64,000 nucleotides of DNA from contig NZ_FRCS01000003.1 of NCBI RefSeq assembly GCF_900143005.1, forward strand, positions 496,001-560,000, read 5' to 3'. Of this stretch, positions 1 through 64,000 are shown piece by piece (position 1 is the first letter of the stretch; each line of letters begins with the position of its first letter). The notes beneath the pieces are model-generated. The model was given only the letters and a program-made list of their open reading frames with translations, was not told the origin of the DNA and ran no database searches. Made by a program: the position numbers and the translations under genes. Source of the stretch: Cryptosporangium aurantiacum. GTDB lineage: Bacteria > Actinomycetota > Actinomycetes > Mycobacteriales > Cryptosporangiaceae.

Positions 1-854
1 GGATCGCGTCCGGCATCACCCACTTCGGCGTCCGGCACCCGCTGACGCTGGCGTCGATGGCGATGACCGCGCAGGCGATGACCGGCGGGCGGTTCGTGCT
101 CGGCGTCGGCCGGTCGGTGGCGGCGACCTGGAAGGCCGTCGGCCTTCCCGTGGTGACCAACGCCGTCCTGGTGGACGCCGCCGACATCGTCCGCCGGCTG
201 TGCCGCGGTGAACGGGTCTCCTATGAAGGCCCGGCCGGGAACTACCCGAGAATGCGGTTGGGCGATCTGCCGGACGCTCCGGTCCCCCCGCTGGTCCTGG
301 CCGCGATCGGACCCAAGAGCCTGGCGCTGGCCGGCGCACACTTCGACGGCGTGCTGCTGCACCCCTTCCTGACGCCGGACGCGGTCAAGCGGTCGGCCGA
401 GTCGGTGCGCCGGGCCGCCGAGGAAGCCGGGCGCGATCCGGCCGCCGTGCGCGTCTACGCCACGGTTGTCGTCGCGCCCGATCTTCCGCCGCGCGAGGAG
501 GCCGCGGTGGTCACCGCACGGGCGCTCACGTACTTCCAGATCCCCGGCTTCGGGGAGAACCTCGCGACGATCAACGGCTGGGATCCGGCCCCGCTCGCCA
601 CGCTCCGCGCCCATCCGATGTTCGCCGGCATCCGTGGGGCCGCCGATCATCACTACACGCGCGACCAACTGGTCGACGTCGCCCGCGAGCTGATTCCGGC
701 CGACTGGCTGGAGTCGTCCGCGGCAGCCGGTCCCGCGGCGCTCTGCGCTGAGCGGGTGCGCACCTACCTGACCGCCGGCGCCGACGAGATCGCCCTGCAC
801 GGTTCGACGCCCGAACTGCTCGGGCCGCTCGTCCAGCATTTCCGCGCGTCCTGA
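1..854 (+). CDS. Luciferase-like (LLM) F420-type oxidoreductase, 5' end outside window
   Basis: Partial gene. The reading frame is open from base 3 with no stop, and family-like residues (HPLTLASMAMTAQAMTGGRF) precede and span the first internal ATG at 57, so the true start lies upstream. The segment FVLGVGRS and the later PVPPLVLAAIGPKSLALAG are typical of the TIM-barrel luciferase-like monooxygenases that in actinobacteria usually use reduced coenzyme F420. The substrate cannot be told from sequence. It ends at a TGA directly before a strong hairpin shared with the convergent transporter operon. The second luciferase-like gene, at 23072, is a different subfamily. Confidence 0.85.
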   Translation, partial: IASGITHFGVRHPLTLASMAMTAQAMTGGRFVLGVGRSVAATWKAVGLPVVTNAVLVDAADIVRRLCRGERVSYEGPAGNYPRMRLGDLPDAPVPPLVLAAIGPKSLALAGAHFDGVLLHPFLTPDAVKRSAESVRRAAEEAGRDPAAVRVYATVVVAPDLPPREEAAVVTARALTYFQIPGFGENLATINGWDPAPLATLRAHPMFAGIRGAADHHYTRDQLVDVARELIPADWLESSAAAGPAALCAERVRTYLTAGADEIALHGSTPELLGPLVQHFRAS

Positions 855-859
855 CCAGA

Positions 860-902
860 CATCCGAGGGCCCGCGTCCGGATCGGACGCGGGCCCTCGGA
901 TG
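860..902. terminator. Perfect 20-bp hairpin between convergent genes
   Basis: Arms 860-879 and 883-902 are perfectly complementary around a 3-base loop. The hairpin sits between the stop of the luciferase-like gene and the stop of the substrate-binding protein gene, so it probably ends transcription from both sides. There is no clear U-run, as is common in GC-rich actinobacteria. Confidence 0.85.
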
Positions 903-907
903 GACAC

Positions 908-2161
908 TCAGCCCAGCTGGTAGATGCCGGTGGAGTCCGGAACCGTGAAGTTTGACAGCGCGCCGTCCTGGGCCGCGTCGGCGATCACACCGACCGTCGA
1001 GCACAGGTTCGGCGACACCGCGGGCAGCGCCTTACCGTCGCACTTCAACGTGGCGCCGCCCCCGAGGGGGTAATTGGTGGCGGGTGCCGCCGCGATCGCC
1101 TTCCGCACACCCTCCGGGCTCAGGTCCTTCGAGCCGGACGCGTTGACCGTACGGACCAGGCTCAGCAGGCCCTGGTATCCACTGATCGCCTGGGAGCTGA
1201 CCGCTGTGCCGTCGCCGTACGCCGAGAGCACGGCCTGGAAGAGCTTGTACTCCGCGTCGCCGGGCTCGGTGACCGCCTGCGTAACGATCTTGATGTCGGT
1301 GAAGCCGCCGGGAATCGACGCGCCCTTGTCGTTGCCGATGCACCGGTCGAGTGCGAGCACGGGCTGGGTGATGCCGAGCGTCTTGATCGCCTTGATCGCG
1401 CTACCGCAGAACGTCGGGTCGCCCAGGACGAAGTACATCTCGGGCTTCTTGTTCTGCGCGGCCTGGATCTGCGGGGTCATGTCCGCTGTGCCCGGTGCGA
1501 TCGCCACCACGTCCGCGGTGGCCCCGGCGTTCTTGAACAGCGCCGGCCCCAGCGTCTTGGCGGGGCCGCTGGCTGCGGGAACGTCGATGACGATGATCGC
1601 CGCGCTGGACAGCTTCTCCTGCTTGGCATAGGCCGCCGGAGTCCCGTAGGCGGCCACCGGGTTGGCCCAGATGAAGACGCCAGGAGTACTGAGGACCACC
1701 TGGGTGGACGCGAAGTTGATCCCGACCGGGATCCCGGCCGCGTTGACGATCTTCACCCACGGGTCGACCTGCGACGACGTGCCGGCGGTCACGGCCGACA
1801 CCTTCTCGGTGACGAACTTGTTCCCGCAGACCTGGGCGTCCGCGGGGCTCTCCTTGGCCTCGCAGGTCACCAGCTCGATCGGGCGTCCGCCGAGGCCGCC
1901 GAGGTGCTTGTTGGCGTACTCGGCCGCGGCCTCCGCCGCCTTCTGCTCGTCGGTGGTGTCGACGGTCTGCGTCCGGCCGGTGCCGACCCAGCCGATCTTC
2001 ACCGGCGCGCCGGCGGCTGCCTTCTCCGGGCCGAGCGCCTCGGCTCCGGGGGTCGGGTCGTCGCTCCCGCTGCCGCTGTCCGCACAGGCAGTGGCCGCAA
2101 GGGCGACGGCCAGGAGAACGGCGGGGAGTCCAAACCGTGCACGTCTATGTGCTGCGGGCAT
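908..2161 (-). CDS. ABC transporter substrate-binding lipoprotein (branched-chain/aromatic type)
   Basis: A 417-aa extracytoplasmic receptor of the type 1 periplasmic-binding (LivK-like) family. The start at 2161 is chosen because AAGGAG lies just upstream and the protein then begins with a lipoprotein signal: basic residues, a hydrophobic run, and ATAC with the lipidated Cys at about residue 26. The mature part opens with an S/G/D-rich linker and then KIGWVGTGR, the usual first beta strand. It is the last gene of a minus-strand operon after the fused permease-ATPase and LivF. The setting inside a catabolic island suggests uptake of a carboxylated or aromatic substrate rather than amino acids (inference). 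Confidence 0.9.
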   Translation of the reverse strand: MPAAHRRARFGLPAVLLAVALAATACADSGSGSDDPTPGAEALGPEKAAAGAPVKIGWVGTGRTQTVDTTDEQKAAEAAAEYANKHLGGLGGRPIELVTCEAKESPADAQVCGNKFVTEKVSAVTAGTSSQVDPWVKIVNAAGIPVGINFASTQVVLSTPGVFIWANPVAAYGTPAAYAKQEKLSSAAIIVIDVPAASGPAKTLGPALFKNAGATADVVAIAPGTADMTPQIQAAQNKKPEMYFVLGDPTFCGSAIKAIKTLGITQPVLALDRCIGNDKGASIPGGFTDIKIVTQAVTEPGDAEYKLFQAVLSAYGDGTAVSSQAISGYQGLLSLVRTVNASGSKDLSPEGVRKAIAAAPATNYPLGGGATLKCDGKALPAVSPNLCSTVGVIADAAQDGALSNFTVPDSTGIYQLG

Positions 2162-2198
2162 GGAGATGCTCCTTCGATGGGGGTGGGTGACCAGGTAC

Positions 2199-2912
2199 TC
2201 AAGCGGTTGCGCCGAGGTACGCCGCCTCGAGCGTGGTGGGGTTCGCGGCGAGCTCGGCAGCCTCGCCGCGGAGCACGACGTCGCCGTGGACCAGCACGAC
2301 GGCCCGGTCGGCGACCTCCAGGGCCAGGCGGACGTGTTGCTCGACGAGGACGACGACGGCACCGGTCTCATCGGCGATCCGCCTGACGACCGGCAACAGG
2401 TCTTCCACGATGACCGGCGCCAGGCCCATGCTCATCTCGTCGACGAGCAGGACGCGCGGGCGCTGCACCAGGCCACGCGCCATCGCGAGCATCTGCTGCT
2501 CGCCGCCGGAGAGGGCACCGGCCGCTACGTTCAGACGTGGCCGGAGCGCCGGGAAGAGATCGAGGACCTCGTCGAGCGTCGGGCCTCCGGAACGCGCGGC
2601 GATACCGATGTTCTCCCGTACCGACAACGTGGTGAACAGAGCACGGTCATCGGCCACCAGCACCAGTCCGGCGCGGTTCGTCGCCGCGGGGCGGGAGGAC
2701 GGCGTCGGCTTACCGTCGACCAGCACCTCACCGCGCAGTCGCGGCAGGAGGCCGGCGAGCGTCATCATCAGCGTGGTCTTGCCCGCACCGTTCGGCCCGA
2801 GCACGGCCAGGACCGTGCCGCCCGGAACGACCAGGTCGAGGGGGCGCACAACGGGAACGGAACCGTATCCCGCCTCCAGCCCGCGCAGCTCCAGCACCGG
2901 GGTCTCGCTCAT
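2199..2912 (-). CDS. livF: Branched-chain-type ABC transporter ATP-binding protein LivF
   Basis: A 237-aa ABC ATPase of normal LivF length. Walker A GPNGAGKTT is at residues 39-47, the signature LSGGEQQ at 134-140, Walker B VLLVDE at 154-159, and the switch His in VLVEQH. It starts with ATG at 2912 in an ATGA overlap with the end of the upstream fused permease gene, so the two are translationally coupled. It should pair with the LivG domain of that fusion to form the ATPase dimer. Its substrate-binding protein follows 37 bp downstream. Confidence 0.93.
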   Translation of the reverse strand: MSETPVLELRGLEAGYGSVPVVRPLDLVVPGGTVLAVLGPNGAGKTTLMMTLAGLLPRLRGEVLVDGKPTPSSRPAATNRAGLVLVADDRALFTTLSVRENIGIAARSGGPTLDEVLDLFPALRPRLNVAAGALSGGEQQMLAMARGLVQRPRVLLVDEMSMGLAPVIVEDLLPVVRRIADETGAVVVLVEQHVRLALEVADRAVVLVHGDVVLRGEAAELAANPTTLEAAYLGATA

Positions 2913-5662
2913 GCCGAGACCTCCTCGGCGTGCGCCGAGCCGAGGTAGGCCTCAACGACGCGGGGATGGGTGCGGATCGTCTCCGGTGGGCCGGATGCGA
3001 TGACCGTGCCGAAGTCGAGCACGGTGATCTGGTCGCACAGGCTGAGCACGAGGCTCATGTCGTGCTCGACCATCAGGATCGTGACCCCGGCGGCCCGCAG
3101 ATCGCGCAGGCGCTCGCCCAGCCAGTGGCTCTCCGCGGTGTCCAGGCCGCCGGCCGGCTCGTCGAGCAGCAGCACCTGTGGGTTCCCGACCAGCGCTCGG
3201 GCGATCGAAACGAGCTGCCGCTGCCCCTGGGAGAGCTCGCCGGCCGGGCGGTCGGCCAGCGCGGTGAGCCCCAGGGTGTCCAGCGTCTCCGCCAGACGCT
3301 CCTGCGCCTGCCGGTGGCTCCTGGCTCGGGCGGTGAGTCCGACGACGACGTTCTCCCGGACGCTCAGATCGCCGTAGAGCTCGATCGCCTGGAACGTGCG
3401 GCCCAGACCGGCGCGGATCCGCTGGTGCGGTCGGAGCCCGTCGAGCGAGTGTCCGCCGAGGCTGACCGAGCCGGACGCGACGGCGAAGCCGCTGATCGCG
3501 TCGATGGCCGTGGTCTTGCCCGCGCCGTTCGGTCCGATCAGGCCGACGATCGACCCGCGGGGTACGTCGAGCGAGAACCCGTCGACCGCGACCACCCCGC
3601 CGTACCGCACGGTCAGATCACGCACGGTCAACAGCGGCTCGCCCAGGTCCGCGGCCGGGGCGGGCACCTCCGGCTCCGGCGACTCCGGCTGGTCCGCCGG
3701 CGCCGCCGCCGGATCGACCAGCGGCTCCGCGGTCCGGCGGAGCCGGCGGCGCTCCAGCAGGGCGTGCGCCGGGCCGACGATGCCTTCCGGGTTCACGATC
3801 ACGGTCAGCACCAGCAGGGTCGCGGCGATCACCTCGTACCACAGCCCGGTGCCCAGCAAGTCGTGGACCAGCGTGTAGAAGATGCCGCTCACGGCGGTGA
3901 CGCCCGCCAGCAGACCACCGGACACGGACGTGATGCCGGCCAGGTACACGGCACCGAAGAACGTCAACCCGAGGATCGCGGTGTACGGGTCGAAGGTCAC
4001 GGTGCCGAACTTGTAGGCGAGCAACGCCCCGCCGATGCCGGCGATGAACGCTCCCAGCGCGAACGCGACCAGCTTGACCCGGACGACGTCGACGCCCGCG
4101 GCGGCCGCCGCCCGTTCGTTGGCGCGGATCGCCAGCATCTGCGAGCCCAGCCGGCTGGTGCGTAGCCGCGCCACGCCGACCGCGACGATTGCCAGCACCA
4201 CGAGACAGAGAAGTCCGAACTGGACCCGCGGGAACGCGGCACCGGCTCCGACGCCCAGATCGAGGCCGAACAGCGTCGGAGACGGGACCGTGAGGCCGTC
4301 GGCGCCGACCAGCGCGGTGTTACGGAACCAGAGCGCCTCCAGCGCGAACGCGAGGGCCAGCGTCACGACGGCGACGGTGAGCCCGCGGATGCGCAACGCA
4401 GGCAGGCCGATCACCACACCGATGACCACGGCGCCGAGCGCGGCCAGCACGGGCGCGATCGGGAACGGAACTCCGAACCGGTCCGCGATCGGGGCGAGCA
4501 GGAACGCGGCCGTACCCGCCAGCGGCAGCTGGGCCACCGAGACCTGACCCGCGAAGCCGGTGACGACGACGACCGACAGCGCGATGACACCGAAGATGAA
4601 CGTCGAGATCAGCCCGTTGCGCCACTGGTCGGTCAGCAGGACGACGGCCAGCGCGGCGACCACCGCCGGGAGCACGGTCGGCAGCAGCAGGCGGCGCGGA
4701 CGGGGCGCTCGCCCGAGGGTCTGCACGATCACCGCACCGCGACCGGGCAGCGGGCGGGCCCGCACCACGAGAACAAGCAGGATCAACGCCAGCGGCACCA
4801 GTTCCGGGACGCCGGACTTCGGCATCCACGACACCGAGGTCTGCAGGTACTGGGCCTCCGACTGGAGCATGCCGATGGCCAGGCCCGCCGGTACGGCCCA
4901 GAACACCCACTGGAACCGGCTGAGGATCGCCGCGGCCAGCGCCGGCACGATGAACAGCGTGTACGACACCGGGATCAGCGGAACGATCGGCGCGATGAGA
5001 ATCCCGGCGAGCCCGGCGATCCCGGAGCTGATCACCCAGTTGTAGGCCGCGACCCGATCGGGGGACACACCGCTGAGGTAAGCGCCCTTCTCGCTCTCCG
5101 CCGCGGCGCGCGTCACCAGCCCGAACCGCGTGAACCGAAAGGCCGCCGCCAGCCCGACCGCGAGGACGAGCACGGTCACCGCGAGGTAGACGCGGTCGGC
5201 GGGGACCCGGACCGCTCCGACCGTCCACAGGTCGGTGGCGAAGATCGGCTCGACCGCGACGGCGGTGGTTCCCATCCGGACCGCGATCAGCGCCGTGATC
5301 ACCAGCGAGACGCCGAGGGAGGCGACCGCCTTGGCGACCGGCGGGGCGTTCCGTAACGGCCGGAACACCAGCAGGTAGAGCACCAGACCGAGCAGCGCGG
5401 TAGCCGCGACCGCGATCACCATCGCCGGCACCAGGCCCAGCTGGGTGCCCAGGTCCAGCGTCCGGGGCAGGCCCGGTATCAGGACCAGTAGTTGGCCGTC
5501 GCGGAGGAACGCGTACACGTAGGCACCGAGCAGGGCGATGCTTCCGGTGGCGAAGTTGATCACCCCGGAGCTGCGGTACGTGAGCACCAGGGCCAGTGCC
5601 AGTGCGCCGAACACGGCGCCGTTGCCCAGACCGAGCGCGAGGAAGACGAGGTGCTGGCTCAT
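2909..5662 (-). CDS. Fused LivH-LivM-LivG transporter (two permease domains plus ATPase)
   Basis: A 917-aa single polypeptide. About residues 1-300 are LivH-like (LTYRSSGVINFATG is the typical first segment), about 320-600 are LivM-like with many membrane helices, then a P/E/A-rich linker leads to a LivG ATPase from about 677. Walker A GPNGAGKTT is near 710, signature LSQGQRQ near 810, and Walker B VLLLDEP near 155 residues into the domain. Normally these are three genes. Fused permease/ATPase proteins of this type are known in actinobacteria. The start has GGGGAGGTG just upstream. A GTCAGA-type site lies about 150 bp upstream. It is the first gene of the importer operon. Confidence 0.93.
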   Translation of the reverse strand: MSQHLVFLALGLGNGAVFGALALALVLTYRSSGVINFATGSIALLGAYVYAFLRDGQLLVLIPGLPRTLDLGTQLGLVPAMVIAVAATALLGLVLYLLVFRPLRNAPPVAKAVASLGVSLVITALIAVRMGTTAVAVEPIFATDLWTVGAVRVPADRVYLAVTVLVLAVGLAAAFRFTRFGLVTRAAAESEKGAYLSGVSPDRVAAYNWVISSGIAGLAGILIAPIVPLIPVSYTLFIVPALAAAILSRFQWVFWAVPAGLAIGMLQSEAQYLQTSVSWMPKSGVPELVPLALILLVLVVRARPLPGRGAVIVQTLGRAPRPRRLLLPTVLPAVVAALAVVLLTDQWRNGLISTFIFGVIALSVVVVTGFAGQVSVAQLPLAGTAAFLLAPIADRFGVPFPIAPVLAALGAVVIGVVIGLPALRIRGLTVAVVTLALAFALEALWFRNTALVGADGLTVPSPTLFGLDLGVGAGAAFPRVQFGLLCLVVLAIVAVGVARLRTSRLGSQMLAIRANERAAAAAGVDVVRVKLVAFALGAFIAGIGGALLAYKFGTVTFDPYTAILGLTFFGAVYLAGITSVSGGLLAGVTAVSGIFYTLVHDLLGTGLWYEVIAATLLVLTVIVNPEGIVGPAHALLERRRLRRTAEPLVDPAAAPADQPESPEPEVPAPAADLGEPLLTVRDLTVRYGGVVAVDGFSLDVPRGSIVGLIGPNGAGKTTAIDAISGFAVASGSVSLGGHSLDGLRPHQRIRAGLGRTFQAIELYGDLSVRENVVVGLTARARSHRQAQERLAETLDTLGLTALADRPAGELSQGQRQLVSIARALVGNPQVLLLDEPAGGLDTAESHWLGERLRDLRAAGVTILMVEHDMSLVLSLCDQITVLDFGTVIASGPPETIRTHPRVVEAYLGSAHAEEVSA

Positions 5663-5808
5663 GCCGGGCGCACCTCCCCGCCGATGGTGCTGCGGCGGGA
5701 GGCGGGTGATTCGGAAGGTCCGGTGGCGTAACCCCCGGACGCGTCAATGCTCTGACGTCTCATCGCAACCTCGTCGTTGATGGGTGCTCCGGGGCCGGCC
5801 CGACTTAG

Positions 5809-5825
5809 GTGTCACAGCTGTCAGA
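5809..5825. promoter_or_regulatory. Weak GTCAGA-type site upstream of the importer operon
   Basis: GTGTCACAGCTGTCAGA shares the GTCAGA half of the site family repeated up to 34.8 kb, but its left half is poor. It lies about 147 bp upstream of the fused permease start. The 289-bp gap 5663-5951 holds nothing else I can support as coding. Confidence 0.4.
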
Positions 5826-5939
5826 TAGTGCAGCAGATGTTAGGTCAGTCACCCCCACCCGTGTAAAGAGCGATCCCTGAATTGCCGCTAGAGCAGGCCG
5901 TTTTAGGCCGCGTTGATCACCAACGCACAGGAATGGCAG

Positions 5940-5956
5940 GTAACACCGATGTCAGA
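5940..5956. promoter_or_regulatory. Weak GTCAGA-type site at the 3' end of tetR
   Basis: GTAACACCGATGTCAGA matches the right half fully and the left half partly. It overlaps the last codons of the TetR gene, about 280 bp from the importer start, so a role is uncertain. Confidence 0.25.
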
Positions 5957-6530
5957 GAAGTCGGCGTAGGGACCGTTCGAGGAGCGCGTCGGTGAGCTCG
6001 GCCGCATCGTCACCGGCAGCCCGCAGGGCCGGGTGGGTGGTGTCCGACTCGGCCATCCCCCGCGCCACGAGCCAGCCCGTGAACAGCAGGAAGGTCGCGG
6101 CGAACACCTCGACGGCATCCTGCGGCGCGAACCCGGCGCGCCGCAGGATGCCCACGGCCGTCTCGGTCAGCCGTTGCGCGGCCGACGACGTTCCGCCGGT
6201 CGCCGAGAGCGCCCGCGCTCCGACGCCGGGGTAGCGGCGGAAAGTCCGGTCCATGCGCAGCACGAGCGTGACGTACTGGTCCCGCCAGTCGGTGCCCGCG
6301 TCGAGTTCGACGTCGATCTGTGTGGCGACCGCCTCGACGACACGATCGAGCAGGTCTTCCCGCCCGCGGAGGTAGTAGTGCACAGCGGGGGACGTGACGC
6401 CCAGTTCCGCGGCGACCGCGCGGATCGTCAGCGCATCGAGCGACGAGCGGGCGGTGATCTGCAGGGCCGCGCCCACCACGTCCCGCACCGACAGCGGCGA
6501 CGCCTGGGTACCGCCGCGCGGACGACTCAT
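5952..6530 (-). CDS. TetR-family transcriptional regulator
   Basis: A 192-aa protein with an N-terminal TetR helix-turn-helix at about residues 30-65 (LTIRAVAAELGVTSPAVHYY is the recognisable core) and a divergent ligand-binding C-terminal half. It is transcribed away from the FAD monooxygenase at 6649. The gap contains two direct copies of TGGTTAATGAG, likely its own operator, so it probably represses itself and the divergent gene (inference). That motif is unlike the GTCAGA sites of the rest of the left half, so this is probably a local regulator. Confidence 0.9.
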   Translation of the reverse strand: MSRPRGGTQASPLSVRDVVGAALQITARSSLDALTIRAVAAELGVTSPAVHYYLRGREDLLDRVVEAVATQIDVELDAGTDWRDQYVTLVLRMDRTFRRYPGVGARALSATGGTSSAAQRLTETAVGILRRAGFAPQDAVEVFAATFLLFTGWLVARGMAESDTTHPALRAAGDDAAELTDALLERSLRRLL

Positions 6531-6599
6531 CGCCCGGTCTCCCCTCTGGCTCCCGACGCGGTTGCGAATCCTGCTGCGCCGGCCGAACCCATTGTGCCA

Positions 6600-6633
6600 T
6601 GGTTAATGAGCCCATTTACTGGTGGTTAATGAG
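6600..6633. promoter_or_regulatory. Direct repeat TGGTTAATGAG, candidate TetR operator
   Basis: TGGTTAATGAG occurs at 6600-6610 and again at 6623-6633, a 23-bp step (about two helical turns). It lies between divergent tetR (start 6530) and the FAD monooxygenase gene (start 6649). This AT-rich patch stands out in the GC-rich surroundings. Confidence 0.6.
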
Positions 6634-6648
6634 AGAGGCGGCTCGGGT

Positions 6649-7884
6649 TTGAACACCGATATCGTCGTGATCGGCGGCGGCGTAGCCGGCGGCGCGATCG
6701 CCGCGAGGCTGGCGTCGACCGGGTTGGGCGTGCTGGTGCTGGAGCGCGACGCGGTCTACCGCGACGTCGTCCGCGGCGAGGGCATGGTCAGCTGGGGGTA
6801 CCTCGAGGCGGTGGCTCTCGGCCTCGATTCGACGATCCTCGGCGCGCCAGGGGCATCCGTGATCACGCGGATGGTCCGCTACGACGAGACCGTCACCGTC
6901 GACGAGGCGCGCGCCGCCGCCGTGGATCTGAGCGCCGCGTTACCCGGATCGCCCGGAGTGATCGGCGTCGGTCATCCCGAGCTCCGCGAGGCGCTCGTCG
7001 CCGCTGCCACCAAGGCCGGCGCGGAGGTGATCCGGGGTGTGGCCGCCACCCGGATCACGCCGGGCGCTCGCCCGTCGGTGTCCTACCAGGTCGATGGCCT
7101 CGAACGCTCGGTCTCCTGCCGTCTCGCCGTCGTCGCGGACGGGAAGAACTCCGCCACCCGGACGGCCCTGCGGATCCCGTTCCACGTCAGCACGCCGCGG
7201 GTGATGCTCACCGGCATGGCCGCCGACGACGGCGGCGCCTGGGACCGGACCGAGACGACGCTCGGAGTGGACGGGCGGAACCTGTTCATCATCGTTCCGC
7301 GGGGAGACGGGATGGTCCGCCTGTACGTGGGGCGGTCGGTCGGCGACCCGGAGCCGTTCACCGGCCGCGATCGGCAGCGGCGCTTCCTGGAAGCGTTCCG
7401 CACCCCGACCCTGCCGCATGCCGACGCCTTGGCGGACGCCACCCCGACAGGTCCGTGCGCATCCTTCCCGATGACCGACAGCTGGACCGAGGCCCTGGTG
7501 CTGCCGGGTGTCGCGTTGATCGGCGACGCGGCCGGCTGGAGCAATCCGGTCACCGCCCAGGGACTCAGCATCTCGCTCCGCGATGCCCGGGTTCTGAGCG
7601 AGGCGCTCCTGAGCAGTCAGGAGTGGACCCCGGCGGCGCTGCGCGGCTACGTGGAGGAACGCACCGAGCGCATGCGGCGACTCCGCTTCGCCAGCGCGCT
7701 CACCGACCTGCTCACCGCCTTCGGCCTGACGGACAGAGCGGCGCGCCGCCGAGCCATGGTGCGGCTGCTCGCCGCCCGCCCCGAACTTGGCGCTGCGCTC
7801 GCCGCCGTCCACGGCGGTGCCTGGACGCCGCCGGAGGCAGCCTTCTCGCCGGACATTCTCACCACGATCGCACTCGCCGCCTGA
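6649..7884 (+). CDS. FAD-dependent monooxygenase/oxidoreductase (group A type)
   Basis: About 411 aa. It shows the FAD fingerprint DIVVIGGGVAGGAIAARL at the N-terminus, the mid-protein ADGKNSATR (DG-type motif), and ALIGDAAGWSNPVTAQG (GD motif) before the C-terminal helices, the pattern of single-component aromatic or polyketide hydroxylases and geranylgeranyl reductase-like proteins. The TTG start at 6649 is preferred because GAGAGGCGG lies about 8 bases upstream and the fold begins at once. A GTG at 6622 would add nine residues but overlaps the repeat operator and has no ribosome site. It is followed closely by a SnoaL-like gene, which often accompanies such enzymes. Confidence 0.82.
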   Translation: MNTDIVVIGGGVAGGAIAARLASTGLGVLVLERDAVYRDVVRGEGMVSWGYLEAVALGLDSTILGAPGASVITRMVRYDETVTVDEARAAAVDLSAALPGSPGVIGVGHPELREALVAAATKAGAEVIRGVAATRITPGARPSVSYQVDGLERSVSCRLAVVADGKNSATRTALRIPFHVSTPRVMLTGMAADDGGAWDRTETTLGVDGRNLFIIVPRGDGMVRLYVGRSVGDPEPFTGRDRQRRFLEAFRTPTLPHADALADATPTGPCASFPMTDSWTEALVLPGVALIGDAAGWSNPVTAQGLSISLRDARVLSEALLSSQEWTPAALRGYVEERTERMRRLRFASALTDLLTAFGLTDRAARRRAMVRLLAARPELGAALAAVHGGAWTPPEAAFSPDILTTIALAA

Positions 7885-7897
7885 GGAAGGACCATCC

Positions 7898-8221
7898 ATG
7901 GATACCTGGGTCACGACGTACTTCGACGCCTGGACCAGCGGCGACCCGCACGCCGTCGTCGCCTGTTTCGATCCGGAGGTCGAATTCGAGGACATGCCCA
8001 CCGGACACCGGGCCCACGGGCTCGACGAGGCTCGCGCGTTCGTCGAGCGCGCTTACGAGAAGGCCCCCGGCGCCCGATACGTCGCGGTGCACAGCCTGAC
8101 GCACCAGGACGAGTACGTGATCGAGTGGGTCATGGAGCCGATGGGACTGCGCGGCGCCTCGGTCGGCACGCTCCGCGCCGGGCGGATCCTCACCAACCGC
8201 GACTACTGGAGCGCCCCCTAG
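7898..8221 (+). CDS. SnoaL-like (NTF2-fold) small protein
   Basis: A 107-aa protein beginning MDTWVTTYFDAWTSGDP, the first helix of the SnoaL-like/NTF2 fold, with CFDPEVEFEDMPTGH as the following strand region. Start ATG 7898 has GAGGAAGG upstream and lies 13 bp after the monooxygenase stop, so the two form an operon. Such proteins may be isomerases, hydrolases or accessory ligand binders; no specific reaction can be assigned. Confidence 0.85.
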   Translation: MDTWVTTYFDAWTSGDPHAVVACFDPEVEFEDMPTGHRAHGLDEARAFVERAYEKAPGARYVAVHSLTHQDEYVIEWVMEPMGLRGASVGTLRAGRILTNRDYWSAP

Positions 8222-8238
8222 GTGTCGTATGCGTCAGA
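8222..8238. promoter_or_regulatory. GTCAGA-type site (partial left half)
   Basis: GTGTCGTATGCGTCAGA. The right half is perfect and the left half diverges. It sits just after the SnoaL-like gene and 145 bp upstream of the short-chain dehydrogenase at 8383. Confidence 0.4.
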
Positions 8239-8288
8239 TTCTACGATCGACTTAGCGACGTAAACCCGCCGTAGTAGCGAAGGACTTG

Positions 8289-8305
8289 GTAACGCTACTG
8301 TCAGA
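8289..8305. promoter_or_regulatory. GTCAGA-type site upstream of the 8383 dehydrogenase
   Basis: GTAACGCTACTGTCAGA. The right half is perfect and the left half partial. It lies 78 bp upstream of the dehydrogenase start at 8383, in the same gap as the site at 8222. Confidence 0.45.
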
Positions 8306-8382
8306 GTTGATCGTTGACACGGTTTCGCTGGCGATGACACGCTGCCCTCCGGACACGACTCCGACACGATGAGGTGGCGCGT

Positions 8383-9183
8383 ATGAGCGGAACCATGGCG
8401 GGCAAGATCGCGCTGGTCTCCGGTTCGACCCGGGGGATCGGCCGGTCGATCGCCGAGCAGCTGGCGGCCGAGGGCGCCGCGGTGATGGTGACCGGGCGGA
8501 CGGTGGCCAAGGGCGAGAAGGTGGTCGCGCGAATCCGGGAAGCCGGCGGCACGGCGGAGTTCGCCGCGCTCGACGTCACCGACGAGGACAGCGTCCGGGA
8601 CGTGATCGCCGAGACGGTCGGCCGGTTCGGCGGCCTCACCACGCTGATCAACAACGCCGCACCGACCGAGGTCGTCGCGAGCACGATCAAGCCGCTGGCG
8701 GAGTACAGCACCGAGGAGTGGAACCGGATCCTCACCGGCACGCTGACCGGGAACGTGTTCTGGGCGTCCAAGTACGCGTGGCCGCACCTGGCATCGGCGT
8801 CCGGCGCGTCGATCGTCAACATCTCGTCCGGTCAGGCGATCGCTGGCTTCAAGGGTTTCGGCCCGTACGGCGCGGCGAAGGCCGGCGTCGGCGCGCTCAC
8901 CCGCACGCTGGCGGTGGAGGGCGCGGCCTCCGGCATCCGGGCGAACACCGTGCTGGTCGGTCGTGTGGTCGCCGGGCGCGGTGACTCCGGGCACCACACC
9001 GGCGGCGGCCGGCTGACGCGGATCGGCAACCCGATGGACATCGCCTACGCCGTGGCGTACCTGGCATCCGACCAGGCAGCGTTCGTCACCGGCTCGACGC
9101 TCACCGCCGACGGCGGCTTCTCGATCAACGGCGATGCGGTCGACGACACGGAGAAGGCCTCAGCCGGCGCTGCCACCGGCTGA
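8383..9183 (+). CDS. Short-chain dehydrogenase/reductase (SDR)
   Basis: A 266-aa classical SDR. It has the nucleotide-binding SGSTRGIGRSIA near residue 13, NNAAPTE, the catalytic Ser in NISSGQA, and the catalytic pair in YGAAK, ending with an ADGGFSING substrate loop. ATG 8383 is chosen because GAGGTGG lies five bases upstream; an in-frame GTG nine bases earlier is less likely. It probably oxidises or reduces a hydroxyl/keto group of a pathway intermediate. It converges with another SDR gene, with a hairpin at their junction. Confidence 0.9.
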   Translation: MSGTMAGKIALVSGSTRGIGRSIAEQLAAEGAAVMVTGRTVAKGEKVVARIREAGGTAEFAALDVTDEDSVRDVIAETVGRFGGLTTLINNAAPTEVVASTIKPLAEYSTEEWNRILTGTLTGNVFWASKYAWPHLASASGASIVNISSGQAIAGFKGFGPYGAAKAGVGALTRTLAVEGAASGIRANTVLVGRVVAGRGDSGHHTGGGRLTRIGNPMDIAYAVAYLASDQAAFVTGSTLTADGGFSINGDAVDDTEKASAGAATG

Positions 9184-9185
9184 GG
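9158..9185. terminator. Hairpin overlapping the end of the SDR gene
   Basis: Arms CCTCAGCCGG (9158-9167) and CCGGCTGAGG (9176-9185) form a perfect 10-bp stem with an 8-base loop. It is inside the last codons of the plus-strand SDR and next to the stop of the convergent SDR, so it may terminate both. Confidence 0.65.
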
Positions 9186-9193
9186 TCGTCCTC

Positions 9194-9967
9194 CTATTTC
9201 GGGGTGAAACGCAGAGCACCGTCCAGGCGGATGATCTCGCCGTTGAGGTAGTCGTTGATCACGATGCTGTGGACGAGCTCCGCGTACTCCGACGGGCTGC
9301 CCATCCGCTTCGGGAACGGCACACCGCTCCCCCAACGCTGCTCGGCCTCCTCGCGCTCCATCCGGAACGCCGGCGTGAAGAACGTCCCCGGGGCGATCGC
9401 GACCACCCGGATGCCGAGCGGGCTCAGGTCACGGGCCGCCGGCAGCGTCAGCCCGACCACCCCACCCTTCGCCGCGGAGTACGCGGTCTGTCCGATCTGG
9501 CCCTCGTAGGCGGCGATGCTCGCCGTGTTCACGACGACACCGCGCGCGCCGCCGTCGTCCGGGTCGTTCTTCGCCATCGCGGCCGCCGCCAGCCGCAGCG
9601 TGTTGTACGTGCCGGTCAGGAACAGGTTGAGGTACCAGGTGAACGAATCGAGCGGAGTCGGCGAGCCGTCGCGCCCCACGACGCGGGAGGCGCCGCCGCT
9701 CGATCCGCCGTGCGCGTTGACGAGGACCCGCAGCGGGCCGGCCTCGTTCGCGGCCGCGATTGCCGCCAGCACGCTCTCCTCGTCCAGCACGTCGGTGCTC
9801 AGGTACCGCGCGGCCGGGCCGAGCTCGTCGGCGAGCGCCTTGCCGCGGTCGTCGGCCAGGTCCGCGATCACCACGGTCGCTCCTGCCGCGACGAGCCGGC
9901 GGACGGTGGCCTCTCCGAGGCCACCCGCTCCCCCGGTGACGATCGCCGATGCTCCGTTGACGTCCAT
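9194..9967 (-). CDS. Short-chain dehydrogenase, 3-hydroxyacyl-CoA dehydrogenase-like
   Basis: A 257-aa SDR with GGAGGLGEATVRRL nucleotide-binding loop, VNAHGGS, Ser in NTASIAAYEG, and catalytic YSAAK. The N-terminus (NGASAIVTGGAGGLG) and the GALRFTPK end resemble type-II 3-hydroxyacyl-CoA dehydrogenases (HSD10-like), which fits a beta-oxidation setting, but this is inference from similarity. Start ATG 9967 has GAAGGA six bases upstream. It is divergent from the hydrolase at 10069, with two GTCAGA-type sites between them. Confidence 0.87.
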   Translation of the reverse strand: MDVNGASAIVTGGAGGLGEATVRRLVAAGATVVIADLADDRGKALADELGPAARYLSTDVLDEESVLAAIAAANEAGPLRVLVNAHGGSSGGASRVVGRDGSPTPLDSFTWYLNLFLTGTYNTLRLAAAAMAKNDPDDGGARGVVVNTASIAAYEGQIGQTAYSAAKGGVVGLTLPAARDLSPLGIRVVAIAPGTFFTPAFRMEREEAEQRWGSGVPFPKRMGSPSEYAELVHSIVINDYLNGEIIRLDGALRFTPK

Positions 9968-9986
9968 CCACACTCCTTCGGGTCAG

Positions 9987-10003
9987 ATGTATACAGCGTC
10001 AGA
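9987..10003. promoter_or_regulatory. GTCAGA-type site between divergent genes
   Basis: ATGTATACAGCGTCAGA; the right half is perfect. A further GTCAGA starts at 9982. It lies 20-36 bp upstream of the SDR start at 9967, in a shared divergent promoter region. Confidence 0.5.
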
Positions 10004-10040
10004 TTACCTCTGCGATGAATGCTTATAAGCAGCTTATGGT

Positions 10041-10057
10041 CAGAACACATCGTCAGA
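10041..10057. promoter_or_regulatory. GTCAGA-type site upstream of alpha/beta hydrolase
   Basis: CAGAACACATCGTCAGA fits GNNNAC-N5-GTCAGA except for the first base. It ends 11 bp before the hydrolase start at 10069, which would block initiation if occupied (inference). Confidence 0.55.
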
Positions 10058-10068
10058 TTGGAGCCTCG

Positions 10069-10815
10069 ATGAGACCGACGGCACTCGTCCTCGTCCATGG
10101 AGCGCAACACGCCGGGGACTGCTGGGAACCGACCGTCGAGGAGATCCAGCGCCACTCGCCGGACACACCGGTCCTCGCGGTCGACCTCCCTGGACGCCGG
10201 GGCACTCCCGCCGATCTGGCCACCGTCGACCTGGCCGACTGGATGGACAGCGTCGTCGAGCAGATCGACGCCGCCGGGCTGGACGAGGTGGTCGTGGTCG
10301 GGCACTCGATGGCCGGCATCACGGTGCCCGGCGCGGTCGCGCGGCTCGGTGCGCAGCGGGTCCGCCGGATGATCCTGCTCGGCGCCTCGGTGCCACCCGA
10401 GGGTCGTTCGATCCTCGACACGCTGACCGGCCCGCTGCATTGGTACGCGGCCCGTGCGGCCCGGCGAGGCGTCCCGGCCCCGCCGATGCCCATGTTGCTT
10501 GCCCGGCGGTCGTTCTGCAACGGCATGACGCCCGAGCAGCGGCGGTTCGTCCTCGATCGGCTCTACGGAGACTCCAGCCGCATCCCGGCGCAGAAGGTGT
10601 CCCGGGCCGACCTGCCCCGGGAGATCCCGCGCACTTGGATCCTGACGCTGCGCGATCGGGCCCAGACCCCGGCCGCGCAGCGCAAATCGATCGAGGCTCT
10701 AGGCGGGGTCGACGAGGTGGTCGAACTCGACACCGGCCACGACGCGATGGTCAGCGCCCCGGCGGAGTTAGCCGCGCTGCTGGTCGACCGGTGCCGGGAC
10801 GCGGTCAGCCGCTGA
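10069..10815 (+). CDS. Alpha/beta-hydrolase
   Basis: A 248-aa alpha/beta hydrolase of the small esterase/hydroxynitrile-lyase-like group. Features are the oxyanion segment VLVHGAQHAGDCW at about residues 6-18, the nucleophile elbow VGHSMAG near residue 85, and the catalytic His in DTGHDAM near the C-terminus. ATG 10069 is chosen because the fold begins there and TTGGAGC precedes it; an earlier in-frame ATG at 10015 would place the operator inside the gene. Its last 48 bp overlap the end of the convergent acyl-CoA ligase gene. The substrate is unknown, plausibly an ester or lactone intermediate. Confidence 0.87.
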   Translation: MRPTALVLVHGAQHAGDCWEPTVEEIQRHSPDTPVLAVDLPGRRGTPADLATVDLADWMDSVVEQIDAAGLDEVVVVGHSMAGITVPGAVARLGAQRVRRMILLGASVPPEGRSILDTLTGPLHWYAARAARRGVPAPPMPMLLARRSFCNGMTPEQRRFVLDRLYGDSSRIPAQKVSRADLPREIPRTWILTLRDRAQTPAAQRKSIEALGGVDEVVELDTGHDAMVSAPAELAALLVDRCRDAVSR

Positions 10816-12282
10816 GCGGACGCGCAGGGCGGCCCGGTCGAGCTTGAGCATCGCGGTGACCGGCAGGTCGTCGACGAGCACGAGCTCGTCCGGGGCCTTG
10901 TAGTCGGCCAGCCGGTCACGGGTCCACGTCCGTAGCTCGGCCAGCGTCGGTGGCGCGGCCGGGTCGGCGGGGACCACGTAGGCGACGCCGATCTCGCCGA
11001 TCACCGGTGTCGGCCGCCCCACCACCGCGGCACGACGGACGCCGGGGTGCTCGGCGAGCGTGTTCTCCACCTCGACCGGGTGGACGTTGTACCCACCGCG
11101 GATGTACAGGTCACCGGCCCGGCCCACCAGGATGAGGTTGCCCTCGACGTCGAACCGCCCGAGGTCGCCGCTGAGCAGCCATCCGTCGTCGGTGAGTGCG
11201 GCGGCGGTCCGTTCCGGGTCGCGCCAGTAGCCGCGCATCACGCAGCCACCGCGGACCCGGATCCGGCCGACCTCGCCCGGCGGGACGGGGCGCCCATCGG
11301 GATCCGTCACCGCCACCTCCATGCCGAGTTGTGGTCGCCCGACCGTGCGGAACTGCACCTCCGGTGGATCGGACGGCTCGGTGCCGCAGATCGTCGGCGA
11401 CTCCGTCATCGCATAGCGCACGACCAGCGGGACGCCGAGGCGTGCGGCCACCGCCTCGACCAGGTCGGGCGGCGCGGGAGCGGTGGCGGCGATCCCGACC
11501 CGCAGGTCGGGTAGGCGCGTGGCGTCCGGCTCGTCCAGGAGCTTCGCCCACTGCGTCGGCACGCCACCGACCACCGTGATCCGTTCTTCCCGCATGATGC
11601 GCGCCATCCCGGCCGCCGACCAAGGCACCGGGGAGATGACCAGCGTGATGCCCCAGACGAGTTGATCGGCCAGCTTGGCCATGTACCCGGCATGGGCGAA
11701 CGGGGTGGCCACCAGCCGGCGGTCGCCGGGCGCGCTCATCACGCCGGAGGACCCGGCGGAGGCCAACAGATTGCGGACGTCGAACCACGCGCCCTTGGGC
11801 GTGCCGGTCGTCCCGCTGGTCCAGATGATGACGACCGGCGCCGACGGATCCGGCGGGGTGCGCCTACTGCCCGGTGCCGGGCGCGAGTACAGGTCCGCCA
11901 GCTCGTTCCGGGTGAGGACCGGCATACCGATCCGCGGCAGCGGCGGCCCGTTCACCGGGTCGTGAACGATCAGCGCGGGCCGCGCCCGGTCGAGGATCGC
12001 GGTCACCTCGCGCGGTCCGAGCCGCGCGTTGAGGCCGGTCGCGACGGCGCCGAGTCGGGCGACAGCGGCGTAGCAGATCGCGTAGTCGATACCGGACGGC
12101 AGCATCAACGCCACGACGTCGCCGGTCGAAATGCCGCCGGCGACCAACGCGGCCGCCAAGGCATCGGACCGGGTGTCCCACTCGGCGAACGTGAGCCGCT
12201 CCCCGCCCGGCTCGACGTAGGCCTCCCGGTCTCCGTGCCGGCCGGCCGCCGCACGCAGCAGGTCGTCGATCGAGGCCGTCAT
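10768..12282 (-). CDS. AMP-forming acyl-CoA ligase (FadD-like)
   Basis: A 504-aa ANL-superfamily enzyme that activates a carboxylate via acyl-AMP to its CoA thioester. The P-loop is IIWTSGTTGTPKG, the adenine-binding region YAMTESP, the hinge region LLSGDLGRFD followed by GRAGDLYIRGGYNVHPVEVE, and the catalytic Lys probably in AMLKLDR near the end. ATG 12282 overlaps the stop of the thiolase-like gene (ATGA); the frame is open far upstream, but that part has no family similarity. It is the last gene of the meta-cleavage/acyl-CoA dehydrogenase operon. Two further ligases are at 28122 and 56598. Confidence 0.92.
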   Translation of the reverse strand: MTASIDDLLRAAAGRHGDREAYVEPGGERLTFAEWDTRSDALAAALVAGGISTGDVVALMLPSGIDYAICYAAVARLGAVATGLNARLGPREVTAILDRARPALIVHDPVNGPPLPRIGMPVLTRNELADLYSRPAPGSRRTPPDPSAPVVIIWTSGTTGTPKGAWFDVRNLLASAGSSGVMSAPGDRRLVATPFAHAGYMAKLADQLVWGITLVISPVPWSAAGMARIMREERITVVGGVPTQWAKLLDEPDATRLPDLRVGIAATAPAPPDLVEAVAARLGVPLVVRYAMTESPTICGTEPSDPPEVQFRTVGRPQLGMEVAVTDPDGRPVPPGEVGRIRVRGGCVMRGYWRDPERTAAALTDDGWLLSGDLGRFDVEGNLILVGRAGDLYIRGGYNVHPVEVENTLAEHPGVRRAAVVGRPTPVIGEIGVAYVVPADPAAPPTLAELRTWTRDRLADYKAPDELVLVDDLPVTAMLKLDRAALRVRSAADRVPAPVDQQRG

Positions 12283-13439
12283 GGTGCCTCGGCGCCGAGG
12301 ATCAACGTCCCGCTGGAACAGAACCAGCCCCCGGTGCCGCTGACGCACGCCAGCTTCGCGTCCGGGACCTGCCGCGGACCGGCCTCGCCGCGCAACTGCC
12401 GCACGGCCTCGACCACCAGGAACAGACCGCGCTGCCCGGGGTGGCACGCCGAGAGCCCGCCGCCGTCGGTGTTGGTCGGCAGCGCACCGCCCAGTCGGAG
12501 CCGACCGTCGGCGACGAACGGACCGCCCTCGCCCTTCTTGCAGAACCCCAGATCCTCCAGCGTCATCAGCAGCATGTACGTGAACGCGTCGTAGATCTCG
12601 CAGACGTCGATGTCCTCCGGACGCACACCAGCGCGCTCGAACGCCAGCCGACCGGAGACCGCGGCGGGTCCGGACGTCAGGTCGCCCCACTGGCTCGTGG
12701 ACACGTGCGAGACGCTCTCCCCGGTGCCGAGCACGTGGACCGGCCGACCCGGCAGGTCGCGGGCGCGCTCGGCGGAGACCAGCACCGCGGCGGCGCCGCC
12801 GTCGGAGCGCAGGCAGCAGTGCAGCTTCGTGAACGGGTCGGCGATCATCCGCCCGGACAGCACCTCGTCCACCGTGATCGGGTCGCGGTAGGCGGCCTCC
12901 AGGTTGTCCTTCGCGTTCGCCCGCGCCGACACCGCGACCTCGGCGAGCTGCTCGATCGTGGTGCCGAACTCGTGCATATGACGCCGGGCGGCCATCGCGT
13001 ACTTCGCGATCAGCGTGTGCCCGTACGGGGCTTCCCACTGCAGCGGCCCGCGCGAGCCCCAGTTGAGGTTCGCGGTCCGCAGTCCGCGACGCAGGTCGGA
13101 CTTCGCAGTGGAGCCGTACGTGACCAGGACGACGTCCGCGTGGCCGGCGGTGATCGCGTCCGCCGCGTGGGCGATCATCACCTCCCAGGAGGCGCCGCCG
13201 ACCGCGGTCGAGTCGATCCATCGGGGCCGCAGGCCCAGATACTCCCCCACCTCGATCGGCGCCAGCGTCCCGAGCGAGGTGGACGCAAGCCCGTCCACCT
13301 CGGCGGGGCTGAGGCCGGCGTCGGCCAGTGCCCGCAGTGAGGCCTGCGCGACCAGACCGTACGGGTTCGTGGCGACCTTCATCGGATCGGCGAGCGCGAC
13401 GCCCGCGATGACCGCGCTCCCAGCGCTCCCAGTCCTCAC
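12279..13439 (-). CDS. Thiolase-fold lipid-transfer protein (Ltp2-like), no nucleophilic Cys
   Basis: A 386-aa SCP-x-type thiolase-fold protein. The position of the usual nucleophilic Cys reads VGGASWE (no Cys), and the usual HDCFT reads EIYDAFTY, with Tyr in place of His. Loss of Cys with Tyr at this site is what is seen in Ltp2-type retro-aldolases of steroid side-chain breakdown, so aldol cleavage rather than thiolysis is likely (inference). GTG 13439 overlaps the preceding acyl-CoA dehydrogenase stop. Unlike most such proteins, it has no DUF35 partner next to it. Confidence 0.85.
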   Translation of the reverse strand: MRTGSAGSAVIAGVALADPMKVATNPYGLVAQASLRALADAGLSPAEVDGLASTSLGTLAPIEVGEYLGLRPRWIDSTAVGGASWEVMIAHAADAITAGHADVVLVTYGSTAKSDLRRGLRTANLNWGSRGPLQWEAPYGHTLIAKYAMAARRHMHEFGTTIEQLAEVAVSARANAKDNLEAAYRDPITVDEVLSGRMIADPFTKLHCCLRSDGGAAAVLVSAERARDLPGRPVHVLGTGESVSHVSTSQWGDLTSGPAAVSGRLAFERAGVRPEDIDVCEIYDAFTYMLLMTLEDLGFCKKGEGGPFVADGRLRLGGALPTNTDGGGLSACHPGQRGLFLVVEAVRQLRGEAGPRQVPDAKLACVSGTGGWFCSSGTLILGAEAP

Positions 13440-14461
13440 TGCGCGGCCGCCTCGGCCAGCAGGGGCGTGAGATGGTCGGTCCGGGATCCGAAGAGCTGGT
13501 CGAGGACGTGCGCGCGTTTCAAGTAGAGGTGCGCGTCGTGTTCGTAGGTGTAGCCCATCCCACCGTGGATCTGGATGCACTCGGCGGCGTTGTCGATCGC
13601 CGCGCGTCCGGCGACCACCTTCGCGGCGAGCACCTGGAACGTGGCGTCGGCCCGGCCGGTGGCGAGGCAGACCGCGGCGAACAGCGTCTGCTGCAGTGCG
13701 GCGTCGGCATAAACCGCCATGTCCGCGCAGCGGTGCTTCACCGCCTGGTGGACGCCGATCGGCCGACCGAACTGCACCCGCGTCTTGGCATGCTCGGTGG
13801 ACAGATCCCGGGTGGCCTCGGCGATGCCGACGAGTTGCGCGGCGGTGAGCACCGCGCCCCGCAGCCGGATCGGGTCGTCGCTCGCGGCGACCCAGCAGGT
13901 CACCGGCGTGTCGTCGGCGGTCGCGTCGGCCAGCCGTGAGCCGGGATCGATGGACTCCAGCGGACGCAGATCGGTGAGCGCGGCCGTCTCGACCAGCCCG
14001 GCACCGTCCGCACCGACGACGAGGACGTAGCCGGTGCCGCCGGGGTCGACCACGCGGACCCGGCCGGAGAGGCGCTCGGGGGTCAGCCGGGCGGCGTCCA
14101 GCAGGCCGGCGGCCACCGTGCAGCGCCCCTCGACGATGCCCGTGGCCAGTTCGTGGTCGCCGGTCGACGCCGCGAGGCGGGCCCCCAGCACGGTGGTGAC
14201 GAACGGCCCGGGAACGAGCGCGCGCCCCACCTCGCGGAACAGCAGCGCCTCGTCGGGGAGGTCGCGGCCAGCGCCACCGACGGCCTCCGGCGCGGACAAC
14301 CCGAGCAGGCCGAGTTCGGCGCCCGCGGCCCAGAGCTTGGCCGCGATCGCGGTCGGCTCGTCGCGCCGTTCCCGGATCGTGCTGATCGGAATCTGCTCGG
14401 CGAAGAATTCGGCGGCGGCGCTCGTCAGTTCGAGCTGCTCGGCGGAGGGCAGTAGATCCAC
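13436..14461 (-). CDS. Acyl-CoA dehydrogenase, smaller subunit of a heteromeric pair
   Basis: A 341-aa FadE28-like protein, the length of the small partner in alpha2beta2 steroid acyl-CoA dehydrogenases. The C-terminal domain has RVQFGRPIGVHQAVKH and IHGGMGYTYEHDAHLYLKRA, and the middle domain is short and degenerate. GTG 14461 has GAAGGAC upstream. The partner (389 aa) lies 27 bp upstream. The expected complex introduces an alpha-beta double bond into a CoA ester using FAD. Confidence 0.9.
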   Translation of the reverse strand: MDLLPSAEQLELTSAAAEFFAEQIPISTIRERRDEPTAIAAKLWAAGAELGLLGLSAPEAVGGAGRDLPDEALLFREVGRALVPGPFVTTVLGARLAASTGDHELATGIVEGRCTVAAGLLDAARLTPERLSGRVRVVDPGGTGYVLVVGADGAGLVETAALTDLRPLESIDPGSRLADATADDTPVTCWVAASDDPIRLRGAVLTAAQLVGIAEATRDLSTEHAKTRVQFGRPIGVHQAVKHRCADMAVYADAALQQTLFAAVCLATGRADATFQVLAAKVVAGRAAIDNAAECIQIHGGMGYTYEHDAHLYLKRAHVLDQLFGSRTDHLTPLLAEAAAQ

Positions 14462-14488
14462 GGGATGTCCTTCCGAAACGGTCGAGGG

Positions 14489-15658
14489 TCAGCGGGGCAG
14501 GCCCAGGACGCGCTCGCCGATGATGTTGCGCTGGATCTCCGAGGTGCCGCCCCCGATGGAGGCGGAGAACGAGTAGAAGTAGTTGCCCGACCAGCCGCCC
14601 GGGACCCAGCGGCTGACGAAGTGCAGGCCGTCCGGCCCCAGCACGTCCATCGCCAGCCGGGCGACGCGCTTGGCGATGTCGGAGTAGTAGAGCTTGAGCA
14701 TCGAGCCTTCCGGCCCCGGAGTCGCCGAGCGCAGGTTGCGACAGATGCCCGCGTACGTCATCGCTCGCAGCGACGCCACCTCGGCGCGCGCCGTGGCCAG
14801 CCGCCGCGCCACTTCGTCGTCGGTGATGATCGGGCGGCCGTTCGGGCCGGTGCGCTCACCCGCGAGCTGGACGAGGTTCTCGACGACCTTCGACAGCCGC
14901 ACCTGGCTGGCCGTGTAGGCGGTGCCCCGCTCGAACGACAGCGTCGACATCGCGACCTGCCACCCGTCGTCGCGCTGCCCGACCACGTTGGACAGCGGGA
15001 TCCGGACGTTGTCGTAGAAGACCTCGCAGAACTCCGCGCCGCCGTCGATCGTCTCGATCGGCCGGACCTCGATCCCGGGGCTGCGCATGTCGGCGATCAC
15101 CCAGGTGATGCCGTGGTGCTTGGAGCCCTCACGATCGGTCCGGACCAGCAGCTCCTGATAGTCGGCGATGTTCGCGAAGCTGGTCCAGATCTTCTGGCCG
15201 GTGACCACGAGTTCATCGCCGTCGACCTCACCGCGCGTGGAGAGCGCGGCGAGGTCGGAGCCGGCCTCCGGCTCCGAGAAGCCCTGGCACCACACGACCT
15301 CGCCGCGCAGGATGCGAGGCAGGTGAGAGGACTTCTGTTCCTCGTCGGCCCGCGCGATGAGCGTCGGGCCGGCGTGGTTGAGGCCGACGAAACACGCATC
15401 GATGGCCGGGAGCCCGGCCCGCGCGTACTCCTCGTACCAGATCAGTTGCTGCACCGTGCTCAGGCCGCTGCCGCCGTACTCCTTCGGCCAGGCGATACCC
15501 GCCCAGCCGCCCTCCCACTGTGCCCGCTGCCAGGCCAGGTCGTACTCGCGCATGGCCGCCGCATCGTGCGGGCGCGGTTCGGACGGCGCGTGCTCGGCGA
15601 GCCAGGTGCGCACCTCGTCCCGGAACTGGTGTTGCTCCGGGGTGAAGTCGAGATCCAT
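14489..15658 (-). CDS. Acyl-CoA dehydrogenase, larger subunit of a heteromeric pair
   Basis: A 389-aa FadE29-like protein with the flavin/substrate segment CQGFSEPEAGSDLAAL, VVTGQKIWTS, and C-terminal IGGGTSEIQRNIIGERVLG. Where MCAD-type enzymes have the catalytic Glu (IYEGT), this has IGGGT, as in heteromeric actinobacterial enzymes, so the base must be elsewhere. The start ATG 15658 overlaps the stop of the aldolase gene by one base (TGATG). It pairs with the 341-aa subunit just downstream. Confidence 0.92.
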   Translation of the reverse strand: MDLDFTPEQHQFRDEVRTWLAEHAPSEPRPHDAAAMREYDLAWQRAQWEGGWAGIAWPKEYGGSGLSTVQQLIWYEEYARAGLPAIDACFVGLNHAGPTLIARADEEQKSSHLPRILRGEVVWCQGFSEPEAGSDLAALSTRGEVDGDELVVTGQKIWTSFANIADYQELLVRTDREGSKHHGITWVIADMRSPGIEVRPIETIDGGAEFCEVFYDNVRIPLSNVVGQRDDGWQVAMSTLSFERGTAYTASQVRLSKVVENLVQLAGERTGPNGRPIITDDEVARRLATARAEVASLRAMTYAGICRNLRSATPGPEGSMLKLYYSDIAKRVARLAMDVLGPDGLHFVSRWVPGGWSGNYFYSFSASIGGGTSEIQRNIIGERVLGLPR

Positions 15659-16416
15659 CAGCGATCCTTCAGGTAGCGGGCCGCGAGCTCTTCGCTGCCC
15701 CGGGCCAGCAGGACGACGTCCGCGCCGACGAGCACGAACCGGGCGCCGAGGCCCAGGTACCGGCGCGCGAGGGGCTCGGCGAACGCGTTGACGCCGACGG
15801 CCTTACCGCGGCCGGCCACGGTGGTGATCGCCTTCTCGATCGCCGCGACGACGTCGGGATGATCGGGGCGCCCCAGGTGGCCGAGCGAGGCGGCGAGGTC
15901 GGCCGGTCCGAGGAACACGCCGTCCACGCCGTCCACCGCGACGACGTCGTCGAGGGCATCCAGGCCGGCCCGCGATTCGACCTGCACGACGACGCAGAGC
16001 CCCTGGTCGGCGGTGGCGAGGTAGTCCGGGACGCGACCCCAGCGGGAGGCACGCGCGAACGCGGCACCCACCCCGCGAACGCCGTGCGGCGGGTAGCGGG
16101 TCGCGGCGACGACCGCGCGGGCGTCGTCCGCCGACTCGATCATCGGCACCATCAGGTTGGTCACGCCGGCGTCCAGGAATTGTTTGATGACGACCGGGTC
16201 GGCGACCGGAACGCGCACCATCACCTCGACCGGGTACGGCGCGACGGCCTGCAGCTGGGGCAGCACCGTGGTGAGAACGTTCGGCGCGTGCTCGCAGTCG
16301 ATCAGGAGCCAGTCGAGGCCGCCGCCGGCGCAGATCTCCGCGTTGTAGGCGCTGCCGGAGGCGACCCACATACCGATCAGGGGCTCCGGGCCACGGAAGG
16401 CGGCCGTCAGACTCAC
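15658..16416 (-). CDS. HpcH/HpaI-type class II aldolase
   Basis: A 252-aa TIM-barrel aldolase that splits 4-hydroxy-2-oxo acids to pyruvate and an aldehyde. Catalytic and metal residues are visible: DCEHAP (His base) near residue 42, MVRVP (Arg), VQVESRAGL (metal Glu) and [10 protein letters not shown] (metal Asp). GTG 16416 overlaps the hydratase stop (GTGA). In the classic mhp pathway this step is done by MhpE, with MhpF removing acetaldehyde. Here an HpcH-type enzyme takes the place and no MhpF is in the window; the aldehyde dehydrogenase at 26643 could handle the aldehyde product (inference). Confidence 0.92.
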
Positions 16417-17243
16417 GACGCGCCCCGAGCTCGAGGGGCGGTTCGCGCGAACCGGCAGCCCACCGTGCCGAGCGGCCCGTAGTCGGCAAGGAATACGTCA
16501 CCGTCCTCGGCGTGCACGGGCCGCGTGAAGGACCCGGCGAGGATGACGTGACCGGGTTCCAGTCCGACGCCGTACGGGGCGAGCCGGTTGGCCAGCCAGG
16601 CCACCCCGTTCCCGGGGTGGTTGAGTACGGCCGCGGCCACACCGGACTCCTCGATCACACCATTGCGGTAGAGCAACGCGCTGACCCAGCGCAGGTCGAC
16701 GTCCATCGGCCGCACCGGCCGGCCACCGAGGACCAGCCCGGCGTCGGCCGCGTTGTCGGCGATCGTGTCGACGATCGTTCGCAGGTGCCCGGTCTCCGGA
16801 TCCGACATCTGCACTCGGGCGTCGAGGATCTCCAGCGCCGGGGTCACGTACTCGGTGGCGCGGAGGACGTCGAACAGCGTGACACCCGGCCCCTTGAGGG
16901 TCGTGCCGAGCACGAACGCCAGCTCGACCTCGACCCGCGGACGGATGAACCGGTCGTACGGCACGGTCGCGGAGTCCTCGAAGAACATATCGTCGAAGAG
17001 CGCGCCGTAGTCCGGCTCGGTGATCGAGACGGCCTGCTGCATCGCCCGCGACGTCAGGCCGATCTTGCGACCGCGCAGCACCCGTCCGGCCGCGAGTTTG
17101 GCCGCGACCCACTCGTGCTGCACGGCGTAGGCGTCCGCGATCGTCATCTCCGGGTGCTGCAGGGAGAGCTGGCGGATCGGCGTCCGGTCGCGTTCGGCGG
17201 CGTCCAACCTCCGGGCCAGCTCGGCGATCACCTCGGGCTCCAT
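16413..17243 (-). CDS. 2-hydroxypenta-2,4-dienoate-type hydratase (MhpD/HpcG family)
   Basis: A 276-aa member of the 2-keto-4-pentenoate hydratase/fumarylacetoacetate hydrolase superfamily. Recognisable are [12 protein letters not shown] near residue 58, the metal-binding acids in [12 protein letters not shown] near residue 105, and [12 protein letters not shown] 17243 is chosen over a GTG three bases earlier because GGAGG is then four rather than one base away. It sits between the C-C hydrolase and aldolase genes with 1- and 4-bp overlaps, the standard order of a lower meta-cleavage pathway. It adds water to the dienoate released by the hydrolase. Confidence 0.92.
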
Positions 17244-18127
17244 CACACCTCCCGGCGCAGGAAGTCCAGCGCGGCCGCGTTGAACACGTCGGGGTCCTCG
17301 AAGTGCGGCCAGTGTTTGGTCTCCGGCATCTCCAGGACACTCGCGTCGGGGATGAGCTCGGCGACCCGGCGCGCGGTGCTCTGGTACTCGCCGTGGTCGC
17401 GGCCGGACGCCACGACCAGCGTGGGCGCCGCGATCGCCTTCCAGTCCGCCTCGGGGATGAGGTTGCGCTCCCTGGCCTGCTCGTCCTGGAGGATCAGCAG
17501 GTGGTCGATCGTGGCCCGGGTGTCCGGGAGCCGGTAGATGGCCTGCCGGAGTGCGATGACGTCCGGGATCCGGTTGCGCTCGTCCGCGATGAGGTGGTCG
17601 AACATCGCCTTGATCGAGTCCCAGTCGGGGTTCTCGACCGCCCGGGTGCGCTCGGCGCGGATCCGGGCCATGTTCGACGCGGTGGCGAGGAGGCCGGCCG
17701 GGGACATCAGGATCAACCGCTCGACCCGCGCCGGGTGGTCGACTGCCAGCTTCGCGGCCACCCAGGCACCCAGCGACATGCCGACGACGGCGGCGCGCTC
17801 CATCTCGAAGTGGTCGAGCACCGCGACCACCTGCGCGAGATACTCCTGGATCTCGTAGTCGTAGTCCGGCTTGGCCGAGAACCCGTTGCCGACCATGTCG
17901 ATCGCCACGCAGTGGAAGTGCTCGGCCAGCGGCCCGAGGTTGGGCGCGAACGTCTCCCAGTGACCGCCGGTGCCGTGGAGTAACACCACCGGCGGTGCCG
18001 CCGGGTTCCCGGCCTCGACGAACCGGGTGCGGACGCCGGCGGCGTCCAGGAAACCCTGGCGGAACTCCACGGTTCGCAGGTGGGTCCAGATACTCCGGTA
18101 CGGCGTCGCGGCGCGCTCTTCGGTCAT
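17243..18127 (-). CDS. C-C bond alpha/beta hydrolase, MhpC-like
   Basis: A 294-aa meta-cleavage-product hydrolase. It has the oxyanion loop [12 protein letters not shown] at about 50, nucleophile elbow VGMSLGAW at about 115, Asp in VVASGRDHG and His in [11 protein letters not shown]. The family splits the linear dienone produced by extradiol ring cleavage. Two ATGs stand in tandem (18130, 18127); the second is better spaced from GAAGGG. It is the first gene of a seven-gene operon running to 10768, with two good GTCAGA-type sites in the promoter it shares with the fused acyl-CoA dehydrogenase. Confidence 0.9.
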
Positions 18128-18155
18128 CATTGGCCCTTCAGCGGCGGGACTAGTT

Positions 18156-18172
18156 TCTGACAGTCAGTCTAT
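18156..18172. promoter_or_regulatory. GTCAGA-type site in divergent promoter
   Basis: TCTGACAGTCAGTCTAT is the reverse strand of the GTAGAC-N5-GTCAGA family with one end mismatch. It lies 29-45 bp upstream of the MhpC-like start at 18127. Confidence 0.65.
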
Positions 18173-18199
18173 GCTTAGACCCGGGGTTCGGGGTGATTT

Positions 18200-18216
18200 T
18201 CTGACGCAGTGTATGC
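18200..18216. promoter_or_regulatory. GTCAGA-type site in divergent promoter
   Basis: TCTGACGCAGTGTATGC, on the opposite strand GCATAC-ACTGC-GTCAGA. It is 44 bp from the site at 18156 and about 90 bp upstream of the fused acyl-CoA dehydrogenase at 18304. Confidence 0.65.
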
Positions 18217-18303
18217 CACGATCATGCCTGCCGGGCTTCCGTGGTGTGACGCGGTCGGCGTCCGGTCTGACACCCCATACAACTAGGCCGGAGGTTACCG
18301 ACG

Positions 18304-20559
18304 ATGAACATCGAGGTTGGCGTCGCGGACAACGACGAGCAGGCCGCCCTCGCTGACGCCGTCCGGCGCGCACTGGCTCGCCAGTGGACCAGCGACGAGC
18401 GGCAGAAGAGGATCAGCGATCCCGCCTCGGTGACCGAACGCCCGCTGTGGGCGACGCTCACGGAGCTGGGTGTCCCCGGCCTCCCCGTGCCGGAGGACCT
18501 GGGTGGCTCCGGCGGAACCTGGAGCGACCTCGGCGTCGCGCTCGAGGCCGCCGGCGCCGTGCTCGCCCCGACCCCCGCCGTCGGCGTGGCCGGCGCGCTC
18601 GGCGCCCTCGAACAGCGCAGCGGCACCGACGCGGCACGGCTGCGCACCGGCCTGGTCACCGGCGCGACGATCGCCACCGTCGCTTGGGCGGACGAGACCG
18701 CCGAGCCGGTCGAGGCCAGGACCGACGGCGCGGGCGCCCAGGGCAACACGGTCCTCGTGACCGGCGGCCGCGACCTGCTACTGACTCCCGAAGCCGACAC
18801 CGTGATTCTGCTCGCCACGTCCGGCGAGGGGCCGCTGCTGGTCGCCGTCGAGACGAACGCCGAGGGCGTCACGGTCCAGCGACACGACGGACTGGACCTC
18901 ACCCGACCGACCGGCACGCTCATCCTGCGGGGCGCTCTCGCCACCGTGCTGGCCGCGGGTGAGACCGCGGTGGCCGCCGAGCGCCGCAGCCGGGTCGCCG
19001 GTGGCGCCGCCCTCGCCAATGAGCTCGTCGGCGCCGTCGCGCACTGCCTGGCCGGTGCGGTCTCCTACGCCGCCGACCGGGAGCAGTTCGGCCGGCCGAT
19101 CGGCGCGTTCCAGGCCGTCAAACACCGCTGCGCCGACGTGCTCGCCGCGCTCGAGCTGGCCCGGGCCGCCGCTCGCGCGGTCACCGCGTTACTGGACGAC
19201 GCCGGGGCCGATCCGGACGCACTCGACGACGCGGTCGCGCTCGCGCTGCTGCAGGCCGGACGCGCACTGCACGAGGCGTCCAACGGCTACATCCAGACTC
19301 TGGGCGGCGTCGGGTTCACCTGGGAGCACGAGGCGCACCTGTACTTCCGCCGCTCCGGCGCCTCGGCGGCGTTCTTCGGCGGGGCCGACGCCCACCTGGC
19401 CCGCCTGGACCCTGTTGCGGCCGGCGCGGCGAAGCCGCCGACGTTCACCGGCCCCGCCGCCGAACTCGCGGCCCAGGTAGACGCACTGCTTCCCGCGCAC
19501 CGCGCGAAGTGGGGCGACGACGACTCGTTCGCCGCGCGTCTGGACTGGCAGCGCACCCTCCACGCGGTCGGGTGGATCGCACCGCAGTGGCCGACCGAGT
19601 TCGGTGGCAAGGGCTTGGACATCGTCGACCAAGTGCGGTGCGACAACGTCCTGGCGGTCCGCGGCGCCCCCGCACTCGCCGGCGTGCTCGGCGTCAACAA
19701 CGTCGCACCGACCCTGATGCACTGGGGCACGCCCGAGCAACAGCAGCACCTCGCGGGGATCCAGGCCGGCACCGAGGTCTGGTGCCAGGGCTTCTCCGAG
19801 CCCGGCGCCGGGAGCGACCTGGCGTCCCTGCGCACCAAGGCGGTGCTCGTCGGTGAGGGCGACGACCGGGAATTCGTGGTCACCGGACAGAAGATCTGGA
19901 CGTCGGAGGGCATGGAGGCCGACTACTGCCTGCTGCTCGTCCGCACCGACCCGGACGCGCGCCCGCACAAGGGCATCTCCGCGCTGCTCGTTCCGCTCGA
20001 CCTCCCTGGCATCACTCGCCGTCCGATCACGCAGATCACCGGTGAGGGCGGTTTCGCGGAACTCTTCTTCGACGAGGTGCGGGCTCCGTACTCGCGGCTG
20101 CTCGGGCCACTGCACGGCGGCTGGACCGTGACGATGACGACGCTCGCCTTCGAGCGGTCCGGCGTGATCATGATGGCCGGCCGGCTCGAACAGGAGGTGC
20201 GCGAGGCGGTCGACGAACTATCCGGTCGCGATCTGCCGTCCGGTGTCCGGCTGGCGCTGACCGATCGTCTGGTCGAGGCCCGGCTACTCGGTGCGCTCGG
20301 CGAACGGGCGCTCGGACGCATCGCCGCCGGGGGCGCGCCCGGGCCGGAACACTCGGTGATCAAGCTGGCGTGGTCGCTGGCGTCGACGCATCTGGGCGAG
20401 ACCCGGTTGGCGGCCCTCGGTCCGGACGCCGTGACCGCCCCGGTAGGCCGGGCCGCACGCCACGGCTACCTGCTCAGTCGCGCGTCGACGATCGCCGGGG
20501 GCACGACCGACATCATGCGCAACATCCTGGCCGAGCGCGTGCTGGGCATGCCCCGCTGA
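18304..20559 (+). CDS. Fused double acyl-CoA dehydrogenase (FadE34-like)
   Basis: A 751-aa protein with two acyl-CoA dehydrogenase halves in tandem. Residues about 1-370 resemble the small-subunit type (EQFGRPIGAFQAVKHRCAD, GGVGFTWEHEAHLYFRRS). Residues about 380-751 resemble the large type (CQGFSEPGAGSDLASL, VVTGQKIWTSEG, AGGTTDIMRNILAERVLG). FadE34/ChsE3 of mycobacterial sterol side-chain degradation has this fused layout. It should work without a separate partner. It is divergent from the meta-cleavage operon with a shared GTCAGA-type control region, and a strong hairpin follows the stop. Confidence 0.93.
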   Translation: MNIEVGVADNDEQAALADAVRRALARQWTSDERQKRISDPASVTERPLWATLTELGVPGLPVPEDLGGSGGTWSDLGVALEAAGAVLAPTPAVGVAGALGALEQRSGTDAARLRTGLVTGATIATVAWADETAEPVEARTDGAGAQGNTVLVTGGRDLLLTPEADTVILLATSGEGPLLVAVETNAEGVTVQRHDGLDLTRPTGTLILRGALATVLAAGETAVAAERRSRVAGGAALANELVGAVAHCLAGAVSYAADREQFGRPIGAFQAVKHRCADVLAALELARAAARAVTALLDDAGADPDALDDAVALALLQAGRALHEASNGYIQTLGGVGFTWEHEAHLYFRRSGASAAFFGGADAHLARLDPVAAGAAKPPTFTGPAAELAAQVDALLPAHRAKWGDDDSFAARLDWQRTLHAVGWIAPQWPTEFGGKGLDIVDQVRCDNVLAVRGAPALAGVLGVNNVAPTLMHWGTPEQQQHLAGIQAGTEVWCQGFSEPGAGSDLASLRTKAVLVGEGDDREFVVTGQKIWTSEGMEADYCLLLVRTDPDARPHKGISALLVPLDLPGITRRPITQITGEGGFAELFFDEVRAPYSRLLGPLHGGWTVTMTTLAFERSGVIMMAGRLEQEVREAVDELSGRDLPSGVRLALTDRLVEARLLGALGERALGRIAAGGAPGPEHSVIKLAWSLASTHLGETRLAALGPDAVTAPVGRAARHGYLLSRASTIAGGTTDIMRNILAERVLGMPR

Positions 20560-20561
20560 CA

Positions 20562-20600
20562 CGAGTGGGCCGGGCTCGCGCGCGAGCCCGGCCAAACTCG
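20562..20600. terminator. Hairpin between convergent genes
   Basis: GGCCGGGCTCGCG (20568-20580) pairs perfectly with 20581-20593, and an outer CGAGT/ACTCG pair extends it. It lies between the fused acyl-CoA dehydrogenase stop and the MhpA-like stop. Confidence 0.8.
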
Positions 20601-20620
20601 TCTCCGTGGTCAGGGCGACC

Positions 20621-22231
20621 TCAGTACGGAAGGTCGAGTGCCGCCGCGAGGCGGGTCAGGATCTCGGGCAGCGCGTCCGGCCCACAGGCCGCCGCGACGT
20701 AGCGGTCCGGCCGGACGACGAGGATCCGCTCGGCCGGCCTGGCCAGGAGCAGGTCGCGGAATCCGCCTTCGTCGTCGATCAGCACGCCGGTGCCGTCCAC
20801 GAGATCCCGGTCGACGCCGTGGCGACGCCCTGGAGCGGCGGGCAGGACGCGCCAGAGCCGGGCGTCCATTCGCGTCAGTAGCGTCCGGGCATCGGCGGAC
20901 AGGCCACGACCGGGGTCCCCGTCGAGTCCGATCACGGCGAACACCGGGCCGAGGACGTCGTCGAGCCGCCGTCGCGCACCCTCGGCATCGGTGACGAACG
21001 GCTGGCCGAGCAGGCGCCCCACCGGCGACGCCGCGTCCGGCCGAGCCGGGGGCACCACGACACCACGCTCGTACCGGGGCGCCGGCTTGTACTTCATCTG
21101 CAGGATGTAGTCCCGGGCACCCGGCACGCGCTGCACACCCCGGAACAGCCCGTCCCGGACGATCTCGGTGGCCCGATTACGCGGTTGGTACATCCGCCCG
21201 ACCCGGGTGGCGAACGAGACCATCGCCGACGCGTGGTGCCGCCGCTCGGTGTCGTAGGTGTCCAGCAGACCCTCGCCGGCCCGGCCCGCGGTCACCGCGG
21301 CCAGCTTCCACGCCAGGTTCGTCGCGTCCCGGATCCCGGAGTTCATGCCCTGGCCGAAGAACGGCGGTTGCAGGTGGGCGGCGTCGCCACCGAGGAACAC
21401 GGGGCCGGACCGGAAGCGCTCGGCGATCCGTGAGTGGTGCCAGTACACCCGCCGGCCCTGGATCGTCGGCAGCGGCAACGAGGGGTAGAACGGCCGGAGC
21501 AGGCCGGTGACGAACTCGTCGGTGACGACCCGCTGTTCGTCCTCGCCGGGCAGCAGCTTGAACTCGAACCGCCGGTGCGCGTAGGGCAGCGGGATCGTCA
21601 TCGCCGGCCGGTCGGGGTCGCAGTAGACCGCCGAATACAGCGTCTGCAGGCTGTCGTCGGCGACGTCGATCACCAGCCAGCGCGACGCCGCCGTCTCCCC
21701 GACCAAGGGGATCCCGAGCCGCTCGCGGACGAAGCTGCGCCCGCCGTCGGCCCCCACCACGTAGCGAGCCCGCACGGCGAGCCCTCCCCCGGCGGTCTTG
21801 GCCTCCAGCGCTACCCCGTCGGGCCCGACGTCCAGGCCGGTGACCTCCGCGCCCGGGTACAGGGTGACCTGGTCGAACCGCTCCAGGCCGCGGCGCAACG
21901 ACGCTTCCGTCACCGGTTGGAGGAAGAGGTTGCGCCGCGGCCAGCCGTAGGGACGGCCGCTCGGCCCGACGTGCGCGAGCCGCCTACCGGTCGAGCTGTG
22001 GTACCGGATCGGGGCGTTGAGGATCAGGTCGGGAAGCACGTCGTCGATCACGCCGGCCGTCTGGAACGTGCGCAGCGACTCGTCGTCGATGGCCACCGCC
22101 CGTGGGTACGGGGTGACGTCGGGCTCGCGGTCGAGCACCGCCGTCCGCACCCCGTAGGTTCCCAGCAGGTTGGCCAGCGTGATCCCGCACGGCCCCGCTC
22201 CGACGACCGCCACCTCGACGTCGATGTCCAC
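20621..22231 (-). CDS. MhpA-like FAD-dependent aromatic ring hydroxylase
   Basis: A 536-aa group A flavoprotein monooxygenase, near the length of MhpA (3-(3-hydroxyphenyl)propionate 2-hydroxylase). The FAD fingerprint GAGPCGITLANLLG is at residue 11, the DG motif in GADGGRSFVRERLG, and the GD motif in GGDAAHLQPPFFGQGMN, with a thioredoxin-like C-terminal domain. It would place a second hydroxyl ortho to a phenolic one, giving the catechol for the MhpB-like dioxygenase at 31325. The GTG start has AAGGGCAGGA upstream. It follows a SnoaL-like gene in the same operon. Confidence 0.9.
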   Translation of the reverse strand: MDIDVEVAVVGAGPCGITLANLLGTYGVRTAVLDREPDVTPYPRAVAIDDESLRTFQTAGVIDDVLPDLILNAPIRYHSSTGRRLAHVGPSGRPYGWPRRNLFLQPVTEASLRRGLERFDQVTLYPGAEVTGLDVGPDGVALEAKTAGGGLAVRARYVVGADGGRSFVRERLGIPLVGETAASRWLVIDVADDSLQTLYSAVYCDPDRPAMTIPLPYAHRRFEFKLLPGEDEQRVVTDEFVTGLLRPFYPSLPLPTIQGRRVYWHHSRIAERFRSGPVFLGGDAAHLQPPFFGQGMNSGIRDATNLAWKLAAVTAGRAGEGLLDTYDTERRHHASAMVSFATRVGRMYQPRNRATEIVRDGLFRGVQRVPGARDYILQMKYKPAPRYERGVVVPPARPDAASPVGRLLGQPFVTDAEGARRRLDDVLGPVFAVIGLDGDPGRGLSADARTLLTRMDARLWRVLPAAPGRRHGVDRDLVDGTGVLIDDEGGFRDLLLARPAERILVVRPDRYVAAACGPDALPEILTRLAAALDLPY

Positions 22232-22276
22232 CGATCCTGCCCTTCGTGCTCGTGAGTTGTCCGGTACCGGGGCCGG

Positions 22277-22903
22277 TCAGGCCCGGCGGGTCGAGGCCGG
22301 GCGCGGGTGTCGTGTCCCGAACGTCATCTCGCGGAGGCTGCCGATCGGTGGCACGTCCTTACCCAGCCACGACGGCTTGGCGGTGTGTCCGGTCGGCGGC
22401 TTTGCCCACTCGATCGGACCCCAGTCCGCCCGCGACAGCGGATCGGTGGCCTCCGCGCCGGCTTCGTCCCGGGCGGCGGCGTAGCGCTGGTTGAACAGCT
22501 TCATCTCCTGCACGGTCCACCAGTCGTCCTCGCTGGCCCACTTCCCGTCACCGGCGTACTGGATGACCTGCAGCGAGGGAAACTCCAGCGCCGGGGCGCC
22601 CGGCACCGGGTTGTCGGCCCGGTTCAGCACCTTGTAGACGATCTGCCGGCCGTCGATGACGTACCAGACGAGCGGGGAGTAGACGTGCGCGGCGAACGAC
22701 ATCGTGCCTTCGAGGAACTGCTGGATCTCCGCCGGCCCGTGGAACGTCCCCCAGAAGTGGTCGTTGTAGGTGGCGTCCTCGGTGAACAGCTGCGACCACG
22801 CCACCCAGTCCTCGCCGACCGGTCCGGTCAGGAAGTAGTGCCGAAACGCGGCCTCCACCTCGTCCCGGCCGACCTCCGGGGCCTCGTTGCCCGTTCCGCT
22901 CAT
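22277..22903 (-). CDS. SnoaL-like (NTF2-fold) protein with C-terminal extension
   Basis: A 208-aa protein whose first about 140 residues fit the SnoaL-like fold (VEAAFRHYFLTGPVGEDW, LFTEDATYNDHFWGTF, GPAEIQQFLEG), followed by a W/P-rich tail of about 65 residues. ATG 22903 has GGAGG nine bases upstream. It leads the operon with the MhpA-like hydroxylase 45 bp downstream, so it may act on the hydroxylation product or substrate; the reaction is unknown. Confidence 0.8.
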   Translation of the reverse strand: MSGTGNEAPEVGRDEVEAAFRHYFLTGPVGEDWVAWSQLFTEDATYNDHFWGTFHGPAEIQQFLEGTMSFAAHVYSPLVWYVIDGRQIVYKVLNRADNPVPGAPALEFPSLQVIQYAGDGKWASEDDWWTVQEMKLFNQRYAAARDEAGAEATDPLSRADWGPIEWAKPPTGHTAKPSWLGKDVPPIGSLREMTFGTRHPRPASTRRA

Positions 22904-22941
22904 GGGATCGCCTCCACCTCTCGACTCCGAACGTCCGTCTA

Positions 22942-22958
22942 TCTGACGTTAGCGTCAC
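22942..22958. promoter_or_regulatory. GTCAGA-type site, 6-bp spacer form
   Basis: TCTGACGTTAGCGTCAC: TCTGAC followed after six rather than five bases by GTCAC. It is in the divergent region between the SnoaL-like start (22903) and the luciferase-like start (23072). Its spacing resembles the palindromes found right of 40 kb. Confidence 0.5.
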
Positions 22959-22997
22959 TCGCTCGTGCAGGTAAAGAGATCGTTTCTCGATGCTGGT

Positions 22998-23014
22998 TCT
23001 GACAAAACGTTGAC
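22998..23014. promoter_or_regulatory. GTCAGA-type site in divergent promoter
   Basis: TCTGACAAAACGTTGAC, on the opposite strand GTCAAC-GTTTT-GTCAGA. It is 58-74 bp upstream of the luciferase-like start at 23072. Confidence 0.6.
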
Positions 23015-23071
23015 GCACTGGACGCTGCGCGGCGAGCATCGGTGCAGCCGAACACCGATCAAGGGAGATCA

Positions 23072-23986
23072 GTGAAATTCACGGTGGAGTACCCGATCGA
23101 GCGCGGCCCGTACGCGCCCGAGTTCCTCGACCCCGACGCACTGGCCGAATTCGCGCGCACCGCCGAGGCCGCGGGCTTCGACGCGATCGCGTTCAGCGAG
23201 CACCCCGCTCCGTCCCGCAAGTGGATCGAGGCCGGCGGGCACGACACGTTCGATCCGCTGGCCGCGCTCGCGTTCTGTGCCGCCGCGACCAGCCGGATCC
23301 GGCTGATGACGCACTTGCTGGTCTTGCCATACCACAACCCGCTCCAGGTCGCGAAGACGCTGGCCACTGTCGACATCCTGTCCCGCGGCCGACTCGTCGT
23401 CGTGGCAGGGACCGGGTACCTGCGCTCGGAGTTCGCGGCCGTCGGCGTCGACTTCGACCAGCGCAACACGCTGTTCGACGAGGCGGTCGCGGCGATCACC
23501 ACCGCCTGGTCCGGCGACGCCTACGCCTACCAGGGCCGCCACTTCCGAGCCGTCGACCAGGTCCTGCGACCACGACCGCTCCAGCAGCCGCATCCACCAC
23601 TCTGGATCGGCGGCAACAGCCCACTGACCCGGCGACGCGTGGTGCGCTACGGCCGCGGCTGGTCTCCGATGCTCACCGCCGGCCGGCACGCGCCGTCCCT
23701 CCGGACGCCCCCGATCGACTCGATCGAGGAGCTGGCCGCCGCGGTCACCGACCTCCACGCCCAGCTCCGGGACGCCGGACGCCAGCCGGACGAGGTGGAG
23801 ATCCAGCTGGAAGCGCCGACTCCGGCCGAAGCCGGCGGGCCCGCCGATCCGGCGGCGCACCGCGAGACGCTGCAGGACTACGCGAAGGCCGGAGTGACGT
23901 CGGCGCTGGTGCACGTACCGGCCGACAGTCTCGAGAACGCGCTGGCCGCGGTGCGCGACTATGGCGCCGCAGCGATCTCCGCCTGA
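23072..23986 (+). CDS. Luciferase-like F420-type oxidoreductase (Rv2161c-like group)
   Basis: A 304-aa TIM-barrel luciferase-like protein. Recognisable are FDAIAFSEHPAPS near residue 40, TSRIRLMTHLLVLPYHNP near 80, GRLVVVAGTGYLRSEF near 110, and HPPLWIGGNSPLTRRR near 180. The HNP and GxGYL pattern fits the actinobacterial group often called Rv2161c-like, which is thought to use F420. GTG 23072 follows AAGGGAGA. It is divergent from the SnoaL/MhpA-like operon and shares its operator sites. The reaction is unknown. Confidence 0.87.
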   Translation: MKFTVEYPIERGPYAPEFLDPDALAEFARTAEAAGFDAIAFSEHPAPSRKWIEAGGHDTFDPLAALAFCAAATSRIRLMTHLLVLPYHNPLQVAKTLATVDILSRGRLVVVAGTGYLRSEFAAVGVDFDQRNTLFDEAVAAITTAWSGDAYAYQGRHFRAVDQVLRPRPLQQPHPPLWIGGNSPLTRRRVVRYGRGWSPMLTAGRHAPSLRTPPIDSIEELAAAVTDLHAQLRDAGRQPDEVEIQLEAPTPAEAGGPADPAAHRETLQDYAKAGVTSALVHVPADSLENALAAVRDYGAAAISA

Positions 23987-23990
23987 GGTC

Positions 23991-24317
23991 CTACACCGTG
24001 TTGCGGCGGGCCTTTCCGGCGTAGCCGAAGAAGCGCTGGAAGTTCTCGTCGTTGATCGGTTGGGCCCGGTTGCGCTGCTGACCTTCTTCCAGGGCGGCCA
24101 GCCGGGCCCTGGCGCTGGCCAGCGCGGCCTCGTCGACGCTGCCCGCCCGCTCGAGTTCGGCGACCGTCCGGCGCATGGATCGAATCTCGATCTCCAGCCG
24201 CGCACCGGCTTCGCCGAACGTCAGCAGGTCGTAGTCGTCCTCCTCCGGACGCTCTACGGCCTCGAGGGCTTCGTCGTCGGCCGGACCGTCGACCGCGTCG
24301 TTGCGCGTCTCCGTCAT
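23991..24317 (-). CDS. Conserved-looking small acidic coiled-coil protein, function unknown
   Basis: A 108-aa protein that I do not recognise. It starts with an acidic stretch (ALEAVERPEEDDYD), continues into a long helix likely to form a coiled coil (about residues 35-80, with RLEIEIRSMRRTVAELERAG), and ends with PINDENFQRFFGYAGKARR. ATG 24317 has GGAGG eight bases upstream. It is divergent from the amidohydrolase at 24417, with a GTCAGA-type site in the 99-bp gap, so it is likely part of the same regulon. A small partner or scaffold role is possible but not shown. Confidence 0.7.
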   Translation of the reverse strand: MTETRNDAVDGPADDEALEAVERPEEDDYDLLTFGEAGARLEIEIRSMRRTVAELERAGSVDEAALASARARLAALEEGQQRNRAQPINDENFQRFFGYAGKARRNTV

Positions 24318-24371
24318 GGCGAATCCTCCGGGACTCTGGTGATGCAGCGCACACAGCATATACAGTTTTTC

Positions 24372-24388
24372 GTGTACGGCGCGTCAGA
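24372..24388. promoter_or_regulatory. GTCAGA-type site between divergent genes
   Basis: GTGTACGGCGCGTCAGA fits GNNNAC-N5-GTCAGA fully. It lies 29 bp upstream of the amidohydrolase start and 55 bp from the small protein start. Confidence 0.65.
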
Positions 24389-24416
24389 AAGTTGTGCGCT
24401 ATCTCGGGAGGCACCG

Positions 24417-25586
24417 ATGCCACTGCAAGAACACCACCAGATCGTCTCGGTCGATGACCACCTCGTGGAGCATCCCCGCGTCTGGCAGGACCGCATTCCG
24501 GAGCGGTACCGGGAGGCCGCGCCGAGGATCGTCGAGGCGAACGGCAAGCACGTCTGGCACTACGACGGGAACGTGTTCCCCACCATCGGGCTGAACGCCG
24601 TCGCCGGGAAGGACCCCAAGGAGTGGGGTATGGATCCGGTCCGCTACGAGGACATGATCCCCGGCTGCTATGACCCGGTCGCGCGGGTCAAGGACATGGA
24701 CCTCGACGGAGTGCAGGCCGCCCTGTGCTTCCCGTCCTTCCCCGGCTTCGGCGGCGGCACGTTCTTCCGCGCCAAGGACAAGGACTTGGCGCTGCTCTGC
24801 GTGCAGGCCTGGAACGACTTCTACATCGACGAGTGGTGCGCGACCGCGCCCGACCGGTTCGTTCCGATGGCCATCCTGCCGGTCTGGGACATCGGCCTGA
24901 CGGTCAAGGAAGCACAGCGCACGGCCGCCAAGGGCGCCCGGACGTTCTCCTTCCCGGACAGCCCGGTGCCGCTGGGGCTGCCGTCCTTCCACAGCCGGCA
25001 CTGGGACCCGTTGTGGCAGGTGGCGTCGGATGCCGAGGTGCCGATCTCGCTGCACTTCGGCTCCGGCTCGTTCGTGCCCGGCTTCTCCTTCTCCGGAAAG
25101 GCGCCGGGGCCGGAGATGGCGGCCGAGAACGTGCCGTTCGTGGTGCCGATCATCCTGTTCGGCTGCAACCTGATGTGGAGCACCGTCGACCTGCTGTTCT
25201 CCGGCGCCCTCCAGCGGTTCCCGAAGCTGCAGTTCTCGCTCGCCGAAGGCGGCATCGGCTGGCTGCCCTACATCCTGGAGCGCTCCGACTTCGCCTGGGA
25301 CCGGCACCGCTGGTACCAGGACATCGATAAAGAGACGCGCCCGAGCGACCTGTTCCGGAAGCACTTCTGGGGCTGCTTCATCGACGATGAGCACGGGGTA
25401 CTCAACCGCCACACGATCGGCGTCGACCGGCTCACGCTGGAGATCGACTACCCGCACTCGGACTCGAACTGGCCCAACAGCCGCAAGCGGGCCGCTGAGG
25501 TGCTGGCCGACGTTCCGGACGACGAGGTCGAGATGATCGTCGAGACCAACGCCCGCCGGATGCTGCGCTTCCCTCGCCTGGGCTGA
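24417..25586 (+). CDS. Amidohydrolase-2 family metal-dependent hydrolase/decarboxylase
   Basis: A 389-aa COG2159-type TIM-barrel protein. It begins with a metal-binding DxH (SVDDHLVEHP) and has ISLHFGSGSF mid-protein and LEIDYPHSDSNWP near the C-terminus. ACMSD-like members decarboxylate aromatic or unsaturated acids, others hydrolyse C-C or amide bonds, so the reaction here is open. ATG 24417 has GGGAGG upstream. A strong terminator hairpin follows. A paralog with nearly the same C-terminal region is cut by the right window edge at 63392. Confidence 0.88.
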   Translation: MPLQEHHQIVSVDDHLVEHPRVWQDRIPERYREAAPRIVEANGKHVWHYDGNVFPTIGLNAVAGKDPKEWGMDPVRYEDMIPGCYDPVARVKDMDLDGVQAALCFPSFPGFGGGTFFRAKDKDLALLCVQAWNDFYIDEWCATAPDRFVPMAILPVWDIGLTVKEAQRTAAKGARTFSFPDSPVPLGLPSFHSRHWDPLWQVASDAEVPISLHFGSGSFVPGFSFSGKAPGPEMAAENVPFVVPIILFGCNLMWSTVDLLFSGALQRFPKLQFSLAEGGIGWLPYILERSDFAWDRHRWYQDIDKETRPSDLFRKHFWGCFIDDEHGVLNRHTIGVDRLTLEIDYPHSDSNWPNSRKRAAEVLADVPDDEVEMIVETNARRMLRFPRLG

Positions 25587-25594
25587 CAGCGCGC

Positions 25595-25629
25595 AAAGGG
25601 CTCCGGGCCATGTTGGCCCGGAGCCCTTT
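25595..25629. terminator. Perfect 16-bp terminator hairpin
   Basis: AAAGGGCTCCGGGCCA (25595-25610) pairs perfectly with 25614-25629 around a 3-base loop, and the descending arm ends in CCCTTTC. It ends the amidohydrolase transcript and may also act on the opposite strand. Confidence 0.88.
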
Positions 25630-25635
25630 CGTTAT

Positions 25636-25652
25636 GGTGACAGACCGTCAGA
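25636..25652. promoter_or_regulatory. GTCAGA-type site in a convergent gap
   Basis: GGTGACAGACCGTCAGA fits the family, but it lies between two converging genes just after a terminator. It may be chance or the relic of a promoter. Confidence 0.25.
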
Positions 25653-25666
25653 GACTCGCAGGCCGC

Positions 25667-25719
25667 AGCCCGGCGCGGATACACGCAAAACCGGGCTCTA
25701 AGTCGCGCCTACAGCCCGG
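25667..25719. terminator. Two mutually exclusive hairpins after the mycofactocin-type SDR
   Basis: AGCCCGG occurs at 25667-25673 and 25713-25719, flanking CCGGGCT at 25691-25697, so the central element can pair with either side. It lies just past the SDR stop at 25745 and probably ends the long minus-strand operon. Confidence 0.45.
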
Positions 25720-25744
25720 GTTCGCGTCAACGCACGCGCTCGGC

Positions 25745-26611
25745 TCAGCCGGGGGCGCCGGACGAGGTGGCGGCGAGCAGCGCACCCGCGTCGACCTTCA
25801 GCTGAAGCCCGGTGACGTATCGCGCTTCGTCGGAGGCGAGGAAGAGGACCGCGTTGCTGATGTCCTGCGGTTCGACGAACCCGATCGGCATCGGCTGCAT
25901 CGCCCCGAACGCGGGCACGGCGTCCTCGCGGGTGGGGTTCTCCAGGTCGGGGCGGAAGATCTTGTACATCGGCGCGCTGTTGAGCATGTCGGTGTTGACG
26001 TTCGTCGGGTGCACGGCGTTGACCCGGATCGAGTGCGGCGCGAGTTGGAGCGCGAGGTCGTGGACGAACCGGGCGACCCCCCGCTTGGCGTGGCCGTAGC
26101 CAGCTCCCCCGGGTCCGTTCGCCGGGTTGTCGACGCTGCCCGGCAGCAGGCCGGCGACCGAGCCGGTGGCGATGATCGACGCACCGGCGGTGAGGTGTCG
26201 CAGCGCCACGTCGACCGCGTTGATCACCCCGACCAGGTCGACCGAGACCGCGTCGAGGAAGCCCTGCGGCGGCACGTCGGGGCCGAGCGGGCAGATCCCC
26301 GCGTTGGCGACGACGATGTCGAGCCGCCCGAGTTCGGCCACGCCCGCGTCGACCGCGGCGGCCAGCGCGGAGCGCTCCCGAACGTCGGCCTGGCGCGTGA
26401 CCACCCGGCGGTCCAGCTTCTCAATCTGACGCGCAGTCTCCGCCAGATCGTCGAGCGTCGAGAGCGGGTAGTGGTTGGTCTCGATGTCCTGGCAGATGTC
26501 GACGGCGATGATGTCGGCGCCCTCCTCAGCCAGCCGTAGCGCATGACTACGGCCCTGACCTCGGGCAGCGCCGGTGACCAGCGCGACTCTCCCGGCGAGA
26601 CGATCAGACAT
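25745..26611 (-). CDS. Mycofactocin-type short-chain dehydrogenase
   Basis: A 288-aa SDR with GAARGQGRSHALRLAEEGAD and, after the second strand, the insertion DICQDIETNHYPLSTLDDL that typifies the subfamily (TIGR03971) whose bound nicotinamide is thought to be recycled by the peptide-derived redox cofactor mycofactocin. The catalytic motif is YGHAK and Ser is in ATGSVAGLL. ATG 26611 has GAAGAAGGA upstream. It is the last gene of the operon that includes the dioxygenase, KstD-like protein, ligase and aldehyde dehydrogenase. It probably oxidises an alcohol intermediate. No mycofactocin synthesis genes are in the window. Confidence 0.9.
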   Translation of the reverse strand: MSDRLAGRVALVTGAARGQGRSHALRLAEEGADIIAVDICQDIETNHYPLSTLDDLAETARQIEKLDRRVVTRQADVRERSALAAAVDAGVAELGRLDIVVANAGICPLGPDVPPQGFLDAVSVDLVGVINAVDVALRHLTAGASIIATGSVAGLLPGSVDNPANGPGGAGYGHAKRGVARFVHDLALQLAPHSIRVNAVHPTNVNTDMLNSAPMYKIFRPDLENPTREDAVPAFGAMQPMPIGFVEPQDISNAVLFLASDEARYVTGLQLKVDAGALLAATSSGAPG

Positions 26612-26642
26612 TTCAGTCCTTCTTCCGTTGTGGCGAGGCTAC

Positions 26643-28112
26643 TCAGGCGGGCCAACCGAGCAGTTTCGTCTCGGTGTACATCTCCAGGCCTTCGATCCCG
26701 TTCTGACGCCCTATACCGCTTGAACGGTACCCCCCGTAAGGAGCATCGGCGCCGTACCAGAGACCACCGTTGACGCCGATCGAGCCGGTCCGGATCTGCC
26801 CGGCGAGGCGGAGTGCCCGCTCGGTGGACGCGGAGTACACACCGCCGGACAAGCCGTATGGGCTGTCGTTGGCGATCCGCACCGCGTCGGCGTCGTCGTC
26901 GTAGGGGATGACGGCCAGTACCGGCCCGAACACCTCCTGCTGAGCCAGCGCCGAGGAGTTGTCGACGTCCACGAACAGGGTCGGTTCGATGAACCAGCCG
27001 CGGGTGAGGTGTGCGGGGCGCCCACCGCCGACGACCAGCCGGGCGCCGTCCGCGATCGCCCGGTCGATGTGGGCCTGCACGCGGTCACGCTGCAGGGCGC
27101 TGACCTGCGGGCCGGACAGCGTCCCGAGATCGGTCGGGTCGCCGTAGGGGATGCCGGCGACGACCTGGGTGAGGATCTCCACGCCCTCCGCGTACCGGGA
27201 CCGCGGCAGCAGGATCCTGGTCTGCAGCGCACACCCCTGTCCGGCGTGCATGCAGGCGATACCGGCGCCGGGCAGTACCGCGGCGAAGTCGGCGTCGTCG
27301 CAGACGATCATCGCGGACTTGCCGCCCAGCTCGAGGAACACCCGCTTCAAGGTCGCCGCGCCGCGCTCCATGATGCGCTTCCCGGTGGTCGTGGAGCCGG
27401 TGAACGAGATCAGGTCGATCCGGGGGTCGAGCGTGAGCTCCTCCCCCACCAGGTGGTCGGCGGAGGCGACGACGTTGACAACGCCGGCCGGGATCTCGGT
27501 GTGCTCGGCGATCAACCGGCCGAGGCGGGTGGCGTTCCAGGGGGTGTCCGGCGCGGGTTTGAGGACGACGGTGTTGCCCATCGCGAGGATCGGCCCCAGC
27601 TTGTTGACGGTCACCTCGAACGGGAAGTTCCACGGCACCACCGCACCGATCGCGCCGATCGGCTCCTTGCGGACCGCCCGCTTGGCCCGCCCCATCAGGT
27701 TGCCGTCGGGCAGTTCGCGCTCCCACTCGAACTCGTCGATCATCGCGGCCGGCCAGGTGAGCGCATCGGCGAGCGGCCAGTCCAGCTGCGCCGCGTAGGT
27801 GAGCGCGACCGGGGTGCCCGCCTCGGCCACCAGCTCGGCCCGGAGTTGTTCCCGCTCGGATTCCAGGGCGGTTTGCAGCTGCTCGAGGCAGCGCCGCCGG
27901 AATGCCCGGTCAGTGGCCCACACCCCCTCGTCGAAGGCGCGGCGCGCGGCCCCGATCGCGCGCTGCATGTCGGCCTTGGTGCCGTTCGCGACCTGGCCGA
28001 GCACCTCCTCGGTCGCGGGGTTGACGTTGTCGAACGTCGAGCCGTCGGAGGATTCGACGAGCTTCCCGTCGATGAGTAGGCGTGGTTCAGGGGTGAAGGC
28101 GGGCAGCGTCAC
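26643..28112 (-). CDS. NAD(P)-dependent aldehyde dehydrogenase
   Basis: A 489-aa ALDH-superfamily protein. It has the N-terminal PWNFPFEVTVNKL region, FTGSTTTGKRI coenzyme loop, the catalytic Glu in FLELGGKSAM, the catalytic Cys in GQGCALQTR, and EVFGPVLAVIPY. GTG 28112 has GAGGTG upstream. It oxidises an aldehyde to the acid, possibly the aldehyde released by the HpcH-type aldolase or one formed by the neighbouring mycofactocin-type SDR (inference). It lies between the ligase and the SDR with short gaps. Confidence 0.93.
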   Translation of the reverse strand: MTLPAFTPEPRLLIDGKLVESSDGSTFDNVNPATEEVLGQVANGTKADMQRAIGAARRAFDEGVWATDRAFRRRCLEQLQTALESEREQLRAELVAEAGTPVALTYAAQLDWPLADALTWPAAMIDEFEWERELPDGNLMGRAKRAVRKEPIGAIGAVVPWNFPFEVTVNKLGPILAMGNTVVLKPAPDTPWNATRLGRLIAEHTEIPAGVVNVVASADHLVGEELTLDPRIDLISFTGSTTTGKRIMERGAATLKRVFLELGGKSAMIVCDDADFAAVLPGAGIACMHAGQGCALQTRILLPRSRYAEGVEILTQVVAGIPYGDPTDLGTLSGPQVSALQRDRVQAHIDRAIADGARLVVGGGRPAHLTRGWFIEPTLFVDVDNSSALAQQEVFGPVLAVIPYDDDADAVRIANDSPYGLSGGVYSASTERALRLAGQIRTGSIGVNGGLWYGADAPYGGYRSSGIGRQNGIEGLEMYTETKLLGWPA

Positions 28113-28121
28113 GGGAGCACC

Positions 28122-29654
28122 TCACTGTGCGGGCTGGAAATGATCGAAGCGTCGGGCGAGGGCCGCCTTGGCGACCTTGCCCATGGCGTTGCGGGGCACC
28201 TCGTCGACGACCTCGAGCTGCACCGGTAACTTGCGCAGGTTGAGACCCTGCGAGCGCAGGTAGGCGCACACGGCCTCCAGCGTCGGCAGCGGTCCGCCCG
28301 GCTCACCGACGACCACCGCGCAGACGCGCTCGCCGGTCCGCGGGTCGGGCAGTCCGATCACGGTCCAGTCCGCCAGCCCGGGACACCCGGCGAGCAGGTC
28401 TTCGACCTCGCGCGCCGAGATGTTCTCCATGTTGCGGATGATCACGTCCTTGAGCCGGCCGGTGATCGTGAGGTTGCCTGCGGCGTCGAGAAACGCCAGG
28501 TCGCCGGTCTTGAACCAGCCCTCGGCGTCGAACGCGTCGGCGTCCAGGGCGGGGTCGACGTAGCCGACGGTGAGCTGGGGGCCTTTCAGCCGCAGCTCAC
28601 CGGCCTCCCCGGTCGGGGCACGTGTGCCGTCGTCGCGCACGATCAACGCCGCGCAGTCCGGGCCGGGCGGTCCCTCGGTGGTCGCCATCGTCGCGTCGTC
28701 GGCGAGCGGTGAGGCCCAGGCGAAGAACGGGCACTCGGTCAGACCGAAGCCGGACGCGATGCCGGTGCCGCCGAGTTCACCGCGGACCTGCTGGTGCAGG
28801 TCGCGCGGGCGGGGAGCGCCGCCGATCAGGAAACACTTCAGCCGGGGGAACAGCGGCACGTCCGGCCGTGTGCGCTGCTCGGCCAGGAACGCGCGCACGA
28901 ACGGGGTGCCGTTGCCTCCGTAGGTGACGCCCTCCTCGGCGAGCAGCCGGGCGGTCGCGGCGGGTTCGAAGACGTCGGTGATGATCAGACCGGCCCCGGA
29001 CATCAGCGCCGCGACGACGTGGAGGACGCCGCCGACGTGTGCGAGCGGCGCGAGCGCGGCGATCCGGTCGTCCGGCTCCGGCGCGATCCGTTGGCAGAAG
29101 ACACGTGCGGCGGCGATCAACCCGGCGTCGGTGTGCCGGGCGCCCTTCGGCGCGGACGTGGTGCCGGAGGTGTAGAACGCCCACCGGTTCACCGGCCCGG
29201 ACGCTTCGGCCGGCAGCAGTTCCGGGTCGCCGGACGGCAGCGCGCCGTCGGTGACCAACACGTCGAGCCCGGGGACGCGCGCGGCGACGTTCCGGGCCAT
29301 CACCGCGTGGTCGTGGCCCCGGAACGCCGGCGGCACGATCAGCAGGTCGGCGCCCACCTGCCGGCAGATGAACTCCACCTCCGGCTCGCGCAGCATCATG
29401 ATCAGCGGGTTCTGGACGGCGCCCAGCCGGGACAGCGCGAACGTGAGCACGATCGTCTCGATCCAGCTCGGCAGCTGCCAGGACACGACCGTGCCCGCTC
29501 CGACGCCACGCCCGACCAATCCCGCGGCGGTTCGCTCGACCGCGTCCCGGAACTGGCCGAACGTCATCCGCCGACGGCGCTCGTCGACGACGAGCAGCGC
29601 GTCCGGTGTCGCTTCGGCGCGAGCGGCGACCAGGTCGTAGAGTAGGTCGGTCAC
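28122..29654 (-). CDS. AMP-forming acyl-CoA ligase (FadD-like)
   Basis: A 510-aa ANL enzyme. Its P-loop-like segment reads FYTSGTTSAPKGARH, with GLTECPF, then WFKTGDLAFLDAAGN, GRLKDVIIRNMENISAREVE, and the catalytic Lys in RNAMGKVAKAAL. GTG 29654 overlaps the stop of the KstD-like gene. It most resembles the ligase at 56598 in its first motifs (both have a PKGAQH/PKGARH-type end), suggesting related acids. It makes the CoA ester of a substrate or intermediate in the core pathway. Confidence 0.92.
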   Translation of the reverse strand: MTDLLYDLVAARAEATPDALLVVDERRRRMTFGQFRDAVERTAAGLVGRGVGAGTVVSWQLPSWIETIVLTFALSRLGAVQNPLIMMLREPEVEFICRQVGADLLIVPPAFRGHDHAVMARNVAARVPGLDVLVTDGALPSGDPELLPAEASGPVNRWAFYTSGTTSAPKGARHTDAGLIAAARVFCQRIAPEPDDRIAALAPLAHVGGVLHVVAALMSGAGLIITDVFEPAATARLLAEEGVTYGGNGTPFVRAFLAEQRTRPDVPLFPRLKCFLIGGAPRPRDLHQQVRGELGGTGIASGFGLTECPFFAWASPLADDATMATTEGPPGPDCAALIVRDDGTRAPTGEAGELRLKGPQLTVGYVDPALDADAFDAEGWFKTGDLAFLDAAGNLTITGRLKDVIIRNMENISAREVEDLLAGCPGLADWTVIGLPDPRTGERVCAVVVGEPGGPLPTLEAVCAYLRSQGLNLRKLPVQLEVVDEVPRNAMGKVAKAALARRFDHFQPAQ

Positions 29655-31270
29655 GCGGGACGCCCGGCCAGGTGGCGTCCCGCGATGTACCCGTAGACCA
29701 TCGCCGGGCCGAGCGTCCCGCCCGCACCGCCATAGGTCATCCCGAACGGGGAGGCCATCACGTTGCCGGCCGCGTAGAAGCCCTCGATCGGCACCCCGTC
29801 GAGGTCGAGCACTCGGGCCTCAGCGTCGGTCTGCGGACCGCCCTTGGTGCCCAGCGCGCCGCTGACCAGCGGAACCGCGTAGAACGGCGGTTCGTCGAGC
29901 GGGCCAAGCGTCGCCTCGGGCTTGCCCTTGAGGTACGGATCGCCCCACCAGCGGTCGTGCGCGCTCTCGCCCCGGCGGAAGTCCGGGTCGTGTCCGGCCG
30001 CGGCGTGCCCGTTCCAGCGGGTCACCGTGCGCTCGAACTCGTCGGCGGGCACACCGAGGCGGTCGGCCAGCTCTCCGAGCGAGGCCCCGGTGATCAGCCA
30101 CGGCGGCGGTTCCTCATTCGGCGGGTAGGGGCCGACGGTTCCGTACCGGCGCAGGTACTCCTGGTCGAACACCAGCCAGCACGGCAGGTTCGCGTAGTCG
30201 AACGTCGTGACGTCCTCGGCGTGGAACGCACCGCCGAACGCGTTGTAGTTGGCAGCCTCGTTCGTGAAGCGCCGCCCGCTGCGGTTGACGATGATCGAAC
30301 GCGGGCGGGTGCGGTCCGCGTTGACCATGACGCGGTTCATCGGATTGACCCCGTCGGGCAGTACCGCGACCGGGCTCCACCAGGCCTCGCGCATGTTGCC
30401 CAGGGAGACGCCGACCTTCATCGCCATCCGCAGGCCGTCGCCCTCGGACGTCGGCATCGTGACCGGGTGGGTCAGCGGACCCCGCAGGAACGCCTTCTTG
30501 TACTCCTCGTTCCACTCGAAGCCACCGGTGGCGAGTACCACCCCGCGGGAGGCGTCGACCTCGGCGGATCCGTCGAAGCGCACACCACTCACCCGGCCGT
30601 CGCGGACCACCAGCTCGGTGGCGCGGTGGTCGGTGCGCACCACCACCCCGCTGTCCAGGCATGCCTTGAGCAGGCGGCCCACCAGGGACTGGCCGCGTCC
30701 GCGTTCGTCCCGGATCCGCCGCCGCGCGAGTTCCTCGGCCGACGGCGGCTGGGGCACCGCCGCTCCGATCGGCGTCTCCCGCTGGACGAGGTGCAGTTCG
30801 GCGAAGTACGGGCCGGGCGTCACCCGGTGGTGCCAGGCGCCGAGCTCGTCGAACGGGAACAGCGGCGTCTCGAGCGTGCGGCCGCCCTCGGGCTTCCCGC
30901 CCGGATGCTCGGGGTGGTAGTCCGGGAAGCCCTCGGCGACGTAGAACTCGGTACCGGCCCTGGCGTCCAGGAATTCGACCATCTCCGGGCCGGCCTGCAG
31001 GTAGGCCCGGACCAGCGGCTCGGAGAGCAGGCCGCGGGAGAGCGACATGAGGTACGTGAACGCCTCGTCGTCGCTGTCGTGGACGCCGACCCCGGCCATC
31101 AGCGGGTTGTTCGGTATCCAGACGTTGCCCCCCGACCACGCGGTGGTGCCGCCGACCTCCGCGGCCTTCTCGAACACGCCGACCGACAGGCCGGACGCGG
31201 CCGCGGTGAACGCCGCCGTGAGCCCCGCGGCTCCACTGCCGAGCACGACCACATCAAACTTCTCCGCCAT
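29651..31270 (-). CDS. FAD-dependent dehydrogenase, 3-ketosteroid delta1-dehydrogenase-like
   Basis: A 539-aa flavoprotein of the KstD/flavocytochrome c fumarate-reductase superfamily. FAD fingerprint FDVVVLGSGAAGLTAAF is at residue 5, GGTTAWSGGNVWIP near 40, and MTYGGAGGTLGPAMVYGYIAG near the C-terminus matches the KstD end region. Such enzymes desaturate cyclic ketones next to the carbonyl. In a pathway with a phenol hydroxylase and ring-cleaving dioxygenase it could aromatise an alicyclic ketone (inference). ATG 31270 has GAAGGTG upstream; a GTG three codons earlier is less likely. Confidence 0.88.
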   Translation of the reverse strand: MAEKFDVVVLGSGAAGLTAAFTAAASGLSVGVFEKAAEVGGTTAWSGGNVWIPNNPLMAGVGVHDSDDEAFTYLMSLSRGLLSEPLVRAYLQAGPEMVEFLDARAGTEFYVAEGFPDYHPEHPGGKPEGGRTLETPLFPFDELGAWHHRVTPGPYFAELHLVQRETPIGAAVPQPPSAEELARRRIRDERGRGQSLVGRLLKACLDSGVVVRTDHRATELVVRDGRVSGVRFDGSAEVDASRGVVLATGGFEWNEEYKKAFLRGPLTHPVTMPTSEGDGLRMAMKVGVSLGNMREAWWSPVAVLPDGVNPMNRVMVNADRTRPRSIIVNRSGRRFTNEAANYNAFGGAFHAEDVTTFDYANLPCWLVFDQEYLRRYGTVGPYPPNEEPPPWLITGASLGELADRLGVPADEFERTVTRWNGHAAAGHDPDFRRGESAHDRWWGDPYLKGKPEATLGPLDEPPFYAVPLVSGALGTKGGPQTDAEARVLDLDGVPIEGFYAAGNVMASPFGMTYGGAGGTLGPAMVYGYIAGRHLAGRPA

Positions 31271-31324
31271 GACGAACACCTTCGGACGCGAGTGCGGACG
31301 GCTGGGAGGGACTACGGAAGGGGT

Positions 31325-32185
31325 TCAGGCCGACGCGACCGCGGCCATACCGGTGATCCACTCCGGCACGGGCTGGTACACCAGCTGCCGCAGCGATCGG
31401 CCACCACCGGCGGCGCCCGCGGCCAGCCAGGTGCGTACCTCGTTCGCACCGGCGCCGGCGTCCTGGTGCGCGTGGTCGGTCAGCTCCGTCAGGCGGTCGG
31501 TGTCCCAGGACGCCATCGCGGTCAGGAACGCCCGGTCCCAGTCGGGCCGGATCTTGGTGCGCGCGGCCTCCGAGCCCTCGGCGATGAGCCTGGCGCGCTC
31601 GTCGTCGTCCAGTTCGTAGGCGTCGACCTCCAGGCTCGGTGGCGAGTGGGACAGGCCACCGGTGCCGATGACGAGCACCCGCGCGCCCACGTCGTCGAGG
31701 AAGTTGGCGACCGCCCGGCCGAGCGCCAGGACACGGCCTGCTCGGGGAAGCGGCGCCGTCGCGCAGTTGACGGCCACCGGGATGACCGGCCGCGCGTCCA
31801 CCGCGCCGAGCAGATCGCGCAGCGGCTGCGCGAACGCGTGGTCGAGGTCGACGTCGCGGCAGACGGCGATGTCGATGCCGGCGGTGAGCAGATGCTCGGT
31901 CAGGTTCCGGGCGGTGCCGTACGGAACGTCGAGGGCTGCGGGGCCGTGGTTGCCCTCGGCGATGATCCCGGCCGAGAGGGAGACGGCGAACGACGGGACC
32001 ACGGTGCGGAACGCGCGGCGGTGGTCGCCGCCGAAGAGGACCACCAGCTCGGGGTCGAACTCGGTCACCAGGTCGCGGGCGCGGGCCAGGCCGGCGCGGA
32101 ACTCGGTGCCTTCGACCCGCTCGGTGTCGCGCTCCATTCCTGGGCTGTGGCTAGCACACACCACTAGTCGCCGCTGCTCGGCCAT
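31325..32185 (-). CDS. MhpB-like class III extradiol ring-cleavage dioxygenase
   Basis: A 286-aa LigB-superfamily protein closest in pattern to MhpB (2,3-dihydroxyphenylpropionate 1,2-dioxygenase). It has CASHSPGM at the N-terminus, ELVVLFGGDHRRAF, the catalytic His in DLDHAFAQPL, and GTGGLSHSPP with the second conserved His. The end QPVPEWITGMA matches MhpB well. It opens a catechol ring next to the diol using Fe(II). ATG 32185 follows GAGGAGG. Two GTCAGA-type sites lie just upstream, so the operon has an internal promoter here. Confidence 0.93.
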   Translation of the reverse strand: MAEQRRLVVCASHSPGMERDTERVEGTEFRAGLARARDLVTEFDPELVVLFGGDHRRAFRTVVPSFAVSLSAGIIAEGNHGPAALDVPYGTARNLTEHLLTAGIDIAVCRDVDLDHAFAQPLRDLLGAVDARPVIPVAVNCATAPLPRAGRVLALGRAVANFLDDVGARVLVIGTGGLSHSPPSLEVDAYELDDDERARLIAEGSEAARTKIRPDWDRAFLTAMASWDTDRLTELTDHAHQDAGAGANEVRTWLAAGAAGGGRSLRQLVYQPVPEWITGMAAVASA

Positions 32186-32211
32186 CGTGTCCTCCTCGAC
32201 CCGCACATCTG

Positions 32212-32228
32212 CCACGCAGCGCGTCAGA
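32212..32228. promoter_or_regulatory. GTCAGA-type site upstream of mhpB-like gene
   Basis: CCACGCAGCGCGTCAGA; the right half is perfect and the left half is imperfect. It lies 27-43 bp upstream of the dioxygenase start at 32185. Confidence 0.55.
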
Positions 32229-32264
32229 ACAGTCACTACTCTGCGGTTTCTCGGCCGGTAATTA

Positions 32265-32281
32265 GTAGACACACTGTCAGA
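32265..32281. promoter_or_regulatory. Perfect GTAGAC-N5-GTCAGA site upstream of mhpB-like gene
   Basis: GTAGACACACTGTCAGA, one of three exact matches in the window. It lies in the 96-bp gap between the isochorismatase-like stop and the dioxygenase start. Confidence 0.7.
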
Positions 32282-32932
32282 TCAATCGGAGAATTGGCAA
32301 GACTTCCGATCCCAGATCGCCAGGATCGTCTCCACCGAAACGACCGGCCCCAACAGGCGCATCGCGTAGCGGAGTACGTCCTGACCGAACTCGTACGGCA
32401 GGCCCATGACCGCGTCGGACGGGATCACCACGCGGTAGCCCAGGTTGGCCGCCTCGATCGCCATCCCGATCACCGCCTCGTTGAGCGAGACGCCGCCGAG
32501 CACGAGCGTCTCCACGCCCATCGCCCGGAGAAGAGCGTCGAGCTCGGTGCCGGTGAACGCGGACAGCCCGTGGTACCGGGCGGCGACCAGATCACGCGGT
32601 TCCGGCGCCAGTTCGGGGATCACCTCGGTGTCCGGCGTCCCGGCGACGAGGTACTCGGGGTCGGCGGTCATGACGGCCATCAACGGGGTGTTGACGGTCA
32701 GGCCGAGGCGGTCGCGCCGGTACTGGAGCGTCGCGTGCACCACCGCGACGTCGGCGGCCCGCGCCCCGGCCACCAGCCGGGCGAGCGCGCTGATCGTGCC
32801 GTGTTCGACGAGCGCGTCGCGCATCGCCGCCATCGGTGGCCGGGCCAGGTCACCGACGATCCCCCGCTGCATCTCCGAGATCACCACGGCGACCCGGGCC
32901 GGGTCGCCGAGCAAGGACAGATCGATGGGCAT
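32282..32932 (-). CDS. Isochorismatase-fold protein lacking the canonical triad
   Basis: A 216-aa isochorismatase/cysteine-hydrolase-fold protein. Canonical members use Asp, Lys and Cys. Here the first site reads ISEMQRG (Glu for Asp), the Lys region reads RYHGLSAF, and the site of the Cys reads GGVSLNEAV (Ala for Cys). A second gene at 62814 shows the same changes, so they look like a real subfamily rather than decay. ATG 32932 has TAGGAGG upstream. It lies between the Baeyer-Villiger enzyme and the dioxygenase. Its reaction is unknown and may not be amide hydrolysis. Confidence 0.82.
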   Translation of the reverse strand: MPIDLSLLGDPARVAVVISEMQRGIVGDLARPPMAAMRDALVEHGTISALARLVAGARAADVAVVHATLQYRRDRLGLTVNTPLMAVMTADPEYLVAGTPDTEVIPELAPEPRDLVAARYHGLSAFTGTELDALLRAMGVETLVLGGVSLNEAVIGMAIEAANLGYRVVIPSDAVMGLPYEFGQDVLRYAMRLLGPVVSVETILAIWDRKSCQFSD

Positions 32933-32944
32933 CGCAGCGGCCTC

Positions 32945-34546
32945 CTAGGACGTGGTGAAACCCTCGTAGTCGGTTGCCGCGACGGCATCGCACCGCTTGC
33001 GGTACCGGCTCACGCCGCCGATGTAGGGCATGAACATCCGAGGCTTGCCGGGGACGTTGGCGCCGAGGTACCAGGAGTCGGCCTTGACGTAGAGCGTCCG
33101 GTCGGCGACCTCGTTGACGTGATCCACCCAGGCGGCCTCGGCCTCGGGCTCGGCCTCGATCGTCGCCAGACCCTGATCGCGCATCATGACCAGGCAGTCG
33201 CCGATCCAGTCGACGTGCTGCTCGATCGAGAGGAAGGCATTGCTGATCACCGACGGGCTCCCCGGTCCGGCGATCAGGAACAGGTTGGGAAACCCCGCGA
33301 CGGCGAGGCCCAGATAGGTCGTCGGTCCGCCGCTCCACTTCTCCTGGATCGTCCGGGCGTCCCGACCGCGGATGTCCATGCGCAGCACCGCCCCGGTCAT
33401 CGCGTCGAAGCCGGTGGCGAACACGATGCTGTCCACCGCGTACTCCTGGCCGCCGACGCGGAGACCGCCGGGCGTGAGGCGCTCGATCGGCGTCGCGCGG
33501 AGGTCGACGAGCGTCACGTTGTTCCGGTTAAACGTCGCGTAATAGCCGCTGTCGACACAGATCCGCTTCGTTCCGATCGGGTGGTCGCGCGGTGTCAGCA
33601 GGTCGGCCGTCGCCGGGTCGGTCACGATGTCGCGGATCTTCTGCCGGACGAACTCCGCGGCGTGCTCGTTCGCGGCCGGGTCGAAGATCAGGTCGTCGAA
33701 CGCGGCCATGAAGGAGAAGCCACCGGTCCCCCACCGGGATGCGAACTCCGCCGCCCGCTCCACCTCCGAAACCGCCAGAGCGGACACCCGGTTCTGACGC
33801 AGGAGGACACCTCCGAACGACCGGCGGGCACGCTCCCGGAACTCGGCGTAGTGCGCCTGACGTTCGCGCATCTCGTCCCTCGGAAGGGGCTCGTTCGACC
33901 CGGCGACGCTGAAGTTGGCGGTGCGCTGGAAGACCGTGAGGTGGTCGGCCTGCTCCGCGATGAGCGGGACCGCCTGGATGCCGGACGCGCCGGTGCCGAT
34001 CACTGCCACCCGCTGCCCGGCGAAGTCCACGCCCTCCTGCGGCCACCGCGCCGTGTGATAGGTCGCTCCGGCGAAGGACTCGCGTCCGGCGATCTCGGGG
34101 ATCTGGGCCGCCGAGAGGCATCCGGTGGCCAGCACGCAGAAGCGCGTCTGGATCTGGTGGCCGGCGTCGGTCCGGATCGCCCAGTGGTCGGTGTCGAACT
34201 CCGCCGAGGTCACGCGGGTTCCGAACGTGATCGCCTCGCGCAGCGCGAACCGGTCGGCCACGTGCTGGGCGTAGCGCAGCATCTCCGGTTGCTCCGGATA
34301 GCGGCGGCTCCACACCCACTCCTGCTGGAGCGCGGGAGAGAACGAGTAGGAGTACTCAAGGCTCTCGATGTCGCACCGCGCGCCGGGGTAGCGATTCCAA
34401 TACCACGTACCGCCGACGTCGCCTCCGGCCTCGAACGCCCGCACCGAGAAACCCAGTTCCCGCAAGCGGTGCACCGCGTACAGACCGGCGAACCCGGCGC
34501 CGACGACCACCACGTCGACGTGCTCGAACCCGACGTCAGAAGCCAC
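32945..34546 (-). CDS. Baeyer-Villiger-type FAD monooxygenase
   Basis: A 533-aa class B flavoprotein monooxygenase. The first FAD fingerprint VVVGAGFAGLYAVHRL is at residue 14, the Baeyer-Villiger signature FAGATYHTARWP near 160, and the NADPH fingerprint GTGASGIQAVPLI near 180. It inserts an oxygen next to a ketone, giving an ester or lactone. GTG 34546 is chosen because GGAGG precedes it and the fold starts soon after; upstream frame residues look unrelated. It heads the operon running to 25745 and is divergent from the APC permease, with three GTCAGA-type sites between. Confidence 0.9.
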   Translation of the reverse strand: MASDVGFEHVDVVVVGAGFAGLYAVHRLRELGFSVRAFEAGGDVGGTWYWNRYPGARCDIESLEYSYSFSPALQQEWVWSRRYPEQPEMLRYAQHVADRFALREAITFGTRVTSAEFDTDHWAIRTDAGHQIQTRFCVLATGCLSAAQIPEIAGRESFAGATYHTARWPQEGVDFAGQRVAVIGTGASGIQAVPLIAEQADHLTVFQRTANFSVAGSNEPLPRDEMRERQAHYAEFRERARRSFGGVLLRQNRVSALAVSEVERAAEFASRWGTGGFSFMAAFDDLIFDPAANEHAAEFVRQKIRDIVTDPATADLLTPRDHPIGTKRICVDSGYYATFNRNNVTLVDLRATPIERLTPGGLRVGGQEYAVDSIVFATGFDAMTGAVLRMDIRGRDARTIQEKWSGGPTTYLGLAVAGFPNLFLIAGPGSPSVISNAFLSIEQHVDWIGDCLVMMRDQGLATIEAEPEAEAAWVDHVNEVADRTLYVKADSWYLGANVPGKPRMFMPYIGGVSRYRKRCDAVAATDYEGFTTS

Positions 34547-34588
34547 ACTGCCTCCACTCGCAGAATTACCTGCGCACTCTAAGCAGAA

Positions 34589-34605
34589 TCTGACGCAGCG
34601 TCTAC
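34589..34605. promoter_or_regulatory. Perfect GTCAGA-type site (reverse orientation)
   Basis: TCTGACGCAGCGTCTAC, an exact reverse-strand copy of GTAGAC-N5-GTCAGA. It lies 43-59 bp upstream of the Baeyer-Villiger monooxygenase start. The 296-bp gap 34547-34842 holds this and two further copies and no gene. Confidence 0.7.
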
Positions 34606-34639
34606 GATTGCCTGCGCGGGAGCCCTCCCGGGGCCACAC

Positions 34640-34656
34640 GAAGACGTCAGGTCAGA
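34640..34656. promoter_or_regulatory. GTCAGA-type site
   Basis: GAAGACGTCAGGTCAGA fits GNNNAC-N5-GTCAGA. It is the middle of three copies in the gap between the divergent monooxygenase and permease genes. Confidence 0.6.
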
Positions 34657-34748
34657 ATATGGCGGTGGGTCGGCCATGGGTGGGCGCTTCAGCGCGGCTA
34701 TCCCCAGGCAATACCTCAAATCCCATGAGCCTCACCTCTTGCCAATCA

Positions 34749-34765
34749 GTAGACGTGATGTCAGA
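34749..34765. promoter_or_regulatory. Perfect GTAGAC-N5-GTCAGA site
   Basis: GTAGACGTGATGTCAGA, an exact copy 78 bp upstream of the APC permease start at 34843. It is the last copy of this family found; none of this quality appears in the intergenic regions to the right. Confidence 0.7.
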
Positions 34766-34842
34766 GTCGCCCCAGCCCGCGGCCGGCCGCTCGCCGCCGC
34801 CCGTCGCCGCGACCCGTCTTTCCGACTCTGGGAGTACCGCTC

Positions 34843-36498
34843 ATGCGCGACGACGCGCCTGACCGCATCACCGGCTCCGGATCCCCCGGCTGGGGCAACG
34901 CGCCCGCCACGGCGGCACCCCCACCGTGGGCTCCGGCACAGCGGGTCCCGGCCGGTGGGGCGCGGGGCCGGGTCGACGCTCTGCCGCCGGCCTACCCCAC
35001 GGCACCCAGCACCGGCGCGATCGGCCGGCCGCGCCGGCGCCCCCGGGCCAAACCGGTCGGCATACCGGAGCTGGTGCTGATCACGACGATGACGCATGCG
35101 CCGCTGGTGATGCTGTGGAGCGTCATGCCCACGACCTACCAGTTCAGTGGTGTCGTGGCGACGCCCCTCGTCTTCGGCCTCGGCGGCGGGGTGCTGCTGG
35201 TCTTCGCGATCGCCTACGGCGGCCTGGCCCGGCGGATCCGGCACAGCGGTGGTCTCTACGCGTTCGTGACCCACGGGCTCGGGCCGACGATCGGCCTCGG
35301 AGTCGCGGTGCTGGCCGTCCTGTCCTACAGCGTTCTTCTCGGCGGCGTCCTCGTCCTGCTCGCCGGAGTGCTCACCTCGTTCGTCGAGGGTCTGTTCGAC
35401 GTCCACATCTCACTGCAGGTCAGCCTGGTGATCGCGGTCGCGGCGGTGGTCGGCCTCGGCCGGCTCCAGCTGCGGACGCTGAGCCGGGTGTACCTCGGTC
35501 TGGCGGCCAGCCAGGCGATCGCCGTCCTCTGGATCGACTTCGGCGCGGTCACGACACCCGACCAGGGCCGGATCTCCTACGACGCGATCGATCCGGCCTG
35601 GCTCCTGGGCGGGTCGGTCAGCCTGGCTCTGTGTTTCGCGTTGACGTCGTTCATGGGCTCGGAGACCGGCGCCACGTACGCCGACGAGGTGACCGACCCC
35701 CAGCGCACGGTGCCCAGGGCCACGATCGTCTCCTACGCGGTCGCGGCGGTCGTGCTGCTGGTCAGCGGATGGGCGATCAGCGTGGCGACCGGACCGGAGA
35801 ACGCGGTGTCGATCGCGCAGGGCAGCTACGAGTCCCAGACCGGAGGCAACGGCCAACCGCTGGTCCTCGTGGTGGTCGGCCGCCTCGTCGGCCCCGAGCA
35901 CGTGATCACCGTGGTGCACCTGTTCACCGCGGCGCTGGTCCTCGGCGCCCTGGGCGCGTCGGCGTCGATCCACCACAGTGTCGCCCGGCAGATCGCCGGT
36001 CTCGCCCGGGACGGTGTCCTCCCGGCTTCGCTGGGCACCCGCCGTCACGGTGGTACCCCGGTGCGAGCCGGATGGCTCGCACCGCTCATCGCCGGCCCGC
36101 TGGCGCTGGTCGCGGTGTCGGTCGACAACACCGCGGTGGCGCTGGTGGTCGGAGTTCTGGGCGGCCTGGGCATCGTCGCCGTGCTCACGCTGACGTCGCT
36201 CGCCGCGGTCGTGTACTTCCTGCGCGGCGCGGAGGAAGACGACACCGGCTTCCTCGGGTGGGAGGGCCACCTGGTCGCGGGGGCCTTCGCGATGGTCGTG
36301 ACCGGCTTCGTCTTCGTCTACGCGCTCATCCGGCTGCCGAGCGTCCTGGCGGACGTAGCCCCGGCGGTCGGCTGGCTGTTCCCGGTGAGTCTCGGCGGTG
36401 CCTTCGTCGGCGGGGTGGTCTGGGCGCTGGTCCTGCGAACCACCCGCCCCGAGGTGCTGGCACGCGTCGGCCGCTCCGAACCGTCAGCGCCGGAGTGA
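34843..36498 (+). CDS. APC-superfamily amino acid/organic acid permease
   Basis: A 551-aa membrane protein. Residues 1-70 are a P/A/G-rich cytoplasmic extension, followed by about 12 hydrophobic segments starting at GIPELVLITTMTHAPLVMLW. The segment SFMGSETGATYADEVTDPQRTVPRA is the conserved APC-family stretch after the sixth helix (GxE...DPxxxxPRA). It imports an amino acid, polyamine or related acid. Its control region has three GTCAGA-type sites, so it is likely induced with the catabolic genes and may carry the substrate (inference). Its last 15 bp overlap the convergent oxidoreductase gene. Confidence 0.88.
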   Translation: MRDDAPDRITGSGSPGWGNAPATAAPPPWAPAQRVPAGGARGRVDALPPAYPTAPSTGAIGRPRRRPRAKPVGIPELVLITTMTHAPLVMLWSVMPTTYQFSGVVATPLVFGLGGGVLLVFAIAYGGLARRIRHSGGLYAFVTHGLGPTIGLGVAVLAVLSYSVLLGGVLVLLAGVLTSFVEGLFDVHISLQVSLVIAVAAVVGLGRLQLRTLSRVYLGLAASQAIAVLWIDFGAVTTPDQGRISYDAIDPAWLLGGSVSLALCFALTSFMGSETGATYADEVTDPQRTVPRATIVSYAVAAVVLLVSGWAISVATGPENAVSIAQGSYESQTGGNGQPLVLVVVGRLVGPEHVITVVHLFTAALVLGALGASASIHHSVARQIAGLARDGVLPASLGTRRHGGTPVRAGWLAPLIAGPLALVAVSVDNTAVALVVGVLGGLGIVAVLTLTSLAAVVYFLRGAEEDDTGFLGWEGHLVAGAFAMVVTGFVFVYALIRLPSVLADVAPAVGWLFPVSLGGAFVGGVVWALVLRTTRPEVLARVGRSEPSAPE

Positions 36499-37563
36499 GA
36501 CCCAGCCGGCACCCTCGGCGGAGCGCCGGGCGGCGTCGGTGACGGCGATCGCTCGCGCTCCGTCCGCGAACGTGGGGACGTCGGTCGGCTGACCGTCGAA
36601 CGCCGGCAGCCAGTCGGCGAGCATCAGCGCCGTCGCCCGGATCGCCGACCCGGCCAGGCCACCCGGCAACTCCGCGTCGCCGGGCGGGCGCCGGTCGGAC
36701 AGCGGCAGCGGCGCGAGCCCCGGATCCTCGGCGCGGGCGGCCCGCAGCTCCGCCCCACGGATCGTGCCCGACCCGACGATCGTGCCGTTACTGCCGAACA
36801 GCTCCAGCCCGACGTGGTCGGCGTGCGCACCCATCACCGAGACGCTCAGCACGGCCAGCGCTCCGGAGGCCAGCCGCAGCAGCAGCGCCGCGGTGTCGTC
36901 CGCGGTCACGGCGAGGGTGCCGCCGTCCGGGAGCTCCCGGCGCGGCACCGTCGTCCGGACCTCGGCGCAGACGGCGACCGGATCACCGAGCAGTGTGCAG
37001 ATCAGGTCGAGGTCGTGCACCAGGATCCCGGACAGGTAGCCGCCGCCCTGGTCGCGGTCGTACATCCAGGTCGCCTGGAGCGGGTGGCTCGGATGCCAGT
37101 ACGACGCGCTCCGGTTGACCTGCGCGTAGTACGGCGTCCCGAGATAACCGCCGCGGACGGCGTCCCACAGGGCCAGCCGGTCCGGTAGCCATCGGCTCTC
37201 GAAGCAGCAGGCTGCCGGGCGGTCGCTCGCGGCGGCCGCCCGGACCAGTTCGTCCGCACCGGCGGCGTCGAGTGCCAGCGGTTTCTCGCAGAGCACGGCC
37301 TTGCCGGCGGCCAGCGCGGCGAGCGTGATCTCCCGGTGCGATCCGGTCGGCGTCGCGACCGAGATCAGGTCCAGGTCGTTCCGCTCCACGAACGACCGCC
37401 AGTCGGTCGAGACGTCGCTGACCCCCAGCTTCCCGGCCGCCTTCGCCAGCCGCTCGGGCGTGCGGGCGCAGAGCCCGACCAATTCGTAGCCCGGCACCGC
37501 CTGGAACGCCGGCGCCTGCACGCGGGCGCCCCAGCCGACGCCGACGATCCCAACCCGGATCAT
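36484..37563 (-). CDS. Gfo/Idh/MocA-family oxidoreductase
   Basis: A 359-aa NAD(P)-dependent oxidoreductase. The N-terminal Rossmann fold has VGIVGVGWGARVQAPAF, then SVATPTGSHREI, and the family signature CEKPLALDAAG near residue 95, followed by the mixed alpha/beta C-terminal domain (GGGYLSGILVHDLDLICTLLG). Members usually act on sugars or cyclitols, some on bile pigments or dihydrodiols. In this operon with a thiolase and a DUF35 fusion, a hydroxyacyl or alicyclic substrate is possible. ATG 37563 overlaps the thiolase stop by four bases. Confidence 0.9.
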   Translation of the reverse strand: MIRVGIVGVGWGARVQAPAFQAVPGYELVGLCARTPERLAKAAGKLGVSDVSTDWRSFVERNDLDLISVATPTGSHREITLAALAAGKAVLCEKPLALDAAGADELVRAAAASDRPAACCFESRWLPDRLALWDAVRGGYLGTPYYAQVNRSASYWHPSHPLQATWMYDRDQGGGYLSGILVHDLDLICTLLGDPVAVCAEVRTTVPRRELPDGGTLAVTADDTAALLLRLASGALAVLSVSVMGAHADHVGLELFGSNGTIVGSGTIRGAELRAARAEDPGLAPLPLSDRRPPGDAELPGGLAGSAIRATALMLADWLPAFDGQPTDVPTFADGARAIAVTDAARRSAEGAGWVSLRR

Positions 37564-38720
37564 CCGCGGTCCACCGAGAGCACGGTGACCGCGGAGACGG
37601 CGGTCGGGCCACCGACGTTGTGCGCCAGGGCGTTCCGGGCGCCGTCCACCTGGTTGTGCGACTCACCGCGGAGCTGCTCGAACAACTCCACGCACTGAGC
37701 CACACCGGTCGCGCCCGGCGGATGCCCCTTCGCCTTCAGCCCGCCGCTGGGGTTGACCGGCTTGGCGCCGCCAACGCTCGTCACGCCGTCCTCCACCAGC
37801 CGATACGCACCGAGTCGGGGCGCGAAGCCGAGGTCCTCGTACGAGATCATCTCCACGCCGGTGAAGCAGTCGTGCACCTCGGCCACGTCGATGTCGTCCG
37901 GCCCGAGCCCCGCCATCGTGTACGCGGCCCGCGCGGCCTTCACCGTCGGCGGGAACGTCGTCATGTCGGTCTTGTGCTGGTGCATCACCCGGTCGAGGCC
38001 GAGCCCGACGCCCCGTACCCAGACCGGCCGATCGGTGTACCGGTCGACGACGTCCTCGGCGACGAGCAGCAGCGCGGCGGCCCCGTCGCTCTGCGGCGTG
38101 CAGTCGTACAGGCCGAACGGTGCGACGACCATCGGCGCGGCCAGCGCCTGCTCGACCGTGATCTCGAAGCGCAGCTGCGCCTTCGGGTTGCTCACGGCGT
38201 GCCGGTGGTTCTTCACGGCCACCATCGCCATGTGCTCCCGGGTGGCCGGCGACTCGTGGAGGTAGCGGGCGACGTGCAGCGCGAAGTTCGCCGGTGCGAC
38301 CAGGCCCAGCGGGTAGTCCCAGGCCATGTCGCGGGTCAACGCCGCCCACTCCCAGAACGTGCTGCGGGCCGAGGACTCGCGCACCTTGTCGGCACCGACC
38401 ACCAGGGCGACGTCCACCACGCCCGAGCCGACCGCGTACGTCGCGTTGCGGACCGCGTCGTTGCCGGTCGCGCACGCGTTCTCCACCCGGGTCACCGGAA
38501 TGTCGAGCAGGCCGCACGAGTCGGCCAGGATGCCGGACGGAAACCCGTCGGTGGTGGTCAGCTCCCCGAACCAGGCGGCCTGGATATCGGCCCGGTCCAG
38601 TCCCTTCTCGACGCTGTCGGCCATCTCGGTGACCGCCATCGGCACCAGGTCCTTCAGCCCGAGCCCGAAGTGCTCGCCGAAGGCCGTCATGCCGGCTCCC
38701 ACGACCGCGACCCGCCTCAT
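37560..38720 (-). CDS. SCP-x/acetyl-CoA acetyltransferase-type thiolase, catalytic residues intact
   Basis: A 386-aa thiolase-fold enzyme of the SCP-x type. It keeps the nucleophilic Cys (ENACATGNDAV), the first His (EVHDCFTG) and the GHP motif (GGLKAKGHPPGATG), so it should cleave 3-ketoacyl-CoA with CoA. Of the four thiolase-fold proteins in the window this is the only one with a complete set. It overlaps both the DUF35 fusion upstream and the oxidoreductase downstream by four bases. The DUF35 domain of the fusion is its likely partner. Confidence 0.92.
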   Translation of the reverse strand: MRRVAVVGAGMTAFGEHFGLGLKDLVPMAVTEMADSVEKGLDRADIQAAWFGELTTTDGFPSGILADSCGLLDIPVTRVENACATGNDAVRNATYAVGSGVVDVALVVGADKVRESSARSTFWEWAALTRDMAWDYPLGLVAPANFALHVARYLHESPATREHMAMVAVKNHRHAVSNPKAQLRFEITVEQALAAPMVVAPFGLYDCTPQSDGAAALLLVAEDVVDRYTDRPVWVRGVGLGLDRVMHQHKTDMTTFPPTVKAARAAYTMAGLGPDDIDVAEVHDCFTGVEMISYEDLGFAPRLGAYRLVEDGVTSVGGAKPVNPSGGLKAKGHPPGATGVAQCVELFEQLRGESHNQVDGARNALAHNVGGPTAVSAVTVLSVDRG

Positions 38721-39937
38721 CGCCCACCCTCCGTCGCGGGCGAACCCGCCGTCGTTACCCAGCCGTCAACCTCGTCCGGACGCTCGGGCAGCAGCGCGTA
38801 CCCGTAGTCGGGGATTCCGGTCCGAACCGCCATCCGGCGGAAGACCAACCGGCCGCGGTCCCCGATCCCCGCGGTCCCGGCCCGCACGCCGGTCACCGGT
38901 ACCAGCGCCCGCACGCCGACGTCGTCGAGCTCGACGATCACCAGCGAGTACGGCGTCGCGATCCCGGGCACGGGGACGTGGACGGTCACCGCGGTGTAGA
39001 CCTCACCGGTACGCGGCAACGGCACGGCCGCCCAGCGCCCCTCGGCGCCGCACCCCAGGCAGCGGTACCGGGGCGGAAACGCGAGCGTTCCGCAGGCGGC
39101 GCAGGCCGCCGCCTCCCACCGGAGCTTCGGGGTGAACGCCCGCTCGTAGGCGGCGAGCGGCAGTGCGATCTCGGGCCCCGGCGTCTCCCGCTGAACGTCC
39201 ATCGGCGCCGCGGACCGTTCGTCCCGGCGGACCACCGCAGGCAGGCCGTCCACGGTCACGGCGGCGGCACTCGCCTGTTCCACCGCGAGCACGAGGCCGG
39301 CCCCGGTCAGTGCCGCCAGCGCGAACAACGCGGCGCTCGCTCCGGTCGTGGGCAACGCCGGTGGACGGCCCTCAGCCAGCGCGGAGGCCTGCCGCGCCGC
39401 CAGCCCGGCCACGACCGCGGGCTTGGACGGCAGCGCTAGACGATCCACGGCCACGCCGGCCCCGCGATCCCGCTCCAGCCGGGGATCGTCGTAGTCGCGG
39501 GTCACACCGTCGCGGCCCCGCGCGCGAACCGGAAGGCTGCGGGTCACGCGTGCCACCGGCTCCACCTCCGGGCCGACCGTGTCCACCAGGACCGCCGCCG
39601 CACCAGCCGGCGCGAGGTCCGCCGCGATGACCAGCGTGCCCGGCGCGGCGCCCGCCACGGCGTCCAGTGCGGCAGGCGCACCTCCGACCTGCTCCACGAC
39701 CGGCACGTCGGAGGGAAGTCCCAGCCCGGCGAGAAGCGCCGCCCCGTTGCCCCCGTCGAGCAGCGGCAGGTCCCGGCTGACGAGGACGACCCGGCCGACC
39801 GTCTCCGACCGACCGCTCAGCGCGGCCCTGCCTGCGGCGACACCCATCGTGACCACGTCTTCGTCCCGGCCCGCGACCCGAACCGTGTGACTCCCCCACG
39901 GCGGGAGGTAGGTCCCGACCGCGCTCAACTGCCCCAT
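38717..39937 (-). CDS. Thiolase-like/HMG-CoA synthase-like domain fused to a DUF35 OB-fold
   Basis: A 406-aa protein in two parts. The first about 265 residues resemble a degenerate HMG-CoA-synthase/thiolase half (MGQLSAVGTYLPPW, VVTMGVAAGRAAL) without a clear catalytic Cys. The rest is a DUF35 domain with a rubredoxin-like zinc ribbon (CAACGTLAFPPRYRCLGCG) and an OB-fold (TGEVYTAVTVHVPVPGIATP). DUF35 proteins bind SCP-x thiolases or Ltp2 aldolases. ATG 39937 has GAAGGAG upstream. It leads the three-gene operon, and a perfect TTGAC-N6-GTCAA palindrome lies 55 bp upstream. Confidence 0.85.
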   Translation of the reverse strand: MGQLSAVGTYLPPWGSHTVRVAGRDEDVVTMGVAAGRAALSGRSETVGRVVLVSRDLPLLDGGNGAALLAGLGLPSDVPVVEQVGGAPAALDAVAGAAPGTLVIAADLAPAGAAAVLVDTVGPEVEPVARVTRSLPVRARGRDGVTRDYDDPRLERDRGAGVAVDRLALPSKPAVVAGLAARQASALAEGRPPALPTTGASAALFALAALTGAGLVLAVEQASAAAVTVDGLPAVVRRDERSAAPMDVQRETPGPEIALPLAAYERAFTPKLRWEAAACAACGTLAFPPRYRCLGCGAEGRWAAVPLPRTGEVYTAVTVHVPVPGIATPYSLVIVELDDVGVRALVPVTGVRAGTAGIGDRGRLVFRRMAVRTGIPDYGYALLPERPDEVDGWVTTAGSPATEGGR

Positions 39938-39991
39938 TCGGCGCTCCTTCGCTGGCGGGGAAGACCGGATGCGGCCCGACGTTAGGAGAAC

Positions 39992-40007
39992 TTGACAGTT
40001 TCGTCAA
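39992..40007. promoter_or_regulatory. TTGAC-N6-GTCAA palindrome in divergent promoter
   Basis: TTGACAGTTTCGTCAA with both halves perfect. It lies between the DUF35-fusion operon (minus) and the enoyl-CoA hydratase operon (plus) and is the first member of the right-hand site family. Confidence 0.75.
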
Positions 40008-40122
40008 AGACTTGTGGGATGAAGGGCGATCGGGAGCCAGCTGCTCTCATCCGAGCTGCTTATTCGAGCACCTAGACCGTGATGACGGTTTTATCGACAG
40101 CGGCCGACACGAGGAGAGGTTC

Positions 40123-40935
40123 ATGGGCGATCCGTTCGGGCCGGAGCTGCTGGTCGAGTCCCGGGGCGCCGTCCGCGTAGTGACGCTCAACCGGCCGGAG
40201 GCGTTGAACGCGACCAACGAGGCACTACACACGGCGCTCATCGAGGTCTGGCACCACCTCGCGGCCGACCCCGAGGCCAGGGCGGTGGTCCTCACCGGCG
40301 CCGGCCGCGCGTTCAGCGCGGGCGGCGACCTGCAGCACTTCGTCGACCTCTGGGACGACCGCGCCGCCCGCCGGCGGGAGATCGACGACGCCGGGCGGCT
40401 CGTCGCCGAGATGCTCGACTTCCCGTTGCCGATCGTCGCGGCGGTCAACGGCCCGGCCGTCGGACTCGGGTGCAGCCTCGCCTGCTGCAGCGACATCGTC
40501 CTGATCGCCGAGAGTGCCTACATCGCCGACCCGCACGTCGGGGTCGGGCTGACCGCGGCGGACGGCGGCGCACCGGCGTGGCCGCTGCTGATGGGCATGC
40601 TGCGCGCCAAGGAGTACCTGTTGACCGGGGAGCGGATCCCGGCCGATTAGGCGGTCGCGCTCGGCCTGGCCAACCGGGTCGTTCCGGACGGGGAGGCGCT
40701 GGAGGCGGCTGTCACGCTGGCGACGAAGCTCGCGGCGCTGCCCCCACAGGCGGTGCAGAGCACCAAGCGGGCGCTGAACCTGCACCTGAAGCGGGCGGTC
40801 GCCGGGGTGATCGAGTACGCGCTCGCCGAGGAGTTCCAGTCGTTCGACACCCCGGAGCACCGCGCCCTGGTGACCGCGTTTCTGGAGAACGCCCGGGCGC
40901 GGGCCGCGTCCCGTACTCCGGGCACCCGGGCATGA
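40123..40935 (+). pseudogene. Enoyl-CoA hydratase/isomerase interrupted by an in-frame TAG
   Basis: A crotonase-family gene of 270 codons with one in-frame stop. Residues 1-175 run from MGDPFGPELLVESRGAV through the oxyanion motif AGRAFSAGGDLQ and VNGPAVGLGCSLAC to GERIPAD, then TAG at 40648-40650. The same frame continues without a break as AVALGLANRVVPDGEALEAA and ends at 40933-40935. Family members have Glu (ADEAVALGL) at the stop, so one GAG-to-TAG change explains it. The end overlaps the next ATG by four bases as in an intact operon. It is a recent pseudogene, a read-through gene or a sequence error. Confidence 0.88.
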
Positions 40936-42098
40936 CCGCGGGCCTGATCGAGGCCGACAACCTCCTGGCGTACTCCGCGGGCGTGCGGGAGTATCTGGCG
41001 TCCACACCGGATCTCGACCGCTGGCGCGGCCTCCACCACGGCACCACCGAGGATCGGATCACCTCCCACGCGCGGCTGATCGGCGAGCTGTACCGCGCCG
41101 GGTGGAACCGGTACGGATGGCCGGTCGACGCGGGTGGGCTGGGCGGCGACGAGCGGCATCGCGCCGTTCTGTACGACGCGCTGTCCGCCGCCGGGCTCCC
41201 GGTACCGGAGCCGTACCTGATGCTGGAGACGCTCGGGCCGCCGCTGCTGCGGTTCGCGCCCGCGCTCGCAGCCGAGGTGGTGCCGGCCTACCTGCGCGGC
41301 GAGGAGTGGTGGGGGCAGGGGTTCTCCGAGCCCGACGCCGGTAGCGACCTGGCCGGTCTGCGCACCCGGGCCACGCGGGACGGGGACGTCTACCGGGTCG
41401 AAGGGCAGAAGATCTGGACGTCGCACGGTGCGACCGCCCGGCGGCTGGTCTGCCTGGTCCGCACCGGCACCCCGGCCGAACGGCATCGCGGGCTGACGAT
41501 GCTCATGGTCGACACGGACGCGCCCGGCGTCTCCGTCCGGCCGATCGGGCTGGCCAGCGGCCGCAACGAGCTGGCAGAGATCTTTCTCGACGACGTCCAG
41601 GTCCCGACGAACCGGCTGATCGGCGCGGAGGGCCAGGGCTGGGCGGTGGCGATGTACCTGCTCCAGTTCGAGCGCGCGATGTTCGCGTGGCTGTCGGCCG
41701 CGGTGGCGCTGCGCCGCCTCCGGGAACTCCGCGCACAAGCGACGCAGTCCCCGCTGCCGGACGGTGCGACGAGCCGGTTCGGGGCCTGCTACGCGGACCT
41801 GATCGCGCTGCGATCCCGGAGCGCGGCCACCGTCCGGCGCCTCGCGGCCGGTGAGCCGGTCGGCCCGGAGGCGAGCGTCGACAAGATTCTCCTCGGACAG
41901 CTGGAGACCGACCTGCACGACCTGGCGCGGGACATCCCGGGAACCGGATTCCTGCTGCGGCCCGATCCCGACGCCGACACCTGGCGGGCGGACTGGTGGT
42001 ACAGCCGCGCCGCCACGATCATGGGCGGCTCCGCCGAGGTGCAGCGGACGATCCTCGCCGACCACGTACTCGGCCTCCCCCGCGAGCGCACCGCATGA
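40932..42098 (+). CDS. Acyl-CoA dehydrogenase, larger subunit type
   Basis: A 388-aa acyl-CoA dehydrogenase with WGQGFSEPDAGSDLAGL, RVEGQKIWTSHG, and C-terminal MGGSAEVQRTILADHVLGLPR. The MCAD-type Glu position (IYEGT) is replaced (IMGGS). The start ATG 40932 overlaps the end of the interrupted hydratase gene (ATGA). The next gene, a 315-aa small-type subunit, overlaps by four bases and is the probable partner. The ATGA coupling suggests that the upstream nonsense codon could reduce translation of this gene. Confidence 0.9.
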   Translation: MTAGLIEADNLLAYSAGVREYLASTPDLDRWRGLHHGTTEDRITSHARLIGELYRAGWNRYGWPVDAGGLGGDERHRAVLYDALSAAGLPVPEPYLMLETLGPPLLRFAPALAAEVVPAYLRGEEWWGQGFSEPDAGSDLAGLRTRATRDGDVYRVEGQKIWTSHGATARRLVCLVRTGTPAERHRGLTMLMVDTDAPGVSVRPIGLASGRNELAEIFLDDVQVPTNRLIGAEGQGWAVAMYLLQFERAMFAWLSAAVALRRLRELRAQATQSPLPDGATSRFGACYADLIALRSRSAATVRRLAAGEPVGPEASVDKILLGQLETDLHDLARDIPGTGFLLRPDPDADTWRADWWYSRAATIMGGSAEVQRTILADHVLGLPRERTA

Positions 42099-43042
42099 GC
42101 ACCGGCCTCGACCGGGACACCGCGGAGCAGCTCACCGCCTCCCTGCACGCGGTCTTCACCGCTGCCCCCGAGCACCCCGAGACGGCGCTGACCGACCTGG
42201 GCTGGGACGACGTCCGCGCCGCCGATCCGGTCGCCGCGACCCGGCTGCTGTTCACCGCGCACGGTCGTGCGTTGGCGACGTCCCGGCTGCTCGACGGCGT
42301 CGTACTCGACGAGATTCCGCCGGTGTCGGCGGCACGTCGGGCTGTCCTCTACCCGTATCCGGACGGCGGCGGACTCCCGGGCCGGCGGGGCGTCCTCCTC
42401 GGACCTCTGGACGGGATCGACGAGGTGGTCGTCCTGACGGAGTACGCGGCTCCGGTGCGCCTTCCGGCCGACGCGGTGGCTCGCGCCGCCGCCCCCGCCT
42501 CCGGGTTCGACCGCACGTCGCGCTGGCTCGTCGTCGACGAAGTGCCCTGGCCGGACACGACTCCACCGGCCGGGCCACCGCCGGACCGGGCGATCGCGGC
42601 CGCGCGCCGCGCGCTCGCCGCCGAGCTGATCGGGGTCACCGACTCCGCGCTGTCCCTCGCCGTGGAGCACACCACGAGCCGCACGCAGTTCGGACGGCCG
42701 ATCGGTTCCTTCCAGGCGGTCCGGCACCGCCTCGCGGAGGCCTACGTCGCCCTGGAGGCCGCGCGGTCAACGCTGGACGCCGCCGAGGCGGACGGGACGC
42801 CCTGGTCCGCGGCGCTCGCCAAGCGGGCGGCCGGGCTGGCCCAGGCAGGGACGCTCCGCACGGCGGTCCAGGTGTGCGGGGCCATGGGTGTGGCCGGCGA
42901 AGGACCCGTCCACGCGTACGTCGCGCGGGGCGCCGCACTCGACGCGCTGCTCGGCGGCCACCGGTCGCTGACCGCATCTCTCGGTGCTGCTCTGCTCTCC
43001 GGCGCGGAACTGCACCCCGTGGTGACGATGGAGGACGCGTGA
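42095..43042 (+). CDS. Acyl-CoA dehydrogenase, small subunit type
   Basis: A 315-aa protein, short for the family. The N-terminal half is degenerate. The C-terminal domain keeps TQFGRPIGSFQAVRHRLAEA and VCGAMGVAGEGPVHAYVARG, where usual members read GGxGYTWEH; the Trp-Glu-His is changed here to GEG. Probable non-catalytic or atypical partner of the 388-aa protein just upstream. ATG 42095 overlaps the previous stop and its own stop overlaps the next GTG. Confidence 0.85.
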   Translation: MSTGLDRDTAEQLTASLHAVFTAAPEHPETALTDLGWDDVRAADPVAATRLLFTAHGRALATSRLLDGVVLDEIPPVSAARRAVLYPYPDGGGLPGRRGVLLGPLDGIDEVVVLTEYAAPVRLPADAVARAAAPASGFDRTSRWLVVDEVPWPDTTPPAGPPPDRAIAAARRALAAELIGVTDSALSLAVEHTTSRTQFGRPIGSFQAVRHRLAEAYVALEAARSTLDAAEADGTPWSAALAKRAAGLAQAGTLRTAVQVCGAMGVAGEGPVHAYVARGAALDALLGGHRSLTASLGAALLSGAELHPVVTMEDA

Positions 43043-44307
43043 GCGAGGACCTGGGCACGTTCGCCGACGAGGTCCGGGTGTTCCTGGACGCCAACGCCGA
43101 GCGGCGGCCACCGGCCACGACGGTCGACTGGGGAGTCGGCGAGGACCGGATCGCGTACTTCAGCACGGATCCGCCGGACGTCGACGCGGCGAAGGTCGCC
43201 GCGGCGCGGGCCTGGCAGCGGCGCCGCTACGAGGCGGGTTTCGGCTGGATCAGCGGGCCGACCGAGCACGGCGGCCGCGGACTCTCGACGCTGCACGACC
43301 TGGTCTACGACGGCATCGAAGCCGACTACGACGTGCCGGACACCGGCGTGCTCGCCGTGATCGGGCTCGGCATGATCGGGCCGACGATCCTCGCGCACGC
43401 CGAACCGCACATCAAACAGCGCTACCTCCCGGCGATGTACTCCGGCGACGTGATCGCCTGCCAGCTGTTCAGCGAACCGGGCGCCGGGTCCGACCTGGCC
43501 AGCCTGACCACCCGCGCGGTCCGCGACGGTGACGAGTGGGTCCTCACCGGGCAGAAGGTCTGGACGTCGATCGCCCAGCACGCCGGAATCGGCATGGCGC
43601 TCTGCCGGACGAATCCGGACGCCCCCAAGCACCGTGGAATCACCGCCTTCCTGGTGGACATGGCCGCTCCCGGCGTCGAGGTCCGGCCGCTACGCCAGAT
43701 GACCGGCGGCGCCGACTTCAACGAGGTCTTCCTGACCGACGTCCGGGTGCCCGACGACCACCGGCTCGGCCCGGTCGACGGCGGCTGGCGCACCGCGCTC
43801 ACGACGCTGATGAACGAGCGCGCCACCGTCGGCGGAGAAGGTGTCGGACCGGCGGCCCGAGCCGTCTCGCTGCCGTTCCTCACCGCGCTGCTGGAGCAGA
43901 ACGGACGCCGCGGCGATCCGGCGGTCCGACGCGAACTCGCGCGGCTCTACGCCGACCAAGCCGCGACGGAGGCCCTCAACCGCCAGGCGATCGGGCGGGC
44001 GCAAGCCGGTGTACAGCCCGGCCCGGAGGCGTCGGTCTCGAAGCTGCTGTACGCGCAGAACCTCACCCGGGGCGCACGCCTGGCGGCCGAGGTGCTCGGG
44101 CCGAAGCTGATCGCCGACACCGGCGCCTGGGGCGCGTACTCCTGGACCGAGCTGCTGCTGTCCACACCGGCGCTGCGGATTCTCGGCGGAACCGAGGAGA
44201 TCATGAAGAACATCCTGGCCGAGCGCGTGCTCGGGCTGCCGAAGGAGCCGGGCATCGACAGTACGACGCCGTTCCGCGAGCTGCGCCGCTCGGGAGGGGC
44301 CCGATGA
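43039..44307 (+). CDS. Acyl-CoA dehydrogenase, larger subunit type
   Basis: A 422-aa acyl-CoA dehydrogenase, slightly long for the group because of an N-terminal insert (VDWGVGEDRIAYFSTDPPDV). It has CQLFSEPGAGSDLASL, VLTGQKVWTSIAQH, and ILGGTEEIMKNILAERVLGLPK. GTG 43039 overlaps the previous stop. It probably pairs with the 373-aa protein downstream, giving the second heteromeric enzyme of this operon. Confidence 0.9.
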   Translation: MSEDLGTFADEVRVFLDANAERRPPATTVDWGVGEDRIAYFSTDPPDVDAAKVAAARAWQRRRYEAGFGWISGPTEHGGRGLSTLHDLVYDGIEADYDVPDTGVLAVIGLGMIGPTILAHAEPHIKQRYLPAMYSGDVIACQLFSEPGAGSDLASLTTRAVRDGDEWVLTGQKVWTSIAQHAGIGMALCRTNPDAPKHRGITAFLVDMAAPGVEVRPLRQMTGGADFNEVFLTDVRVPDDHRLGPVDGGWRTALTTLMNERATVGGEGVGPAARAVSLPFLTALLEQNGRRGDPAVRRELARLYADQAATEALNRQAIGRAQAGVQPGPEASVSKLLYAQNLTRGARLAAEVLGPKLIADTGAWGAYSWTELLLSTPALRILGGTEEIMKNILAERVLGLPKEPGIDSTTPFRELRRSGGAR

Positions 44308-45425
44308 CCGCGCTGTCCACCGATCGCGTCCGCACGAGCGCCGCCGAGCGCGACGAACTCCGCGCCGCCGTCCGGAGCTACCTGGCCGAACGCAGCGACG
44401 AGCAGGTCGTGCGCCGGACCATCGACGCCGGTGTCTACGACCCGGCCGTCTGGTCCGGGCTCGCCACCGAGCTGGGCGTCGTCTCGCTGGCGTTACCGGC
44501 CGCCTACGGCGGCGACGGCTACAGCTTCGCCGAGCTCCACGTCGTGTTCGAGGAGCTCGGCAGGGCACTGACGCCGAGCCCGTTCCTCGCCACGGTCGTC
44601 CTCGCCGCGTCGGCGCTGCTGGCCTCCGAGGACGACGTCGCCTGCGCGGAGCACCTGCCGGCGATCGCGGCGGGTACCCGCACCGCGACGCTCGCGGTGA
44701 GCGAGAACTGGAGTCCGGACGGCATCGGGGTAGCGGCGGCGGACAGCAGCGGCTGGACGCTGACCGGCGCGCACGGCCTGGTGCTCGACGGCGCCACCGC
44801 CGACCTCCTGCTGGTCGTGGCCACGACGCCGGACGGTCCCTCGCTGTTCGCCGTTCCGGCGACCGCTCCGGGCCTGACCCGCACGCCGCTCGCCGTGCTG
44901 GACGGGACGCGTCCGCTGGCCCGCGTGGAGTTCGCACACGTCCCGGCGCGGCTGGTCGGCTCCGTCGGCGGCGCTACCGACGTCGTGGACCGGGTAGTCG
45001 ACCTGGCCACCACCGCGCTGGCGGCCGAGCAGGTCGGCGGCGCCCGCGCCTGCCTCGAGGCCAGTGCGTCCTACGCCCGCGAGCGGGTGCAGTTCGGCCG
45101 GGCGATCGGGTCGTTCCAGGCGGTGAAGCACAAGTGCGCCGACATGTTCACCCGGGTCCAGCTGGCCGATGCCGCCGCGACCGAGGCAGCGAACGTCGCC
45201 GCCGATGGCGCCGCCGCGCTCCGGACGGCCGCGGCGGTCGCCCACATCGTCTGCTCCGAGGCCTATCTGTTCGCCGCCGCGGAGAACATCCAGGTGCACG
45301 GCGGAATCGGGTTCACCTGGGAGCACCCGGCGCACCTGTACTACCGGCGCGCCACGGCATCCCAGTTGCTGTTCGGCGGCCCCGGGGTCTACTACGAGCG
45401 GCTGCTCCGGGCCACCGGGGTCTGA
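44304..45425 (+). CDS. Acyl-CoA dehydrogenase, small subunit type
   Basis: A 373-aa protein with the small-subunit markers RVQFGRAIGSFQAVKHKCAD and VHGGIGFTWEHPAHLYYRRA and a weak middle domain. ATG 44304 overlaps the preceding gene by four bases with GGGAGGGG upstream. It is the last gene of the plus-strand operon; the facing operon ends only 10 bp away and no clear terminator is visible between them. Confidence 0.9.
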   Translation: MTALSTDRVRTSAAERDELRAAVRSYLAERSDEQVVRRTIDAGVYDPAVWSGLATELGVVSLALPAAYGGDGYSFAELHVVFEELGRALTPSPFLATVVLAASALLASEDDVACAEHLPAIAAGTRTATLAVSENWSPDGIGVAAADSSGWTLTGAHGLVLDGATADLLLVVATTPDGPSLFAVPATAPGLTRTPLAVLDGTRPLARVEFAHVPARLVGSVGGATDVVDRVVDLATTALAAEQVGGARACLEASASYARERVQFGRAIGSFQAVKHKCADMFTRVQLADAAATEAANVAADGAAALRTAAAVAHIVCSEAYLFAAAENIQVHGGIGFTWEHPAHLYYRRATASQLLFGGPGVYYERLLRATGV

Positions 45426-45434
45426 GCGGCCTAC

Positions 45435-46565
45435 CTACCGCAGGGCGGCGATTGCGGCGGCACGCTCGACCCGGTCGAGACCGCGCAGGTCCGCGACGCC
45501 GTCCTCGGTGACCACCACGTCGACGTCGTGCCCCTGCGTGCTCACCGGGCCCGAGAGCGCGGACACGAACGCACTACGCCGGGACACCGCCACGATGCTG
45601 AGCCCGCCGACGGAGCGGGTGGCGGCGGCCGCGTAGTCCGGGTGGCCCCCGATGCCACCGATCGCGGCGCCGGGCACCGCTTCGACGTTGACCTGACCCT
45701 GGGCGTCGAGCTCGAGGGCGGTGTTGACCGCGACGAACGGATCACCGGACGACAGCCGACCGAGGTCGTGGGTGTGCTCAATGCGGTGCAGCAACGGCTT
45801 GCCATCGGCCCACTCGAACAGCTCCGCGCCGCCAGCGAGGTAGGTCGCGATCGGCGGTGCGAGGAGCAGCCCGCGCCGGTCGAGACCGACCACGGCGTCG
45901 GGCAGCAGACCGGACTCGACCCGGACGGGCGTGCGGACGGCGTCCAGCACGGCGAGGCCCAGCGCTCCCGGGCCGACCTGGAGCCGGGCGCCGGGCGGCA
46001 GCAGCCCGGCCACGCGTTCGGCGATCGCGCGGTGCTCGGGGCCGGGCGACGCCGTCGCGAGCGTCAGCGGCGGGTCCGAGGACTCCCCCACCAGCACCAG
46101 ACGGTCGGACGGCAGCGGCGGTCCGGCGTCCGCACGGGGGAACGGCGGCGCCACCACTCCGGCGACCAGTGCCCCGGCGTCCACCGCCGCCGGCTGCCAG
46201 GACACCTCGCTCCGGAAGCCGTACCCGCCGTCGGACCGCGGTACGACGGTCGCGAGCAGCACGTCCGGCCGGAGCGGCCCGGCCAGTAGTGCGGGTACCG
46301 CCGAGAGCCGTGCCGGGACCGCGTGCACCAGCCCTGCCTCGATCGGACGCCGCAACCCCCACCCCGACATCACCGTCCGCACGTCGGCGAACGCGGTCAG
46401 ATCCAGCTCCGGGTCGGCGACCGGCACCCAGCCGAGCAGCAACCGGATGTCGCCGACTTCCCGGGCCGCCACCGAGAGCTCCCGGGACGCCGAGCGTGGC
46501 GCGCCCAGGCCGTCTCCGATCGCGACCCGCATGCCTGGCCGCAGCAGGCGCCCCAACCTCGTCAT
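45435..46565 (-). CDS. Acetyl-CoA hydrolase/CoA-transferase-family protein
   Basis: A 376-aa protein of the acetyl-CoA hydrolase/4-hydroxybutyrate CoA-transferase family. The C-terminal half is the better conserved: AVNTALELDAQGQVN, then AIGGIGGHPDYAAAATRS and GGLSIVAVSRR, followed by VVVTEDGVADLRG. The N-terminal half is diverged (MTRLGRLLRPGMRVAIGDG). It would move CoA between acids or hydrolyse a CoA ester. It is the last gene of a nine-gene minus-strand operon, and its ATG overlaps the preceding acyl-CoA dehydrogenase stop. Confidence 0.82.
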   Translation of the reverse strand: MTRLGRLLRPGMRVAIGDGLGAPRSASRELSVAAREVGDIRLLLGWVPVADPELDLTAFADVRTVMSGWGLRRPIEAGLVHAVPARLSAVPALLAGPLRPDVLLATVVPRSDGGYGFRSEVSWQPAAVDAGALVAGVVAPPFPRADAGPPLPSDRLVLVGESSDPPLTLATASPGPEHRAIAERVAGLLPPGARLQVGPGALGLAVLDAVRTPVRVESGLLPDAVVGLDRRGLLLAPPIATYLAGGAELFEWADGKPLLHRIEHTHDLGRLSSGDPFVAVNTALELDAQGQVNVEAVPGAAIGGIGGHPDYAAAATRSVGGLSIVAVSRRSAFVSALSGPVSTQGHDVDVVVTEDGVADLRGLDRVERAAAIAALR

Positions 46566-47683
46566 GGCCGGTAAGGGTCGCGCGGAAGCCCGAGGATCCG
46601 TTCGGCCACGATGTTGCGCTGGATCTCGCTGGTCCCGCCGAGGATCGTCTGCGCGTGCCCGACCAGCATCCGGTGGACGAGCGGCTCCTCGTCCTCCGAC
46701 CACAGCGCGTCCAGCCCGAGCGCCTCGATCCCGGCGTCGCCGATGTCCCGCTGGGTCTCCGAGCTGAGCAGCTTGAGCACCGAGAACGCGGGGGCGCCCG
46801 GCTCGGCGCCCTCGGCGATCGCGCGCTCCCAGGTGGCGCGCAGCAACCACACCCGGATCCAGAGATCGGTGACCCGGTCGCGCAGGTGCTCGTCGAACCG
46901 GCCCCGCACGGCGGCCGCGTCGACCAGGTCGTCCAGTGCCCGGAACATCGAGACCGCGTTGGCCCCCAGCGACAGACGTTCCCGCCCGAGCGTGGCCGTA
47001 GCGACCGCCCAGCCGCCGCCCTCGACGCCGACCAGCGCCTCCGCAGGCAGCGCCACACCGGTGAGGAACACCTCGTTGAACTTGCTCTCGCCGTCCATCT
47101 GGAGCAGCGGACGGACGATCACGCCCGGCGCGGTCATGGGCACCACGAACACCGACAGACCCGCGTAGCCCGGACCGCCGGTGCGAGCCAGTAGCAGCCC
47201 GTACTCCGCGTCCGCGCCGCCGCTCGTCCAGACCTTCTGCCCGTCGACCACCCAGCCGTCGTCCACGCGCACGGCCCGCGTGCGCACGGCGGCGAGATCG
47301 GACCCGGCGTCCGGTTCGCTGAACAGCTGACACCAGAGGTCGTCGCCGGTCCGGATCGGGGGCAGATACCGCTCCTGCTGCGCGGCCGTCCCGTAGGTCA
47401 TCAGCACCGGGCCGACGAGGTCGGGGCCGACGATGTTCAACTGCCGGGGGACGCCGGCCCGCGCCGTCTCCTCGGCGAACGCCGCTTGCTCGGCCACCGT
47501 GGCATCCCGGCCACCCCAGCGGGCCGGCCAGTGCAGGCAGGCGTACCCGGCGTCGGCGAGGATCCGCTGCCAGGCCCGTCCGGCGGGAACGTCGTCGACC
47601 GTGGGGGTCGGCCCGTAGTCGTGCAGGCCGTCCGGGCGCGGCGTGGTCGCCAGCCACGCCCGGACGTCGTCCCGGAAACTCAT
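46562..47683 (-). CDS. Acyl-CoA dehydrogenase, larger subunit type
   Basis: A 373-aa acyl-CoA dehydrogenase with CQLFSEPDAGSDLAAV, VVDGQKVWTSGG, and ILGGTSEIQRNIVAERILGLPR. The IYEGT-type Glu is absent, as in the other large-type members here. ATG 47683 overlaps the thiolase stop (ATGA). Its small-subunit partner is probably the 372-aa protein at 49264, separated from it by the thiolase and DUF35 genes. Confidence 0.9.
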   Translation of the reverse strand: MSFRDDVRAWLATTPRPDGLHDYGPTPTVDDVPAGRAWQRILADAGYACLHWPARWGGRDATVAEQAAFAEETARAGVPRQLNIVGPDLVGPVLMTYGTAAQQERYLPPIRTGDDLWCQLFSEPDAGSDLAAVRTRAVRVDDGWVVDGQKVWTSGGADAEYGLLLARTGGPGYAGLSVFVVPMTAPGVIVRPLLQMDGESKFNEVFLTGVALPAEALVGVEGGGWAVATATLGRERLSLGANAVSMFRALDDLVDAAAVRGRFDEHLRDRVTDLWIRVWLLRATWERAIAEGAEPGAPAFSVLKLLSSETQRDIGDAGIEALGLDALWSEDEEPLVHRMLVGHAQTILGGTSEIQRNIVAERILGLPRDPYRP

Positions 47684-48828
47684 GTGGACAGGATCGTGAC
47701 AGCGGCAGTGCCCGGTGCGCCGTAGAGCTGGGCGTACCCGACCCGGGCGCCCGGCACCTGCCGGTCGCCGGCACGTCCCCGTAATTGGTTGACCAGCTCG
47801 TAGATCTGCCGCAGCCCGGACGCGCCGACCGGTTCGCCGTTGGCCAGCAGGCCGCCGTCGGTGTTGATCGGCAGGCGCCCACCGATCTCGGTCTCGCCGG
47901 CCGCCACGAGCGCGACCTGCTCTCCGTCCGCACAGAAGCCGTTCTCGGCCATGTGGATGACCTCGGATCCAGCGTCGGTGTCCTGCAGTTGGATCACGTC
48001 GACGTCCTCGGGGCCGAGACCGGCTTGCTCGTACGCCTCCCGCGAGGCATCCACGGTGACGCTGGGCGCGGCCGTGAGCGGCAGGGACGGGGTGAGCAGT
48101 TCGAACGCGCCCTCCCGGCGGGAGCGTAGCGTGCTTGCCCGCAGATAGACCGGCTGGGCGGTGTAGCGGTGGGCATCCTCGGCGCGGCACAGGATCGCCG
48201 CGGCCGCCCCTTCGTCCGGCCCGCAGTACATGTACTGGGTCAGCGGGTAGTTGAGCACCGGGGAGGCCAGCACCTCCTCCACCGAGATCGGCTTGCGTCG
48301 CCACGCGTTCGGGTTCCGCGCGCCGTTGCCGAACGCCTTGGCCGCGACCTGCGCCAGCGTTTCGACCGGGATGCCGTGGTCGTGCAGGTACCGGTTGGCC
48401 TTCATGCCGAAGAAGTGGGTGGTGAGGAACAGCCCGGCCTCGCCGTACCAGTCCGGCAGGCCGGAGACCGACGGATGGTCGGAGAACGCGCCACGCGGGT
48501 GTTTGTCCAGGCCGATCGCGATCGCGACGTCGGCGTCGCCCAGCCGGATCGCGTTGGCGGCCATCGCCAGCGACGTCGCACCGGTCGCGCAGCCGGTGAA
48601 CACCGCGCGGCCGGGCACTCCGGTGAGCCCCAGCAGCCCGACGATCGCCTCCGGGTTCTTCACCTCCATGCTGCCCGCGTAGAGGGCCTGGATCGCCGAC
48701 CACTCGATCCCGGCGTCTCCGAGAGCTTCGACGACCGCGTCCTCGCCCATCTGTAAGGCGGACTTGCCGGGGTAGCGGCCGAACGGGTGCAGCCCGACGC
48801 CGATGATCGCGACGTCACTCGGTGCCAT
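47680..48828 (-). CDS. SCP-x-type thiolase-fold protein with Cys but altered His motifs
   Basis: A 382-aa thiolase-fold protein. The nucleophile region keeps Cys (FTGCATGATSLA), but the HDCFT region reads QLQDTDAGSE and the GHP motif reads ANGEPVGASG, with Glu for His. Normal Claisen cleavage is therefore doubtful; it may act with its DUF35 partner in another carbon-carbon reaction or only in binding. ATG 48828 is chosen because the fold begins MAPSDVAIIGVG. It overlaps the DUF35 gene by 14 bp, a sign of tight coupling. Confidence 0.85.
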   Translation of the reverse strand: MAPSDVAIIGVGLHPFGRYPGKSALQMGEDAVVEALGDAGIEWSAIQALYAGSMEVKNPEAIVGLLGLTGVPGRAVFTGCATGATSLAMAANAIRLGDADVAIAIGLDKHPRGAFSDHPSVSGLPDWYGEAGLFLTTHFFGMKANRYLHDHGIPVETLAQVAAKAFGNGARNPNAWRRKPISVEEVLASPVLNYPLTQYMYCGPDEGAAAAILCRAEDAHRYTAQPVYLRASTLRSRREGAFELLTPSLPLTAAPSVTVDASREAYEQAGLGPEDVDVIQLQDTDAGSEVIHMAENGFCADGEQVALVAAGETEIGGRLPINTDGGLLANGEPVGASGLRQIYELVNQLRGRAGDRQVPGARVGYAQLYGAPGTAAVTILST

Positions 48829-49264
48829 CAGATGCCTCCTCGACCGGGGCGAACGCGTAGAGAACGGTCTGGTTGCCGGTGGCATCGGTGCCGAACGGCA
48901 CGATCCGCAGTTCCATCTCCTGGCCGATCCGCAGCTTGGCCGGGTCCGGCTCGGTCAGCCGGGCCTCCACCCGCAGCGCACCGGGTAGTTCGACGTAACC
49001 CACCGCGAACGGCTCGAAGGAGTCCGCGTCGTCGTCTCCGGCGTAGGGCGGGGACGGTGGCCGGAAGCGCTGGGTGGTGAACGTCCACAGCGTTCCCCGG
49101 CGCGGGAGTTCGACCTTCTCCAGCTCCTCGCGGACGCCACCGACCAGCTTGTACGGACGGTACGGAAAGACCAGCGTGCCGTCCGAGGCCAGGCCGCCGA
49201 GCAGCGCGGGGTCCTCGGAGGGCCAGGTGAAGAGGCCCTCAGCGAGGGGTACCTGGTCAGTCAT
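48815..49264 (-). CDS. DUF35 OB-fold protein without zinc-ribbon cysteines
   Basis: A 149-aa DUF35 protein. The usual zinc ribbon (CxxC...CxxC before the OB-fold) is present in outline (LLGGLASDGTLVFPYRP) but contains no Cys. The OB-fold follows (GTLWTFTTQRFRPPSPP, FAVGYVELPGALRVEARL). It is the likely partner of the thiolase-fold protein encoded by the overlapping next gene, whose catalytic His residues are also lost. ATG 49264 overlaps the acyl-CoA dehydrogenase stop by one base. Confidence 0.82.
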   Translation of the reverse strand: MTDQVPLAEGLFTWPSEDPALLGGLASDGTLVFPYRPYKLVGGVREELEKVELPRRGTLWTFTTQRFRPPSPPYAGDDDADSFEPFAVGYVELPGALRVEARLTEPDPAKLRIGQEMELRIVPFGTDATGNQTVLYAFAPVEEASDGTE

Positions 49265-50382
49265 CAGGAACGTCCTTCCCGGATCGACGCGAGGTCGGCG
49301 ACGAGCCGACGATGCTGATGGGGGGTGCCGAAGAGGACCGCAGAGCCCCGGGACCGCTTCACGTACAGGTGGGCCGAGTGCTCCCAGGTGTAACCGAGGC
49401 CGCCGGCGATCTGGACGAAACCCGACGCGCAGGTGGTGTACGCGTCCGCGCAGACCGCCGCCGCCACCGCGGACACGAGGTGCAGCTCTTCCGTCCCGAC
49501 CGCGCGGACAGCGGCCCACGCCGCCGAGCGAGCCGTCTCGACCGCGACGAGCATGTCCGCACAGCGGTGCTTGACCGCCTGGAACGATCCGATCGGCCGG
49601 GCGAACTGGACCCGGGTCCGCGCGTGCTCGACCGCGAGCTCCAGCACCCGGGCCGCGCCGCCGACCTGTTCGCAGGCGAGTGCCACCCGGCCGTGTGCGA
49701 GCGCTAGGCCGACTACGCCGCCGGCGGCGCCGACCGTTCCCACCGGTACCGCGGGGGCTCCCCGGAACTCCAGGTGCGCGAACCGGCGGGTGTGGTCGGA
49801 CGTGGTGGTCGCGGTCCGCTGCACGCCGGGGTGGGCGGGGTCGACCGCGAACAGCGTCGGCCCGCCGTCGGTCACGGCTACCACCAGGAGCAGGTGGGCG
49901 GTCGCTCCGTCGAGGACGTGCGCGGCGACGCCGGTGACCTCCCACTCCGGTCCCGCGCCGGTCGCGGTGAGCGCTTCACCGCCGGTGGTCCACCGCGCCG
50001 CCTGCTCGGGCAGCGCGACGGTCGCGGTCCGCTCACCGGACGCCAGCCCCGGCAACCACCGATCGATCGCCGACCGGTCACCGGCAGCCAGGAGCGCGGG
50101 TATCGCCAACCCGACGGTCGAGAGATAGGGCACGCAGGCCAGGGCTCGTCCGAGTTCTTCGAAGACCACGCCCTGCTCCACCCAGCCGGCGCCCGCCCCT
50201 CCCTGCTCCTCCGGGACGGCGAGGCCGGGAAGTCCCATCCCGGCCAGGCCGGCCAGGAGCTCCGGGTCGAACCCGGTGTCGGTCGCCATCACGGCGCGGA
50301 CCGTCGCCTCCGGCGACTCCTTCTCCAGTAACCCGCGGACGACGGTTCGCAGCTCGCGCTGCTCCGCGGTGAGCCCGCTCAT
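49264..50382 (-). CDS. Acyl-CoA dehydrogenase, small subunit type
   Basis: A 372-aa protein with RVQFARPIGSFQAVKHRCAD and QIAGGLGYTWEHSAHLYVKRS, the small-subunit markers, and a weak middle domain. The ATG start at 50382 overlaps the VOC gene stop by four bases. The probable partner is the large-type subunit at 46562. Confidence 0.9.
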   Translation of the reverse strand: MSGLTAEQRELRTVVRGLLEKESPEATVRAVMATDTGFDPELLAGLAGMGLPGLAVPEEQGGAGAGWVEQGVVFEELGRALACVPYLSTVGLAIPALLAAGDRSAIDRWLPGLASGERTATVALPEQAARWTTGGEALTATGAGPEWEVTGVAAHVLDGATAHLLLVVAVTDGGPTLFAVDPAHPGVQRTATTTSDHTRRFAHLEFRGAPAVPVGTVGAAGGVVGLALAHGRVALACEQVGGAARVLELAVEHARTRVQFARPIGSFQAVKHRCADMLVAVETARSAAWAAVRAVGTEELHLVSAVAAAVCADAYTTCASGFVQIAGGLGYTWEHSAHLYVKRSRGSAVLFGTPHQHRRLVADLASIREGRS

Positions 50383-51281
50383 ACCGGCGACGCCGGACGT
50401 CGTACCGCGGATCGTGGACGCTCGACGAACTCGACGACCGTCCCGTCCGGGTCAGCCAGGAACAGGACCGTGAAACCGCCGGTCGGCGTGTCCGGCATCG
50501 GGATGAACACCGGATCCGGCACCGCACCGCGCGCCGCGAGCAGCGCGTGAGCCGCGGTCACGTCTTCGACGGCGAGCGCGAGTCGATAGAGGCCCTGGGA
50601 GTTGGCCGCCCGTGCGGTCCCGGTCGGCGCGGGCCGCTCGGTCAGCTCCAGCGAGAACGTCGGATCCTCCGGCAGCACCAGCGCCGCGGTGGCGCGGGCC
50701 CGCGCCCGGACCTCGAAGCCGACGCCCCGATACCACCGGATCGTGCGTTCCAGGTCGGCGCAGGCGAGGCGGGTGTACGCGAGGGCGGCGCCGTCCGTGT
50801 CACTGGTTCCCCCGGCGGGGATCGCCACGACCTCGACGGGAACGCCGTCCGGGTCGACGAGGCGCACGGCCGACCGGGCGACGCCCTGTACCCGCACCGG
50901 CGCGATCTCCTCGGCGGTGTGGCCGAGGGCTTGCAGGCGGGCCACGGTGGCCGGGAGCGCGTCGACGCGGAACCCGAGCGCGACGAACCCCCGCTCGACC
51001 GGGCCGGCCATCGCCGTGGCCGGCCGTTCCCAGCCGACCAGCTCCAGCGCCGGGGCAGCCCGCGGTCCGCGGTGGTCGTAGAGGAAGACGGTCGTGCTGG
51101 CGGTGTCGGTGCCGAGCCCCATCGGTGTGGCGTCGGTGCTGGTGCTCACCGAGCGCATCCGGGCCAGCAGGCCGAGGGCCTCGGTGTAGAAGGCCTCGGC
51201 TGCCGGTAGGTCGACGGTGTTGAGGTTGCAGTGCAGCGCGGCGTGCGCCAGCACCGCCCGCGTATCGGTCAGAACGCTCAC
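50379..51281 (-). CDS. Two-domain VOC (glyoxalase/extradiol-fold) protein
   Basis: A 300-aa protein with two vicinal-oxygen-chelate domains, at about residues 12-150 (HCNLNTVDLPAAEAFYTEALG, ending LVDPDGVPVEVVAI) and about 160-290 (YTRLACADLERTIRWYRGVGF, ending LADPDGTVVEFVERP). This layout is shared by type I extradiol dioxygenases, methylmalonyl-CoA epimerase relatives and resistance proteins. The second half of the domains keeps the metal-type Glu near each end, but not all dioxygenase ligands are clear, so no reaction is assigned. GTG 51281 overlaps the SDR stop. Confidence 0.8.
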   Translation of the reverse strand: MSVLTDTRAVLAHAALHCNLNTVDLPAAEAFYTEALGLLARMRSVSTSTDATPMGLGTDTASTTVFLYDHRGPRAAPALELVGWERPATAMAGPVERGFVALGFRVDALPATVARLQALGHTAEEIAPVRVQGVARSAVRLVDPDGVPVEVVAIPAGGTSDTDGAALAYTRLACADLERTIRWYRGVGFEVRARARATAALVLPEDPTFSLELTERPAPTGTARAANSQGLYRLALAVEDVTAAHALLAARGAVPDPVFIPMPDTPTGGFTVLFLADPDGTVVEFVERPRSAVRRPASPV

Positions 51282-52141
51282 GGGGCGACCTTCGCTGTCC
51301 CGGTTGCCGCAGCGGGCAGGAAGAAGCTCGGTTGCAACGCGCGCTCGTCCGGACCCAGGAGGTACCGGGACAGGTCCACGCCCTCGGCACGGAGTACGTC
51401 CTCGTCGGTGACCAGCTGTCCGGTGTATCGCCGCGGATCGCGGCGGACGATCGCCAGAGCCGCGTCGGCCATCACGTCGACCCGGCGGGCCCGCAGACTC
51501 GCTGTCTCCTCGCCGAGGATCGCCCGGATGCCCTCGGTGGCCACGGCCGTGCTCGGCCAGAGCGAGTTCGCCGCGATACCGGCGTCGGCCAGCTCCGCCG
51601 CGAGGCCGAGCGTCATCAGGCTCACCGCGTATTTCGAGGCGGTGTAAGCCAGGTGCGCGCCGGTCCACCGCGGGTCGAGCGTGAGCGGCGGTGAGATCGA
51701 CAGGATGTGCGCGGCCGGGGACTTCTCCAGATGCGGGAGGGCCGCCCGGCTGACCAGGAAGCTGCCGCGGGCGTTGACCGCGTGCAGTAGGTCGTAGCGC
51801 CGCATCGTGATCCGCCGGGTCGGTGTGGTGTCGAACGCGGCGGCGTTGTTCACCACCAGATCGAGGCCGCCGAATGTCGTCACGGTCTGCTCCACCGCCC
51901 GTTCGACGTCCGCGTCGGAGCGGAGGTCACCGGCCACCGCGAGCGCCCGACCGCCTGCCGTGCGGATCTCCGTCGCGACGGTGTGGACGGTGCCGGCGAT
52001 CCGGGGCTTCGGCTCGGAGGTCGTGGCCAGGATCGTCACCGCCGCGCCCTCCGCGGCGAAGCGGCGGGCGATCGCCGCGCCGATGCCCCGGCTGGCGCCG
52101 GTGACCAGGGCGGTGCGGCCGGCCAGCGCACCGTCGGTCAC
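51278..52141 (-). CDS. HSDL2-like short-chain dehydrogenase
   Basis: A 287-aa SDR strongly like the dehydrogenase part of hydroxysteroid dehydrogenase-like protein 2. It shows GASRGIGAAIARRFAAEGA, ATTSEPKPRIAGTVHT, AHILSISPPLTLDPRW with catalytic Ser, YTASK catalytic pair, and the end PDERALQPSFFLP. The SCP2 lipid-binding domain of animal HSDL2 is absent, as in bacterial members. GTG 52141 overlaps the previous stop. It probably acts as a 3-hydroxyacyl-CoA or sterol-type alcohol dehydrogenase in the operon. Confidence 0.9.
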   Translation of the reverse strand: MTDGALAGRTALVTGASRGIGAAIARRFAAEGAAVTILATTSEPKPRIAGTVHTVATEIRTAGGRALAVAGDLRSDADVERAVEQTVTTFGGLDLVVNNAAAFDTTPTRRITMRRYDLLHAVNARGSFLVSRAALPHLEKSPAAHILSISPPLTLDPRWTGAHLAYTASKYAVSLMTLGLAAELADAGIAANSLWPSTAVATEGIRAILGEETASLRARRVDVMADAALAIVRRDPRRYTGQLVTDEDVLRAEGVDLSRYLLGPDERALQPSFFLPAAATGTAKVAP

Positions 52142-53208
52142 AGCTGCGCTCCCGTCGTGGTCAGTGCCCAGAGCGCGACGTCGTCCTCGCCCCGCAAGGT
52201 CGCACTGCCGAGACGCCGCTCCCAGTGGCGCTGGCTTCCGTCCTCGTCCCGCCACGCCCACAACCGGCGGGTGACGAGGTGGAGGGGGTGCTCCTGAGTG
52301 ATGCCGATCGCGCCGTGCAGCTGGTGGGCGATCTCCGCGACGACGCCTGCGGCCCGGGCCGTCACCGCGCGGGCCGCCGCAGCGGTCGCCGAGCGGGCCG
52401 CGACGCTGGGGCCGTCCGCGGTCGCGATCGCCGAAGCGACCGCGGCCAGTGCCAGGTCCCGTTCGAGGAGGGCATCGGCGGTCCGGTGCGCCACGGACTG
52501 GAAGGCTCGCAGCGGCCGGCCGAACTGGTGCCGGACGGCGACGTGTTCGGTGAGCAGCATGCACGCCCGCTCGAGCGCACCGCCGATCGCGGCCGCCCGC
52601 AATATCGCGCCACGGTCGGCCACGGCACGAAGGAGGTCGGCCGGCCCGAGCATCAGGTCGGTCACCGACACGCGGTCGAACGACAGGCGACCGCGCGGTG
52701 CTCCGGCGAGGTCCGCGCCGCCCGCCACCGACGCACGCACCCGGTCGGCGTCCAGCAGCGTCACCGCGGTCCACGGCGCGGCGTCCACCTCGACCGTGGC
52801 GACCACGAGCAACGGTGCGCCCGGCAGCCAGGAGACGGCCGGCACCGCACCGGAGAGTTCCCAGCCGTGTGACGCCGGGCGGACGGTGAGCCGGCCGCGA
52901 CCGGCTACCGCCATCGCTACGCCGTCCCGGACGACGTCGATCGGACGGCCGAGTCGCGCCAGCGTCCACCCGGCGAGGCCGGTGCGGACAAGGGGCAGCG
53001 CGCACGCGTGACGTCCCACACCGGCGGCGATCTCGGCGCCGTCGGCGAGGTCACCGCCGGAGCCGCCGGCCGATTCGGGGACCCCCACGAACGGCCAGCC
53101 GAGTCCGCTGACGGTCGTCCAGAGCGTCTCCGGCGGCGTGCCGCTGCCGAAATGCGGTGCGAGGACGTCGTCCACCACCTGTCGTACCTCGGCGCGGTAG
53201 GGAGTCAT
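52138..53208 (-). CDS. Acyl-CoA dehydrogenase, small subunit type
   Basis: A 356-aa protein with HQFGRPLRAFQSVAHRTADA and QLHGAIGITQEHPLHLVTRRL. The usual TWEH is TQEH here. ATG 53208 overlaps the stop of the preceding gene by four bases. It should pair with the 386-aa large-type subunit just upstream. Confidence 0.88.
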   Translation of the reverse strand: MTPYRAEVRQVVDDVLAPHFGSGTPPETLWTTVSGLGWPFVGVPESAGGSGGDLADGAEIAAGVGRHACALPLVRTGLAGWTLARLGRPIDVVRDGVAMAVAGRGRLTVRPASHGWELSGAVPAVSWLPGAPLLVVATVEVDAAPWTAVTLLDADRVRASVAGGADLAGAPRGRLSFDRVSVTDLMLGPADLLRAVADRGAILRAAAIGGALERACMLLTEHVAVRHQFGRPLRAFQSVAHRTADALLERDLALAAVASAIATADGPSVAARSATAAAARAVTARAAGVVAEIAHQLHGAIGITQEHPLHLVTRRLWAWRDEDGSQRHWERRLGSATLRGEDDVALWALTTTGAQL

Positions 53209-54365
53209 CGGGTACCTCCGGTGGATTCGGCGCGGCCGAGCACGGTCCGGAGCACGTCGGACGCTCCGCCGCGGACTGAGCCGGCGGGGACCGCGGTGAC
53301 GGCGTCGACCAGCAGGGCGGCGGCCGTCGCGTCCTCGAGCCCACCGGTCACGTCGAGCACGTACCGGCCCTCCTCGACGACGTCCTTCTCGAACTGCGCA
53401 CCGAGGACCTTGAGAGCCGCGGCCTCCCGGGTGGGGGCCGCACCGACGTCGATCGCCGCGGCCAGCGCGGTGGACAGCGCACGGAGCCCGGCCAGCCGGC
53501 CGGTCAACGCTCCGAGCCGCTCGACGGCGGCCCGGTCGGGGTGCCTGCGGACGGCGTCGACGAGTGCGGCCAGCAGCGGATAGGTGCTCAGATACCGCTC
53601 CGGGCCGCCGCGTTCGAACGCGAGCTGCTCGGTCACCTGTTTCCATCCGGCGCCGACCGTTCCCAGCACCCGATGCTCGGGCACGAATACCTCGTCGAGG
53701 AACACCTCGTTGAAGTGGTGTTCGCCGACGAGGTCCAGGATCGGCCGGACGGTGATCCCCGGCGTGTCCATGTCGACCAGGAACTCGGTCAGCCCCTCGT
53801 GGCGGGGGTCGGCCGGTCCGGTCCGGGCCAGCACGTACGCGTGAGTGGCCAGGTGAGCCGAGGTGGTCCAGGTCTTGGCGCCGCTGATCGACCACCCACC
53901 CGGCGCGGGCACCGCGCGGGTGCGGACCGCCGCGAGATCGGAACCGGCCTCGGTCTCGCTGAGGCCGAGGCAGACGAGGACCTCACCGCGGCAGATCGCC
54001 GGCAGGAACTCCCGCCGCAATCGCTCGGTGCCGTGGCGGAGGATCACCGGACCGATCTGCCGGTCGGCGGTCCAGTGCGCCCCGACCGGGGCACCGGCCC
54101 GGAGCAGTTCCTCGGTCACCGCGAGCCGGGCCACGTTTGAACGCCCGCCACCGCCGTACTCCTGCGGCCACGTCATTCCGATCCAGCCCTGAGCGGCCAC
54201 CGCGGCCGTGAAGCCCGAATCGACGCCGCGCATCCAGTTGTCGCAGCGCGGCGTGAACGAGGCCGCGCTCAGGAACGCACGGACCTCTCGCCGGAGTGCG
54301 GCCAGATCGTCGTCACGGACGTCAGATCGTCGCCGACCGGATGGGTGGGCTACTGCAGAGTGCAT
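53205..54365 (-). CDS. Acyl-CoA dehydrogenase, larger subunit type, atypical C-terminus
   Basis: A 386-aa acyl-CoA dehydrogenase with WPQEYGGGGRSNVARL, CLGLSETEAGSDLAAV and SISGAKTWTTSAH, but the C-terminal motif (usually GGTSEIQRNI) reads RGGASDVLRTVLG and the protein ends soon after. It is the first gene of the nine-gene operon. The start is uncertain: ATG 54365 has GGAGAGG directly adjacent, and a GTG at 54320 is possible. A TTGAC-N6-GTCAG palindrome begins 16 bp upstream of the ATG. Confidence 0.86.
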   Translation of the reverse strand: MHSAVAHPSGRRRSDVRDDDLAALRREVRAFLSAASFTPRCDNWMRGVDSGFTAAVAAQGWIGMTWPQEYGGGGRSNVARLAVTEELLRAGAPVGAHWTADRQIGPVILRHGTERLRREFLPAICRGEVLVCLGLSETEAGSDLAAVRTRAVPAPGGWSISGAKTWTTSAHLATHAYVLARTGPADPRHEGLTEFLVDMDTPGITVRPILDLVGEHHFNEVFLDEVFVPEHRVLGTVGAGWKQVTEQLAFERGGPERYLSTYPLLAALVDAVRRHPDRAAVERLGALTGRLAGLRALSTALAAAIDVGAAPTREAAALKVLGAQFEKDVVEEGRYVLDVTGGLEDATAAALLVDAVTAVPAGSVRGGASDVLRTVLGRAESTGGTR

Positions 54366-54380
54366 ACCTCTCCGATCGAC

Positions 54381-54396
54381 TTGACGAAACTGTCAG
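54381..54396. promoter_or_regulatory. TTGAC-N6-GTCAG palindrome upstream of the nine-gene operon
   Basis: TTGACGAAACTGTCAG, one base from a perfect palindrome. It lies 16-31 bp upstream of the acyl-CoA dehydrogenase start at 54365. Confidence 0.7.
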
Positions 54397-54448
54397 AACG
54401 TTAGCCAGCAGCATCGTATGGAGTCAACCGCCCGCTCGGACCGCCCGG

Positions 54449-54464
54449 TCGACACTATTGTCAA
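54449..54464. promoter_or_regulatory. TCGAC-N6-GTCAA palindrome upstream of CoA transferase
   Basis: TCGACACTATTGTCAA, one mismatch from the palindrome, in the same divergent gap as the site at 54381 and 87 bp upstream of the CaiB-type gene. Confidence 0.65.
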
Positions 54465-54550
54465 GTTCAAGGCCCATCCCTAGGCTGAACCGCCAATCGA
54501 CCGGAGCAACCCGTCGGTTCAGACGTCGGTCGCAGAGAGGCGGAGACGGC

Positions 54551-55765
54551 ATGAAGCAGACGATCCTGGAGGGCGTGCGGGTTATCGAACTCGCCGCCTG
54601 GACGTTCGTTCCCTCGGCGGGCGCGGTACTCGCCGACTGGGGCGCGGACGTGATCAAGATCGAGCACCCGGTGACCGGCGACCCCCAGCGTGGCCTGATC
54701 AGCTCCGGGATGGTCACCGGCGCCGACGGCGTCAACCACTTCATCGAGCAGCCCAACCGGGGCAAGCGGAGCCTCGGGCTGGACATCGGTTCCGAGCCGG
54801 GGCGCGAGGTGCTCTACAAGCTCGCCGCGCAGTCCGACGTGTTCATCACGAACCTCTTACCGGGCTCGCGCGAGCGGTCCGGTGTGGACGTCAACGATAT
54901 CCGCGCCCACAACCCGGACATCATCTACGCCCGCGGGCATGGGTACGGCGCCCGCGGCGCGCAGGCCGACCGCGGCGGTTTCGACCTGGCCGCGTACTGG
55001 GCGCGCGGTGGCCTCGGCGACTCGTTCATCGCGCGTGAGGGCGGCTATCCGCCGATCCAGCGACCGGCGTTCGGCGACGTCTACGCCGGCTTCGCGATCG
55101 CCGGCGGCATCGCGGCCGCCCTCTACCGGCGGCAGCGCACCGGTGAGACCTCGATCGTCGACGTGTCGCTGCTCGGCGCGGCGGTCTGGCAGCTCGCCCC
55201 GGACATCGTCGGGGCCGGCATCACCGGCGCGGCGATCCCGAAGTACGACCTGGCCGAGATGCCCAATCCCCTGGCCAGCATCTACCGGACCAGCGACGAC
55301 CGGTACCTCGCGCTGGTCGTGCTGCAGGCCGACCGGTTCTGGGCAGACGTCTGCCAGCGGCTCGGCCGTGCGGACCTCATCGACGACGAGCGCTTCGCCG
55401 ACGCGCGGGTCCGGTTCGCGAACCGGGGGGCCTGCGTCGCCGAGCTGCGAGCGACGTTCGGCGCGCAGCCGCTCGCGCACTGGGAGAAGGCTCTCGCCGA
55501 CTTCGAGGGCGTCTGGGACGTGTTCCGGACGGCACCGGAGCTCCACGACGATCCGCAGGTGGTCGCGAACGGGTACCTGCCGCAGGTGACGAACGGGAAC
55601 GGTGCGACGTTCGCACTGGCGGCCAATCCGGTCCAGTTCGACGAGCAGTCTCCGACGCTGACGCCCGCACCGGAACACGGGCAGCACACCGAGGAGATCC
55701 TGCTGGAGCTCGGGTACGACTGGGAGCAGATCGCCGCGATGAAGGCGGCGAACGCCACCACGTGA
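54551..55765 (+). CDS. CaiB/BaiF-type (class III) CoA transferase
   Basis: A 404-aa class III CoA transferase. It has the N-terminal EGVRVIELAAWTFVPSAGAVLADWGADVIKIEHP, cut here to its recognisable core VLADWGADVIKIEHP, then NRGKRSLGLD, GGFDLAAYWARGG with the likely catalytic Asp, and RRQRTGETSIVDVSLLGAA. It transfers CoA from one acid to another, an ATP-free way to activate the substrate. ATG 54551 has GGCGGAGA upstream. It is divergent from the nine-gene operon with two right-hand-family palindromes between them, and the TetR gene follows. Confidence 0.92.
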   Translation: MKQTILEGVRVIELAAWTFVPSAGAVLADWGADVIKIEHPVTGDPQRGLISSGMVTGADGVNHFIEQPNRGKRSLGLDIGSEPGREVLYKLAAQSDVFITNLLPGSRERSGVDVNDIRAHNPDIIYARGHGYGARGAQADRGGFDLAAYWARGGLGDSFIAREGGYPPIQRPAFGDVYAGFAIAGGIAAALYRRQRTGETSIVDVSLLGAAVWQLAPDIVGAGITGAAIPKYDLAEMPNPLASIYRTSDDRYLALVVLQADRFWADVCQRLGRADLIDDERFADARVRFANRGACVAELRATFGAQPLAHWEKALADFEGVWDVFRTAPELHDDPQVVANGYLPQVTNGNGATFALAANPVQFDEQSPTLTPAPEHGQHTEEILLELGYDWEQIAAMKAANATT

Positions 55766-55775
55766 GCCCGTTAAC

Positions 55776-55791
55776 TTGACATAGTCGTCAA
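55776..55791. promoter_or_regulatory. Perfect TTGAC-N6-GTCAA palindrome upstream of tetR
   Basis: TTGACATAGTCGTCAA, both halves perfect, 11 bp after the CoA transferase stop and 82 bp upstream of the TetR start. It suggests the regulator controls its own gene through the same site found at the other right-hand promoters. Confidence 0.75.
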
Positions 55792-55872
55792 TCCGGCGTC
55801 GAATAAGAATCTCGCTCGCCGTCGCCGCCGGGAGAGGAACACTGCCTGCACAGGCGGTCCAGGTCAGCCGCC

Positions 55873-56559
55873 GTGGAGGGCACCATCGACGCGCAACTGT
55901 CCGACGACATCCCGGGAACCGCCGCCGAGGAGACTGCCCTCGGCGGCGGCGTCCTCACGGCCGACGACGCGGCGCTCGGCGAACGAGCCGCCCGGACCCG
56001 CACCGCGATCCTCGAGGCGACCCGCAAGCTTTTCCTCGACAAGGGTTACGCCGGGACCCGGATCAACAACATCACCGACGCGTGCGGCATCTCCCGCGCC
56101 GGGTTCTACACGTACTTCCGGGACAAGCGGGAGGTGTTCACCGTCCTCGGCGAGCAGACCTTCCGCGACATCCTGCTCGTGGTCGGTGAGCTGGAGCGGC
56201 TCCCGCAGCCGTGCGGCGTCGCGGAGGTGTCAGCCTGGGTCCGGCAGTACTTCGATTTCATGGACGTCCACGGCGCGTTCATCTTCTCCTCGGCGCAGTC
56301 AGCTCCCGACGACGAGGAGTTCCGGAACAGCACGGCCCGCCTGCAGATGCGCGTCGCCTGGATGATCGGGATGAGCCTGCGCGGCCGGCAGGTCGTGCCC
56401 ACCGACGCCCCGGAGGCACTCGGGCTGACCGTCAACGCGATGCTCGACCGTGCGTGGTACTTCTGCCGGGGCCAGAGGCTGCCGGTGGACGAGAACGACA
56501 TGGTGCGGACGCTGGCGACCACGATCCTCGGCACGCTGACCAGCACAACGACCGACTGA
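55873..56559 (+). CDS. TetR-family regulator, candidate master regulator of the right-hand regulon
   Basis: A 228-aa TetR protein with a 40-residue N-terminal extension, then the DNA-binding domain (RTAILEATRKLFLDKGYAGT, with NNITDACGISRAGFYTYF as helix-turn-helix). The C-terminal half has aromatic residues suited to a large hydrophobic ligand. The GTG 55873 start is uncertain since no strong ribosome site is visible. A perfect palindrome lies in its promoter and the same palindrome occurs at all the main promoters from 40 to 62 kb, so it is the best candidate for the regulator, perhaps released by a pathway CoA ester (inference). Confidence 0.88.
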   Translation: MEGTIDAQLSDDIPGTAAEETALGGGVLTADDAALGERAARTRTAILEATRKLFLDKGYAGTRINNITDACGISRAGFYTYFRDKREVFTVLGEQTFRDILLVVGELERLPQPCGVAEVSAWVRQYFDFMDVHGAFIFSSAQSAPDDEEFRNSTARLQMRVAWMIGMSLRGRQVVPTDAPEALGLTVNAMLDRAWYFCRGQRLPVDENDMVRTLATTILGTLTSTTTD

Positions 56560-56561
56560 GA

Positions 56562-56590
56562 CGGTACGGCCCCGGACGGGGGCCGTACCG
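56562..56590. terminator. Perfect 12-bp hairpin between convergent genes
   Basis: CGGTACGGCCCC (56562-56573) pairs with 56579-56590 around a 5-base loop, directly after the TetR stop and before the stop of the convergent ligase gene at 56598. Confidence 0.85.
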
Positions 56591-56597
56591 CTCGGCG

Positions 56598-58166
56598 TCA
56601 GACCGGGCCGGACGTGGCGTAGCGGCGGCGGAGCTCGGACTTGGCAACCTTGGCCAGGCCGGTACGCGGCAACGCGTCGACGACCTCGAGCTGCTCGGGC
56701 AGCTTCTGCTTCATCAGCCCCGCGTCCAGCAGCCAGGCGTTGAGCGTCGCCAGGTCGGGGTCGGGGTGGCCCGCGGGCGGGGCGACCACCGCGCAGACGC
56801 GTTCGCCGCGCACGGCGTCGGGCACGCCGATCACCGCGACCTCGGCTACGGCCGGGTGGGAGGCGAGCAGCTGCTCGATCTCCTGCGGGGCGATGTTCTC
56901 GGCGTTGCGGATGATCAGGTCCTTGACCCGGCCGACGACTTCGATCGGCCCGTCCGGGTGGAATCGTCCGAGGTCGCCGGTCCGGAACCACCCGTCGTCG
57001 GTGAACGCGGCCGCGGTCTCCGCCGGGTCGGTGTAGCCGCGGCAGACCCCGGCACCGCTGACCTGCACCTCACCGATCTGTCCCGGCGCGACCGGCGTTC
57101 CGTCGGCGTCGACCAGCCGGACGGTGTTGCCCGGCAGCACCCGGCCGTCGGTCGCGGCCAGCACGTCCGGTGGATCGCTGGGCCGGGCGACGGCGATCAT
57201 CGGTACCTCGGTCATCCCGTAGTCGTGCGCGAGCACTGCGTCCAACACGTCCCGGACCTCGCCGAAGAGCGCCGGGGAGCACGGCGCGCCGCCGCCCTTG
57301 AGCGTCCGCAGGGTCGGCAGCACCGGCTCTCCCGGATTCGCCCGCGCCACCGCGACCAGCGCGCTGTAGAACGGCGGCGCGCCCCCGGTGGTGGTGACGC
57401 CGTACCGCCGGAACAGCGGGACCGCCTCGGCCGGGACGAACGCCTCCAGGAGCAGCGCCGGGAACCCACCGGCGAGCATCGCGATCAGGTACTCGACGCC
57501 GCCGACGTGCGCGACCGGGAAGCCGATCGCGGCCACCTCACCGTCGGTCCGCCCGAGTTCCCCGTGGCCGGCGAACCCGAGCCCGGTCGAGAGCAGGGTC
57601 GCGTCGGTGTGCTGGGCGCCCTTCGGCGCGCCGGTCGACCCGGAGGTGAAGTAGATCCAGGCCACCTGATCCGGATCCGCCGGCTGCGCCGCCAGGCCGA
57701 CCGGCGCTGCTTCCGGCGCACTGGCGTCGATCACCACCGTCCGGGGTGACGGGCCTCCGGCCGCGGCGACGCGTGCCGCCAGCTCGACGTAGTCCGTTCC
57801 CCGCCAGATCCCCGGGACGAGGAACACCTCGGCGCCACTCCCCGCCAGTGCCGCCGACACCTCGCGCTCCCGGTACAGCGGAATGATCGGTGCCTGGACC
57901 GCGCCGAGGCGACGGAGCGCGGCCATCACCAGCAGCGTGCTGGTCCGGGTCGGCAGTTGCCAGGCCACCCGGGTGCCCGGCCCGATGCCCTCGGCGGACA
58001 GCGCGGCTGCGACCCGTCGTGATCGGTCCGCGAACTGCGCGCAGGTCACGGTCGTGCCGTCGGCCTCGATCAGCAGCGGGGCGTCCGGAGTGGCGTCGGC
58101 CCGGGCGTCGATCAGATCGGCGAACGTGGACGCGGTCAGCAACCAGGGAGCGTTGTCGGCAATCAT
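56598..58166 (-). CDS. AMP-forming acyl-CoA ligase (FadD-like)
   Basis: A 522-aa ANL enzyme. It has IYFTSGSTGAPKGAQH as P-loop, the TEVP region of YGMTEVPM, WFRTGDLGRFHPDGP, GRVKDLIIRNAENIAPQEIE, and a C-terminal RTGLAKVAKSEL with the probable catalytic Lys. ATG 58166 has GGAGG upstream. It is the last gene of the DUF35/Ltp2-like/MaoC operon and likely feeds that module by making the acyl-CoA. Its motifs resemble the ligase at 28122 more than the one at 10768. Confidence 0.92.
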   Translation of the reverse strand: MIADNAPWLLTASTFADLIDARADATPDAPLLIEADGTTVTCAQFADRSRRVAAALSAEGIGPGTRVAWQLPTRTSTLLVMAALRRLGAVQAPIIPLYREREVSAALAGSGAEVFLVPGIWRGTDYVELAARVAAAGGPSPRTVVIDASAPEAAPVGLAAQPADPDQVAWIYFTSGSTGAPKGAQHTDATLLSTGLGFAGHGELGRTDGEVAAIGFPVAHVGGVEYLIAMLAGGFPALLLEAFVPAEAVPLFRRYGVTTTGGAPPFYSALVAVARANPGEPVLPTLRTLKGGGAPCSPALFGEVRDVLDAVLAHDYGMTEVPMIAVARPSDPPDVLAATDGRVLPGNTVRLVDADGTPVAPGQIGEVQVSGAGVCRGYTDPAETAAAFTDDGWFRTGDLGRFHPDGPIEVVGRVKDLIIRNAENIAPQEIEQLLASHPAVAEVAVIGVPDAVRGERVCAVVAPPAGHPDPDLATLNAWLLDAGLMKQKLPEQLEVVDALPRTGLAKVAKSELRRRYATSGPV

Positions 58167-58193
58167 CGTCGACCTCCAGGGAACGACGCGGTC

Positions 58194-58664
58194 TCAGCCG
58201 GCGTCGGCGGGGAAGTAGTACCGGCTGACCAGGTCGGCGACGCAGGCCGGTTTGCGTTCGCCGTCGACCTCGATCACCGTGTGCAGCACCAGCTGCACCG
58301 TGGTCGCGTCGACCCGTTCGAGCTCGGTCATCGTGCAGCGGGCCCGGACCCGGCTGCCGACGCGTACCGGCGCCGGAAACCGGACCCGGTTGAGCCCGTA
58401 GTTGACGCCCATTCGCGCACCCTCGATCCGGCGCAGCCGTGCGGCGAAGTACGGGATCAGGGAGACGGTGAGGAAGCCGTGCGCGACGGTTGCGCCGAAT
58501 GGGCCGGCGGCGCCCCGCTCCGGGTCGACGTGGATCCACTGGTGGTCCTCGGTGACGTCGGCGAACCCGTCCACTCGGGGCTGCTCTACCGGGAACCAGT
58601 CGGTCGGGCCGAGTTCCCGGCCGAGCGCCTTCTCCAGCTCGGCGATGCTCCGGAAGATCTCCAC
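58194..58664 (-). CDS. MaoC-like (R-specific) enoyl-CoA hydratase
   Basis: A 156-aa single hot-dog-fold hydratase. The hydratase-2 motif is present as FADVTEDHQWIHVDPERG with the catalytic Asp and His, followed by GPFGATVAHGFLTVSLIP. It adds water to a trans-2-enoyl-CoA. GTG 58664 has AGGAGCG upstream. With the Ltp2-like and DUF35 genes just upstream it forms a hydratase-aldolase set comparable to ChsH1-ChsH2/Ltp2 of sterol side-chain breakdown, although here the DUF35 domain is a separate protein. Confidence 0.92.
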   Translation of the reverse strand: MEIFRSIAELEKALGRELGPTDWFPVEQPRVDGFADVTEDHQWIHVDPERGAAGPFGATVAHGFLTVSLIPYFAARLRRIEGARMGVNYGLNRVRFPAPVRVGSRVRARCTMTELERVDATTVQLVLHTVIEVDGERKPACVADLVSRYYFPADAG

Positions 58665-58672
58665 GCTCGCTC

Positions 58673-59863
58673 CTAGTCGCGGCTGAGCAGCATCGCGCCG
58701 GCCACCGGTCCCCCACCGACGCCGACCGCGGCGACGCTCGGGCTACCGGCCTGGCGTTCTCCGCCCTCCTGCCACAGCTGAACGCACGCCTCGTGCAGGA
58801 ATCCCATGCCGTGCAGACGGCCACCGGACAGCTGGCCCCCGCTGGTGTTCAGCGGCAGCGAACCGTCGAGCGCGATCCGCTCTCCGCCCTCCACGAACGC
58901 GCCGACCTTGCCCCGTTCGCAGAAGCCGAGCGCCTCCAGCCACATCACGGTGAGGAAGCTGAAACCGTCGTAGAGCTGAGCCACGTCGACGTCGCCCGGC
59001 CGGAGGGTCGTCCGCTCCCACAGCGTCGCCGCGGCGTCGTGTGCGGCCATCGTGGTGAGGTCGGTCCGCTGGTCCCAGGTCGCTCGCTCGAACATGCCGG
59101 TGCCGACCGACTCCACCGTGAGCGGGTCACGGCGCAGCCCGGCTGCGGCCTCCCGCCGGGACACGATGACCGCGGTCGCACCGTCGCACGGCACGTCGCA
59201 GTCGTAGAGACAGAGCGGCTCGGAGATCATCCGGGCGGCCAGGTACTCGTCCATCGTCATGGGCGCCCGGTAGACCGCGTCCGGGTTCACGCCCGCGTTG
59301 CGCCGGGCGTTGAGCGCGATCCAGCCGAGCTGCTCCCGGGTCAGGCCGAAATCGTGCATGTAGCGCTGAGCGGGCATCGCCAGCCAGTTGGCCGCCGACA
59401 CCGCGCCGAACGGACCGGTCCACTCCAGGTGCGCCGGGAGCTGTTGCCCGTCGCCGAGCAACACCGAGGCCCGACCACCGGTCGCCTGGGCGGTGGACTC
59501 CCAGACCGAGCGGAACACCAGCACGTGGTCGGCGAGGCCGAGCGCCACCGCCATGCACGCCTCGATCGCCGGGCCGATCTGCGCGGCGGTCTCCGTGCTG
59601 CTCAGGTACCAGCGGCTGCGCAGACCGAGTGCGTTGCGCAGCTCGTGCACCGACGCGCCGGAGAAGCCCCGGTCGGGCACTCCCGGCCCCGGATAACTGG
59701 CCACCCCGTCGATGTCGTCCGGAGTCAGTCCGGCATCCGCGATCGCACGCAGCGCCGCCTCGATCGTCAGCTCCAGGCCGGTCCGCCCGAGCCGGCGCCC
59801 GACCTGTGACTTGCCCGCCCCGGTGAGTACCGCCCGACCCTCGAACGGGCCGCCGCGGCTCAC
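58673..59863 (-). CDS. Ltp2-like thiolase-fold aldolase, no nucleophilic Cys
   Basis: A 396-aa thiolase-fold protein. The nucleophile region reads SSTETAAQIGPAIEA, without Cys, and the HDCFT region reads QLYDGFSF, with Tyr for His. The C-terminal motif is GGQLSGGRLHGMG. These are hallmarks of the Ltp2 group, which performs retro-aldol release of propionyl-CoA or similar from a 3-hydroxyacyl-CoA together with a DUF35 partner; the partner is encoded by the overlapping upstream gene. GTG 59863 overlaps its stop (GTGA). The step would follow the MaoC hydration. Confidence 0.88.
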   Translation of the reverse strand: MSRGGPFEGRAVLTGAGKSQVGRRLGRTGLELTIEAALRAIADAGLTPDDIDGVASYPGPGVPDRGFSGASVHELRNALGLRSRWYLSSTETAAQIGPAIEACMAVALGLADHVLVFRSVWESTAQATGGRASVLLGDGQQLPAHLEWTGPFGAVSAANWLAMPAQRYMHDFGLTREQLGWIALNARRNAGVNPDAVYRAPMTMDEYLAARMISEPLCLYDCDVPCDGATAVIVSRREAAAGLRRDPLTVESVGTGMFERATWDQRTDLTTMAAHDAAATLWERTTLRPGDVDVAQLYDGFSFLTVMWLEALGFCERGKVGAFVEGGERIALDGSLPLNTSGGQLSGGRLHGMGFLHEACVQLWQEGGERQAGSPSVAAVGVGGGPVAGAMLLSRD

Positions 59864-60288
59864 CGTCCGCTCCCGGCCGGACGGAAGAGGGGAAGCCAGA
59901 CGTCGTCCCACTGCTCGAAGAACACCGCGACCTCCAGCCCGACCGCCGCGTCCTCGAGCGGCAGATCCACCACGTTGCTCGTCAGCCGGACATCCGGCTC
60001 CTCGGCGATCTCGACCATCGCGATCAGGTACGGCGGCGGGAGCGTGGGAATCCACGGCTGCCGGTTGACGGTGAACGCAGCGATTCGTCCACGGCCGGAT
60101 ACCGGCTCCGGCCCCACGTCGAGACTCCGGCAGCGGAAGCAGGCCGGCGCCGGCGGGTGGAACCACCGTCCGCAGGACCGGCAGCGGTGGATGAGCAGGT
60201 GTCCTCGCTCGCCGCCGGTCCAGAAGGCGCGGGACTCCGTGGTCGGGACGGGCAGCAGTCGCTGCGCCGGTCGGGCGTAGGGGAGCAC
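59860..60288 (-). CDS. DUF35 OB-fold protein with intact zinc ribbon
   Basis: A 142-aa DUF35 protein. An N-terminal helix (PVPTTESRAFWTGGERGH) leads to a zinc ribbon with four Cys (CRSCGRWFHPPAPACFRC) and the OB-fold (GRGRIAAFTVNRQPWIP). GTG 60288 is preferred over GTG 60306 because CGGAGG lies five bases upstream. It is the likely obligatory partner of the Ltp2-like protein. It heads a four-gene operon under a perfect palindrome at 60357. Confidence 0.88.
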   Translation of the reverse strand: MLPYARPAQRLLPVPTTESRAFWTGGERGHLLIHRCRSCGRWFHPPAPACFRCRSLDVGPEPVSGRGRIAAFTVNRQPWIPTLPPPYLIAMVEIAEEPDVRLTSNVVDLPLEDAAVGLEVAVFFEQWDDVWLPLFRPAGSGR

Positions 60289-60300
60289 GCGACCTCCGTT

Positions 60301-60345
60301 GGTCACTTCGGTGTGGTGCCGGCGTCGGAAGCCGGCACGGTGACC
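60301..60345. terminator. Leader hairpin between amidohydrolase and DUF35 operon
   Basis: GTGCCGGC (60316-60323) pairs with 60331-60338, and an outer GGTCAC/GTGACC pair (60301-60306, 60340-60345) extends it. It may end the amidohydrolase transcript or shape the leader of the downstream operon. Confidence 0.5.
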
Positions 60346-60356
60346 CTAGGGCCGAC

Positions 60357-60372
60357 TTGACACAATCGTCAA
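60357..60372. promoter_or_regulatory. Perfect TTGAC-N6-GTCAA palindrome upstream of DUF35/Ltp2 operon
   Basis: TTGACACAATCGTCAA, directly after the amidohydrolase stop at 60375 and 69 bp upstream of the DUF35 start. It marks a promoter for the four-gene operon. Confidence 0.75.
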
Positions 60373-60374
60373 CG

Positions 60375-61586
60375 CTAGGCGAGGACTGGAACCTCGGCCG
60401 GATTACGCACCGGCAGGCCCATCAACCGGCGGGCGTTGTCGCCCATGAAGTCACGGGTGCGCTTCTCGCTCATGCCCTCGGCATAGCGGTAGTAGCCGCG
60501 AGGTTCCGTGAGGCCCTCCGGGTGCGGGTAGTCCGACCCGAACAGCACGCGGTCCCAGCCGACCGTCTGCACGACGTCCTCCACCGAGCCCTCCCAGAAC
60601 GGGCTGACCCAGACGTTCCGCCGGAACACGTCCACGGGGTGTTCGAGGAAGGCCTGCGGCATCTTGCCGTAGGTCGCCTCCAGTTCGTCGAAGAGCGGCT
60701 TGATCCAGGAACTGCCGTTCTCCACGCTGGCGATCCGCAGCTTCGGGAACCGGGTCAGCGTGCCGTGGCAGATCAGGCTGGTGAGCATGTCGGCGATCTC
60801 CCGGTGACCGAGCGCCACCCAGCGGAACGCGCTCATCTCGGTGAAGTTATTCGTCTCCGGCGGCTCCCACTGGTTGATGTAGCTGTCCAACGGGGGCTGG
60901 CTGGCGTGCAGTACGACCGGGATGCCGGCCGCCTCGACGTCGGCCCAGAACGAGTCGAACTCCGGGAGCGCCGGCGAGCGCCAGCCCTTGAGGCCCTTGA
61001 CCGGCGCGGGCTTGATCAGCACCGCCTTCGCGCCGTTCTCCAGCACGTACTGCAATTCGCGGCGCGCGTCGTCCACCAGCGCGCAGCTGATCACCGGCGT
61101 CATGTAGAGCCGGTTCTCGTACGTGTATCCCCAGGTCTCCAGCATCCAGCGGTTGAGCGCGTGGATCATCGACACGACCAGTTCCGGGTCCTCGGCCGCC
61201 GAGTGCTCGACGAGGTTGGCCAGCGTCGGGTAGCACAGAGCCTCGTCGACGCCCTGCTCGTCCATCACCGCGATCCGCGGCTCCGGGCCACGGAACGCCG
61301 GGATCGCGTCGATGCCCTTGCCACCCAGTTCGCGCAGCGACTTGCCCTCGGTGTTCTGCCCGGAGAAGAACTTCTCGTACGCCCCCGGCGCAGCGACCCG
61401 GTCGAACGTCGGGTTGGGGATGTACTCGGTGATCCGACCCAGGATCGCGATCCGGGTGCGCCCGCCGACCTGGACGAACTGCACTGCCCGCCGGTACTTC
61501 TCCGGCAGGTAGCGGGTCAACGCGTCCGGAGTCTCGTACATGTGCTGGTCCGCGTCGAAGATCGGCGCGTCGGTGAACTGGGTCAC
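60375..61586 (-). CDS. Amidohydrolase-2 family protein
   Basis: A 403-aa COG2159-type protein with the N-terminal metal motif FDADQHMYE, AVMDEQGVDEALCYPT, PVVLHASQPP mid-protein, and LFGSDYPHPEGL near the end. It is only distantly like the members at 24417 and 63392. GTG 61586 is chosen because GGAGGG lies eight bases upstream and the protein then starts at the fold; an upstream ATG at 61655 would overlap a palindromic operator. It may hydrolyse or decarboxylate a pathway acid. It is divergent from the Rieske oxygenase gene. Confidence 0.86.
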   Translation of the reverse strand: MTQFTDAPIFDADQHMYETPDALTRYLPEKYRRAVQFVQVGGRTRIAILGRITEYIPNPTFDRVAAPGAYEKFFSGQNTEGKSLRELGGKGIDAIPAFRGPEPRIAVMDEQGVDEALCYPTLANLVEHSAAEDPELVVSMIHALNRWMLETWGYTYENRLYMTPVISCALVDDARRELQYVLENGAKAVLIKPAPVKGLKGWRSPALPEFDSFWADVEAAGIPVVLHASQPPLDSYINQWEPPETNNFTEMSAFRWVALGHREIADMLTSLICHGTLTRFPKLRIASVENGSSWIKPLFDELEATYGKMPQAFLEHPVDVFRRNVWVSPFWEGSVEDVVQTVGWDRVLFGSDYPHPEGLTEPRGYYRYAEGMSEKRTRDFMGDNARRLMGLPVRNPAEVPVLA

Positions 61587-61639
61587 GGGGGGCTGCCCTC
61601 CGGCTGCAATCGACTGAGTACGCTTCACGCTAAGCGTGT

Positions 61640-61655
61640 CTGACGATAGTGTCAA
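61640..61655. promoter_or_regulatory. CTGAC-N6-GTCAA palindrome upstream of amidohydrolase
   Basis: CTGACGATAGTGTCAA, one mismatch from the perfect palindrome, 54-69 bp upstream of the amidohydrolase start at 61586. Confidence 0.7.
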
Positions 61656-61706
61656 TTGGTGGGGTCATAGCGAAGCGACCTGCCTTCCGAACAGTGATAA
61701 CTATCT

Positions 61707-61722
61707 ATGACAGACACGTCAA
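61707..61722. promoter_or_regulatory. ATGAC-N6-GTCAA palindrome upstream of Rieske gene
   Basis: ATGACAGACACGTCAA, one mismatch from the palindrome, 33 bp upstream of the chosen Rieske oxygenase start. It is the last copy seen in the window. Confidence 0.65.
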
Positions 61723-61754
61723 TCGAGGGCTATGCCCTCCCCGGAGGGTCGACA

Positions 61755-62762
61755 ATGCGGACTACCTTGAGCATGCGGCCGACCGGCTGGTTCCAGATCG
61801 GCTGGTCCTCGACCGTGCCCCCGTCCGGCGTCATCCCACTGCGTTACTTCGGCCAGGACCTCGTGGCGTGGCGCGACGGGCGAGGTGTCGTCCGTGTTCT
61901 GGACGCCTACTGCCAGCACCTCGGCGCGAACCTCGCCCACGGCGGACGCGTCACCGAGCGGGGCATCCAATGCCCGTTCCATGGCTGGACCTGGAACTCC
62001 GACGGTCGCAACGTCGCCATCCCGTATCAAGACCGGCCGAACCGAGCCCGCCGTATCCGTTCCTGGCCCGTGGTCGAACGCGACGAGGTGCTATTCCTGT
62101 GGCACGACGCCCAGGGCCGAGCGCCGTACTTCGAGGTACCCGATCTGACCACCGACGTCTCGCCGGACCTGACCGGGTTGACGCTCCAGCCGGCGCTCCC
62201 GGACGGCGTCTCGCACTATCCGGGCATGCGGGTACACCCTCAGTTCGTCGTCGAGAACGCCGTTGACGTGCACCACTTCCAATTCGTGCACGGAACCGGC
62301 CGTAGCCCCGTGATCCTGCGCGAGGAGGTCACCGAGACGACCTGGCACTCGGTGGCGGGGTTCGGACGCCGGTGGGCCGACGGCGTCGACCGGCCGGGCG
62401 ACCGTCGCAGCACGATCACTATCCACTGGGTCGGGATCGGTTTCGCATACAACGCGGAGCACACGCCGGACGGCTGACGCGTGGTCCTGATCGCGACCAC
62501 GCCCGTCGACGACGAGTCGACCGAGGTGTTCGGCACCTACTGGCTGGAGGACGCCCCGGGACAGCGGTCGGCCGACCGGACCCGGCGGCTGGAGGAGATC
62601 AAACGCGCACTCCCCCAGGATCTCGAGATCTGGAATCACCAGATCTACCTCGACCCGCCGGCGCTGGCGACGTCCGAGGGGGCCGGCTTCCGTCGGTTGC
62701 GTCGCTGGGCGAGCAGTTTCTATCCGGACGCGCCACCCTCCGCCGCCGCTCGCAGGGCCTGA
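61755..62762 (+). pseudogene. Rieske-type oxygenase (KshA-like) interrupted by an in-frame TGA
   Basis: A Rieske non-heme iron oxygenase of 336 codons with one in-frame stop. The first part (240 aa) has the Rieske cluster ligands YCQHLGANLAHGG and CPFHGWTW and the mononuclear iron motif NAVDVHHFQFVHG, then TGA at 62475-62477 after HTPDG. The same frame goes on with RVVLIATTPVDDESTEVFG and ends at 62760-62762. The KshA-like layout suggests a terminal oxygenase for a steroid or terpenoid-like substrate. ATG 61755 has GGAGGG six bases upstream. A single base change (for example CGA to TGA) explains the break. Confidence 0.86.
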
Positions 62763-62773
62763 TGCGGTGTCAG

Positions 62774-62806
62774 GTGGTCGGCCGGGGAAGCCCCGGTCGA
62801 CCACCC
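62774..62806. terminator. 15-bp hairpin after the Rieske gene
   Basis: Arms 62774-62788 and 62792-62806 pair along 15 bases with one G-U wobble and a 3-base loop. It lies between the Rieske stop and the stop of the convergent isochorismatase-like gene. Confidence 0.82.
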
Positions 62807-62813
62807 GGTTCAG

Positions 62814-63392
62814 CTAGCGCCAGTCGTCGAGCAGCTCGTCCGTCGTGGTGATCCGGGCGAGCATGCGCATCGTATTGGCCAGGACGGCCTCCCCGTAGGC
62901 GGCGGGGGTCCCGGCGACCGCGTCCCGCGGCACGACGACCGTGAAACCGTCGTGGCAGGCCTCCGCGGCGGCCATCGGCAGCGCCAGGTTCAGTGAGACG
63001 CCGGTCAGGACGATCGTGTCGATATCGAGGCCGCGCAGCACCGGAAGCAGCTCGGTCCGCCACGTCGGAGAGAGCCCGTGCCTGCGGGGTAACACCAGAT
63101 CGTCGGCGTGACTCAGCTCGGGCACCACGGCCACCGCGGGGTGACCCGGTGCCCAGTCGGCGGTCGCCGGTGCCAACCGTCGCCAGATCGGGGCCGTGCC
63201 GGTCGGTGCGCCGAGCAGACCGCCGAACGTGGCGTGAACGACCCGGATTCCCGCCGCGCGCGCCCCGTCGGCCAAGCGCACGATGTTCTTCACCAGTGGA
63301 GCGGCGTCGGACCCGAGCGCCGGCAGGACGGAGTGCTCGCCGAGCACTCCGTCCTGGCACTCCACGCAGACGACCGCGGTGCGAACCGCCAC
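62814..63392 (-). CDS. Isochorismatase-fold protein lacking the canonical triad
   Basis: A 192-aa isochorismatase-fold protein and a relative of the one at 32282. The first catalytic site reads CVECQDG (Glu for Asp), the Lys region reads RRHGLSPTW, and the Cys site reads TGVSLNLAL (Ala for Cys). The pattern ExQ, HGLS and GVSLNxA is shared with 32282 and defines a subfamily of unknown reaction. GTG 63392 overlaps the stop of the amidohydrolase by one base, so the two are co-translated and perhaps act in sequence. Confidence 0.82.
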   Translation of the reverse strand: MAVRTAVVCVECQDGVLGEHSVLPALGSDAAPLVKNIVRLADGARAAGIRVVHATFGGLLGAPTGTAPIWRRLAPATADWAPGHPAVAVVPELSHADDLVLPRRHGLSPTWRTELLPVLRGLDIDTIVLTGVSLNLALPMAAAEACHDGFTVVVPRDAVAGTPAAYGEAVLANTMRMLARITTTDELLDDWR

Positions 63393-64000
63393 TACCGGGG
63401 GAAGCGGAGCATGGTCCGCGCGTTGGTCTCGGTGATCTTGGTGACCTCGTCGTCGGGGACCTCGGCCAGCACCTCGGCTGCCCGCTTGCGGCTGTTGGGC
63501 CAGTTGGAGTCCGAGTGCGGATAGTCGATCTCGAGCATGATCCGGTCGATACCGACGTCGTGGCGGTTGCGCACGCCGAACTCGTCATCGATGAAGCAGC
63601 CCCAGAAGTGCTTGCGGAACAGGTCCGAGGGCCGCGTATCGAAGTCGATCGACTGGTAGTAGCGGTGGCGCTCCCACACGAAGTCGGCTCGCTCGAGGAT
63701 GTACGGAATCCATCCGATGCCGCCCTCCGCCAGCGAGAACTGGAGCTTCGGGTGGCGCTGCAGCACTCCGGAGAACATCAGATCGGTCGCGCTCCACATC
63801 AGAGTGGTGGAGAAGATCGTGATCGCGACCGCGAACGGCGCGTCCGGCATCACCATCTCGCCGGGGATCGCGCGGGTCGCCGCGAAGGAGAAGCCCGGAA
63901 CGAAGGATCCGGAGCCGAAGTGCAGCGAGAGAACCGTGCCGGTCTCTTCGCACGCCTCCCAGACCGGCTCCCAGTGCGCGTTGTGGAAGCTCGGCAGGCC
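63392..64000 (-). CDS. Amidohydrolase-2 family protein, 5' end outside window
   Basis: The frame is open to the window edge; residues before the first internal ATG (LPSFHNAHWEPVWEA, LSLHFGSGSFVPGFSF) match the paralog at 24417, so the gene starts beyond 64000. The C-terminal part LEIDYPHSDSNWPNSRKRAA and RKHFWGCFIDDE are nearly identical to that paralog, indicating a fairly recent duplication or strong constraint. It is followed directly by an isochorismatase-like gene. The reaction is unknown. Confidence 0.88.
   Translation of the reverse strand, partial: GLPSFHNAHWEPVWEACEETGTVLSLHFGSGSFVPGFSFAATRAIPGEMVMPDAPFAVAITIFSTTLMWSATDLMFSGVLQRHPKLQFSLAEGGIGWIPYILERADFVWERHRYYQSIDFDTRPSDLFRKHFWGCFIDDEFGVRNRHDVGIDRIMLEIDYPHSDSNWPNSRKRAAEVLAEVPDDEVTKITETNARTMLRFPR

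Follow-up and report, generated by a model that had tools for sequence, protein, structure and literature searches.

Double TetR regulators and their probable asymmetric operator

The closest described system is Mce3R (Rv1963c) of Mycobacterium tuberculosis, a double TFR that acts on a non-palindromic operator, described as two 25-bp sites 53 bp apart before yrbE3A; its regulon has three more operator sites (PMC11667970). A count of 204 putative double TFRs in Actinomycetes is quoted there as well (PMC11667970). Among the matches listed from the tandem/double-TetR literature we recognised no other natural double TFR, and among those listed for GTCAGA together with TetR we found nothing relevant. 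An engineered single-chain TetR is reportedly described in one paper (PMC1797012). The cholesterol repressors KstR and KstR2, also of the TetR family, control large actinobacterial catabolic regulons via palindromic operators; they are single-domain proteins, unlike the double TetR considered here.

We analysed a stretch of 64,000 nucleotides of Cryptosporangium aurantiacum (the window), part of contig C3, that carries many copies of a 17-bp element. This element is probably the operator of a double-TetR repressor whose gene lies beyond the window, and the site-repressor pair, as judged from sequence, is probably a new member of a kind of which Mce3R is the one well-studied case.

The 17-bp element in the promoter gaps of a catabolic island

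The sixteen copies listed in the initial annotation are the following (AC distances are measured from GTCAGA).

5809..5825, + strand: weak operator-like copy GTGTCACAGCTGTCAGA, gap before ABC-transporter gene, AC at 4 bp
5940..5956, + strand: operator-like copy GTAACACCGATGTCAGA, AC at 6 bp, 12 of 17 bases in gene-free DNA
8222..8238, + strand: weak copy, GTCAGA half alone clear, no AC near
8289..8305, + strand: operator-like copy, AC at 6 bp, before SDR gene 8383-9183
9987..10003, + strand: operator-like copy, degenerate left half, AC at 3 bp, divergent gap 9968-10068
10041..10057, + strand: predicted operator, 5-bp spacing
18156..18172, - strand: predicted operator ATAGAC-N5-GTCAGA, before predicted operon 10768-18130
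18200..18216, - strand: predicted operator GCATAC-N5-GTCAGA, 44 bp from the 18156 site
22942..22958, - strand: predicted operator, register GTGAC-N6-GTCAGA, AC at 6 bp
22998..23014, - strand: predicted operator GTCAAC-N5-GTCAGA
24372..24388, + strand: predicted operator GTGTAC-N5-GTCAGA, before amidohydrolase 24417-25586
32212..32228, + strand: weak copy, before extradiol dioxygenase gene, AC at 7 bp
32265..32281, + strand: predicted operator, exact GTAGAC-N5-GTCAGA
34589..34605, - strand: predicted operator, exact GTAGAC-N5-GTCAGA, before FAD monooxygenase 32945-34546
34640..34656, + strand: predicted operator GAAGAC-N5-GTCAGA
34749..34765, + strand: predicted operator, exact GTAGAC-N5-GTCAGA, before permease 34843-36498

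All 16 coordinates proved correct, each 17-mer ending in GTCAGA on the given strand, and the three copies described as exact (32265, 34589 and 34749) are so. The placement in gene-free gaps was likewise confirmed (15 of 16 wholly, 5940 in part) on our own gene calls, which were made with a codon-usage script, not taken from an annotation, and have approximate starts. The proposed consensus GNNNAC-N5-GTCAGA stood for its GTCAGA half (16/16) and proved too narrow as a full pattern, which fits 7 of the 16, with AC at the 5-bp spacing in 9. Two registers occur among the sites, GTRKAC-N5 and GTGAC-N6. An inverted-repeat test found only the inner part symmetric (GAC/GTC or AC/GT), short of a classical TetR operator, and the left half is unlike the right half in our own and in foreign sites, as in a predicted non-palindromic operator.

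The genes around these sites, in part of a large catabolic island, include:

2909..5662, - strand: branched-chain-type ABC transporter fusion (permease and ATPase)
5952..6530, - strand: single-domain TetR, rejected as regulator of the 17-bp sites (see below)
10768..18130, - strand: predicted operon of a CoA ligase, a thiolase-like protein, two acyl-CoA dehydrogenases, an HpcH/HpaI aldolase, an HpaH-type hydratase and an alpha/beta hydrolase
20621..22231, - strand: MhpA-type 3-(3-hydroxyphenyl)propionate hydroxylase, above the NCBIfam cut-off
31325..32137, - strand: LigB-type 3-carboxyethylcatechol 2,3-dioxygenase family, above the NCBIfam cut-off

Only the weak copies between 5663 and 5951 place the ABC transporter fusion in the predicted regulon.

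The claim that sites stand at nearly every promoter of the left half agrees with our count: of the promoter gaps that measure 60 bp or more, 8 of 9 contain GTCAGA in 1-36500 and 2 of 6 in 36500-64000, and each of the latter two has a copy of a different, palindromic operator. Across the window 23 of 35 GTCAGA hexamers are wholly intergenic, against 5% intergenic DNA by our gene calls (binomial p 1e-21). When 2 mismatches are allowed, the 17-mer occurs 11 times (3.6 expected; none of 100 shuffles reached 11), three of the 11 (25636, 26425 and 31847) lying away from promoters. A genome-wide scan, the refuting test named in the initial annotation, showed clustering: the 9.58-Mb genome has 7 exact copies of GTAGAC-N5-GTCAGA, all of them on C3 (0.76 Mb, 7.9% of the genome), and RNNNAC-N5-GTCAGA has 32 of its 60 matches there, with 17 genome-wide for the reversed control. 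The core island holds 52 intergenic GTCAGA, 33 in the N5 arrangement and 19 without it.

Three double-TetR paralogues as candidate regulators

The proposal that the sites belong to a TetR-type pathway regulator with its gene elsewhere than in the window is supported. The candidates are three double-TetR (tandem-TetR, "double TFR") paralogues on C3, of 430-455 aa, each with two TetR_N domains in one polypeptide.

C3:485675-486967: double TetR nearest to the window (9 kb to its left), start probably ~487018
C3:325109-326452: double TetR paralogue
C3:457526-458893: double TetR paralogue

GTCAGA-type sites are found at the gene of each paralogue, across the start codon in two and before the third. 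The idea of one operator of one TetR-type regulator is amended on two points: the likely regulator is a tandem TetR in three paralogues, not an ordinary TetR, and the sites comprise two registers, besides a second, palindromic class in the right half of the window. In a family survey of 5 genomes, the double TetR (in 3 copies) and the exact motif were found only in that of Cryptosporangium aurantiacum.

The structure model of the regulator (pLDDT 87.4, pTM 0.86) has Mce3R (9b7y) as its best PDB match, with TM 0.64/0.71 over 426 columns, 10.4 A rmsd (Foldseek) and 16% identity in the structural alignment; the regulator may share the intramolecular asymmetric omega fold of Mce3R-type proteins, the relative placement of its halves being tentative. 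Both have two fused TetR units per chain. The two systems also share an asymmetric operator (a predicted one here), promoters with several sites, a site at the regulator's own gene and catabolic targets. They differ in that the sequence match extends over a single TetR unit (phmmer E 6.5e-8, profile E 1.3e-11), short of full-length orthology to Mce3R, and in that the predicted new operator has a 17-bp core with 33 intergenic N5 copies in the core island, where that of Mce3R is described as two 25-bp sites. The NCBIfam KstR model gives the regulator 26 bits, against a cut-off of 280.

Conservation of the sites near relatives of the double TetR

Loci of relatives were fetched by the regulator protein sequence alone and reach at most 8 kb from the gene; some are near copies. 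Out of 106 confirmed stretches we kept the best 80 (76 loci), of which L039-L079 were used and 35 short distant matches (L080-L114) were not; they come from Pseudonocardia, Frankia, Streptosporangiaceae, Modestobacter, Streptomyces and others. The pattern [AG]NNNAC-N5-GTCAGA is present in 30 of the 41 loci and its reverse in none. All 21 of L039-L058 plus L067 have an N5 site, and 10 of the 11 loci that lack it are below 50% identity. Scanning the spacer in the 21 loci gave 48 distinct sites at N5 and 34 at N6, with 1 to 14 at each of the remaining spacings from 0 to 13. The list used for the 22942 register omits L042, L043, L068, L069, L072 and L079.

A matrix built from the 48 foreign sites (from 21 of the 41 loci, near-identical sites being retained if their context differed by one base) gave 37 hits with a score above 14 in 360 kb here, 32 of them intergenic and 5 genic, against 2 in 400 kb of control DNA of the same genome. 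It superseded a first PWM built from our own sites, which blended two operator classes. At three promoters syntenic with five Pseudonocardia loci, 17-mer identity is 84, 73 and 81%, against 23-30% in the flanks of the first two and 43 and 62% in those of the third, whose downstream flank is coding. Left halves vary between promoters and are largely kept per promoter across genera. P450 loci, taken as an independent route, had a site in 0 of 21, an uninformative count because their flanks of 1.5 kb did not include the promoters.

Since the element lies near the gene of this repressor in other genera, it is probably the binding site of the double TetR, and a tandem regulator would also explain why the site is asymmetric. 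Two different helix-turn-helix units of one polypeptide would pack together into a covalent pseudo-dimer. One unit would read GTCAGA, the half that is near-invariant, and the other would read GTRKAC (or GTGAC), the half that is looser, which would make the operator asymmetric. There is a weak hint that the N-unit reads GTCAGA, its mean pairwise identity being 72% against 63% for the C-unit in an alignment of 29 of the 41 relatives and our three proteins (left out were L042, which has a stop in range, its near copy L043, and L047, L050, L051, L068, L069, L072, L075, L076, L078 and L079). Similarity of the N- and C-terminal HTH to the sister TetRs described below, also tried for this assignment, was 32-43% identity throughout. 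The repressor would sit at promoters, and over the start codon of two regulator genes, and would repress an island for ring hydroxylation, extradiol ring cleavage, CoA ligation, beta-oxidation-like steps and uptake until released by a pathway intermediate, perhaps a CoA thioester. On this reading the genes concerned would form the inducible part of a large pathway for aromatic or alicyclic acids. Beside Mce3R there would be a second such case, only distantly related to it, with predicted sites numbering in the dozens and with footprints conserved in synteny in another genus; how two unlike HTHs are matched to two unlike half-sites would then become testable. Counted against the double-TetR operator were the class-wide genome scan described below, the 10.4 A rmsd on Mce3R, the 11/41 loci without an N5 site and the 19/52 intergenic GTCAGA outside the N5 arrangement.

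A proposed sister class of palindromic operators

The right half of the window is marked by the palindrome TTGAC-N6-GTCAA, which goes with single-domain TetRs.

55777..55790, no strand: predicted sister operator TGAC-N6-GTCA, in front of TetR 55873..56559
55873..56559, + strand: single-domain TetR of the sister class, palindrome TTGAC-N6-GTCAA
C3:333829 and C3:361706: further sister single TetRs

The palindrome is also found beside relatives of TetR 55873-56559 in other genomes. Sister TetRs and double TetR are encoded on the same contig and have the GTCA half common to both operators; the former differ in their one TetR domain and palindromic operator. We tentatively propose, with rather less than even confidence, that TetR fusion freed the operator from symmetry and gave a second regulatory code from the same GTCA half-site, the two codes tiling neighbouring parts of the island. 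TTGAC-N6-GTCAA would then serve the triplicated single TetRs and asymmetric GTRKAC-N5-GTCAGA the triplicated double TetRs, and a few sites would be readable by both kinds.

The three double TetRs may have divided the sites among themselves, or may have some in common with the sister TetRs, in which case there would be no single regulon. We regard this as possible though on balance doubtful; it is a variant of the double-TetR operator, not its opposite. The sites 22942 and C3:457393 match both GTGAC-N6-GTCAGA and TGAC-N6-GTCA, the sister-class site C3:323449 sits inside the left outpost of N5 sites (C3:314-327 kb), and the promoter-specific left halves would suit a division as well. That outpost and the two double-fitting sites aside, however, the two classes occupy separate stretches, and two paralogues have almost the same HTH units (N 94%, C 96% identical; the third is 64-74% identical to these two); both points count against a division.

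Other explanations

An ordinary single-domain TetR of the island could bind as a homodimer, the asymmetry being due to drift. TetR 5952-6530 lies inside the span of the sites and adjoins those at 5809 and 5940, but the gap before it (6531-6648) is the only one of the nine promoter gaps without a site, and a relative over more than 60% of its length is present in 1 of 41 loci against 41 of 41 for the double TetR, a count biased by the choice of loci through the latter. The siteless gap and this near-absence make it an improbable regulator, and it was rejected; the persistence of unlike halves in other genera also speaks against drift.

That the 17-bp sites serve an alternative sigma factor as promoter elements, and are not operators, is still less probable. 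The fixed internal spacing and the location in promoter gaps would fit, but there is no orientation preference among sites with a single downstream gene (7 same, 7 opposite), copies overlap start codons, and over 90 sites there is no fixed distance to a TTGAC-like hexamer. The even orientation is neutral with respect to a double-TetR operator. When 22880-36500 was scanned for consensus promoters, there was 1 match where 0.6 were expected. By eye, a promoter -10 within the spacer seemed possible in Pseudonocardia; this was rejected, as no general relation was found.

In a class-wide scan, which lends weak support to the double-TetR operator, the stricter pattern RTRKACRTNNTGTCAGA was present in 8 of 296 genomes and its reversed control in 7 of 296. 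Ten genomes have a double TetR at E<=1e-60, and 3 of them are among the 8 pattern-bearing ones (Fisher p 0.0014); in the two other than our own the site lies 3.4 Mb from the regulator gene in one and on another contig in the second. Chance or composition bias, with which the control-level scan would agree, has a negligible probability, being largely contradicted already by the clustering within the genome and by the foreign-trained matrix.

Distribution of the predicted operator

The 17-bp predicted operators (N5 sites, RNNNAC/GTRKAC-N5-GTCAGA) cluster on contig C3 (NZ_FRCS01000003.1) together with genes for tandem-TetR proteins (double TetRs), and are conserved in other genomes. The 16 copies that the initial annotation had placed in the window all end in GTCAGA on the strand given there, and they indeed lie in gene-free gaps, with 5 bases of the copy at 5940 as the sole exception. 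The consensus GNNNAC-N5-GTCAGA held in its right half (16/16), but AC at the 5-bp spacing was found in 9/16 and the strict form in only 7/16. The annotation's statement that nearly every promoter in the left half carries the element agrees with the presence of GTCAGA in 8 of the 9 promoter gaps that are 60 bp or longer; the figure for the right half is 2 of 6, and both of those gaps also carry a copy of another operator class.

Across the genome scanned (9.58 Mb, 44 contigs), exact GTAGAC-N5-GTCAGA occurs seven times, always on C3 (327-531 kb), and RNNNAC-N5-GTCAGA 60 times (32 on C3), the reversed pattern being found 17 times. The sites are therefore not equally common elsewhere; equal abundance is what the annotation had named as evidence against them. 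They continue leftward beyond the window, which occupies C3:496001-560000. Intergenic DNA makes up 14% of the 360 kb surrounding the window and is touched by 78 of the 135 GTCAGA found there; C3:312-329 and 450-536 kb hold 33 N5 sites among 52 intergenic GTCAGA, the remainder 3 among 26. A scan of AC-Nx-GTCAGA gave a sharp spacing, with 40 copies at N5 (34 intergenic), 21 at N6 (in good part from a palindromic class and from the GTGAC-N6-GTCAGA register) and 2 to 16 at each of the remaining spacers from 0 to 13.

A candidate regulator

The 360-kb stretch encodes three double TetRs, 430-455 aa long and each with two TetR_N domains:

C3:325109-326452, double TetR paralogue, two TetR_N domains
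C3:457526-458893, double TetR paralogue, two TetR_N domains
C3:485675-486967, double TetR paralogue, two TetR_N domains; an in-frame ATG puts the start at about 487018

The start codon of the last is spanned by the predicted operator ATGTCAGAC (C3:487011-487027), and the same overlap is found for the paralogue at C3:325109 (C3:326445-326461); the first residues (MSE/MSD) of these two regulators are thus written by the predicted operator. A fourth double TetR (C3:321750-322967; L022:5750-6964) is only distantly similar to the three.

We propose that the double TetR would bind the 17-bp sites and repress through promoter blocking, that it may regulate its own genes, and that a pathway intermediate may induce. 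Adjacent sites (N5 or N6, <200 bp apart) form 13 pairs at 44-109 bp start to start, six of them at 51-59 bp and 12 on the same strand, a spacing and shared orientation that would suit co-operative binding.

AlphaFold2 on a 32-row alignment (the three own double TetRs and 29 foreign relatives) gave a model with pLDDT 87.4 and pTM 0.86, of which the best PDB match was DNA-bound Mce3R (9b7y; 426 columns, TM 0.64/0.71, 16% identity, rmsd 10.4 A), the double TFR of Mycobacterium tuberculosis. According to PMC11667970, Mce3R uses one HTH of each TetR unit to bind its operator, which is non-palindromic, and since it is also the best match, the new double TetR probably works in a similar way. Judged by sequence searches, which align over one TetR unit only, it is not an orthologue of Mce3R. 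The same paper reports two 25-bp Mce3R sites separated by 53 bp; this is a gap, whereas the 51-59 bp found here run start to start, so that the figures are a likeness only.

Conservation in other genomes

A search of the GTDB collection with the three double TetRs yielded 41 foreign loci with full-length or near-full-length relatives. Of these, 30 carry [AG]NNNAC-N5-GTCAGA, at distances of up to 8 kb from the regulator gene, and none carries the reversed control; the 41 include near copies and overlaps and are thus not independent events. When a matrix was trained on 48 distinct sites from 21 of the foreign loci, scores >14 were reached at 32 intergenic and 5 genic places in our 360 kb and at 2 in a control of 400 kb from contigs C1, C2 and C4.

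The own-genome neighbourhood g174-g183 recurs in many of the 41 loci; it encodes a MaoC-type hydratase and an aldehyde dehydrogenase (both checked against Pfam) and, by inspection, a flavin reductase, second hydratase, alcohol dehydrogenase, P450, enoyl-CoA hydratase, DUF35 protein and SDR. Compared with five Pseudonocardia loci, three predicted operators lie at equivalent places, with 17-mer identities of 81% (regulator start), 73% (before g174) and 84% (before g178). In the flanks identity is 23-30% for the g174 and g178 sites and 43 and 62% for the one at the regulator start, whose downstream flank is coding sequence. The left halves (GTGTAC or GTAGAC) are mostly preserved promoter by promoter. 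In one Pseudonocardia locus (L042:8001-9365) a stop codon lies inside the matched range, so the gene start or frame differs from the tblastn range. GTGAC-N6-GTCAGA replaces the N5 form at the corresponding promoter in two Streptosporangiaceae-type loci (L045, L046), and both forms occur near it in L044 and L053; the outer GT starts 11 bases 5' of GTCAGA in either register.

In 296 genomes scanned across the class, a stricter pattern stayed at about control level (8 genomes versus 7). A double TetR (E<=1e-60) was found in 10 of the 296, three of which also have the stricter pattern (Fisher p 0.0014); in the two other than our own, the site lies 3.4 Mb from the gene in one case and on another contig in the second. 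Among five genomes of the own family, double TetR or exact motif occurs only in C. aurantiacum, which agrees but is one event.

A predicted palindromic sister operator

We also found a second class associated with single-domain TetRs:

Window 39993, 54382, 55777, 60358, 61641, 61708 and C3:323449-370409, palindrome TTGAC-N6-GTCAA/G

The looser TGAC-N6-GTCA has 25 copies across the 360 kb, 23 of them in intergenic DNA; an N5 spacer gives 6 and an N7 spacer 9. Twenty of the 23, mostly of the TTGAC or GTCAA form, lie within C3:323-370 and 536-561 kb; two outliers (C3:457395, 518944) are predicted double-TetR sites in the GTGAC register, and the third is at C3:581695. Copies precede three single-domain TetR paralogues, one in the window (55873-56559), and the 16-mer TTGACAGTTTCGTCAA, at C3:345522 and window 39993, is common to six foreign loci. 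Around relatives of TetR 55873-56559 in other genomes (19 loci), TGAC-N6-GTCA has 13 copies in 12 loci, is absent from 7, and has the TTGAC or GTCAA form in 9 copies (8 loci), a form seen three times altogether at the remaining spacings from 2 to 10.

Pathway and island

Among the products of genes adjoining the sites or in operons behind them, a LigB-type 3-carboxyethylcatechol dioxygenase and an MhpA-type hydroxylase exceed curated cut-offs; an HpaH hydratase also scores above its cut-off and an HpaI-like aldolase below. CoA ligases, acyl-CoA dehydrogenases, thiolase-like proteins and a branched-chain-type ABC transporter are encoded there too, and a Rieske oxygenase and a P450 of this set lie beyond the window. 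This set reads as catabolism of some aryl- or alicyclic carboxylic acid. At window 2909-5662, branched-chain ABC permease domains and an ATPase are fused in one frame (917 aa). Both regulator types are triplicated on C3 (single TetR 333829, 361706, 551873; double TetR 325109, 457526, 485675) and further genes look duplicated (e.g. C3:366312 with 562444), which suggests block duplication inside the island.
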